DNA of 32,373 nucleotides, taken from the IMG/VR virus record IMGVR_UViG_3300045417_000586, positions 1 through 32,373 of that record; one strand, given 5' to 3'. This stretch comes from a virus. This document shows positions 1 to 32,373 of this stretch, piece after piece. The notes under the pieces were generated by a model, which was not told the origin of the DNA, did not search any database, and saw nothing but the letters and a program-made list of their open reading frames with translations. How positions within the stretch are numbered: the first letter of the stretch is position 1; each line of letters begins with the position of its first letter. A program made the position numbers and the translations under genes.

Positions 1-13
1 CGTCCAAGTCGGA

Positions 14-436
14 ATGAAAAAAGGAAAAAATGGGAAAATGGTCCCCAATTGCGTCCCAGAAGCTGAGGCAAAGTATCTTCTCGCCACCATGGAGCAGAAG
101 GCGGCCAAGCAAAGACTTAGGGATCCCAGGGGTGGGCTCACCGCCGCTGGCAGGGCTCATTTCAAGCGCACCGAGGGTGCGAACCTCAAACCCGGCGTGA
201 AGGGTGCCGCAGACACGCCCGAGAAGATGAGGCGCAAAGGTTCGTTCCTGACGAGATTCTTCACGAATCCGTCAGGTCCGATGGTGGGCGAAAATGGAAA
301 GCCGACTCGCCTTGCGCTTTCCGCGGCGGCATGGGGCGAACCCGTTCCCAAAAACCGTTCCGATGCAGCGAAGTTGGCCGCCAAGGGTCGCAGGCTCTTG
401 GAGCGCTACCAGAACACCAAAAAGAAAAAGAAGTAA
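14..436 (+). CDS. Small basic phage protein (DUF6321-like), possibly 5'-truncated
   Basis: The 140-residue product is rich in Lys and Arg and ends in a run of five lysines. It contains the blocks GGLTAAGR, NLKPGVKG, KMRRKGSFLTRF and AWGEPVP, a pattern I associate from memory with the phage family DUF6321. No enzymatic function is known to me. The reading frame stays open to the left edge and the start has no clear ribosome binding site, so the real start may lie outside the window. It ends ten bases before the convergent small membrane ORF. The Lys/Arg content suggests nucleic acid binding or a virion role, but this is inference. Confidence 0.7.
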   Translation: MKKGKNGKMVPNCVPEAEAKYLLATMEQKAAKQRLRDPRGGLTAAGRAHFKRTEGANLKPGVKGAADTPEKMRRKGSFLTRFFTNPSGPMVGENGKPTRLALSAAAWGEPVPKNRSDAAKLAAKGRRLLERYQNTKKKKK

Positions 437-445
437 CCGAGCCTT

Positions 446-568
446 TTAGTCGCCTGCGTCTCGCAGGTACACAGAACCGTCGTGTCGGGAGACTGCCCTT
501 GCGACAGCCCTGAAAAGCAGGATGTACAGGCCGAGGGCTATGAGTGCAGTGATAATCATGCCGAACAT
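446..568 (-). CDS. Putative 40-residue membrane protein
   Basis: This short minus-strand frame encodes MFGMIITALIALGLYILLF followed by a basic RAVARAVSRHD stretch and an acidic end. That is one hydrophobic helix of about 17 residues followed by positive charges, the usual look of a single-pass protein with a cytoplasmic tail. It fills the gap between the plus-strand genes ending at 436 and starting at 639. There is no good ribosome binding site, and the frame closes a few codons upstream of the ATG. A small hairpin, CCTGCG TCT CGCAGG at 452-466, lies in its 3' end. Support is composition and position only, so it could be chance. Confidence 0.42.
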   Translation of the reverse strand: MFGMIITALIALGLYILLFRAVARAVSRHDGSVYLRDAGD

Positions 569-626
569 TATGGCAAAAAATATTTGATGTTTCAGATAAC
601 TTTATCCGCAAAATCGGTCACAGTGC

Positions 627-632
627 TATTGT
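627..632 (+). promoter_or_regulatory. -10 box TATTGT for leaderless methyltransferase gene
   Basis: TATTGT lies exactly six bases before the ATG at 639. A transcript starting at the usual distance would begin at the start codon. There is no Shine-Dalgarno sequence here, and the same geometry recurs at many genes in the window. Confidence 0.5.
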
Positions 633-638
633 CAGAGC

Positions 639-1985
639 ATGCTCAAACTCGGGAACTGCATAGAGCTTATGTCAGAGATGCCCGACTGTTCCGTCCATGC
701 CATAGTCACCGACCCGCCGTATGGGTTGGAGTTCATGGGTAAAGAATGGGATGCGCCTTGGAAGTCAGGCATCGTGCTCCACGACCCAAGCGTCGTCGGC
801 GGCTTTCAGGATGGTGCAGGTGGCAACGCATATAGCCGCAGCAGAGTGCGCTACGGCAGAGAGGGGCAGGCGATGCCCATGTTCCAAGCATGGTGTACGG
901 AGTGGGCTACGGAGTGTCTACGGTTGCTGAAACCTGGCGGTCATCTGTTGGCGTTCGGCGGTTCACGCACCTACCACCGTCTCGCCTGCGCCATCGAAGA
1001 CGCAGGGTTCGAGATACGGGACCAGATCATGTGGGTGTACGGGTCGGGGTTCCCGAAGTCGCTGAATGTCAGCAAGGCGATTGACAAGATGAACGGAGCA
1101 GAGCCACAAGTAATCGGCTACACCAATCCGCACGACTCGCGCACTGCCATGGCGCGCTCGATCTACGGTTCGCAACTACAAGAGGGAGCAGGACAAGGCA
1201 ATGCCGTGACCGTACCCGCAACCGATGATGCTCGCCGTTGGAAGGGTTGGGGCACGGCACTCAAGCCCGCGCACGAGCCGATTGTGCTCGCTCGTAAACC
1301 GCTCGACGGCACGGTGGCGGAGACGGTGCTGACACACGGCACGGGGGCGCTCAACATTGACGGATGCCGAGTGTCGTTCGTTTCCGATGAGGACAGGCGC
1401 GAAAGTACTGCGAAAAACCAGCACGAGGACTTCGGCACCGAACCGACGACCGACAACACGGTGTACGGCGACTATTCGATGGTACAACCAACCAACTACA
1501 ACCCGCCGGGCCGCTGGCCTGCGAACTTCATCCATGACGGCAGCGACGAAGTGCTGGAACTGTTCCCTGAAACCGCTGGCGGTGCCAGACCCGCAAAGGC
1601 GAACAAACCGACCGGCGAACATTACGAGGGCGGATGGGGTCCGATTAGCGACGGTGAACGCATCGAGTTTCCAAGCGGTTCGGCGGCTCGGTTCTTCTAC
1701 TGTGCGAAAGCAAACAAGGCAGAGCGGAATGCCGGACTGACGGATCGGAACCACCACCCGACGGTGAAGCCGATCAACCTGATGCGCTATTTAATCCGCT
1801 TGGTGACGCCCGCAAATGGGATTGTCCTCGATCCATTCCTCGGTTCGGGGACCACGGCAGTGGCGGCCATTCACGAAGGAGTGGAATGGATCGGGTTTGA
1901 AATCAACCCGGAGTACGGCCACATAGCCGAGCGGAGAGCCGAACATGCTAGAGTCGCAACATGCTCCACATCGGAAACTGTCTAG
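639..1985 (+). CDS. Beta-class N4/N6 DNA methyltransferase A
   Basis: This is a site-specific DNA methyltransferase that transfers a methyl group from S-adenosylmethionine to adenine N6 or cytosine N4. The catalytic motif IV, TDPPYG, sits at residues 24-29 and the SAM-binding motif I, DPFLGSGTT, at 398-406. That order (IV before I) marks the beta class. The long stretch between them should hold the target recognition domain, and KPGGHLLAFGGSRTYHRL follows the catalytic block. The 448 residues are normal for phage members. It overlaps its paralogue by 25 bases. The target sequence cannot be read from the protein. No cognate restriction enzyme is visible, so protection against host restriction or an epigenetic role is likely. 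Confidence 0.93.
   Translation: MLKLGNCIELMSEMPDCSVHAIVTDPPYGLEFMGKEWDAPWKSGIVLHDPSVVGGFQDGAGGNAYSRSRVRYGREGQAMPMFQAWCTEWATECLRLLKPGGHLLAFGGSRTYHRLACAIEDAGFEIRDQIMWVYGSGFPKSLNVSKAIDKMNGAEPQVIGYTNPHDSRTAMARSIYGSQLQEGAGQGNAVTVPATDDARRWKGWGTALKPAHEPIVLARKPLDGTVAETVLTHGTGALNIDGCRVSFVSDEDRRESTAKNQHEDFGTEPTTDNTVYGDYSMVQPTNYNPPGRWPANFIHDGSDEVLELFPETAGGARPAKANKPTGEHYEGGWGPISDGERIEFPSGSAARFFYCAKANKAERNAGLTDRNHHPTVKPINLMRYLIRLVTPANGIVLDPFLGSGTTAVAAIHEGVEWIGFEINPEYGHIAERRAEHARVATCSTSETV
705..768 (+). repeat. 64-bp identical block, copy 1
   Basis: These 64 bases, spanning the DPPY catalytic motif of the first methyltransferase, are identical to 2027-2090 in the second. The flanking sequence is clearly diverged. 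Confidence 0.9.
1949..1954 (+). promoter_or_regulatory. -10 box TAGAGT for second methyltransferase gene
   Basis: TAGAGT lies inside the end of the upstream gene, six bases before the ATG at 1961. This suggests that the second methyltransferase can be transcribed separately as a leaderless message. Confidence 0.45.
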
Positions 1986-3376
1986 ATGTACTTCCACAGT
2001 ATCCCGACAATTGCTTCGATGCGGTCGTCACCGACCCGCCGTATGGGTTGGAGTTCATGGGTAAAGAATGGGATGCGCCTTGGAAGTCAGCCGAAATAGT
2101 AACGGTGACCGACGAGGCGACCAACGGCATCTTTCACACCAAGGGCTTCACGCACGGAGTCAGGTTCTCTCGTGGCACCGACGAGATGCGGGCGTTTCAG
2201 GCGTGGTGTACGGAATGGGCTATCGAATGTCTGAGACTGTTGAAACCGGGCGGGCATCTGCTCGCCTTCGGTGGCTCACGCACCTACCACCGTCTTGCCT
2301 GCGCCGTCGAGGATGCTGGGTTCGAGATACGGGATCAAATCATGTGGGTGTACGGTTCTGGATTCCCCAAGTCGCTGAATGTCAGCAAATCAATTGAGGG
2401 GTTGCTGACGATTGGCTCGGCCAACAAGACGGAGTTCAAGAAACTGTCCGGTGAGCAGGTGGAGCGCGGGGATTGGGGTATGTCCAAGCTACAGTTCATC
2501 CACGGTCAACGAGACACGAACTACGACGAGACCGCCGGGGACAGGCGTCTGGGGAAGCTCGATCCGACGACACCAGAAGCAAGACAATGGATGGGGTGGG
2601 GGACGGCGCTTAAACCAGCGCACGAACCAATCGTGCTCGCCCGCAAACCGCTCGATGGCACGGTCGCGCAAAACATCCTCAAGCACGGAACCGGGGCGCT
2701 GAACATAGATGCGACGAGGATCCCCTTCGGGGACGAACCGATAAATTTGTCCCGCAAGCAGCGCCAGCAGCATTTTGATGGCGGCATTGATTTCGGCGCC
2801 GGAAACCTGATCGGCACGGAGATAAACACCTACAAGGATGGCGGGAGGTGGCCCGCCAATTTCATCCACGACGGCTCCGACGAGGTCCTCGAGTTGTTCC
2901 CCGAAGTCAAGGGCGGGACCTGGAACACCACCAATGGTGCGAGGCTCTTCGACAACAACGGTGAGCCGACCGGCTACGAGACGACGGGACGGGACAAATC
3001 AATGGGCACGGCGGCGCGCTTCTTCTATTGCGCGAAGGCATCCACGGCCGAGAGGAACCTCGGCCTCGGCGACCTGCCCGACCGCAGGCAGGATGAGGAC
3101 GACTACGAGAGGGCGGGCACGACGAACCCCCACAACCGCTCGCAGAAGGTGCGCAAGAACCACCACCCCACCGTGAAGCCGATCGCCCTGATGCGCCACC
3201 TCATCAGGATGGTGACCCCGCAGGGCGGCATCGTGCTCGACCCGTTCCTCGGCTCCGGGACCACTGCCGTCGCCGCCACGCTCGATGGCATCCAGTGGGT
3301 GGGATGCGAAATGGATGGCGACTACGCCCAGATAATAATGTCAAGGGTTGCCCACGCGCAAAAACAAGTACAGTAA
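1961..3376 (+). CDS. Beta-class N4/N6 DNA methyltransferase B
   Basis: This 471-residue protein is a tandem paralogue of the gene before it. TDPPYG is at residues 24-29 and DPFLGSGTT at 427-435, so both catalytic and SAM-binding motifs are intact. The two proteins match closely around DPPY, the KPGGHLLAFGG block and MWVYGSGFPKSLNVSK. They differ in the middle, where the target recognition region should lie, so the two probably methylate different sites. From about 2830 onward the codon style shifts, with more AGG arginine and higher GC at third positions, which suggests a mosaic gene. The -10 box of the following gene overlaps its stop codon. Confidence 0.93.
   Translation: MLHIGNCLDVLPQYPDNCFDAVVTDPPYGLEFMGKEWDAPWKSAEIVTVTDEATNGIFHTKGFTHGVRFSRGTDEMRAFQAWCTEWAIECLRLLKPGGHLLAFGGSRTYHRLACAVEDAGFEIRDQIMWVYGSGFPKSLNVSKSIEGLLTIGSANKTEFKKLSGEQVERGDWGMSKLQFIHGQRDTNYDETAGDRRLGKLDPTTPEARQWMGWGTALKPAHEPIVLARKPLDGTVAQNILKHGTGALNIDATRIPFGDEPINLSRKQRQQHFDGGIDFGAGNLIGTEINTYKDGGRWPANFIHDGSDEVLELFPEVKGGTWNTTNGARLFDNNGEPTGYETTGRDKSMGTAARFFYCAKASTAERNLGLGDLPDRRQDEDDYERAGTTNPHNRSQKVRKNHHPTVKPIALMRHLIRMVTPQGGIVLDPFLGSGTTAVAATLDGIQWVGCEMDGDYAQIIMSRVAHAQKQVQ
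2027..2090 (+). repeat. 64-bp identical block, copy 2
   Basis: This is the second copy of the block at 705-768. All synonymous positions are shared, which fits recent duplication or gene conversion rather than selection on protein sequence alone. Confidence 0.9.
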
Positions 3377-3379
3377 TAT
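3374..3379 (+). promoter_or_regulatory. -10 box TAATAT overlapping a stop codon
   Basis: TAATAT begins with the TAA stop of the preceding methyltransferase and lies six bases before the ATG at 3386. It is a near-consensus -10 box with leaderless spacing. Confidence 0.55.
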
Positions 3380-3385
3380 CGCCCC

Positions 3386-3814
3386 ATGGCAAGAAATTCA
3401 AAAATTCCGCTACACAAGCACCTGCTGATCAACGGCAGGACGCAGACCCCGCCGAAGTCCAAGCGCAAGCTCAAGAAGTGGCTGTGCAAGCTCGTCAGGG
3501 ACATCGGCATGAAGCGCATCGGCGGCCCATTCGTGCGCTACGTGAGGGCGGAGGGCAACAGGGGCCTGACCGCGGTGGCGATGATCGAGACCTCGCACAT
3601 CGCCCTGCATGTCTGGGAGGAGGGCGACCAACCGTACTTCCGCTTCGACCTCTACACCTGCGGCGAGCTCCAACACTTGACGGTGCTCGGCGAGGTGGCG
3701 CGCTTCATGGGCGCCCCCGAGATGGACTGGATCGCCTACGACAGGGAGGACGGTTTCTCCGAGTACGACAGTGGATGCTGGCCCCTACACCAATCTCCCG
3801 ACCCAGCGCTTTGA
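3386..3814 (+). CDS. S-adenosylmethionine decarboxylase-like (SpeD-like) protein
   Basis: The centre of this 142-residue protein, ETSHIALHVW followed by FRFDLYTCG, matches the core of bacterial SpeD, where a proenzyme cuts itself before a serine to form a pyruvoyl cofactor. Ser70, His71, His75 and Cys92 correspond by spacing to the cleavage serine, histidine and cysteine known in the Thermotoga enzyme (Ser63, His68, Cys83). The length is typical of the short bacterial class. SpeD makes decarboxylated SAM for spermidine synthesis, and some relatives have become ornithine or arginine decarboxylases, so the substrate is open. No spermidine synthase is visible. The gene lies among three SAM-dependent methyltransferases and overlaps the next one by 44 bases. 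A leaderless -10 box precedes it. Confidence 0.72.
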   Translation: MARNSKIPLHKHLLINGRTQTPPKSKRKLKKWLCKLVRDIGMKRIGGPFVRYVRAEGNRGLTAVAMIETSHIALHVWEEGDQPYFRFDLYTCGELQHLTVLGEVARFMGAPEMDWIAYDREDGFSEYDSGCWPLHQSPDPAL

Positions 3815-4364
3815 CATCGCACTGATCGACCCTCCCTGGTCGTATTTCGGCGACCAGGCCAAGGACGGCGCGGCGGCGAAGTTCTACCGCACCCTCTCGG
3901 ATGAGGAAATCCTGGTGCTCCCCGTCAGGGAACTGCTCAACGAGAGGGCAGTCGCATTCGTGTGGGCGACCGCCCCGCGACTCGATGCGGCAATTGACGC
4001 GATACGGGCCTGGGGGCTCCACTACCGGGGCGTTGCCTTCGTCTGGGTGAAGACCACCAAGGACGGCAAGCCGATAGGCGCGAGGGGCGTGCGACCGTCA
4101 ATAGTCAAGCCGACCTGCGAGTTCGTGCTCGCCTGCTCCACCATCCGCAGGGGGAGACCCCTGCCCATCGCCGACGAGTCGGTGGTCAACACCGTGCTCG
4201 CTCCGACGAGGGAGCATTCGGCGAAGCCAGCCGAGGTGCACGAACGGATAGAGATGCTCTACCCCGCCGCCTCCAAGGTGGAGCTGTTCGCACGGCGCGC
4301 ACGGATCGGCTGGCACTGCTGGGGGGATCAGATAAATCAAGCCGACGACGCCGGCCTCAAATAA
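3771..4364 (+). CDS. MT-A70 family adenine N6 DNA methyltransferase
   Basis: The 197-residue product has DPPW at residues 20-23, the catalytic motif of MT-A70 enzymes, followed by VAFVWATAP, VWVKTTKDG, a KPTCEFVLACS block and a C-terminal KVELFARRARIGWHCWGDQ block. All are characteristic of phage members that methylate adenine N6 in DNA. The start is a GTG inside the end of the SpeD-like gene, with a 44-base overlap. A clear ribosome binding site is missing, so translational coupling is likely. It is the last gene before the long repeat region. The target site is unknown. Confidence 0.9.
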   Translation: MDAGPYTNLPTQRFDIALIDPPWSYFGDQAKDGAAAKFYRTLSDEEILVLPVRELLNERAVAFVWATAPRLDAAIDAIRAWGLHYRGVAFVWVKTTKDGKPIGARGVRPSIVKPTCEFVLACSTIRRGRPLPIADESVVNTVLAPTREHSAKPAEVHERIEMLYPAASKVELFARRARIGWHCWGDQINQADDAGLK

Positions 4365-4431
4365 TGGCACGCGAGCCCCCACGGCCCCGGGTCGGCTTCG
4401 GAAAGTCCCGATAGACACGACCTTTCGACAC

Positions 4432-4533
4432 CGAACGAGTGTTCGCCCTTGACCGAACAGGTGTTCGCCCCCCACCGAACGAGTGTTCGCCCTGACACGA
4501 ACAAGTGTTCGCCCCGACCCGAACGAGTGTTCG
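4432..4533. repeat. Five LexA-box-like palindromes at exact 22-bp spacing
   Basis: Five copies of CGAAC(G/A)(A/G)GTGTTCG start at 4432, 4454, 4476, 4498 and 4520, so the period is exactly 22 bp, about two helical turns. Each core fits GAAC, four bases, GTTC, the known SOS box recognised by LexA in Gram-positive bacteria. The eight-base linkers are similar (CCC then TGAC-like). The last copy runs into a second inverted repeat, GTTCGC AG GCGAAC. The period also fits replication iterons. No gene starts directly downstream, so the array is not an ordinary operator. Confidence 0.85.
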
Positions 4534-4588
4534 CAGGCGAACCGCAAACGACAGTCGCAAGCGAATGGTCTCGCAACCGACTTGCTTC

Positions 4589-5035
4589 TCTCGCCGTTCG
4601 TCGTCGTTCGTTGTCGTTGTCGTCGTCGTCATTCGTCGTCGTAGTCGTCATTCGTCGTCGTCATTCGTCGTCGCCGTTCGTCGTTGCTTGTTCGCACTTG
4701 TTGAGAACAAGCAAGTGTCGCAAGCAAGTCGTATCGTTCGTTCCCTTCCGTTCGCACGACGAACGAACGGTTGTCGTTGTGTGTCGTCGGTACAGACGAC
4801 GGTACGCCACCGAACACGACACGAACGAAACGGCACGACAAGTCCGTGAGGTTGTCGTCGCAACACTTCCGTTCGGTGAGTGTGTCCGCACACAAGCGAA
4901 CGGTCAGACACGACACGACGAACGAACACGACGAGACGACACGACGAACGGTTCGCTCCCAACAACGGCGACACAGAAACAGACACCGACACAGACACGA
5001 CGAACACGAGACGACAAGTCGCAGTAGTCGTCGCC
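4589..5035. repeat. TCG/CGA low-complexity block with strand-bias flip
   Basis: From about 4589 to 4755 the plus strand is made of TCG, TCGT and GTTCG words. From about 4760 to 5035 it is made of their complements, ACGA, CGAAC and CACGA. The turning point carries the inverted repeat CCGTTCG (4748-4754) with CGAACGG (4764-4770). A separate perfect hairpin, CTTGTT GAG AACAAG, is at 4697-4711. The two halves could pair into one large imperfect hairpin. Confidence 0.7.
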
Positions 5036-5089
5036 GTTCAGTTCGTTGCCCAAGTTCGCAGGCACCCACGGGTGACCGTACGGGTATCA

Positions 5090-6020
5090 CCACAGTAGTA
5101 CCACCACAGTAGTACCACCACAGTAGTACCACCACAGTACCTGAGTACGACAGTACCTGAGTATCACCACAGTACCTGAGTACCACAGTACCCGAGTACC
5201 ACAGTACCTGAGTATCACCACAGTACCTGAGTACCACCACAGCAGTATGTGAGTACTACCTGAGTATCACCTGAGTAGTACCACAGCAGTACCACCTGAG
5301 CAGTACCACCACAGCAGTACCTGAGTATCACCTGAGCATTACCACAGCAACACCAACTGAGTAGTACCACAGCAGTATCACCACGGCAGTACCTGAGTAC
5401 CAACACCTGAGTAGTACTGACTGAGCAGTATTACCTGAATACCACCCCAACACCACACACCTGAGTACCACACACCTGAGTAGTGATACCTGAGTAGTAG
5501 TACCACACCACCACACCCCTGAGTAGTGATACCCCACTACACCTGAGTATTACTCAGTACCACACCACCTGATCGATACGCCCCCCTGAGCAACACCACA
5601 CCACACCACACCTGAGTAGTACCAACTAAGTACTACTACCTGAGTAGCACCCCCGACACCACACACCTTCACCGAGTGCCACCACACCACCGATACTCAC
5701 CTGAGTAGTAACCCCGACCACCACACTCGTATCCCACCACCACACTCGTACTCACCACCACACTCGTACCCGATACCCCACACTCGCACTTACACTCGTA
5801 TCTCGTATCTCGTACCCACACCACAGTTGCGATACCACCCCACTCAGTACCACTCAATACCACTTAGTACCACACACCTAGTAGTACCACCTGAGTAGCA
5901 CCACCCCACCGCACCTGAGCAGTATCCGAATACCACACACCCACACACACCTAAGTAGTACTACTATTAGTACCACTTAGTACCACACACCTAGTAGTAC
6001 CACCACCTGAGTACCTTCCC
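5090..6020. repeat. CTGAG / ACCACAGTA short-repeat field
   Basis: Units of about 14-16 bp built from CACAGTAGTACCAC and CACAGTACCTGAGTAC begin as near-perfect tandem copies at 5090-5250. They then become irregular. I count about 26 CTGAG words across the field. Around 5719-5770 a CACCACACTCGTA unit appears about three times. The plus strand is mainly A, C and T here. Confidence 0.75.
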
Positions 6021-6100
6021 AATACACCCCCTTCCCAATACACCCCCCATAAACACTCACTCGCACGGCTCTCCCGCCGTAGAAATTCGTTATTCCCACC

Positions 6101-6480
6101 CCCCAAAAACTCCGACTTCATGAGACCCACACACCCAAAAACCCAAGTCCGTGAAACTCCCATCCCCCAAAAACCCGAGTCCGTGAAACTCGCTCTCTCA
6201 AAAACCCGACTTCGTAAAACTCGCCCCCCCAAAAACACGACTTCGTGAAACTCACCCACCCCAAAAACACGACTTCGTGAAACTCACCCACCCCAAAAAC
6301 CCGAGTCCGTAAAACTCGCCCCCCCAAAAAACCCGACTTCGTGAAACTCACCCCCTCAAAAACCCGAGTCCGTAAAAGTCGCCCACTCAAAAACCCGATT
6401 TCGTGAAAGTCCGTCAAAAAAATTCCAAAGCATGAAACGAAAAAAGGGCAGTCCGTAAAACTCGCCCCCCCCAAAAACCC
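6101..6480. repeat. 31-32 bp tandem repeats with CAAAAAC core
   Basis: The word CAAAAAC, or a one-base variant, begins at 6104, 6136, 6168, 6199, 6230, 6262, 6294, 6325, 6357 and 6388, a period of 31 or 32 bp. Degenerate copies follow near 6415 and 6472. Each unit also carries GAGTCCGT(A/G)AAACTC or GACTTCGT(A/G)AAACTC. The first form is an inverted repeat, GAGT with ACTC. Runs of C before the A tract make the minus strand G-rich. There are no spacers, so it is not a CRISPR array. It ends about 100 bp before the giant gene. Confidence 0.85.
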
Positions 6481-6585
6481 GATTCCGTAGCAGGGAAACG
6501 AGGGTCTTATTTTCCTTATCAGAAACGCCGAGAATCGGGACTACTAACACCACCGAAACGATACTCGTGCCACAATTGACGGAAC

Positions 6586-9500
6586 ATGGCACTCATAGAG
6601 ACCCCCCGCAACAAGGTGCTTGACGACCAGATTCGCACGGCGATAGCCCTCACCGCACAGCAGTTGTCCACCAAAGTACGGTTGCAGACATTCGACCCCG
6701 ATGCCATAGACGGCGACGGCGACGGCTTCGTGCAGGACGGCACGCCGTTCATGCGACCAGCAGTCGTAAGTGCCATCGCCAATGCCTCGCAGAGACTCGG
6801 GAAAATACTCAGCAGGGCCGGCACGCTGAACAAATCGGGACGAGCGAGAGAGTACCAACGGAGATACGCAGGTATGTCCGCCTCAGACATAGCAAAGGAT
6901 GCCGTACCCGACAGTCTGGAAGCGTGGGCGGCACTCGCATACGAGAGGATGCGAATCCAGTACCCCGACATGCCGCCGTTGTCTCCCGACATGACCCCGT
7001 TCGAGAGAGACAACGCGATCAGGGCCTTGGAAGACTACGTGGAGGACGACCTCAAGTGGATGCTCTCGCCGGAGAAGGCGAAGGAGTTTGATGCGCTGAA
7101 AAGGACCGACAGAGCAGCGGCATTCAAGATGTTGCTCGAAGGCGCCTTCGATTTCTCGCCAGAAGCAGTCGCAAAGAACAGGGAACTCGTGGAACACGCG
7201 CTCACCACGAACCCGGAGTTCAGGGCACTCGTGGACAAGTTCGGGCTTCCGAGCATCGTCAAGTTCGGCCCGAACATGGACAGTTCCCACATGGCCTCAG
7301 GTGTGTTCAACGACAGTATGGGCATAGCACTGAAAAGAATCAGAAACCCGCGGTCGAAGGGCAGGTTGGACCGAATCAGTCGCGGCCTCGGCAAGTGGTT
7401 CATGACAGGCATCATGGAACCGGACATCCAGAGCAAGAAAACGAAACGCTGGACGACATCGGAAGCGCCGGAAGCGTTGCTGATCCATGAGTACGGTCAC
7501 TATCTCGTCGAGGCAGTAAAGCAGCAGTTGTCTGGCGACGACGAGTATCACAAAAGCAAGCGTTGGCAAGCATGGCGGTTCGCGGCGGGGGCGTATTGGA
7601 AAGACACGCTCAGGGACATCGGCCACGAGGAGTGGTGGGACGAGATCAAGCGAGAGGGCAAGGAAGGTCGGGACATACCGGACTACGTGCCCCATGTCGC
7701 AACTGCCTACGGCGAGAGTGCGCCGGCCGAAGCCTTCGCCGAAGCGATTGCCGCCACGATTGCTCTAGACGGTCGGGACTCCGACCTCGTGAACCCGGCG
7801 ATGAAGGAACTGATAAACACGCTGCTGGAACTGCCGGAGGGCAAGGAGCCGAGAGAGAACCTGGCGCCGAAGAGGGCGAACCGAGTGATAGTCCCCGACG
7901 GTCTCGCGTCGCGCGGTTCGGTCATGGCAATCAATGCGGAACGAGACGAGAGGTTCGGCGAGATAAGCGACCCCTACGAACTCACCGCCGAGTTGCTCGG
8001 CGACCTGGGCGAGGACGACCCGGTGGGGAAGATGATGCGCACACTTCGGGACTTGCGCGACGACCCGGAGCGCTGGGATCGCCTCAATGAGAAGATGAAG
8101 AAGGAAATCACCGAATCCCTGAAACTGCGTCGCGCAACCGAGAAAGAAGCCGCCTTGTTGGCCTCGGTGCTAATCAACGACCCGGCGTTCGCCGAAATGA
8201 TACGCCGTCACGGAATGCCGAACTACTACTTCGCCGAAGAGAACCTGTACAGCCCGACCACCGGCATCGACATACGCGGGGTCCTGTACGCCGGCTTCAC
8301 GCCGGACGACAGCACGGAGGGCAAGTTCTGGCCTCCGCGAATCGTCATCGACACGGTCGGGACTACGAGCCTCGCCGCCGACGACACCCTGGACGTGCCG
8401 AGAGAACCAGCGGGCGACGATTGGTTCCGCAGGGCCACACGGGTGATGAACGTGCCGGGCGGCGTGACGCGGCAGGCAGCTGGCAACTCGCACCAGCACG
8501 TCATCCGGCACGAGGGCGCGCACGGCATACACGACCAACTCTGGGAACGAGTCTACCGCGGGGAGATCAAGGGTCGCCGGGCGCAACTCATACGAGCCTA
8601 CGGCACGACGACATGGGAGGAGTTCTACGCCGAACTCGGGCGCCCCGACCTGCTCGCCGAGTACAAGCGCGCCATCTCCGTCAATCCCGGTTACCCGGGG
8701 GCCACGAAGCCCAGCGATGAGATTGCGTTCATCGACAGCGCCTACGCCTGGTCGAACCCGCGCGAGTTCTTCGCCGAGGCCGCCGCTTCCTACATGTCCT
8801 CCAACCCCGATTACCACGCGCTCATGAACGATGCGGCGCTCGAGCACATGCAGGCCATACTCGGCGACAGCGACTCCGTGGTGCCGGATGCACTGCCTCG
8901 GATGAGGACCGACACGCCCAGCGACCTGCCCGAGCCGCCACCCTGGGACGGCTTCGCATCCCGCGGCAAGAAGAAAATCAAGTCGTATCGGGACTTGCGG
9001 AAACAAAGACTGGACGAAGCCAACCCCGATGCCATGTACAACCGCAGGGAGGTGTTCCGCAACACGACCACGGCCCAGAAGGTCGACCTGGCAGTCCCGA
9101 CCAACGAGGACGATTACTTGCTGATGGTCCTCGATCAGGTTTTGGACAGTATGAACCCACAGGGCGATAGGGATCCCTACGCATTTAAGTTGACGTTTCG
9201 GGACATCTCGCTGATCGACCTGAGCGACCCAGATAACCCGAAAATGCCGATGCACATGGAGCAGTTCAGGTACTTCCTCGCCGAGGTCGTCAAACAGGCG
9301 CGTCGGAACATGCCGGACTTCTCGCCGGACAGGGTACGGACGAACAGGGAGGCACTCACGGCCACGCTCGATACATTCCCCAGGATGCGCGAAGCCGCGG
9401 AGCGCTTCGGCCTTCCGGTGCTCGGGACGATGACCGATGCGGACCTCGAGCGCAGAGTGATTGATTGGTCCCTCGACGAGGACTTCAGGAAGTTCAGGCG

Positions 9501-12500
9501 AGGCAATTTGCAGGACATACGCCCAGAAATCCTCGCCGTGTTGCCCAAATTCAGGGAGTATCGGGAGGGTCTGATTGAGTGGGAGGAGATGCTCGCCGAC
9601 CCGTCGGCGAAGGAGTTCGTCGCGCTACTGAAGCGGGATGCCAAGAGAATTGCTGAGCTGAAAGGGAAGCTCGGAGGCGGCTACAACCTGTCGATACAGA
9701 GCATCCACGTGCCGGCCCACGTTTCGGAAGCCTTCGCCGGCGGCAAACGCTACGACCCGGCGTTCGTCCCCGAGGCGGGCGGTTGGCTCATCTCGGACAC
9801 ATCGTTAGAGAGCATCTTGCTCCACGAGTTCAGCCACTACATCGATGCGAAAAGAACGATCGGGTTCAGCAAGGAAACCGATCGCCTCGAAGCGGAGAGG
9901 AAGAGGCTGTTCGCAAACGTGACGGACCACATCAAGACGAGGTACGGCCAATCGAACGAGCAGGAGTTCACCGCCGAGGCAATCATGGCAATCCTGACCG
10001 GAAATCGGGACTCCGAGGAACTTCTCAGCAAGCCAGCCAGGGAATGGGCCCGTCGGATGGCCGGTCTCCCGGAGAAGGATCCGGTGTTCACCGGCAAGAC
10101 CCGCATCCCGCGCACGGACGAGGTGGTGCTCACCGACAGGTTCAACAGCGTCTGGACCAAGACGCCCGACGGGCAGTGGGTCAACGCGTCCGGCGAACGG
10201 CGCAACCGCCCCGGCGTGCCGGACGTCCTCGAATCGTTCGCCGAAGCGAGGGAACGGTCGGGACTCGTGCCGATGGAGGACGTCTCGTTCGACCATGAAG
10301 GGCGCAGGTTCACCATGCGCGACAACGGGACGGTGTTCGAGGTCGACATCAACGGGCGGACGGTCGCCACCGCGACTGTCGTCGAGGGAGAGAACGGGTT
10401 GCCGGAAATCAGGAGCGTCGACGTGTTGCCGGGTTACGAAGGCATCGCGCCCGACGAGGACCTGTACGAGATGGTCGTCGACCATGCCCGGAAGAAGTAC
10501 CCGTCGGCTCGCGCTCCTCGACGCGCGAGGAAAACCGACATCAGCACGGAAGGTTTCGCATCGGTCGGCCCCGAACACCACGATGCACGCGGAATCGTCG
10601 GGACTCCGGGAACCCCGGAATACGCGCAGGCCGTCGCGAGCGAGTTCGAGGCGGCACGGGCGAGCGGCAAGAGGGTGTTCTTCGACTACAACAACGAGAC
10701 CAGGGAGGTCCAGGTCACCGAGGTCTTCGAGAAGAACGGCTTCCTCTACATGAAGGGCAACGATGCCCTGCGCAACGGCGAGGAACGAGTGTTCAGGCTC
10801 GACCGAGTGTCGATGCCCAAGCGAGTGGAGAACCCGCAGACGAAGGCCGCAGAAGTCGCCAAGAAACCCGGCAAAAAACCACGAAAGCCGGTCCCGGTCT
10901 TCACTGGCAAGGCAAAAGACATCTTCGAAGGCGCGGAGTCCTGGGAGGAGGTCGCCGAGCGCCTGGGCAAGGGACGCTACGTGTTCTTCGACTTCGAGAC
11001 CACGGGTATCGAGGAGAACCCGGACGGCATCGATTACCTCCACCCTGGGACGCCGACCCAGATTGGTCTCGTCGAAATAATCGACGGCAAGGTCACCCGG
11101 CGATGGTCGACGCACGTCAATCCCGGACGGCCGCTGAGCGTCGATCCCGCCACGGGACGATCCTGGTCGGCGGACAACCTGAAATACAGGGACCCCGACA
11201 CCGGGCAACTCGTGAACATCAGCGACGAGTGGTTGGCGACCCAGAAGCCGCTCAAGGAAGCACTCGAAGAGATGCTCGAGTTCATCGGCCCCATCGAGGA
11301 CACCATCCTGGGCGGCCAGAACCATCCGTACGACAACGACGTGATGAGGCGGGCGATGATCGATGCCGGACTCGATGAGTCCCGATGGAAACCGGGCGGT
11401 TTCATCGACAGTCAGGCACTGGCCCAGGCACTGCTCGACATCGACAGCGACGATTACCCGCGCGACCCGCAGAAGGGCTACAAGACCGTGTCGCTCGGAC
11501 CACTGGCGGAGTTCCTCGGCTACGACATGGGAGATGGTTGGCACTCGGCCGACAAGGACTCCGAGGCATCATGGGAGGCGTTCAGCCGCCTGATCAAGCG
11601 CGCCGCCGACCACGAGAACTCCGGCAAGCCCGTACGTCGGGACTTGCTCGATACCGACGGGGGCGAGAAAGAGCATGCCAAGCGCATGGAACGCTACGAG
11701 GGCGAGAGAAGCGCATGGGAGGACAAGGCACGCGCGTACCGCGAGGCCAAGGCGGCGGAGACACCCGGCGATGTACCGAAGCAATCGACCGACGGCTTCG
11801 CATCGCGAGGTTCCACGAGGAGCGCCCCCAGAAGACGCGCCAAGAACCCGGCGCACTGGGAGAACATGACGCAGGAACAGCGCGATGCAGCGACCAAGGA
11901 GTCGGCGGAGGCCGCGGTCGAGTACCTCGATGCATTGGCGGATGTCGGCATCGACGTGAACACGCTTCGGGACTTGGACAGGGCGGAACTTGACGCGATT
12001 CTCCGGGACCTGATTCCCGGCGGCGAGGCGCGGGTCTCCGATTACGTCACGGGTGATGGCAAGGCCCTCATCGAGGTCTCCAACGCGACCATGGGCAAGG
12101 CGTTCATGGCCATGGGCTTCCACGTCCAGGTGAACAGCGACGACCCCAACGAACACCACATCCTCGAGAACGGCATCGACGACATGCAGAAGGCGCTCCA
12201 GGATTACGTCAAGGCCATCGCCAAGGACCCGGAGTCGCTGCGCAAAGACCGGGTGTTTCGGGACTGGGCCAGCAAGAACGGAATCGACGTGGACGGTCTG
12301 TCCGACAAGAAGCTCGAGAAGGCGGCCAAGGCATTCGCCGAGAAGTTCGAGATCAACATGTGCCTCTACTACAAGTCCGGCACGAACATGCTCTGCGGGG
12401 CGAACATAGGCATCAGGCGCGAGGAAATGCCGCAAATCAGCGGCCGGATGAAGGGCGACGACACGCTGGCGGCGAAGGCAATCAAGGCCGGGTTGATGAA

Positions 12501-15500
12501 GGCCAAGGAGTTCGCCATCGACGACGAGAAACTCAAATCCCTCGACCCGGCGAAACAGGACGAACTGCGCAAGCTCGCCAAGGACCCAGCACGGGTGATG
12601 GAGCTCGCCAGGAGCAAAGACCCGTTGGCGAAGGAACTGTTCGATGTCCTCAACTGGAACAACACGGAGGCCAACGCCGAGGAGATGATTGACAGGGCCG
12701 CCGGAGCCCTGGGCATCGCGGTCGACGTCCCGAGATTCGTCGACCCGGAGACAATGCTCGGCGCGCAGAACGAGTTGCAGGGGTCGAAGGTCGAGAAGAT
12801 GGCCGATGCCGCGGTCAAGGCCGTGCTCGAGGCCGTGCCCGTCCTCGAGGCGCGCCTGGGACGCAAGCCGACCAACAGGGAAATCTCGGAATACCTGGCG
12901 AACGAAGTGAAGCACGGGTTGTTCCAGCCCACCCTCACCGCCGGGTTGCCGGGCGGCCAAATTTACATGCTTGACGGGCACCACCGTTGGGCGGGCCTGC
13001 TGATGGCCAACAGGAAGCTCGAGGCAATGGGATTCGATGTCCGGGCGGAACTCAACATAAAGAACTACCAGACGGACATACGTTCGGGACTGGAGCTCGG
13101 ACGAGCCATACAGGTCGCAATGGGCATCAAGGATGCCAAGCTCGCCGGCGAAGACATCTACAAAATCGACCCGGACATACCCGACCTCACGCCGGAAGAG
13201 TTCGACAAGGCCGTCGCCGAACTGCTCGACAAGAAAAACCTCATTGATCGCGTGAGGAAGGTCCGCGAAGGCGGCAAGTTCCGCGAGACGGAGGCATTCG
13301 ACGAACCGGGCCAACGAGGCCGGTTGTCCCCCCGGCGAAGGCCGGTGAAGGAAAGGGTCGATGAAGTCATCAGATCACAGGTGACCATCAGGCCGCAGTC
13401 CCGAGTGAAGGGGAAGAAGGCACGGTCGGTCGGCTACCGAGCGGCCGAGAGCGGCTCCGGGTGGCAATCGGTCGAGGATCACATCGCCCTCGAGACCGAG
13501 CGTGGCAACGAACTGTTCGAGACGCACAAGGAGTATCTCGGCAAGGGTTACGAGACGGCATGGGTGACGCACACGCCCGACGATGCCGGAAGGTACGTCG
13601 TCGCAGCCGGCGATGTGCCGGCATGGGAGGCCGGCGAAATAGAAGTGAAGCCAGAGGACATCGCCGAACTCGACCTGTCGAATGCCACGCTGGTCGGGAC
13701 TGACGACGAGGGCGGGTTCCTCTACGTCAGGAAGAAGCCGACGCGCAGGACCAGGGAACGCATCAGGGAGCTCAAGGCCGAGGAGGAATTTCTCGACGAG
13801 TTCGCATCGCCGGGTGGCGACGAGGGATTCGCCAGCAGGGGTCGCACGGGGCCGGAGCTCGCCTCAGCCGGCAAGCAGTCCCAAGTGCAGAGAATCATCG
13901 ACGGCGGCTGGACGGCATCCGCCGACGACCTGAGGGATGCCCGGCGACTAATCGACGAAATCGAGGGGACAATCGGCAAAAAGAAGGCCGATGCACTCCG
14001 GAAGAAGCTCGACGAGCTGGAGAAGGAACGGCGAGAGCTCGTCGACAGTCTCGGCATCGGGAAGCCGCCGCCATTCCCTGTGTATCGCACGGGTGACACG
14101 GGGGATGCACGCCGCCGTCCGGAACTCTCGGGACTCACCGACGGAGGCTTCGGGGTGCGCACGGGTGACCCGGAGAAGGACAGGCAGATCCAGGAGGAAA
14201 TGAACGCCCGGAGGAGACAACAGGACGAAATGCTGAAGGTGCTCGAGCAGGTGCTCGAGCAGACGCGCCAGACGTTCGACGACTGGAGCAACGGGTTCGG
14301 CGCGGATGACGAAGGTGCGCGCGCGGCCGACAACTGGTCCACGAAGAAGAAACAGAACATGGACCGGAAGGCGTGGTCGAACATCGACCCGGAGACCGGG
14401 AAACCGACGATTGGCACGCCGATTTACGAAGAGACGATCCGAATGGGGCCGTCGGGACTGCGAGGCAGGGCGACGTACAAGTTCAAGGCCGACGACGAAG
14501 GTTTCGTGGCCGTCTACAAGAAAGGAAGCACCAAGCCCATCGCCACACTGATGGTCGACCGCGAGTTCACCCACGAAGGCGGGTTACGAAAGCCCCGAAG
14601 CGACCGACACCACATCGAGAACATCTTCGTTGACGAGGCGCATCGCCGGCGCGGGATAGCGACGGAAATGGCCCGGATTGCCGAGCATGTCTACGGTGGC
14701 CGCGTCGAGCACTCATCGATGCTGACCACGTTGGGCAAGAAGTTCCGCGATGCCGACGTGGAACGGCGCGGCACGCCGGCCAACCCCAGCCCGTTCGAAG
14801 ACGAGTTCGGGAACAGGATAGTCCCGGTCGGCGAGGTCGGGTTCGCATCTCGCGGCGAAGAGCGCGGAGAACGACCATTCAGCTTCAATCTCGGGACTCC
14901 GACGCCGACGGAGGGGGAGAGCCGGCCCGCCGAAAGGCCGGACACCGGCAACTACGTGCCCATGCCGCCCGACGAGGATGATTTCGGCGAACCGTCGGCG
15001 CTCGACCGACTCGCCGACAAGTTGGGGCTGGACAAGCAGAACGAGCCCGACACCCAGATGAGCGCGCTCACCGCGCAAATTATGGGGAGAATCGCCGGGG
15101 GAGAAGCATCGCTCGCGGAACGCCTCGGCATAACACCGCAACAGTTGGCGGAGAGATTCAGGGAGATTGGCGACGAGATAAACCGGTTCGTGGACAGGTT
15201 CGTGAACGACAGGGATGTTCGCGCCAAGGTCAAGCTCGGGTACAAGTTGCTCAAGGCGGCCGCCATCGTGTTCGGAATGAAGGGCATGAAGGACTTCCTG
15301 ATGATGGTGAACCCGGATTTCTCGTTCGGCGGCACCGACGACGGAAGCCTCAACCTGCTCAACATCGTGGACTCCATCCTCGGCGCCGGCATACATCAGG
15401 CGCTCACCGCGTTCGGGTTGAACTTCGCCAACCTCATAGCCTCGGAGTACGCGGCCATGCGCCTCGTCACCCGGCGGAAGGCGAAGCGGATGATCGAGGA

Positions 15501-15864
15501 GATACGCGAGCGCATCGAGGGCTCCGGACAGTACATCGGGACGATGTCGCGGGAGATGTGGGACAGGTTGCGAGGTGCATGGGCCAAGACGCGCGCGAGG
15601 GCACCGATACCGGTGCCCGCCGGCGCGAAGCAGTGGATTGTCGCCGGGTCATCCCCGATCTGGGCCGAGCTCTCCTGGTCCGATTACCAGACGAAGAGCC
15701 GCATCACGCAGAAGCTCGCGCCGACCGACCGAGCGGCGTGGCAACGAATCGCCACCAAGGTCGGCCAAAGTCCGGAGCTCATCGACATCGCCTCGTACCG
15801 GGCCGGGTTGGGCTACGGTCATCGCCGAGTCAAGTCCCGCGACGTGGTACGGGTGTACCTCTAG
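6586..15864 (+). CDS. Giant polyvalent protein: three zincins, WYL-like, DEDDh exonuclease, ParB-like, GNAT
   Basis: This 3092-residue protein fits the polyvalent class known from phages and conjugative elements, thought to enter the host with the DNA. Residues 42-47 are an EF-hand-like DGDGDG. Zincin modules have HEYGH 301-305 with Glu386, HEGAH 642-646 with Glu731 (in an EFFAEA motif as in anthrax lethal factor), and HEFSH 1080-1084 with Glu1131. A degenerate GNAT-like stretch is at 1242-1310 and a WYL-like domain at about 1360-1410. The exonuclease has DFETTG with Asp1469 and Glu1471, Asp1583, His1653 and Asp1658. A ParB-like LDGHHRWAG lies near 2129-2137, a weak ADP-ribosyltransferase-like stretch near 2282-2390, and GNAT RRRGIA at 2687-2692. 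The C-terminal 330 residues are unrecognised. A GFASRG-type motif separates modules at 438, 788, 1322, 1736, 2413 and 2751. The ribosome site is weak (ACGGAAC). Confidence 0.88.
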   Translation: MALIETPRNKVLDDQIRTAIALTAQQLSTKVRLQTFDPDAIDGDGDGFVQDGTPFMRPAVVSAIANASQRLGKILSRAGTLNKSGRAREYQRRYAGMSASDIAKDAVPDSLEAWAALAYERMRIQYPDMPPLSPDMTPFERDNAIRALEDYVEDDLKWMLSPEKAKEFDALKRTDRAAAFKMLLEGAFDFSPEAVAKNRELVEHALTTNPEFRALVDKFGLPSIVKFGPNMDSSHMASGVFNDSMGIALKRIRNPRSKGRLDRISRGLGKWFMTGIMEPDIQSKKTKRWTTSEAPEALLIHEYGHYLVEAVKQQLSGDDEYHKSKRWQAWRFAAGAYWKDTLRDIGHEEWWDEIKREGKEGRDIPDYVPHVATAYGESAPAEAFAEAIAATIALDGRDSDLVNPAMKELINTLLELPEGKEPRENLAPKRANRVIVPDGLASRGSVMAINAERDERFGEISDPYELTAELLGDLGEDDPVGKMMRTLRDLRDDPERWDRLNEKMKKEITESLKLRRATEKEAALLASVLINDPAFAEMIRRHGMPNYYFAEENLYSPTTGIDIRGVLYAGFTPDDSTEGKFWPPRIVIDTVGTTSLAADDTLDVPREPAGDDWFRRATRVMNVPGGVTRQAAGNSHQHVIRHEGAHGIHDQLWERVYRGEIKGRRAQLIRAYGTTTWEEFYAELGRPDLLAEYKRAISVNPGYPGATKPSDEIAFIDSAYAWSNPREFFAEAAASYMSSNPDYHALMNDAALEHMQAILGDSDSVVPDALPRMRTDTPSDLPEPPPWDGFASRGKKKIKSYRDLRKQRLDEANPDAMYNRREVFRNTTTAQKVDLAVPTNEDDYLLMVLDQVLDSMNPQGDRDPYAFKLTFRDISLIDLSDPDNPKMPMHMEQFRYFLAEVVKQARRNMPDFSPDRVRTNREALTATLDTFPRMREAAERFGLPVLGTMTDADLERRVIDWSLDEDFRKFRRGNLQDIRPEILAVLPKFREYREGLIEWEEMLADPSAKEFVALLKRDAKRIAELKGKLGGGYNLSIQSIHVPAHVSEAFAGGKRYDPAFVPEAGGWLISDTSLESILLHEFSHYIDAKRTIGFSKETDRLEAERKRLFANVTDHIKTRYGQSNEQEFTAEAIMAILTGNRDSEELLSKPAREWARRMAGLPEKDPVFTGKTRIPRTDEVVLTDRFNSVWTKTPDGQWVNASGERRNRPGVPDVLESFAEARERSGLVPMEDVSFDHEGRRFTMRDNGTVFEVDINGRTVATATVVEGENGLPEIRSVDVLPGYEGIAPDEDLYEMVVDHARKKYPSARAPRRARKTDISTEGFASVGPEHHDARGIVGTPGTPEYAQAVASEFEAARASGKRVFFDYNNETREVQVTEVFEKNGFLYMKGNDALRNGEERVFRLDRVSMPKRVENPQTKAAEVAKKPGKKPRKPVPVFTGKAKDIFEGAESWEEVAERLGKGRYVFFDFETTGIEENPDGIDYLHPGTPTQIGLVEIIDGKVTRRWSTHVNPGRPLSVDPATGRSWSADNLKYRDPDTGQLVNISDEWLATQKPLKEALEEMLEFIGPIEDTILGGQNHPYDNDVMRRAMIDAGLDESRWKPGGFIDSQALAQALLDIDSDDYPRDPQKGYKTVSLGPLAEFLGYDMGDGWHSADKDSEASWEAFSRLIKRAADHENSGKPVRRDLLDTDGGEKEHAKRMERYEGERSAWEDKARAYREAKAAETPGDVPKQSTDGFASRGSTRSAPRRRAKNPAHWENMTQEQRDAATKESAEAAVEYLDALADVGIDVNTLRDLDRAELDAILRDLIPGGEARVSDYVTGDGKALIEVSNATMGKAFMAMGFHVQVNSDDPNEHHILENGIDDMQKALQDYVKAIAKDPESLRKDRVFRDWASKNGIDVDGLSDKKLEKAAKAFAEKFEINMCLYYKSGTNMLCGANIGIRREEMPQISGRMKGDDTLAAKAIKAGLMKAKEFAIDDEKLKSLDPAKQDELRKLAKDPARVMELARSKDPLAKELFDVLNWNNTEANAEEMIDRAAGALGIAVDVPRFVDPETMLGAQNELQGSKVEKMADAAVKAVLEAVPVLEARLGRKPTNREISEYLANEVKHGLFQPTLTAGLPGGQIYMLDGHHRWAGLLMANRKLEAMGFDVRAELNIKNYQTDIRSGLELGRAIQVAMGIKDAKLAGEDIYKIDPDIPDLTPEEFDKAVAELLDKKNLIDRVRKVREGGKFRETEAFDEPGQRGRLSPRRRPVKERVDEVIRSQVTIRPQSRVKGKKARSVGYRAAESGSGWQSVEDHIALETERGNELFETHKEYLGKGYETAWVTHTPDDAGRYVVAAGDVPAWEAGEIEVKPEDIAELDLSNATLVGTDDEGGFLYVRKKPTRRTRERIRELKAEEEFLDEFASPGGDEGFASRGRTGPELASAGKQSQVQRIIDGGWTASADDLRDARRLIDEIEGTIGKKKADALRKKLDELEKERRELVDSLGIGKPPPFPVYRTGDTGDARRRPELSGLTDGGFGVRTGDPEKDRQIQEEMNARRRQQDEMLKVLEQVLEQTRQTFDDWSNGFGADDEGARAADNWSTKKKQNMDRKAWSNIDPETGKPTIGTPIYEETIRMGPSGLRGRATYKFKADDEGFVAVYKKGSTKPIATLMVDREFTHEGGLRKPRSDRHHIENIFVDEAHRRRGIATEMARIAEHVYGGRVEHSSMLTTLGKKFRDADVERRGTPANPSPFEDEFGNRIVPVGEVGFASRGEERGERPFSFNLGTPTPTEGESRPAERPDTGNYVPMPPDEDDFGEPSALDRLADKLGLDKQNEPDTQMSALTAQIMGRIAGGEASLAERLGITPQQLAERFREIGDEINRFVDRFVNDRDVRAKVKLGYKLLKAAAIVFGMKGMKDFLMMVNPDFSFGGTDDGSLNLLNIVDSILGAGIHQALTAFGLNFANLIASEYAAMRLVTRRKAKRMIEEIRERIEGSGQYIGTMSREMWDRLRGAWAKTRARAPIPVPAGAKQWIVAGSSPIWAELSWSDYQTKSRITQKLAPTDRAAWQRIATKVGQSPELIDIASYRAGLGYGHRRVKSRDVVRVYL

Positions 15865-16124
15865 TAACCGAACAACGGTCGTTCCGGCGACCACTGAGCG
15901 AAGTGCTCGATCAGGTACGAGACGGTCAGCAGGACCTCGTCGCGGGTGGAGCCGAGCCCGGCGAGCGCCTCATCCGAAGTGAGCCTCCCGTGCTTCAGGT
16001 CGTCTGCAATACTCTCGAGCGCGGTGCGTGGCGTCGCACCGAGGCCGCCGTACTGTTCCATCATCGCCATGTAGAGGTCGGCAAGAGCCGGGTTATCGGT
16101 GAAGATCGGTGAGAGGGACGCCAT
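15861..16124 (-). CDS. Hypothetical protein, 87 residues
   Basis: I do not recognise this protein. It looks mainly helical, with an Asp/Leu-rich centre (ALESIADDLKHGRLTSDEALAGL) and no cysteines or membrane segment. Its stop codon shares the palindrome CTAG with the stop of the giant gene, so the two genes converge with a four-base overlap. The start overlaps the end of the upstream gene by 32 bases. A TAGACT box lies six bases before the ATG, so a leaderless transcript is possible. Confidence 0.65.
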   Translation of the reverse strand: MASLSPIFTDNPALADLYMAMMEQYGGLGATPRTALESIADDLKHGRLTSDEALAGLGSTRDEVLLTVSYLIEHFAQWSPERPLFGY

Positions 16125-16428
16125 GCGCGCAGTCTAGCGCCTCGGATTGCGGCACGACCCTCGTCATCTCCCAATTCCTCAATGCCTGCACGCCCTTGGG
16201 CGTAATCAGGACATTGTTCGCGGCCTTCTCGTCCCGAACGCACCATCCGTTCGCAATGTGCCGACGAATCAGTTTGTGCATGTCGACGACCTCCGGGACG
16301 TTGGCCGCCTTCGAGCGGACTTGCCATCCCGACCCGATGAAGTCGGTGTACACCTGGCCGTTGAACTCCTCGCCGATTCTGTTGTAGAACCTCATGATGT
16401 TGAGGATGTTCCATTTGTGATTGGTCAT
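16093..16428 (-). CDS. Small winged-helix-like hypothetical protein
   Basis: The 111-residue product has a helical first half (ILNIMRFYNRIGEEF) and a second half, HIANGWCVRDEKAANNVLITPKGVQALRNWEM, that resembles the recognition helix, wing and last helix of a winged-helix protein. I cannot assign a family. The ATG at 16428 is chosen because a strong ribosome site, GGGAG, precedes it. An in-frame ATG eight codons earlier, seven bases after a TAGACT box, is the alternative. It sits between the C5 methyltransferase and the 87-residue gene in one minus-strand series. A DNA-binding role is only a guess. Confidence 0.68.
   Translation of the reverse strand: MTNHKWNILNIMRFYNRIGEEFNGQVYTDFIGSGWQVRSKAANVPEVVDMHKLIRRHIANGWCVRDEKAANNVLITPKGVQALRNWEMTRVVPQSEALDCAHGVPLTDLHR
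16131..16136 (-). promoter_or_regulatory. -10 box TAGACT, leaderless spacing
   Basis: On the minus strand TAGACT is followed by exactly six bases and the ATG of the 87-residue gene. It lies inside the coding end of the upstream gene. Confidence 0.45.
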
Positions 16429-16459
16429 AGGTCTCCCTTGGGTGTCTCCCATTGCCGAC

Positions 16460-16465
16460 AGTCTA
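16460..16465 (-). promoter_or_regulatory. -10 box TAGACT overlapping methyltransferase stop
   Basis: TAGACT on the minus strand begins with the TAG stop of the C5 methyltransferase gene. It would start a transcript near 16453, giving a short leader with the GGGAG site for the gene at 16428. Confidence 0.42.
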
Positions 16466-17725
16466 GTGGTCGCCGGGCAAGAGAACCTCGGACAGGCACT
16501 GCCCGATCCATTCGGCGACGGGTGAGGCGACTCCGTTGCCGCACTGCTTGTAGCGGTGGGTGTCCGACTGCCCGACGGTCCAGTCGTCCGGCCAGCCCAT
16601 GAGTCGCTCGCACTCGATCGGCGTGAGCCGGCGCACGGTCATTGATGCCTCGACGACGGCGGCAACCTGCTGGGTCACTTCGGATGCTTGCGGACTCCGG
16701 GACGGATCGTTGGCCGCAGTCAGGGACGGGGCGACGACGAGCTTGTTCTCGTCGACCTGCTGGCTCTGCACCCACTTGTAATCGACTGCATTCAGCGATC
16801 CGACGATGTCCGAACCGAGCAATCTTTCGCACCGGGCATCGGGACTGTCCGCACGGCCTTGCGACGACCCGACGACGAGATGCTCGCTGTCGCTCGTCTC
16901 CGTGCCCCTGGGCGAACTCATGTGTGTCGTCACGGGTCCGACAATGCGCTGATGCTCGTCTTTTTCCACGATCTGCAACAGGTTGCTGTACGCATCCTGG
17001 CCGTTGTAGCCGTTCTTCATTCGCCAAGTGAGGCATCCTGCGACTTCGCCACCGCCTCCAGCGCCGCCTGCAACCTCGCTGGCAGCACCTTGCTTCGCCG
17101 TTGCGCCCTGCGCAGTATCCCTTCGCACGCCTTCCTTGACAGGTAGTAGCGGGTCGGGACATCGTGCTGCGGTTGCAGGATCGAAGACAGAGACGACGAA
17201 CACTCTTCGACGCCGTTGGGGGACTCCGAAGTATTGCGCATCCAGGATGCGCCATTCCGAGAAACACGCCCCTGCTTCATCCATTTCGTGCAGGACTTGC
17301 CCGAAGTCGGCACCTCCTCCGGACGATAAGGCCCCGGCGACGTTCTCCCAAACAGACATTCTTGGGTATTTTCCATCGGTCAGCTCCCTCATTTCTCTGA
17401 TGATTCGTATCCCCTGATGGAACAGGCCTGACCGTTCGCCGCCGAGACCTGCTCGTTTGCCTGCGACCGACAGGTCTTGGCACGGCGAACCCCATGCTAC
17501 GACATCGACCACGGGTGCGACCGACAGGATGTGGGCGGCGGTGAGCGTCGACACGTCGCCCCATTTCGGGACATGGGGCCAGTGCCGTCCGAGGATCGTG
17601 GTGGCGTGCTTGTCCCATTCGCACTGGAACACGGTCTCCATGCCAGCCGCCTCGAGGCCGAGGTCAAAGCCACCGACACCCGAGAAGAGTGACAGGACTT
17701 TCACACGCCGCACATCCCCTGACAT
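16463..17725 (-). CDS. C5-cytosine DNA methyltransferase
   Basis: This 420-residue enzyme methylates carbon 5 of cytosine in DNA using S-adenosylmethionine. Motif I, FSGVGGFD, is at residues 14-21, and the catalytic motif IV, GSPCQDLS, places the nucleophile at Cys82. ENVAGAL (motif VI) and QRRRRVF (motif VIII) follow. The C-terminal LTPIECERLMGWPDDWT and QCGNGVASPVAEWIG are motifs IX and X. All essential residues are present and the length is normal. The region between motifs VIII and IX is the target recognition domain, so specificity is unknown. It overlaps the PAPS-reductase-like gene upstream by 25 bases, so coupled translation is likely. Confidence 0.95.
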   Translation of the reverse strand: MSGDVRRVKVLSLFSGVGGFDLGLEAAGMETVFQCEWDKHATTILGRHWPHVPKWGDVSTLTAAHILSVAPVVDVVAWGSPCQDLSVAGKRAGLGGERSGLFHQGIRIIREMRELTDGKYPRMSVWENVAGALSSGGGADFGQVLHEMDEAGACFSEWRILDAQYFGVPQRRRRVFVVSVFDPATAARCPDPLLPVKEGVRRDTAQGATAKQGAASEVAGGAGGGGEVAGCLTWRMKNGYNGQDAYSNLLQIVEKDEHQRIVGPVTTHMSSPRGTETSDSEHLVVGSSQGRADSPDARCERLLGSDIVGSLNAVDYKWVQSQQVDENKLVVAPSLTAANDPSRSPQASEVTQQVAAVVEASMTVRRLTPIECERLMGWPDDWTVGQSDTHRYKQCGNGVASPVAEWIGQCLSEVLLPGDH

Positions 17726-18549
17726 TCCAAATCGAACAATCGAAACTGCCCGTGTTCTTCGGCAGTGCGAAGGTCAACCTCATCAAGCGGCACGAGAGAC
17801 TTGTGAAGATAGACAGCACCACGAAGACCGGATTTCTGTCTAAACGAGTCAGTGCGCAGATAGCGGTCAAAGGCAACTGCATCTTTCCATTCATCGGGTT
17901 GATTATCTCGCAAGTTTCGCCAACGCTCATCAGTCTGGAATGGGCAGCCGATACAGGCGGAGCGCGGCGGTTGTTTGTAGCCGCGCTCTTTGCACCATCT
18001 CAGGCAATCAGAGCGAGTCATTTCAAGGTCGACCAGCGGGTAATCATTTTTCATCCACGCTCGATGCGGGTCTCTCATTCGCTGTGCTTCGTCAAATGAA
18101 ATCCCTATCACCGAAGTGAGTAAATGGACTTTGCTGCGTTGACCTTTGGCAAGTCCGGCGAGTTCACGCTGCTTGTTTAGTAGGGGCGTAAGTTTGTATT
18201 CGTTGGTGCATTGTCGTCGCGTGATGCCAGACGTACCATCTTCATTCCGAATAAAGAATGGCATACTCGCAAATCTTCCTAAATTTTCAGCATCTTGTCT
18301 TAGGTTGCCGTTTGAAACTTGGTGGAAATGAATGCCGGCACCATCCATCAGGGGCAGGAGCGACTTCAAATGCTCATAGACCGCACGCGGTTCCCAACCC
18401 GTATCTGCGAAAACAGCGTGCTCTGCTTTCTCAATCTCGCCGTGCAACATCATGAGCAACACGGTCGTACTTTGGACCCCGGCACCCAACGACAAGACAC
18501 GAACCGGTTTGGCGGGGTTGGTGGTCGTCATCGTCGCCGCTTTTCCCAT
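17701..18549 (-). CDS. PAPS-reductase-like / adenine nucleotide alpha-hydrolase protein
   Basis: The 282-residue product has the N-type ATP pyrophosphatase loop SLGAGVQST at residues 20-28, followed by FADTGWEP, which is typical of PAPS reductase and DndC-like proteins. RRQCTNEYKLTPL and a C-terminal SACIGCPFQTDERW with a Cys pair resemble members common in phages and could bind a metal or Fe-S cluster. The family activates a substrate by adenylation, often for sulfur transfer, but phage members are mostly uncharacterised. It lies between two DNA methyltransferase genes, so a role in DNA or tRNA modification is reasonable, though no other Dnd gene is visible. ATG 18549 was chosen because a TATAGT box lies seven bases upstream; 18531 is possible. 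Confidence 0.82.
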   Translation of the reverse strand: MGKAATMTTTNPAKPVRVLSLGAGVQSTTVLLMMLHGEIEKAEHAVFADTGWEPRAVYEHLKSLLPLMDGAGIHFHQVSNGNLRQDAENLGRFASMPFFIRNEDGTSGITRRQCTNEYKLTPLLNKQRELAGLAKGQRSKVHLLTSVIGISFDEAQRMRDPHRAWMKNDYPLVDLEMTRSDCLRWCKERGYKQPPRSACIGCPFQTDERWRNLRDNQPDEWKDAVAFDRYLRTDSFRQKSGLRGAVYLHKSLVPLDEVDLRTAEEHGQFRLFDLECQGMCGV

Positions 18550-18556
18550 TCGCACA

Positions 18557-18562
18557 ACTATA
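18557..18562 (-). promoter_or_regulatory. -10 box TATAGT, leaderless spacing
   Basis: TATAGT on the minus strand is seven bases before the ATG at 18549 and lies in the short gap after the upstream methyltransferase gene. Confidence 0.5.
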
Positions 18563-18568
18563 ACACGG

Positions 18569-19405
18569 TCATAAGGTGAACAAGTTTGATTCTGCTTCGA
18601 TTCTCCGACGAGCCATCTCCGCGTATTCGGGGTTGAGTTCGCAACCAATCCATCGCCGGTTGTGGCGTTGGGCGACGAGTCCGGTGGTGCCCGCACCGAA
18701 GAACGGGTCGAGCACGGTGCCGTTTTCGGGACAGCCGGCCAGAATGCACGGCTCGATGAGTCGCGGCGGGAAGGTGGCAAAGTGGGCGCCCTTGAATGGT
18801 TCGGGGGCGACCGTCCACACCGAACGTTTGTTGCGAGTGCCGCTGTCCACGTAGTTGTTGCCTGATTTGGTGGCATGTTTCGGATCCTTGCTGTCGCCGT
18901 ACTTGCTGCCGCCGAACCGAATGCTGGTCTCGCCGAGATTTGCAGACGGTTCCTTTATCGCTTCCTGGTCGTAGTAATACTTGACCGATTTCGTGAGCAG
19001 GAAGAGGTATTCGTGGGATTTGGTGCACCGGTCGGTCACCGATTCGGGCATCGGGTTCGGCTTGTGCCAGATGATGTCTTGTCGCAGGCACCAGCCGTCG
19101 GCCTGGAGGGCGAACGCCATGCGCCACGGGATACCTACGAGGTTCTTGGGTTGCAGGCCGTCGACGACGGAGTAGCAGTCCCCCAGGTTGAGCCACAGCG
19201 TCCCGTCATCCCGCAACACGCGCCGCACCTCGCGGAACACGGAGACGAGCTGGTCAATGTATTCGCCGGGTGTCCGTTCCAGGCCGATTTGACCATCCTG
19301 ACCGTAGTCCCGGAGGCCCCAGTACGGCGGACTCGTCACGACACAGTTCACCGATTCGTCGGCGAGCTCGGACAGTCTGTCGCGAACATCGCCCACGAGA
19401 ATCAT
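18569..19405 (-). CDS. Beta-class N4/N6 DNA methyltransferase C
   Basis: The 278-residue protein has the catalytic motif TSPPYWGLRDYG beginning at residue 24 and the SAM-binding motif DPFFGAGTT at 233-241, in the beta-class order. GTLWLNLGD and NRRWIGCELNPEYAEMARRR are also typical. The SPPY form is common in N4-cytosine methyltransferases, but adenine N6 enzymes also use it, so the base is not certain. It is the most upstream protein gene of the minus-strand modification block and follows the tRNA-Arg gene by about 30 bases. It differs from the two left-arm methyltransferases in size and motif. Confidence 0.93.
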   Translation of the reverse strand: MILVGDVRDRLSELADESVNCVVTSPPYWGLRDYGQDGQIGLERTPGEYIDQLVSVFREVRRVLRDDGTLWLNLGDCYSVVDGLQPKNLVGIPWRMAFALQADGWCLRQDIIWHKPNPMPESVTDRCTKSHEYLFLLTKSVKYYYDQEAIKEPSANLGETSIRFGGSKYGDSKDPKHATKSGNNYVDSGTRNKRSVWTVAPEPFKGAHFATFPPRLIEPCILAGCPENGTVLDPFFGAGTTGLVAQRHNRRWIGCELNPEYAEMARRRIEAESNLFTL

Positions 19406-19435
19406 CGGTGTGCCAGCTTAGTCGGCGAGGACCGG

Positions 19436-19509
19436 CGCACCCGGTAGGAGTCGAACCTACGACCTACTGATTAGAAGTCAGTTGCTCTGTCCAGCTGAGC
19501 TACGGGCGC
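19436..19509 (-). tRNA. tRNA-Arg (anticodon UCU)
   Basis: A complete cloverleaf can be drawn. The acceptor arm pairs GCGCCCG with CGGGTGC, with one G-U. The anticodon stem ACTGA/TCAGT encloses the loop CTTCTAA, giving anticodon TCT. The T arm GTAGG/CCTAC encloses TTCGACT. The CCA end is not encoded. It reads AGA and AGG codons; AGG is frequent in several genes here, including the giant gene. Confidence 0.93.
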
Positions 19510-19557
19510 TTCTGTCGTCCCGAAATCGTGCAGTATCCCTAAGCTATATCAATTTCG

Positions 19558-19630
19558 TGGGCCGAGGGGGGATCGAACCCCCGACCTAGGCATTATGAGT
19601 GCCCTGCTCTGACCACTGAGCTACCGGCCC
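19558..19630 (-). tRNA. tRNA-Met-type (anticodon CAU)
   Basis: The acceptor arm pairs GGGCCGG with TCGGCCC. The anticodon stem GGGCA/TGCCT encloses CTCATAA, giving anticodon CAT, and the T arm GGGGG/CCCCC encloses TTCGATC. An A-T pair closes the anticodon loop, so it lacks the three adjacent G-C pairs of initiator tRNA. Elongator Met is likely. An Ile tRNA with modified CAU cannot be excluded. Confidence 0.92.
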
Positions 19631-19709
19631 GCGTGGTGCAGGTCGCCGGACGGGTTGTTACGAAATTTCCCCCAATCTCGGAGTCAATGCCGCCCGGCGA
19701 CCGACTGCA

Positions 19710-20180
19710 TCAGAAGGGTTCTTCCTCTTTCGGAGCCCCGACCGATACCGTCCGGCGTTGCTGGCGAGAAGCCGGTGCCCCGCTGGACTTCTGTTCGCTC
19801 GCATCGGTGGTCGTGTTTCCTTGCGCGCGACGACGCTCGAGGCTCTCGATTGAGCGGGCGAGAATGCCGATTTCCTCGGCGACGATTTCCGTCGTCGATC
19901 GCTTCTGTCCCGATTCCTTGTCCTCCCAGCTCCTCTGCTCGAGTCGGCCCTGGACGATGACACCGATGCCCTTCTCGGCCACGCGCGCGAAGTTCTCTGC
20001 GAGATAACGCCAAGAGATGACATTGACGAACGACGTCTTCTCCTGCTTCTCCTTGTTCTCGTCGTACCAGATGTGATTGACTGCCACGCTGAACGAACAC
20101 TTCGCCGCCCCACTGGGCAGATAGACGAGTTCTGGGTCTGCGGTGATGTTGCCCACCACCGTCGTCGGGGAAAGATTCAT
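19710..20180 (-). CDS. ssb: Single-stranded DNA-binding protein
   Basis: The 156-residue protein begins NLSPTTVVGNITADPEL and continues with the OB-fold pattern of bacterial SSB, including SFSVAVNHIWYD, FVNVISWRYLAENFA and GIGVIVQGRLEQRSWED. A low-complexity Ser/Gln/Arg linker follows, and the acidic tail EEEPF corresponds to the conserved DDDIPF tip that recruits replication and repair partners. It coats single-stranded DNA during phage replication. The ATG at 20180 was chosen because AAAGGAC lies five bases upstream and the fold begins directly after it. It diverges from the small gene at 20226. The two tRNA genes lie downstream on the same strand. Confidence 0.95.
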   Translation of the reverse strand: MNLSPTTVVGNITADPELVYLPSGAAKCSFSVAVNHIWYDENKEKQEKTSFVNVISWRYLAENFARVAEKGIGVIVQGRLEQRSWEDKESGQKRSTTEIVAEEIGILARSIESLERRRAQGNTTTDASEQKSSGAPASRQQRRTVSVGAPKEEEPF

Positions 20181-20211
20181 TGCTTGTCCTTTCGTTGGGT
20201 TTAGTGGTAGG

Positions 20212-20218
20212 TAGACTA
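20212..20218. promoter_or_regulatory. Overlapping divergent -10 boxes between ssb and the gene at 20226
   Basis: TAGACTA reads as TAGACT on the plus strand and TAGTCT on the minus strand. It lies in the 45-bp gap between the two divergent genes, so one site could set both transcripts. Confidence 0.4.
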
Positions 20219-20225
20219 GCAGCCC

Positions 20226-20492
20226 ATGACCAGCAATCCCGACACCACCAACGATCTCAAAATTGTCCTTATCGAGCACCTCGCAGAAATCCTTGACGAT
20301 CTGGAAATGAACGACAGCAACGAGGGTGAGTTCTCCGATCGGGCCATAGTCGAGATGCATGAGAGGAACATAGGGCTCTCGGGCTTCCTGATAGCCTCCC
20401 TGGGGCTCTCAGACGCATCAAAAGACGACCAGGGGTATCTGGTGAGGGTGAATCCCGAAGACCCCCAATCTTATGTCGATAGAAACCTTTGA
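20226..20492 (+). CDS. Acidic hypothetical protein, 88 residues
   Basis: I do not recognise it. The first half, LKIVLIEHLAEILDDLEMNDSNEGEFSDRAIVEM, is helical and acidic. The second half has GFLIASLGLSDASKDDQGYLVRV. There are no cysteines and no clear membrane segment. A TAGACT box lies eight bases before the ATG, and there is no strong ribosome site. It diverges from ssb. Confidence 0.6.
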   Translation: MTSNPDTTNDLKIVLIEHLAEILDDLEMNDSNEGEFSDRAIVEMHERNIGLSGFLIASLGLSDASKDDQGYLVRVNPEDPQSYVDRNL

Positions 20493-20521
20493 TAGTGCGC
20501 TTGTGAACAGAGTGGTGTATT

Positions 20522-20565
20522 CCGGAACGGTTCCGGCTTACAATTGATGTAACCTCGTTGTAACC
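20522..20565 (+). promoter_or_regulatory. Cluster of inverted and direct repeats (operator-like)
   Basis: CCGGAAC G GTTCCGG at 20522-20536 is a perfect inverted repeat. TTACA, five bases, TGTAA at 20538-20552 is another. TGTAACC recurs at 20548 and 20559, eleven bases apart, one helical turn. They lie 60-100 bp upstream of the secreted transglycosylase gene and could bind regulators. Confidence 0.5.
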
Positions 20566-20620
20566 ATCGTCCGGGCCCGACCACCTACTAGAAGTCGGGT
20601 CGCCCAACCACAGGAGGAAT

Positions 20621-21235
20621 ATGAATGCAACCACGATAGGCAGTTTACTTTTATCCGTCGGAGTGTTGTTCAGCCAGATTTTCCCGCCTCCCATCTCGGG
20701 TCAGACCGAACTGAGAGGTTGGTCTGGCAAAAGGGTCATTGCAGTCGGAATCGGGCACCGCAACAGTCCCGAGGCCACCACCACGACCACGACCACGACC
20801 ACCACCACGACCACCATCGTCTTCCGCCACGGGGACATCTCGTGGCTCCCCGTGCTGGCGGCCGAAGCTGGCTGGCCCGAGGACACATGGGACAGGCTCG
20901 GCGAAATAATCCTGAGGGAGTCGGGGGGTTGCCCGAACCGTCGGGGTGGCGACGTGGTGGACCAGGACTGCAGGATCGTCCGAGTGTCCGAGTGGAACCA
21001 CCGTTCGGACACGGGCCTGCTGCAGATCAACGGGGTGAACTACGATCCTCACCGGAACAGGTGGGCGAGAATCTGCTCGGACATGGACATCTGCAGGCAG
21101 GAACCGTTGCTTGACCCGGCGACCAACCTCAGGGCCGGCTACCTCCTCTACAGTTACTCCGGCTGGGATCCATGGGATCCCTGCACCTACGGCCCGAAGT
21201 GGGCCAACCGGTGCAAGTCGTCCAGGAAGCCGTAG
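20621..21235 (+). CDS. Secreted lysozyme-like transglycosylase with poly-Thr linker
   Basis: The 204-residue protein starts with a short N-terminus and a hydrophobic segment (IGSLLLSVGVLFSQIF) that should act as a signal peptide or anchor. Thirteen threonines in a row at 53-65 form a linker, a kind often glycosylated in actinobacterial secreted proteins. The catalytic part has ILRESGG with Glu100 as the likely acid, then DTGLLQINGVNYD and NLRAGYLLY, the pattern of the SLT/lysozyme-like fold. It probably cuts the glycan strands of peptidoglycan outside the membrane. A perfect AGGAGG precedes the ATG, in contrast with most genes here. A role in lysis, entry or superinfection control is inferred. 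Confidence 0.82.
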   Translation: MNATTIGSLLLSVGVLFSQIFPPPISGQTELRGWSGKRVIAVGIGHRNSPEATTTTTTTTTTTTTIVFRHGDISWLPVLAAEAGWPEDTWDRLGEIILRESGGCPNRRGGDVVDQDCRIVRVSEWNHRSDTGLLQINGVNYDPHRNRWARICSDMDICRQEPLLDPATNLRAGYLLYSYSGWDPWDPCTYGPKWANRCKSSRKP

Positions 21236-21236
21236 G

Positions 21237-21266
21237 GTGCGCCGACGGATTGCTCGTTGCTACTTT
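21237..21266 (+). promoter_or_regulatory. Phage promoter-like element 1
   Basis: GTGCGCCGAC is followed directly by GGATTG, eight bases, then TACTTT. The ATG at 21273 is six bases later, so the message would be leaderless. Confidence 0.75.
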
Positions 21267-21272
21267 TTGATT

Positions 21273-21677
21273 ATGGACACACTCTGCCGCTATTGCGGGC
21301 GCGAAGTCACATGGGCGACATCGAAGGCGGGCAAGCGCTACCTTGCCGAACCGACTGCAATCTTCGGTGACAACGGCAACAAAATCAAGGAAATCATGCG
21401 CGCTCATTACTGCACGGCGACCGAATCCGAGAAGCAGGCGATTGACGACGCATTGAAGGCACGCAACGAGGAAGCAATCGAGCGCGGTGAGATCGTCGTC
21501 GGACAGCATGTCGTGATCTTCAAGGGTCGCAAGTATCCGATTGGCACCACGGGGATCGTGGACTGGGTTGCCCGCGAGGCGGATCAGTACGGCGTGACGA
21601 AGGTGCGCGTGGTGCTCAACGACGGCACCAAAATCTACGTCAACCGCGAGAATCTCAAGGTCGCCGCCGTCGCCTAG
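21273..21677 (+). CDS. Hypothetical protein with CxxC and SH3/KOW-like C-terminus
   Basis: The 134-residue product begins MDTLCRYCGREVTW, with a CxxC that could bind zinc, followed by a charged helical centre. The C-terminal half, GQHVVIFKGRKYPIGTTGIVDWV, then VTKVRVVLNDGTKIYVNRENLKV, reads like a small beta-barrel of the KOW/SH3 kind found in nucleic acid-binding proteins. The family is not known to me. The start is fixed by the promoter-like element that places the transcript start at this ATG. Upstream in-frame ATGs lie inside the transglycosylase gene and are unlikely. Confidence 0.72.
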   Translation: MDTLCRYCGREVTWATSKAGKRYLAEPTAIFGDNGNKIKEIMRAHYCTATESEKQAIDDALKARNEEAIERGEIVVGQHVVIFKGRKYPIGTTGIVDWVAREADQYGVTKVRVVLNDGTKIYVNRENLKVAAVA

Positions 21678-21684
21678 GGGCAGT

Positions 21685-21714
21685 GTGCGCCGACGGATTG
21701 CCTCTCTGTACAGT
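21685..21714 (+). promoter_or_regulatory. Phage promoter-like element 2
   Basis: GTGCGCCGAC and GGATTG are followed by eight bases and TACAGT. The ATG at 21721 is six bases later. The first 17 bases are identical to element 1. Confidence 0.75.
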
Positions 21715-21720
21715 CAAAGC

Positions 21721-22077
21721 ATGGACACGCTCACCTTCACCGAAAAAGTCTCTCGCCGACTAATCATCAGTGCCGACGCCCTCGGCGACACGGATTGGCA
21801 CTACGAAGTCGCGACGATCCCTGGAACCTACATCGCGCGTTGCGTGACCGACGGCCCGGGCAAGCCGTGCTCGCTGGAGGATGCCTATTGGGTCGTCGTC
21901 ACCGTTGACGCCACCTGCACGGGTGGCTGGATCCCTGGTCACGGGGGCAGGAACGAGGCGATGTCGTCCGTCGGCAAGCCGATGCCATACACCATTCAGG
22001 TTTACGGGCACCAAGTCAGGGATTCGCTGGCTGGCGACGACTCGTGCTGGGGGATCAACGCCACCGTCGTCGCCTAA
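21721..22077 (+). CDS. Hypothetical protein, 118 residues
   Basis: I do not recognise this protein. It is mixed alpha/beta with four Cys residues spread through it and no transmembrane segment. The first part, MDTLTFTEKVSRRL, shares only its first residues with the preceding gene, MDTL. An aromatic block, DAYWVVVTVDA, lies mid-protein. The start is set by the promoter-like element immediately upstream. No ribosome binding site is visible. Confidence 0.65.
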   Translation: MDTLTFTEKVSRRLIISADALGDTDWHYEVATIPGTYIARCVTDGPGKPCSLEDAYWVVVTVDATCTGGWIPGHGGRNEAMSSVGKPMPYTIQVYGHQVRDSLAGDDSCWGINATVVA

Positions 22078-22093
22078 TGCTAATGTTGCCGCC

Positions 22094-22438
22094 ATGGCAG
22101 ACAAGAGGCGCGACAAACGACGAGAAACTCGGGACAAGATCGGCAGGGAAGAAGTGCTCGATCTCGCAAAAGAGGCGACTTCGAGCATCCGCAACATCAG
22201 TTACGGCGAGCCGCAGGATGACTTCGCCTGCACGTCGGAGTTGTGGGAGTCGTACCTGGCGCGCACCATGCAGGTCAGGGGAAGGTTGACGGTGCGGCCG
22301 TACGACGTCCCCGTGATGATGGTGTTGCTGAAAATTTCGCGGCTCGCCCAGACGCCCGGCGATGCCGATCACTGGGTGGACATGGCCGGTTACGCCGCGA
22401 TAGGCGCGGAGTGCGCAATGATGGAGTGCTGCGAGTGA
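22094..22438 (+). CDS. DUF6378-like phage protein
   Basis: The 114-residue protein has a charged N-terminus (MADKRRDKRRETRDK) and then a helical domain with VPVMMVLLKISRLAQTPGDADHWVDMAGYAAIGAE. This matches my memory of DUF6378, a phage family with conserved LLK.aR and D..vD.aGY positions, in the general style of MazG-like helical proteins. Its function is unproven. A TAATGT box lies seven bases before the ATG and there is no ribosome site. Its stop overlaps the GTG start of the next small gene. Confidence 0.72.
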   Translation: MADKRRDKRRETRDKIGREEVLDLAKEATSSIRNISYGEPQDDFACTSELWESYLARTMQVRGRLTVRPYDVPVMMVLLKISRLAQTPGDADHWVDMAGYAAIGAECAMMECCE

Positions 22439-22524
22439 GCCGGCTTCCCGTGATTGCCGCGATCGTCGGGACTGCCGTGACGTTCCTGATCGTGCTCGTC
22501 TGGGTCGCCTCGTTGTCGTGCTGA
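22435..22524 (+). CDS. Putative 29-residue membrane protein
   Basis: A GTG start overlaps the stop of the previous gene in GTGA. The peptide reads SRLPVIAAIVGTAVTFLIVLVW and ends in VASLSC, one clear transmembrane helix. The overlap suggests translational coupling. It ends eight bases before the convergent gene at 22532. The shortness limits certainty. Confidence 0.5.
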   Translation: MSRLPVIAAIVGTAVTFLIVLVWVASLSC

Positions 22525-22531
22525 TCCCGTC

Positions 22532-22834
22532 TCAGAACGGCGAGGAGTCCGCCTCATCCTTGTCGCGGTGAATGGTCTCGGTGAGTTCGCCCACCACCTC
22601 CACCCCGTGCCAATCGACCAGTGCCCGGCAAACATCGATCAGGGCCGCCGGGTAGTTCCCGTGCTTCCGGTAGGCGGCATCCGCGAGATTGACCGCCGTT
22701 CGCTCGGCGGTTTCCCTCTCGGCTTCCAGGTATTGCCTCAGCGGCTCGTCGTGCTTGAGCGTGTGCTCTTCGGCCATTCGATCCAGGTGATCCTGGTAGA
22801 GATCGGCCGCGATCTCCTGCTCCATCTCGTTCAC
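22532..22834 (-). CDS. Hypothetical helical protein, 100 residues
   Basis: The product is acidic and mostly helical, with QEIAADLYQDHLDRMAEEH and YLEAERETAERTAVNLADAAYRKHG, then a Trp-containing segment (ALVDWHGVEVVGELTETIH). The family is unknown to me. It starts at a GTG overlapping the previous stop in GTGA and is the last of five tightly packed minus-strand genes read from the promoter at 23751-23780. Confidence 0.65.
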   Translation of the reverse strand: MNEMEQEIAADLYQDHLDRMAEEHTLKHDEPLRQYLEAERETAERTAVNLADAAYRKHGNYPAALIDVCRALVDWHGVEVVGELTETIHRDKDEADSSPF

Positions 22835-23061
22835 TCCCGCACCTCCGTCGTGACGTGGTTGAAGTATGCCGCGACCTCGTAGCCGAATTCCTCCACGAGG
22901 TCGCTGTAAGCCAGGGCCTGGGCATCCTCGGCATCCGTCGTCGTGGCGGCGAGCGTGATTGAGCGGATGTTGCTCATCGTCTCGAGCTTCTTGTTCGCCC
23001 GGAAAGTGACGAAGTAAGTCCGCTCGTAGAGGATCGTCGGGTCGTCATCAATGTCGGTCAT
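22831..23061 (-). CDS. Hypothetical protein, 76 residues
   Basis: After an acidic start (MTDIDDDPTILYERTYFVTFRANKK) the protein continues with SITLAATTTDAEDAQALAYSDLVEEFGYEVAAYF, a strand then helix pattern. It resembles small phage proteins of unknown role that I cannot name. The ATG at 23061 overlaps the stop of the upstream small membrane gene in ATGA. Further upstream starts would run through that gene and are rejected. Confidence 0.62.
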   Translation of the reverse strand: MTDIDDDPTILYERTYFVTFRANKKLETMSNIRSITLAATTTDAEDAQALAYSDLVEEFGYEVAAYFNHVTTEVRE

Positions 23062-23210
23062 GAATCGAGCCCGCACTTGTCGCAGTAGGAGTCGTACACG
23101 CTCGGCCCGTGGTCGCACTGGCCGTCGTTCAGCACGTCGCGAGCGATCAAGTACAGAGAGAGCAGCACGAGGTTGCCGAAGATGAAAAAGGCGAACCAGA
23201 AGTTGTCCAT
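23058..23210 (-). CDS. Small membrane protein with Cys/His tail, 50 residues
   Basis: The N-terminal FWFAFFIFGNLVLLSLYLIA is a single transmembrane helix. The tail has QCDHG and then YCDKCGL, four Cys/His positions that could bind a metal. The gene fits between its neighbours with a four-base gap upstream and an ATGA overlap downstream, as expected for an operon member. The precise fit, the complete frame and the conserved-looking CDKCG motif support it. Confidence 0.65.
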   Translation of the reverse strand: MDNFWFAFFIFGNLVLLSLYLIARDVLNDGQCDHGPSVYDSYCDKCGLDS

Positions 23211-23214
23211 GCAG

Positions 23215-23478
23215 TCAGACTACACCGCGGGCATCCGCGTCGCTCTCGTCGTAGGCGATGGTGATCCTGCTGGATGCCCGGACCGTGTAATGCTCCGCAC
23301 GCGATTTTTCCACGGGGAATCCGTGTATCGTGCCGTAAATCTGGATGTCGTTCGACTTGTCGTAAATGCGCACGACCCGGCCGACGTACTTGTAAGGCTT
23401 GCCGTTCACGGTGATACGCACGGTTCGACCGTTCACGACTGCCGTTCGCGCGAATGCCAGCACCTCGCTCTTTTTCAC
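23215..23478 (-). CDS. Hypothetical beta-rich protein, 87 residues
   Basis: The protein is rich in short strands: GRTVRITVNGKPYKYVGRVVRIYDKSNDIQIYG, then HYTVRASSRITIAYDE. This suggests a small beta-barrel, perhaps nucleic acid binding, but I cannot name a family. A GTG start overlaps the stop of the upstream gene in GTGA. It is the second gene of the minus-strand series. Confidence 0.62.
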   Translation of the reverse strand: MKKSEVLAFARTAVVNGRTVRITVNGKPYKYVGRVVRIYDKSNDIQIYGTIHGFPVEKSRAEHYTVRASSRITIAYDESDADARGVV

Positions 23479-23744
23479 GCGGGACCGCCTTCGTCGTCGT
23501 CGTCGTAGTAGTCGGCACCTTCGTCGTCGTCGGGGTCAAAGGCGAAGGCCTGCTCCCAGCACCACGGGTGGGTCCCGGAAATAATTTGCTCTCGCACCGC
23601 CTTGTCAAGTTCCGGGAACGCGACTTGGGCGAGCGCACCGCTGTTGTAAGCGGTGAGGCCAGCATTTGAGACGGTGACTTCGCCCGTGTAACCGCAGACG
23701 AAGCAACGACGGGTGGGTACGGTGGTGAGGAAGTCGTTGGACAT
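23475..23744 (-). CDS. Hypothetical protein with CxxC and acidic tail
   Basis: The 89-residue product has CFVCGYTG near the N-terminus, a candidate zinc site, and HPWCWEQAF later. It ends in a very acidic tail with runs of Asp (DPDDDEGADYYDDDDEGG). The family is unknown to me. The start is set by the promoter-like element, whose -10 box lies six bases upstream. It is the first gene of a five-gene minus-strand unit. Confidence 0.65.
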   Translation of the reverse strand: MSNDFLTTVPTRRCFVCGYTGEVTVSNAGLTAYNSGALAQVAFPELDKAVREQIISGTHPWCWEQAFAFDPDDDEGADYYDDDDEGGPA

Positions 23745-23750
23745 ACCATA

Positions 23751-23780
23751 ACGGTACAGGGGCGAAATCCTTCGGCGCAC
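23751..23780 (-). promoter_or_regulatory. Phage promoter-like element 3
   Basis: On the minus strand GTGCGCCGAA and GGATTT are followed by eight bases and TACCGT, then six bases and the ATG at 23744. It is divergent from element 4. Confidence 0.75.
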
Positions 23781-23794
23781 CAAGCCCGCGGTCG

Positions 23795-23824
23795 GCGCGC
23801 CGAAGGATTGCGATCCGTTAGTTT
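23795..23824 (+). promoter_or_regulatory. Phage promoter-like element 4
   Basis: GCGCGCCGAA and GGATTG are followed by eight bases and TAGTTT, then six bases and the ATG at 23831. Confidence 0.73.
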
Positions 23825-23830
23825 TGGGGC

Positions 23831-24073
23831 ATGACCACCACTTACAAGAGCAAACTCGTCTACCTCACGCGCGACTACGGTTCGTTCGTGGGCAGGACCA
23901 TCAAGCAGATCCGCCCGCTCACCAAGCACGAGTGCGAGGCGATGGGCTGGGAGTTCGAGCACGAGGATTATGCCGTCGTCGTGATTTTTGACGACGGTAC
24001 CGGGTTCATTCCGATGGCGGATCCCGAGGGCAACGGTGCAGGCTTCCTGATGAGCACGGCAGAATCCCGATGA
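23831..24073 (+). CDS. Small conserved-looking phage protein
   Basis: The 80-residue protein has GRTIKQIRPLTKHECEAMGWE and then VVIFDDGTGFIPMADPEGNGAGFL. The DDGT and D.EGNG.G blocks recur in small phage proteins I have seen, but I know no function. The start is fixed by the promoter-like element. Its stop overlaps the ATG of the next gene in ATGA, so they form one unit. Confidence 0.7.
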   Translation: MTTTYKSKLVYLTRDYGSFVGRTIKQIRPLTKHECEAMGWEFEHEDYAVVVIFDDGTGFIPMADPEGNGAGFLMSTAESR

Positions 24074-24633
24074 CGAACCTCGCCGACACGCTCAGGCGCC
24101 ACGTCGAAATCTCGAAGATGACGAAGATCGACGCCTGCCGTCGCAACAACGGCCCCGCGGACCTCGTGCCGATGTGCGTGTGGGTTGACGGCGAGGATCA
24201 GACGAACATCGCCATCGTCGATGCGAAGGGAAACACCTCTGACTTCATGCCCAAACTTCTCTCGCTGCTCGCCGAGCAGTCGCCGAAGGTCATCGTGTTC
24301 ATGTCGGAGTCGTTGGCCAAGCAGGTCGGTTCGACGAAGGAACTCGATGAGTTCTTGGCGACCAACAAGCCGGGCGACCTGCGGAAACTCTACGACGCCC
24401 ACGGTCCGTTGTCCGGACTCCAGGAACTCATCGCATTCAGTGCCCTGAGCGTCGTCACGGGCGAGCAGATGCAGGCCATTGCGAGGTTCACCTACGACGA
24501 TTCGGGTCTTCCGGTGTTCAGCGAGACCGAGATGATGGAAATCCCCAGGGCCGACATTGACAAGGCGAACATCAGTTGGCTGTTCGACAAGTTCTATGAG
24601 TTCATGAAATCGTCGCAGGCCGAGACGAACTGA
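24070..24633 (+). CDS. Hypothetical protein, 187 residues
   Basis: I do not recognise this gene. The protein is alpha/beta, with VPMCVWVDGEDQTNIAIVDA, then LLAEQSPKVIVFMSESLAKQVG, suggesting alternating strands and helices, and a C-terminal helical segment. It has no membrane segment. It starts in an ATGA overlap with the upstream gene. It runs 32 bases into the convergent end of the helicase gene. Confidence 0.68.
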   Translation: MTNLADTLRRHVEISKMTKIDACRRNNGPADLVPMCVWVDGEDQTNIAIVDAKGNTSDFMPKLLSLLAEQSPKVIVFMSESLAKQVGSTKELDEFLATNKPGDLRKLYDAHGPLSGLQELIAFSALSVVTGEQMQAIARFTYDDSGLPVFSETEMMEIPRADIDKANISWLFDKFYEFMKSSQAETN

Positions 24634-26497
24634 GTCTGCTCGCCACCCTCTGCCGGACTGACTGCACGACATCGCCACCGTCGACTGCCCCGGCGACGAC
24701 CTCCTCTTTCCGGGAGATCGTGCGGTGAATGTCCTCGTCAATGCTGCCCGCCATCAGCGCGTAGGTCACCCGGACCGATCCGCGCTGGCCGATCCGGTGT
24801 AGCCGGCCGTACGTCTGCTGCACATCGGCCGGCGTCCAGGGTAGTTCGACGAAAACTATGTCCTGGGCCGCGGTCAACGTGTGCCCGGTCTTCGCGGCCT
24901 CGATGGAGAGGGCTATTGCCGGGCTGTCCTCGACCGAATTCTCCTGAAATTTGCGCTTTGCCTCCTCGACATTGACCACCGACATGCCGCCCTGTATCTT
25001 GAGGCCGCCGTACCGGGCGGCAATCGCATCGACCACGTTGCGATGGTGGGCCGCGACCACCACTTTGCGCCCGGAGGCCACCATTTCGTCGATGAGCTCG
25101 AGCACGCCGGGCAATTTTGCCTCCGCGGCGAGCCGCCGAAGCACCGAAATGCGCGCAAGTTGCTCCGGGGTGTTGCTGGATCGGCCATTTTGCTCGAGCC
25201 AAGTCCCGACATCGGCCTCTGCGACGGCATAATCTCGTTTTCCCTTCTCTGAACCCTCAAAATAGACGGTTGATTCGAGCACTGGGGGCAGTTCGGAGAG
25301 GACTTGATCCTTCGTTCGCCGGATGTAGCACGTCGAACGCAGCGTCGAGTTGAGTTCCTCAAGATTCGAGTGTCCATCAATGCGGAACTGGCCGAATTTG
25401 TCCCGATGTGCGTCGCAATACCGGCGCCAGAAGCCCATGCGACCGCCGAAAGTGTCGAGTTTTCCAAGAATGTCGAGCTGGGAGACGTACTCTGCCGGGC
25501 GGGAGGTCACCGGAGTGCCGGTCAGCAGCAGAATCGGGGTCGTAATTGACGCTCGGCGGCATATTTTGATCGCGGCCTTCGTGCGTTGCGCCGTGTGAGC
25601 CTTGAGATAGTGGCTTTCGTCGAACACGTAGCCCCCCAACCCCGTCAACTGAGCCTGCCATGCGAAGAGATTCGGGTAACCGATGACGACAATGTCGTAA
25701 GTCCCGAACTCCGGGAACTGTTTGCGCCCAGAAACGATGGCAATTCGGCGTTCTGGCAACCATTTTTCGTACTCCTTGGCCCAGTTGAGCGTCAAATTCG
25801 CCGGGCACACGACTGCGACGGGGTAAATGGGTGACTGGCGGTGCATTTCCTCAATGGATGCGATGGCCTGGAGCGTCTTTCCCAGACCCATCTCGTCGGC
25901 AATGAAGCAACGACGCCGGTTTCTTGCGTATGCGACGCCGGCTTTCTGGTACGGCATGAGTTTTTCGAACCCGGCGATGGAAATTTCTGCGCCGGTCGAG
26001 CGAGATTCGGCCAATGCGGCTTCCATGTACGCCTGAATCTTGCCGGCTTCGACCCGGACATCATCCGGAATGTGCATTCGGAAGCGCTCTGACCAGGCGA
26101 TTGACTGCGAGATTGACGAAATTGGCGCTCGCCAGGCCTTCGTCTTGGCATCCCAGGTGATGCCCGGTATCTGCTTGATGCTGCGGACCTTCACCGGGTC
26201 GTAATTGAAGCTCAGAAAGACGAACTTCCCGGCCAAATAAATGCCCGAACCGGGGTTCTTGTGGTTCGGGACATCGAGAACCAGCACGTCCGGCTCGATG
26301 GTCAGGCCGATTTCGACGGCGAAGTTCCTCGCCGGGACCAGCGATGTCACCGGGACGCGCCAAGTCTTGTCGACCTTGTCCCATCTCGCCCCGGCAATCT
26401 GCTTTATCATGTCCACTTCGGCCCTGTCGTACGGCCAATCAAGCACCAGGTGGTCGTCGTTCAGGGACATCCGCCCCTTGGTTCCCTCCGTCGGCAC
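24602..26497 (-). CDS. SNF2-family helicase with two HARP-like repeats
   Basis: The 631-residue protein has an SF2 SNF2 ATPase core: DEMGLGKT at 201-208 (Walker A Lys207), DESH at 293-296, and a C-terminal QQTYGRLHRIGQRG motif VI. Before it lie two related repeats of about 50 residues, with GARWDKVDKTWRVPV and GITWDAKTKAWRAPI, that resemble the HARP repeats of SMARCAL1. SMARCAL1-type enzymes reanneal DNA strands at stalled forks, so a role in phage replication or recombination is likely. The GTG at 26497 has a TAGTCT box six bases upstream and fits leaderless transcription. An ATG at 26470 with AAGGGG before it is an alternative. Confidence 0.9.
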   Translation of the reverse strand: MPTEGTKGRMSLNDDHLVLDWPYDRAEVDMIKQIAGARWDKVDKTWRVPVTSLVPARNFAVEIGLTIEPDVLVLDVPNHKNPGSGIYLAGKFVFLSFNYDPVKVRSIKQIPGITWDAKTKAWRAPISSISQSIAWSERFRMHIPDDVRVEAGKIQAYMEAALAESRSTGAEISIAGFEKLMPYQKAGVAYARNRRRCFIADEMGLGKTLQAIASIEEMHRQSPIYPVAVVCPANLTLNWAKEYEKWLPERRIAIVSGRKQFPEFGTYDIVVIGYPNLFAWQAQLTGLGGYVFDESHYLKAHTAQRTKAAIKICRRASITTPILLLTGTPVTSRPAEYVSQLDILGKLDTFGGRMGFWRRYCDAHRDKFGQFRIDGHSNLEELNSTLRSTCYIRRTKDQVLSELPPVLESTVYFEGSEKGKRDYAVAEADVGTWLEQNGRSSNTPEQLARISVLRRLAAEAKLPGVLELIDEMVASGRKVVVAAHHRNVVDAIAARYGGLKIQGGMSVVNVEEAKRKFQENSVEDSPAIALSIEAAKTGHTLTAAQDIVFVELPWTPADVQQTYGRLHRIGQRGSVRVTYALMAGSIDEDIHRTISRKEEVVAGAVDGGDVVQSVRQRVASRLSSSRPATIS

Positions 26498-26503
26498 GGA
26501 ATC

Positions 26504-26513
26504 AGACTACCAT
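26504..26513. promoter_or_regulatory. Overlapping divergent -10 boxes (TAGTCT minus, TACCAT plus)
   Basis: Minus-strand TAGTCT (26504-26509) is six bases before the GTG at 26497. Plus-strand TACCAT (26508-26513) is seven bases before the ATG at 26521. The two boxes overlap by two bases, so both genes cannot easily be transcribed at once. Confidence 0.5.
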
Positions 26514-26520
26514 TTCTCGC

Positions 26521-26805
26521 ATGGCGAAAAAATTCGACACGAATCCGGTGACGCCCGGCGACGACGATGAGCTGAACGGCCTGTCGGCGGAGCTGTTGCA
26601 GCAGAGAATTGCGGCGCTCGAGCTGCGGATACGAAGCATCGAGAAAAGCATAAGCTTGACCCTGTCTGACCCGGCGTTCAGGACGAGGCTCGACCCAGAT
26701 GATGCTTCGTGGGCCAAGAACGAGAAGTCGCTCGGACGCATCGCCGGCATCATTTCCAACCCGATTGGCAGACTGAGGAAACGTCTCGACGACGAGACGG
26801 CCTAG
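26521..26805 (+). CDS. Coiled-coil hypothetical protein, 94 residues
   Basis: The protein has a helical heptad-like stretch (ELLQQRIAALELRIRSIEKSI) suited to a coiled coil, and charged ends. No domain is recognised. It diverges from the helicase gene with overlapping -10 boxes. It ends one base before the stop of the minus-strand gene at 26807. Confidence 0.65.
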   Translation: MAKKFDTNPVTPGDDDELNGLSAELLQQRIAALELRIRSIEKSISLTLSDPAFRTRLDPDDASWAKNEKSLGRIAGIISNPIGRLRKRLDDETA

Positions 26806-26806
26806 A

Positions 26807-27058
26807 TCACGAGAGTTGCCGTCCCAACTTCAGTTCGGCCAACTTGGCCGTCTCGATCAGCCTGAGGATCATCTCCAGGATTTCGCCGTCGGTGGCAAGT
26901 TCGCCGTCGATCTCCATCGTCGCACGGATCGCATCGAGCGTGAACCCGTGCAACCCGGACTCAACCTCATCCGCCCACATCATCGGATCCTTGCCGTCGG
27001 CGACGGCAATCAGCGGGTTCATGAAAAACTCGTGCCACTGTTCGGGGGTCAGGCTCAT
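26807..27058 (-). CDS. Hypothetical protein, 83 residues
   Basis: The protein begins SLTPEQWHEFFMNPLIAV and continues as mostly helical, with ILEMILRLIETAKLAELKLG at the end. No family is known to me. The ATG overlaps the stop of the WGR-like gene in ATGA, so it belongs to that transcript. Longer upstream starts would read through the WGR-like gene in another frame. Confidence 0.62.
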   Translation of the reverse strand: MSLTPEQWHEFFMNPLIAVADGKDPMMWADEVESGLHGFTLDAIRATMEIDGELATDGEILEMILRLIETAKLAELKLGRQLS

Positions 27059-27381
27059 GCGTCCACCAACTCTATGTGGCGGGCGTAGTCGTGCCAGTAC
27101 CCTCCGTCGAGTTTCTTGCGCACGACCCGATAGGCGGACCGATAGGCCTCGTGGTAGTCGTCGCACGCGGCAACGGTGTCGCCCGAGAGTTCGTACAGTT
27201 CCTGTCCGTCGGCCTTGCCCCAGAACTTCTTGACGACGAAGATCCCATCCTTGCGAAGTTCGATTCGCACGATGTATTGCTTGAGGCCGCCCATCGAGCC
27301 ACGGGATCCGTCGCTCTTGGCGAGCAGTCTCCACGTGGCGACTGCGCCTCGGTCGTAGGTCGGGTTGTCGAGTGTGGTCAT
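27055..27381 (-). CDS. WGR-domain-like protein
   Basis: The 108-residue protein has KQYIVRIELRKDGIFVVKKFWGKADGQ, then AACDDYHEAYRSAYRVVRKKLDGGYWHDY. The order is strand, WG(R/K) with G.GQ, then a helix ending in K...GY, as in WGR domains, which bind nucleic acid in PARP and some bacterial proteins. Arg is Lys in the motif here. The promoter at 27399-27428 and a GGAGG site before the ATG support the start. The helicase gene lies further along the same strand. Confidence 0.55.
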   Translation of the reverse strand: MTTLDNPTYDRGAVATWRLLAKSDGSRGSMGGLKQYIVRIELRKDGIFVVKKFWGKADGQELYELSGDTVAACDDYHEAYRSAYRVVRKKLDGGYWHDYARHIELVDA

Positions 27382-27398
27382 TGTTCCTCCGTGCTTCC

Positions 27399-27428
27399 AC
27401 TATGTCGGGTCGTCATCCTCGGGCGCAC
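27399..27428 (-). promoter_or_regulatory. Phage promoter-like element 11
   Basis: On the minus strand GTGCGCCCGA and GGATGA are followed by eight bases and CATAGT, then a short leader with GGAGG and the ATG at 27381. It is divergent from element 5. Confidence 0.65.
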
Positions 27429-27445
27429 GGGCCGGCCCGGGCAGG

Positions 27446-27475
27446 GTGCGCCGAGGGATTGCGACGAGGCATACT
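27446..27475 (+). promoter_or_regulatory. Phage promoter-like element 5
   Basis: GTGCGCCGAG and GGATTG are followed by eight bases and CATACT, then six bases and the ATG at 27482. Confidence 0.72.
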
Positions 27476-27481
27476 TGGACC

Positions 27482-27640
27482 ATGGCAGGAAACAGGCTCG
27501 AGGATCTTCAGGAACGCTCGCCCGACTTGCTCTCGCTGTGTTGCGAGGCCTTCACCACCTACATGGAGGTCGGCACCGACGACAAGGGTGAAACCGTCTG
27601 GGCTCTGTGTTGCAAGGCTTGCTACGGGATAATCGAGTAG
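27482..27640 (+). CDS. Small Cys-rich hypothetical protein, 52 residues
   Basis: The peptide has two Cys pairs, LCCEAF and LCCKACYG, that could bind a metal between two short helices. No family is recognised. The start is set by the promoter-like element. The next element of the same kind begins at its stop codon. Confidence 0.6.
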   Translation: MAGNRLEDLQERSPDLLSLCCEAFTTYMEVGTDDKGETVWALCCKACYGIIE

Positions 27641-27669
27641 CGCGCCGAAGGATTGTGCGCGGTTAATTT
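27640..27669 (+). promoter_or_regulatory. Phage promoter-like element 6
   Basis: GCGCGCCGAA and GGATTG are followed by eight bases and TAATTT. Here a leader of about 20 bases with AAGGAGGGG separates it from the ATG at 27695, so the element is not tied to leaderless starts. Confidence 0.7.
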
Positions 27670-27694
27670 CATGGTGGACCCACAAGGAGGGGAC

Positions 27695-28117
27695 ATGGAC
27701 TACGCAGTAAGCAGGAGACTCACCGAGCAGGTGTCGGCCGAGATCCAGACCGCCATTCTCCCGATTCTGGAGAAGTACGGTCTCAAAATCACGAAGTTCG
27801 CGTCCAAGTACGGCGACTCGTACGGTCTCACCATCTCGGCAGTCACCACCAAACTTGACGAGTCCGGCGTGAACCTGAACTCCGCAGAAGCGATTTACTA
27901 CGACCGCTTCGGCTACTGCGACTACGACCACGAGGGCAACCCCATCAAACTCACCGCCAAACTCGGCACGAAGTTCGACAACCGCGGTCGCAAGTTCGTG
28001 TTCGCGGGCATTCGCTCGCGCGGAAAGAACAAAATCGTCGCCAAGTGCGAGCAGGACGGCAAGGACTACGTGTTCGCGGACACGATAATCCCGCAACTCA
28101 ACGAGGCGTCCAAATAG
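27695..28117 (+). CDS. Hypothetical protein, 140 residues
   Basis: I do not recognise it. It is alpha/beta, beginning with a long helix (LTEQVSAEIQTAILPILEKYG) and then strands (LKITKFASKYGDSYGLTISAVTTKL). It is rich in Lys, Asp and Tyr, with no membrane segment. The ATG at 27695 is preceded by a strong AAGGAGG. Earlier in-frame starts overlap the -10 box and are rejected. Confidence 0.7.
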   Translation: MDYAVSRRLTEQVSAEIQTAILPILEKYGLKITKFASKYGDSYGLTISAVTTKLDESGVNLNSAEAIYYDRFGYCDYDHEGNPIKLTAKLGTKFDNRGRKFVFAGIRSRGKNKIVAKCEQDGKDYVFADTIIPQLNEASK

Positions 28118-28147
28118 GTGCGCCCGAGGATTGCGACGAGACACAAT
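28118..28147 (+). promoter_or_regulatory. Phage promoter-like element 7
   Basis: GTGCGCCCGA and GGATTG are followed by eight bases and CACAAT, then six bases and the ATG at 28154. Confidence 0.7.
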
Positions 28148-28153
28148 AGGGTC

Positions 28154-28393
28154 ATGAACGACAAACGACTCTTCACCTCACTCGTCTCGCTCGCGGCGAT
28201 CAACACCGTGTTGGTCGCCGTCGGGGTTGCCCTGATGCCGAGCATCGCGCTCGCCGTCGTGTGGGCGCTGTGCGCCCTCACCCTGCACCTCGCATCGATG
28301 GTGTACCTCGCCGCTCGGGAACTCGGGCGAGAGTTCGGCGCGCACCAAGAATGGGTCGCGCGGTTCGAGCGCCAGATGCTCGACGACAAGTGA
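28154..28393 (+). CDS. Small two-helix membrane protein, 79 residues
   Basis: Two hydrophobic helices, LVSLAAINTVLVAVGVALM and IALAVVWALCALTLHLASMV, are followed by a charged tail. No signal peptidase site is evident, so it should be an inner-membrane protein. Its function is unknown. It starts six bases after the -10 box of the promoter element. Confidence 0.68.
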   Translation: MNDKRLFTSLVSLAAINTVLVAVGVALMPSIALAVVWALCALTLHLASMVYLAARELGREFGAHQEWVARFERQMLDDK

Positions 28394-28425
28394 TCGGATC
28401 GGTCCGGTCTCGCTAGGGTGGAGAC

Positions 28426-28617
28426 ATGAATTCGGACGAGGCAAGGCGAGAGGTGGGCAGACTCCTGACCGAGCGCGACTGCTCGGGCATGACGGGATCG
28501 ATGCGCAGCATCGCCAACGACTACGCCAACTACCGCTACGAGATGAACCTCGGCATGGCCTCGGCTCTCCTGAAGGTTCTCCGTCGCCAGCCGTACTGGC
28601 GGGAGGGGACGAAATGA
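28426..28617 (+). CDS. Hypothetical protein, 63 residues
   Basis: The protein is helical and charged (SDEARREVGRLLTERDC, then ANDYANYRYEMNLGMASALLKVLRR). A TAGGGT box is six bases before the ATG and a weak GGAG also lies there. It overlaps the next gene in ATGA. The family is unknown. Confidence 0.6.
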   Translation: MNSDEARREVGRLLTERDCSGMTGSMRSIANDYANYRYEMNLGMASALLKVLRRQPYWREGTK

Positions 28618-28934
28618 GCCGTGGCATTCGGTGCTTCGTTGCGGGGGTCGGCCTGACACTGTTGCTCGTGTTCGCCTGGTCAAGATCCCAGGACTCCGAC
28701 GCCTACGAGTGCGAGAAGACGCCGATCCTGAGTGCCGAGGGCGACGACTACTGGGGGTACATCGAGCGGCACTGCGAGGGCAACCTCCAGAACGCCGCAG
28801 ACGATGTGGTTTCCTTCTACGGCCCGACGCTGATGCCGGGTCGGGTTATTTACCTGCCGACCTCCGACGAGTGTGAACTCCAACTGGTGCTCATGCCCAA
28901 CGGAAACGAGTATGTGTACGAAACCTGCCCCTAG
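28614..28934 (+). CDS. Secreted or anchored LysM-like protein, 106 residues
   Basis: A basic start and a hydrophobic run (CFVAGVGLTLLLVFAW) form a signal peptide or anchor. The rest includes YWGYIERHCEGNLQNAADDVVSFY and TLMPGRVIYLPT, a pattern like a LysM repeat, which binds the glycan part of cell walls. Four Cys residues in the exported part could form disulfides. It overlaps the upstream gene in ATGA. Together with the transglycosylase it suggests some cell-envelope activity. Confidence 0.6.
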   Translation: MSRGIRCFVAGVGLTLLLVFAWSRSQDSDAYECEKTPILSAEGDDYWGYIERHCEGNLQNAADDVVSFYGPTLMPGRVIYLPTSDECELQLVLMPNGNEYVYETCP

Positions 28935-28988
28935 CGCACCCGCGGAAGCGGTGGTAGGGTGGTCCCACTACGAGAGAGGAGTAGCAAC

Positions 28989-29087
28989 ATGGGCATCCTG
29001 ATTCCGTTCGTCATCATCTTCGTGTTGGGCTCGTTGCTGTGGTTCGCCGGGCGAGGCGACCCAGACAAGGATCGGCAGTGGCCGTGA
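28989..29087 (+). CDS. Putative 32-residue membrane protein
   Basis: The peptide starts MGILIPFVIIFVLGSLLWFA and ends in a charged tail (GRGDPDKDRQWP), a single-pass form. A GAGAGGAG site lies seven bases before the ATG and a TAGGGT box near 28955 could be its -10. Together these make a real gene more likely than chance. Confidence 0.58.
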   Translation: MGILIPFVIIFVLGSLLWFAGRGDPDKDRQWP

Positions 29088-29118
29088 CCGTTCACGATGC
29101 AATCGGCGCGGCAACCAA

Positions 29119-29268
29119 GTGCTCGCCGTGCGGTTCTCAGTCCCGACCCACGACTGCCGCGTGCAGTTGTTCAGCTTCCTGAAAATCACGCCCGATCCCG
29201 GCCACCATCAGTACTCGACACTCGGCATGAAGTGTTGCGAGTGGGGGTTTGATCCGAACGACGACTAG
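29119..29268 (+). CDS. Possible small Cys-containing protein
   Basis: This frame reads VLAVRFSVPTHDCRVQLF, then QYSTLGMKCCEWGFDPNDD to a stop at 29268. Composition looks protein-like, but the GTG at 29119 has no ribosome site or -10 box at the usual distance, and another frame is also open. It fills the gap before the convergent gene at 29289. Confidence 0.33.
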   Translation: MLAVRFSVPTHDCRVQLFSFLKITPDPGHHQYSTLGMKCCEWGFDPNDD

Positions 29269-29288
29269 GTCGCGCGACGGAGGTGTGA

Positions 29289-29714
29289 CTACTTGTTGGC
29301 GAAGTGTTTTTCCACCTCGTCGTGACCTGCCCACAACCGACGACGGAAGGCGAGATTGTCCGAACCGACCTTCGTCGCAACCCACGAGCGAATCTTGTCC
29401 TTCGGCATGCGAGCGAACTCCCTGTACACGAGGTCATAGCCTTCGCCATCCGAGTTGTCGAAATCTGCGAGAATCTCGCTCGGCAAATCACCGAAGTCAA
29501 GACCGAACATGTCTCCGTAGTCGCCCAAGTAGGCGACACGGTCGCCGTGCCACTCGCCACCCTCTGCCGTGAGTTCACGAGCGAACTGCACCAGACTGCC
29601 TGCGAAGTCCCTCTTCGGCGTGCCGAACTCGCCCAACTTGTAGCCGAGCCCCAAGTCGTGTGGCGACACATACTCCCTCTTGTCCAAGTTGGCGAGAACG
29701 AATCCTTGTCCCAT
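29289..29714 (-). CDS. Conserved-type hypothetical protein beginning MGQ...NLDKREY
   Basis: The 141-residue protein starts MGQGFVLANLDKREYVSPHDLG, a beginning I know from a widespread uncharacterised family (MGQ, then N..K.EY..P). Later it has WHGDRVAYLGDYGDMFG, also typical of that family. No catalytic motif is visible. The ATG at 29714 follows a strong AGGAGG, and the promoter element lies just upstream. In-frame starts further up run through the promoter. Confidence 0.75.
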   Translation of the reverse strand: MGQGFVLANLDKREYVSPHDLGLGYKLGEFGTPKRDFAGSLVQFARELTAEGGEWHGDRVAYLGDYGDMFGLDFGDLPSEILADFDNSDGEGYDLVYREFARMPKDKIRSWVATKVGSDNLAFRRRLWAGHDEVEKHFANK

Positions 29715-29731
29715 GTTTTCCTCCTGCATAG

Positions 29732-29761
29732 ATGATACGGCGACGAAATCCGTGGGCGCAC
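29732..29761 (-). promoter_or_regulatory. Phage promoter-like element 8
   Basis: On the minus strand GTGCGCCCAC and GGATTT are followed by eight bases and TATCAT, a good -10 box, then a leader with AGGAGG and the ATG at 29714. Confidence 0.77.
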
Positions 29762-29787
29762 CGAGGATCTTCGTGGGGCGATGCCGA

Positions 29788-29817
29788 GTGCGCCCATGGA
29801 TTGCGATCTCGTATGCT
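29788..29817 (+). promoter_or_regulatory. Phage promoter-like element 9
   Basis: GTGCGCCCAT and GGATTG are followed by eight bases and TATGCT, a near-consensus -10 box. A leader of about 45 bases with GGGAGG follows before the GTG at 29868. It diverges from element 8. Confidence 0.77.
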
Positions 29818-29867
29818 TGGGTCACAGTTCGCACCGTGTCGTGCGTAGCAGATACCGGGAGGTAATC

Positions 29868-30152
29868 GTGAGCATTCGGGAGACACACAAGACCACCATC
29901 ACCCTTGATGTTCAGCAACTTTTCGAGGTGAGCAAGGCAATCACGGATCGTATCGCTCGGTATGCGACTTCGCCCGACGAGATGTACCCGTATCGCCTGC
30001 AGGATCTCGCCGTGCTTCAGTCGGTTCAGCAGGTGCTGGAGAAGAACATTCAGTTCGTCTGCGACGGCTACGACGACGAGATTGCCACCGACGAAGCCAC
30101 CGAACTTGACGACGAGGAAGCAATGAAGCGATTCTTGGAGGGGGACAAATGA
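29868..30152 (+). CDS. Hypothetical helical acidic protein, 94 residues
   Basis: The protein has ITLDVQQLFEVSKAITDRIARYA and LQDLAVLQSVQQVLEKNIQFV, two helices, and an acidic tail (DDEIATDEATELDDEEAMKRF). The family is unknown. A GTG start with GGGAGG five bases before it was chosen over earlier in-frame codons, which lie in the promoter region. It overlaps the next gene in ATGA. Confidence 0.65.
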   Translation: MSIRETHKTTITLDVQQLFEVSKAITDRIARYATSPDEMYPYRLQDLAVLQSVQQVLEKNIQFVCDGYDDEIATDEATELDDEEAMKRFLEGDK

Positions 30153-30433
30153 ACCGTCAGCAGATAATGGACAGCGTCCGGGACTTCGTCGTCAATGACT
30201 TGGGCGACGATGAAGGCGAGAACGACGAGATCATCAAGGATCAGGTCGAGTCTTGGGATGGCGCAGACTGGCACGATGTCGTTGATGTCGCGCGAGAACT
30301 CATGAAGCAGGATGGCTTCACGGAGAGACAGAAGAACTTGTTTTCTCGCATAGTGTCTCGCATAGATTTCGAGTGGCAAGCCGCCCACGACCGAAGCATT
30401 GACCCCGACCTCAATGAGTGGGGTTACCCCTGA
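30149..30433 (+). CDS. Hypothetical acidic protein, 94 residues
   Basis: The product is acidic and mainly helical (IMDSVRDFVVNDLGDDEGENDEII), with WDGADWHDVVDVARELM and FSRIVSRIDFEWQAAHD. It is not recognised. The ATG overlaps the stop of the previous gene, and GGAGG lies just upstream, so the two are translated together. Confidence 0.63.
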   Translation: MNRQQIMDSVRDFVVNDLGDDEGENDEIIKDQVESWDGADWHDVVDVARELMKQDGFTERQKNLFSRIVSRIDFEWQAAHDRSIDPDLNEWGYP

Positions 30434-30480
30434 CCCGTCTGGGGTGAAGTGTGGGACGAGGGTAATCAGTCGTAAGGATT

Positions 30481-30512
30481 GTCGCCAGGCGACGAGCATC
30501 TTGCTTTAAACT
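30481..30512 (+). promoter_or_regulatory. Operator-like inverted repeat with -10 box TAAACT
   Basis: GTCGCC A GGCGAC at 30481-30493 is a perfect inverted repeat and follows GGATTG-like sequence. TAAACT at 30507-30512 is six bases before the ATG at 30519, giving a leaderless start. The arrangement differs from the eleven standard elements. Confidence 0.48.
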
Positions 30513-30518
30513 TGGACC

Positions 30519-31229
30519 ATGCCAGAACTGAATGCGTCAATACCGGCCATCGAGTGTTTCGTCCGTGGCAACTTCTTGCGCGACCAGCAAGACTCACACG
30601 AACTCAAGTTCCCGTGCTGTATTTTCGGAGTTGCTTCGATTCCGGACCGAGTCCCGATGTTCCATTTCCTCATGGAAGATGGGGGAATTTGGTGGCGCAT
30701 GCCGATCAACGCGTTCTGCTGGAAACAGGACGCGCCGGAACTCGACATACACGACCAAGTGTTGTGGAACTCCTTTTCGCCGTATGTGGCCGTCACGGTG
30801 TTCCACTCGCTCCGCGGCATGCGCATGGAATACGTCGACAGGCACAGACGCAAGCACAAAGGCGTCTACCTGATGACGCTCGACTGGCACTGGCCAGAAA
30901 CAAACACAATCAACCCCGGGTGGTCCGAAAATCCGGGACAACACAAATGCGGCCATCTCATCCAACTCGATGACGGCAATTTCGCGATACAACCAAACAA
31001 CAGGGTCATATTGAAAGACCCGTCGTTCACGACGAAGGTGGGTACTCCGGTAATCCAGAGACTCCTGAACAACCACATGTGGTCAGTAGAGGATGCAGAC
31101 AGGTGGGTCGCCGAGGACAACGAGAACTACTTCTACTCAATTTCGTCAAGTCAGTACGACCATCACCAGCAGGAAAAAGCACACGAGTTGCAGGTCCGGG
31201 ACAGTCCCGATGCCGACCAGCCGCGGTGA
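30519..31229 (+). CDS. Uncharacterised phage protein, 236 residues
   Basis: I do not recognise a function. The protein is rich in Trp, His and Cys, with FPCCIFGVASIPDRVPMFHFLMEDGG, INAFCWKQDAPELDIHDQVLW, and later KCGHLIQLDDGNFAIQPNNRVILKDPSF. The last block looks like a conserved core seen in unnamed phage proteins. The C-terminus is hydrophilic. It is the longest gene in the right third besides the helicase. A start at 30519 fits the -10 box six bases upstream. Confidence 0.72.
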   Translation: MPELNASIPAIECFVRGNFLRDQQDSHELKFPCCIFGVASIPDRVPMFHFLMEDGGIWWRMPINAFCWKQDAPELDIHDQVLWNSFSPYVAVTVFHSLRGMRMEYVDRHRRKHKGVYLMTLDWHWPETNTINPGWSENPGQHKCGHLIQLDDGNFAIQPNNRVILKDPSFTTKVGTPVIQRLLNNHMWSVEDADRWVAEDNENYFYSISSSQYDHHQQEKAHELQVRDSPDADQPR

Positions 31230-31271
31230 CCGATTCGGGACGAAGCGCGGCTCGAGCGGCCACGGGCCTGC

Positions 31272-31472
31272 TCAGAACAGTTCGCCCTGCGATTTGTCCT
31301 TCAGCTCGTACTCGATGCACACCCTGTGGGCGAAGCGCCAAGTGCGCTCCGTCTGCCTGATCACTCTCCCGTTGGTGACCCAAGCAGTGACCAGCTCGGC
31401 CGATGTCTCACCCTTCGGTTCCACGGGGTAGTTGCAGATGTTGCACCTGTACTGTTCGTGCACTCTCGTCAT
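31272..31472 (-). CDS. Hypothetical zinc-finger-like protein, 66 residues
   Basis: CNICNYPV near the N-terminus and HRVC later could form a four-ligand metal site. The C-terminus ends in SQGELF, after a charged segment. No family is known. The ATG lies five bases after the stop of the upstream gene, so they are one unit. Confidence 0.58.
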   Translation of the reverse strand: MTRVHEQYRCNICNYPVEPKGETSAELVTAWVTNGRVIRQTERTWRFAHRVCIEYELKDKSQGELF

Positions 31473-31477
31473 CCTAC

Positions 31478-31744
31478 TCAATGGATGGTGACGACCTCGC
31501 CCTCCGGGAACTCGTGGCGGACCGTGCGACCATCGCCGTCTCTCGCCTCCACGATCACCGTGCCCTCGAGATCCCTGCCACGAATCATCATCTCCATGGC
31601 CCGTTCTTCGAGACGAGCAGGCAGGCGCGAGACGAACTTGACCGTCACCATCCGCCTGCTGATTTCCAACTTGTCGCCGGCACGGAGATCCCGGGCCGAA
31701 CGAATCATGCGAGGGCGAGCGACGCCCCGTGGAACGTCGATCAC
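31478..31744 (-). CDS. Hypothetical beta-rich protein, 88 residues
   Basis: The protein has RDLRAGDKLEISRRMVTVKFVSRL and DLEGTVIVEARDGDGRTVRHEFPEGEVVTIH, alternating strands that suggest a small beta-barrel. The start is the GTG at 31744, which overlaps the upstream stop in GTGA. A TTG at 31753 and an ATG at 31708 are alternatives. Confidence 0.58.
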   Translation of the reverse strand: MIDVPRGVARPRMIRSARDLRAGDKLEISRRMVTVKFVSRLPARLEERAMEMMIRGRDLEGTVIVEARDGDGRTVRHEFPEGEVVTIH

Positions 31745-32070
31745 CTGTACCAATCATCCTTCGGCTCGTCGCCGTACCCGGACGGCAACCGTCGCCTAGG
31801 AGGTCGGATCTCGTTCTTCACTTCTCGAGCGAACCCTACGGCATCCCTCGCCGTGTCGCCGTATTCCTCGACCTGAGACCTGATGAATTTGAAGGCGACC
31901 CAACCCCCGAGGATAGCGAGAGCGAGGAAGATCCTCCCCCAACCGATGAAGCCCAGCACCCTGAACACGATCCCGAACGCGAGCGAGGGAGCGAACAGGG
32001 CAACGAGGACCGCCGTTGCGACGGGGTGGGCTTTCACCCAACCGAGGAAATTGCTGACGGTGTTTCTCAT
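31741..32070 (-). CDS. Small membrane protein, 109 residues
   Basis: Two hydrophobic helices (AVLVALFAPSLAFGIVF and IFLALAILGGWVAFKFI) are followed by a charged C-terminal tail with PPRRRLPSGYG. It should be an inner-membrane protein with a cytoplasmic tail. Its function is unknown. The ATG is in an ATGA overlap with the upstream gene and seven bases after the -10 box of element 10. Confidence 0.68.
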   Translation of the reverse strand: MRNTVSNFLGWVKAHPVATAVLVALFAPSLAFGIVFRVLGFIGWGRIFLALAILGGWVAFKFIRSQVEEYGDTARDAVGFAREVKNEIRPPRRRLPSGYGDEPKDDWYR

Positions 32071-32373
32071 ACCTCTGACGATACGGCAGGGGAATCCGTT
32101 GGCGCATGCGAGGTCGGATCCTGCTCGGGGGCGACCGACCAGCACCAAGCATTATTCATGACGGCGTAGTAGATGTCGCTCAAGCCGTCAGCAGGCCACC
32201 TCAGCAAGGACGAGGGCATCTGCTCGGTCGTACCGTCCTCGGCGGAATACAGAAGCACCATGTTGGTGTAGCCGATGGTCAGGATTCTGAGTTCGTCCTG
32301 TGGCTCGTCACTCAGGGCATTCTGCTCGTTCACGAGTTCTATGATTTTCCTGACGGTTGAAATCGTGAAGAGA
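32067..32373 (-). CDS. Partial hypothetical protein at the right edge
   Basis: The frame is open to the right end of the window. It reads TISTVRKIIELVNEQNALSD, then LRILTIGYTNMVLLYSAEDG and LSDIYYAVMNNAWCW, before a low-complexity end. An in-frame GTG at 32333 is possible as a start, but the protein-like sequence before it suggests that the gene continues outside. The family is unknown. It overlaps the downstream membrane protein gene in ATGA. Confidence 0.6.
   Translation of the reverse strand, partial: LFTISTVRKIIELVNEQNALSDEPQDELRILTIGYTNMVLLYSAEDGTTEQMPSSLLRWPADGLSDIYYAVMNNAWCWSVAPEQDPTSHAPTDSPAVSSEV
32078..32107 (-). promoter_or_regulatory. Phage promoter-like element 10
   Basis: On the minus strand ATGCGCCAAC and GGATTC are followed by eight bases and TATCGT, then seven bases and the ATG at 32070. 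It lies within the 3' end of the upstream gene, so it could give a second, independent transcript. Confidence 0.68.

Follow-up and report, generated by a model that had tools for sequence, protein, structure and literature searches.

Eleven elements locked to -10 boxes

A 32,373-nucleotide genome fragment of a lake phage, the whole of which we call the window, carries a short element of 30 bases, multi-copy and mostly intergenic, which would serve one block of small genes. What is this element, and which protein would read it? Inspection of the letters had led to the prediction of eleven promoter-like copies, perhaps forming one temporal class and read with a phage activator or an altered polymerase. 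All eleven copies were found where they had been predicted and on the predicted strands (Table 1), the three pairs described as divergent (23780-/23795+, 27428-/27446+ and 29761-/29788+) are correct, and neither motif nor weight-matrix scans of the window revealed a copy left of 21,237, in agreement with the claim that none lies left of 21 kb.

The element reads RYGCGCC-N3-GGATK and is followed at constant distance by YANNNT. The pattern RYGCGCCNNNGGATK has exactly 11 matches in the window, compared to a mean of 0.21 and a maximum of 2 in dinucleotide shuffles (0 of 100 reached 11). At 11 of 11 sites the pattern and a YANNNT -10 box at its fixed place are present without mismatch, and the sole further match with up to two mismatches (19119, plus strand) is without a -10 box. 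A weight-matrix scan of the window recovered the same 11 sites and no weaker copies. In the first block, originally given as GTGCGCC, GCGCC held and the strict GT did not: positions 1-2 are RY, with GC at 23795 and 27640 and AT at 32107. The second block is GGAT[TG], which corrects the variants first listed, and CATACT, CATAGT and CACAAT are among the forms of the -10 box.

Table 1. Elements with their -10 boxes, and the helicase gene, in the window
Feature	Positions	Strand	Predicted start	Start codon	ORF	Remarks
Element, -10 TACTTT	21237..21266	+	21273	ATG 21273	21273-21677	leaderless
Element, -10 TACAGT	21685..21714	+	21721	ATG 21721	21721-22077	leaderless
Element, -10 TACCGT	23751..23780	-	23744	ATG 23744	23475-23744	leaderless; divergent with 23795+
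Element, -10 TAGTTT	23795..23824	+	23831	ATG 23831	23831-24073	leaderless
Element, -10 CATAGT	27399..27428	-	27392	ATG 27381	27055-27381	SD CGGAGG; divergent with 27446+
Element, -10 CATACT	27446..27475	+	27482	ATG 27482	27482-27640	leaderless
Element, -10 TAATTT	27640..27669	+	27676	ATG 27695	27695-28117	SD AAGGAGG
Element, -10 CACAAT	28118..28147	+	28154	ATG 28154	28154-28393	leaderless
Element, -10 TATCAT	29732..29761	-	29725	ATG 29714	29289-29714	SD AGGAGG; divergent with 29788+
Element, -10 TATGCT	29788..29817	+	29824	GTG 29868	29868-30152	SD GGGAGG
Element, -10 TATCGT	32078..32107	-		ATG 32070	31741-32070	leaderless; ATG at 7 nt from -10 box; start expected at 32070 or 32071
Helicase gene	24602..26497	-		GTG		leaderless, behind TAGTCT; no element

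The elements have the geometry of leaderless promoters

At seven of the eleven window sites a start codon lies 6-7 nt past the -10 box, at element position 37 in six cases and 38 in one, and the gene is leaderless; the other four have a Shine-Dalgarno leader and a start codon further downstream. This distance from element to start codon had been overlooked in the original prediction. The element spans about -36 to -20, with its centre at about -28 and YANNNT at -12, and a -35 consensus is absent. The proposal that GTGCGC stands at the -35 place and GGATTG in the spacer fits this numbering, since the blocks map to -36..-30 and -26..-21.

Relatives were collected with the helicase gene as query. 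Among 411 sites in 28 locus sets, ATG or GTG stood 6 nt past the -10 box in 31%, compared to 3.6% for control TANNNT hexamers, and 7 nt past it in 8% compared to 4.0%, and was depleted at 8-20 nt. Where the -10 box is shifted by one base in relatives, the start codon is shifted as well. Leaderless mRNA is usual in Actinobacteria, and the host -35 of their leaderless sigma-A promoters is weak. The elements share with these promoters a TANNNT -10 box and transcription that begins about 7 nt further down, at the start codon (6-7 nt from box to codon); they differ in that the host -35 is no 15-20 bp phage-specific element. The enrichment of ATG and GTG at the starts predicted about 7 bases after the -10 box thus supports the reading of the 11 elements as promoters.

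The element is conserved in close relatives and confined to one genome arm

Conservation in relatives had been named beforehand as a test, and the same element was found at the same spacing in the close relatives G001 and G002, with 19 copies each. In near-complete relatives the sites are confined to one arm of 25-35 kb: 104-136 kb of 151 in G003 (up to two mismatches, -10 present), 111-136 of 141 kb in G005 (24 elements), mainly 95-126 of 173 kb in G024 and 79-107 of 160 kb in G025. The single class first proposed is thereby borne out as a spatial one; that the regulon is early or middle in timing is weakly suggested. The relatives derive from different environmental samples, and the arm DNA has no near match among isolate phages and plasmids.

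Short, multi-copy, mostly intergenic sequences might also be a dispersed repeat or mobile cassette with no regulatory role. We regard this as hardly credible, given the exact register with the -10 box and start codon, an orientation that fits the downstream gene, and a core that is kept while the flanks diverge.

Lineage-private elements occupy one fixed register

In more distant relatives the same register is filled by other elements (about -37 to -17), for example TGTCTCAnnAGCGTCCCA, AATCCGGAGAAnnACGCA, AACTTGTTAgTCGtCCGTAACG, TTTTGAGATAGGTTGCACG and GGTGTAGCATGgcCTAGGCG. The 411 sites comprise about 25 lineage-private codes, each a two-block element of 15-20 bp with up to 14 near-fixed bases, and 304 of 320 element words are locked to TANNNT at constant distance. 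With the layout constant and the element different in each lineage, a phage reader and its promoters seem to have been rewritten together.

One such change can be followed between G024 and G025, whose arms are largely syntenic with about 90% protein identity. Across 24 orthologous promoters, the pairs that agree number 0 at element position 4, 4 at position 9 and 1 at position 12, whereas the other core positions agree in 22-24 of 24. Almost all of these promoters changed at the same three positions, which argues for a trans-acting, evolving reader, and we consider the case for such a phage reader to be strong. A guide-RNA reading was dropped because the elements contain free positions.

The reader might instead belong to the host, as an alternative sigma factor or host activator, with lineages differing because their hosts differ. 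The -10 box and leaderless start are of host type, and the phages come from different environmental samples. However, the presence of as many as 14 near-fixed bases in an element, the joint switch of 24 orthologous promoters between such similar relatives and the restriction to one phage arm make a host factor very improbable.

Rdr is the best gene correlate of the elements

The gene that best correlates with the elements encodes a previously undescribed phage protein of about 160 amino acids, Rdr, with a helical N-terminal domain and a C-terminal winged helix. It measures 164 amino acids in G005 and 168 in G024. Elements were detected in 73 of 105 Rdr loci, compared to 1 of 45 control loci, which were retrieved with an unrelated HTH query and lack Rdr. 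About 30% of Rdr loci showed no detected element, and in L022-L026, which lack Rdr, a word with 5 copies sits at a locked distance of 20 nt from a -10 box. Rdr is present in 14 of 20 records; the window, a genome fragment, is without it, and its nearest relatives encode it. The Rdr gene often bears its own element. WhiB is encoded by 11 of 12 Rdr phages, which points to actinobacterial hosts.

Searches of Rdr against Pfam and PHROGs gave no family above cut-off, its profile had no significant match among PDB sequences, tblastn against 50,697 isolate phage records found no match, and none was confirmed in GTDB genomes. In a fold search, the C-terminal domain resembled numerous winged-helix proteins, among them IclR, PurR, Rok and Zalpha (Z 6-8.6), and the N-terminal domain had no clear match among those listed (Z at most 4.0).

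The element could be read not by Rdr but by another phage activator or sigma-like factor, with Rdr as its conserved partner (e.g. a polymerase-docking part) or merely co-inherited. In L183, L188 and L190, whose elements clearly differ, Rdr is 75-83% identical, the winged-helix and second HTH-like helices are near-identical, and differences lie mainly in helices 1-2. The Rdr proteins of G024 and G025 show consistent differences between the element types at residues 16 and 65 alone. Constant recognition helices across different elements favour another reader. So does a partial Mantel test of Rdr distance against element distance, which was negative for Rdr as specificity reader (0.04, no tie; element distances near saturation). 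Rdr is the only family in 35 of 35 neighbourhoods, which speaks for it only as far as a set built that way allows; several other co-inherited genes are present in 20-26 of the 35 lineages, and co-occurrence cannot separate Rdr from these.

Among the neighbours, an HA-domain/sigma4-like protein, present in 22 lineages and very constant, resembles sigma region 4.2, with Sigma70_r4 above cut-off in some records. It was rejected as reader: a single fixed residue differs between the two element types, and G005, with its 24 elements, has no Sigma70_r4 match. Further DNA-binding neighbours are of HTH_3, WhiB and ribbon-helix-helix types. The small HTH_3 protein (G003, G005, G012-G014, G016) was also rejected, as its recognition segment is even more constant than that of Rdr (GIDRKTVNRIENGHFSPS and close variants despite different elements) and phages lacking elements often have the protein (44 of 45 control loci). 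A WGR-domain protein, present in only 2 of 20 records, was rejected too. Weighing these points, we hold a reader other than Rdr to be rather unlikely, and that Rdr itself reads the element is suggested with moderate to weak strength.

A phage sigma factor was rejected as well: Sigma70_r4_2 matches occur in 15 of 20 records, but the proteins of G003 and G005 are small-terminase-like, and region 2 (Sigma70_r2, PF04542) matched in 0 of 20 records, a control profile matching in 10 of 14. The altered polymerase of the original prediction therefore finds no support, the -10/start geometry being of host sigma-A type. The phage activator, by comparison, gains indirect support from the lineage-private elements, the concerted switch and the co-occurrence with Rdr.

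Activation or repression

The elements might be operators, where a phage repressor binding between the -35 and -10 of ordinary host promoters silences the whole arm, serving superinfection immunity or an early-to-late switch, and drift of the repressor drags its sites along. Cluster A mycobacteriophages offer a precedent, with 20-30 asymmetric, oriented stoperators per genome whose consensus drifts with the repressor (PMC6550527), and the repressor acts as a monomer that binds DNA through two domains (PMC9283540). The elements, too, are numerous, asymmetric and oriented with transcription, and Rdr, which is likewise phage-encoded and has two DNA-binding parts, often bears its own site; in sequence it matches no solved structure. 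In many lineages a TTG is retained at -35 and the spacer measures 17-18 bp, so the element could also be a repressor site within the spacer of a host promoter. In contrast, the window, L014 and L227 lineages show no recognisable -35 besides the element. Most stoperators are not promoter-associated and lie in short intergenic gaps (PMC6550527), whereas nearly all copies here (the 304 of 320) are locked to a -10 box. Integrase (PF00589) and resolvase (PF00239) had no match in 10 relative records, unlike in temperate cluster A phages. Operators are thus an unlikely explanation, and activation rather than repression is moderately supported.

Other repeats of actinophages resemble the elements in part. 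Cluster K phages carry SAS/ESAS repeats upstream of many small genes, with promoter-like hexamers and a consensus that differs between subclusters; ESAS are 17-bp imperfect inverted repeats upstream of the 13-bp SAS near start codons, seven in Adephagia, with no reader known (PMC3203893, PMC11373665). No such inverted-repeat pair or SAS was found in the aligned element sites. Cluster O genomes hold more than 30 copies of a 17-bp repeat, and leaderless phage promoters are predicted there (PMC4351075); many copies of a short sequence are common to both, but the cluster O repeats are palindromic and mostly lie off promoters.

The closest parallel to activation is offered by the middle promoters of T4 with their MotA/AsiA sigma appropriation. 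There the MotA box has its centre between -30 and -31 and replaces the -35, and host RNA polymerase is used with a consensus -10 (PMC6755090). Here too a phage element near -30 (centre about -28 in the window) takes the place of the -35 while the -10 is kept; unlike the single short MotA box, it is a two-block element of 15-20 bp that varies between lineages, and starts are often leaderless. MotA_activ (PF09114) had no match in 8 near-complete relatives, in which a control profile likewise matched nowhere.

Discussion

The explanation we favour, with a probability of about 0.5, is an Rdr-dependent, MotA-like activator acting with host RNA polymerase at the promoters of one regulon. Host polymerase with its housekeeping sigma would contact the -10 box (TANNNT), and transcription would start 7 nt further on, usually with the initial base of the start codon. 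The two-block element, which spans about -36 to -20, would overlap or replace the -35 box, and a phage-encoded factor would bind it and recruit or retarget the polymerase, functionally like MotA at T4 middle promoters. Rdr is the best candidate for this factor, or for an essential part of it, and the element often serving its own gene would make it autoregulated. As the specificity of the factor drifts, the 20-35 promoters of each phage would follow, leaving each lineage with a private code in fixed register. More tentatively, at somewhat less than even odds, Rdr may define a new factor family of large phages of uncultured Actinobacteria that reads an asymmetric element at the -35 of leaderless host promoters, with a specificity repeatedly rewritten as 20-35 promoters switch in concert, giving dozens of orthogonal pairs.

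If this is true, these phages would represent a natural series of promoter and regulator rewiring, in which one regulon architecture is kept across about 25 recognition sequences, and G024 and G025 would have caught a single step, in which two dozen orthologous promoters had three of their bases altered. This would permit direct tests of how a regulator and its dozens of binding sites can be altered jointly while function is preserved, and the pairs would be candidate orthogonal promoters and activators for actinobacterial hosts. The elements would also allow transcription starts and start codons to be predicted across a large set of uncultured phages.

A 30-base element in fixed register with the -10 box

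Scanning of the phage fragment, whose 32,373 bases are the entire IMG/VR record, returned 11 matches to RYGCGCCNNNGGATK (compared to 0.21 in shuffled sequences) and confirmed all eleven positions of the original prediction; a weight-matrix scan of the window found no additional sites. Each of the 11 sites carries YANNNT at a fixed place, 8 bases past the six-letter block GGATTG (or variant). Numbered from the first G of GTGCGCC, the -10 box occupies element positions 25-30. ATG lies at position 37 in six sites and at 38 in one (32107, minus strand), while the other four have a purine at 37 and, beyond it, a Shine-Dalgarno sequence ahead of a start codon that lies 11-44 nt downstream of that position. 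This placement suggests that start codons mark the transcription start, predicted about 7 nt downstream of the -10 box; on that basis GTGCGCC would span -36 to -30 and GGATTG -26 to -21.

Relatives gave the same picture. In most of them TANNNT-N6/7-ATG was commoner than other spacings, as counted over whole loci. Among 411 element sites, drawn from 28 locus sets of which some belong to closely related phages, ATG or GTG stood 6 nt from the -10 box in 31% (3.6% of control TANNNT) and 7 nt away in 8% (controls, 4.0%), and was depleted at 8-20 nt. At L010 sites (L and G numbers denote loci and genome records of viral relatives) with the -10 box one base nearer, the ATG had shifted along. Start-codon positions thus agree with the proposed start some seven bases past the -10 box.

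The window also holds a second promoter class, with leaderless starts and no element (see Table). In several lineages, including L014 sites and L019/L020, non-leaderless transcripts open with a common leader, ACCTACTA, followed by a Shine-Dalgarno sequence. The recurring sequence of L018 lacks TANNNT, and its starts perhaps represent another promoter type. Further window features are included in the Table.

Features and lineage elements of the window and its relatives
Feature	Location	Strand	Sequence or remarks
Helicase gene	window 24602-26497		
Element-free leaderless starts	window 639, 1961, 3386, 22094, 26521, 28426, 30519	+	TANNNT-N6/7-ATG/GTG
Element-free leaderless start	window 26497	-	TANNNT-N6/7-ATG/GTG
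C-rich short repeats, 2.2 kb	window 4365-6585		CCTGAGTAGTACCAC..., AAACCCGACTTCGTGAAACTC...; no plausible genes; immediately precedes the 3092-aa ORF
3092-aa ORF	window 6586-15864		
Five DNA methyltransferase genes, AdoMet decarboxylase, PAPS-reductase-like gene	window 639-4364 and 16463-19405		
Lineage element	G005		TGTCTCAnnAGCGTCCCA
Lineage element	L016		AATCCGGAGAAnnACGCA
Lineage element	L013		TAGCGGCGAC
Lineage element	L019/L020		TGAyACACCC
Lineage element	L036-L040		GGTTGtnATTG...ATAACCGA
Starts without TANNNT	L018: 58, 619, 3040, 3246	+	AAATCC...GACAGNNNNGGTATG upstream
Start without TANNNT	L018: 1418	-	AAATCC...GACAGNNNNGGTATG upstream
Repeats in Rdr-less relatives	L023:446-8412, L032:763-8468 and others	one strand	nine TCTTCCRCCACCGTC copies about 700 bp apart, AGCCCCG often next
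Helicase-associated/sigma-4.2-like protein	L183:13584-14036	-	also in 21 other lineages
Small HTH_3 protein	G003:123711-123962; loci L096-L175		

Lineages carry private elements in one genome arm

The helicase gene of the window retrieved 44 viral loci. Close relatives (helicase identity 78-85%) have the same element, with 19 copies each in G001 and G002, so that the conservation on which the original prediction depended holds at this distance. G003 (150,897 bp; helicase identity 83%) contains about forty degenerate copies accompanied by a -10 box (at most 2 mismatches), all within 104-136 kb, and G005 (140,645 bp, 140,000 scanned) has 24 copies of a private element (0-1 mismatch), every one within 111-136 kb. 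The structural part contains no copies; the arm with the sites consists of small, mostly unknown genes together with SSB and helicase.

At 50-60% helicase identity the window element is absent and a different one occupies the same place. Aligned on the -10 box, elements span about -37 to -17 across lineages. Many lineages retain a TTG at -35 and a spacer of 17-18 bp, which those of the window, L014, L227 and L013 lack.

Concerted change of an element between two relatives with syntenic arms

G024 (172,519 bp) and G025 (160,449 bp) have syntenic arms and a median protein identity of 91% over the genomes. G024 carries 30 sites of TTGTAAATCTGATATC and G025 33 of TTGGAAATTTGGTATC, with the same genes downstream. 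In 24 orthologous promoter pairs, the T/G position agrees in 0, the C/T position in 4 and the A/G position in 1, compared to 22-24 for the remaining core positions; flanks agree at 53% upstream and 81% downstream. A change of two dozen promoters to identical new letters would need a common trans-acting reader, and this comparison of sequences is the strongest single evidence in our analysis.

Rdr as a candidate reader

No sigma region 2 was found in 20 records, which makes a phage sigma factor unlikely as the reader. Rdr, a phage protein of about 160 aa, was singled out among proteins common to G003 and G005. The Rdr gene of G005 starts leaderless behind the lineage element, and its counterparts in G003 and L013 have a weaker copy at the corresponding place. 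Rdr is present in 14 of the 20 records and was not found in the window, which is a fragment. G008-G011 and G017 also lack Rdr, and no comparable element was found in them.

A search with Rdr queries yielded 80 loci. Multi-copy words at a fixed distance from TANNNT were sought automatically, and 73 of the 105 Rdr loci had such an element (at least six copies in 49). The 105 loci include many near-duplicates and form 45 clusters at 80% Rdr identity, of which about 30 yielded an element in this search. The controls were 45 loci without Rdr that had been retrieved with an unrelated HTH protein; a single one scored, with a window-like element. In L022-L026, which lack Rdr, a word with five copies stands 20 nt from a -10 box, and L050, likewise Rdr-less, carries a canonical TTGACA promoter four times. 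The TCTTCCRCCACCGTC repeats of Rdr-less relatives (Table) are possibly RNA or termination elements. Of 36 loci examined, 15 have an element 12-40 bp ahead of the Rdr gene, with no clear excess over expectation because elements are common among arm genes.

Neither Pfam nor PHROGs has a family that covers Rdr, four queries matched none of 50,697 isolate phage records, and no occurrence was confirmed in GTDB species genomes. Of 12 Rdr phages, 11 have WhiB, an indication that their hosts are actinobacterial.

The predicted fold (mean pLDDT 90.9) combines a four-helix N-terminal domain with a C-terminal winged helix. In fold searches the C-terminal domain was similar to common winged-helix domains that bind DNA (Z 6-8.6), and none of the matches listed for the N-terminal domain (pLDDT 93.7) was clear. 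The Rdr proteins of L183, L188 and L190 (75-83% identity) have near-identical recognition segments and strongly different elements, and differ mainly in helices 1-2. Partial Mantel tests gave no signal tying Rdr to the element, and the only fixed Rdr differences between element types in the G024/G025 group, T16N and A65T, are both N-terminal. These results suggest one of two readings: specificity is set by the N-terminal domain, or the element has another reader, of which Rdr would be a conserved partner. One possible partner is a conserved protein encoded near Rdr, with a helicase-associated-like domain and a sigma70 region 4.2-like segment, GKSLRQIADEFDLSRQRVHQIV; in G005 it had no Sigma70_r4 match. 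A small HTH_3 protein with an almost invariant recognition segment, GIDRKTVNRIENGHFSPS, also occurs in about 90 viral loci.

Activation is favoured over repression

We favour activation, in which a phage factor would act at the element, because the element sits where a -35 box would be, almost every copy keeps a single distance to its -10 box, and several lineages lack any other -35 sequence. The working model that comes closest is that of T4 MotA acting at middle promoters (PMC6755090). The main rival explanation is that the element is a repressor site on host promoters. Cluster A mycobacteriophages indeed have 20-30 asymmetric sites that drift along with their repressor (PMC6550527), a protein that acts as a monomer and has two DNA-binding domains (PMC9283540); however, no integrase or resolvase was found in 10 relative records, and very few element copies lie outside promoters. 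Conservation of the register fits activation and repression equally, since site evolution in place keeps it either way.

A phage factor with a dedicated promoter class is of a kind already known. The variant, of which we found no description in the literature searched (where most subscription papers and preprints were missing), consists of private, repeatedly rewritten elements, leaderless actinobacterial promoters and an undescribed protein family.
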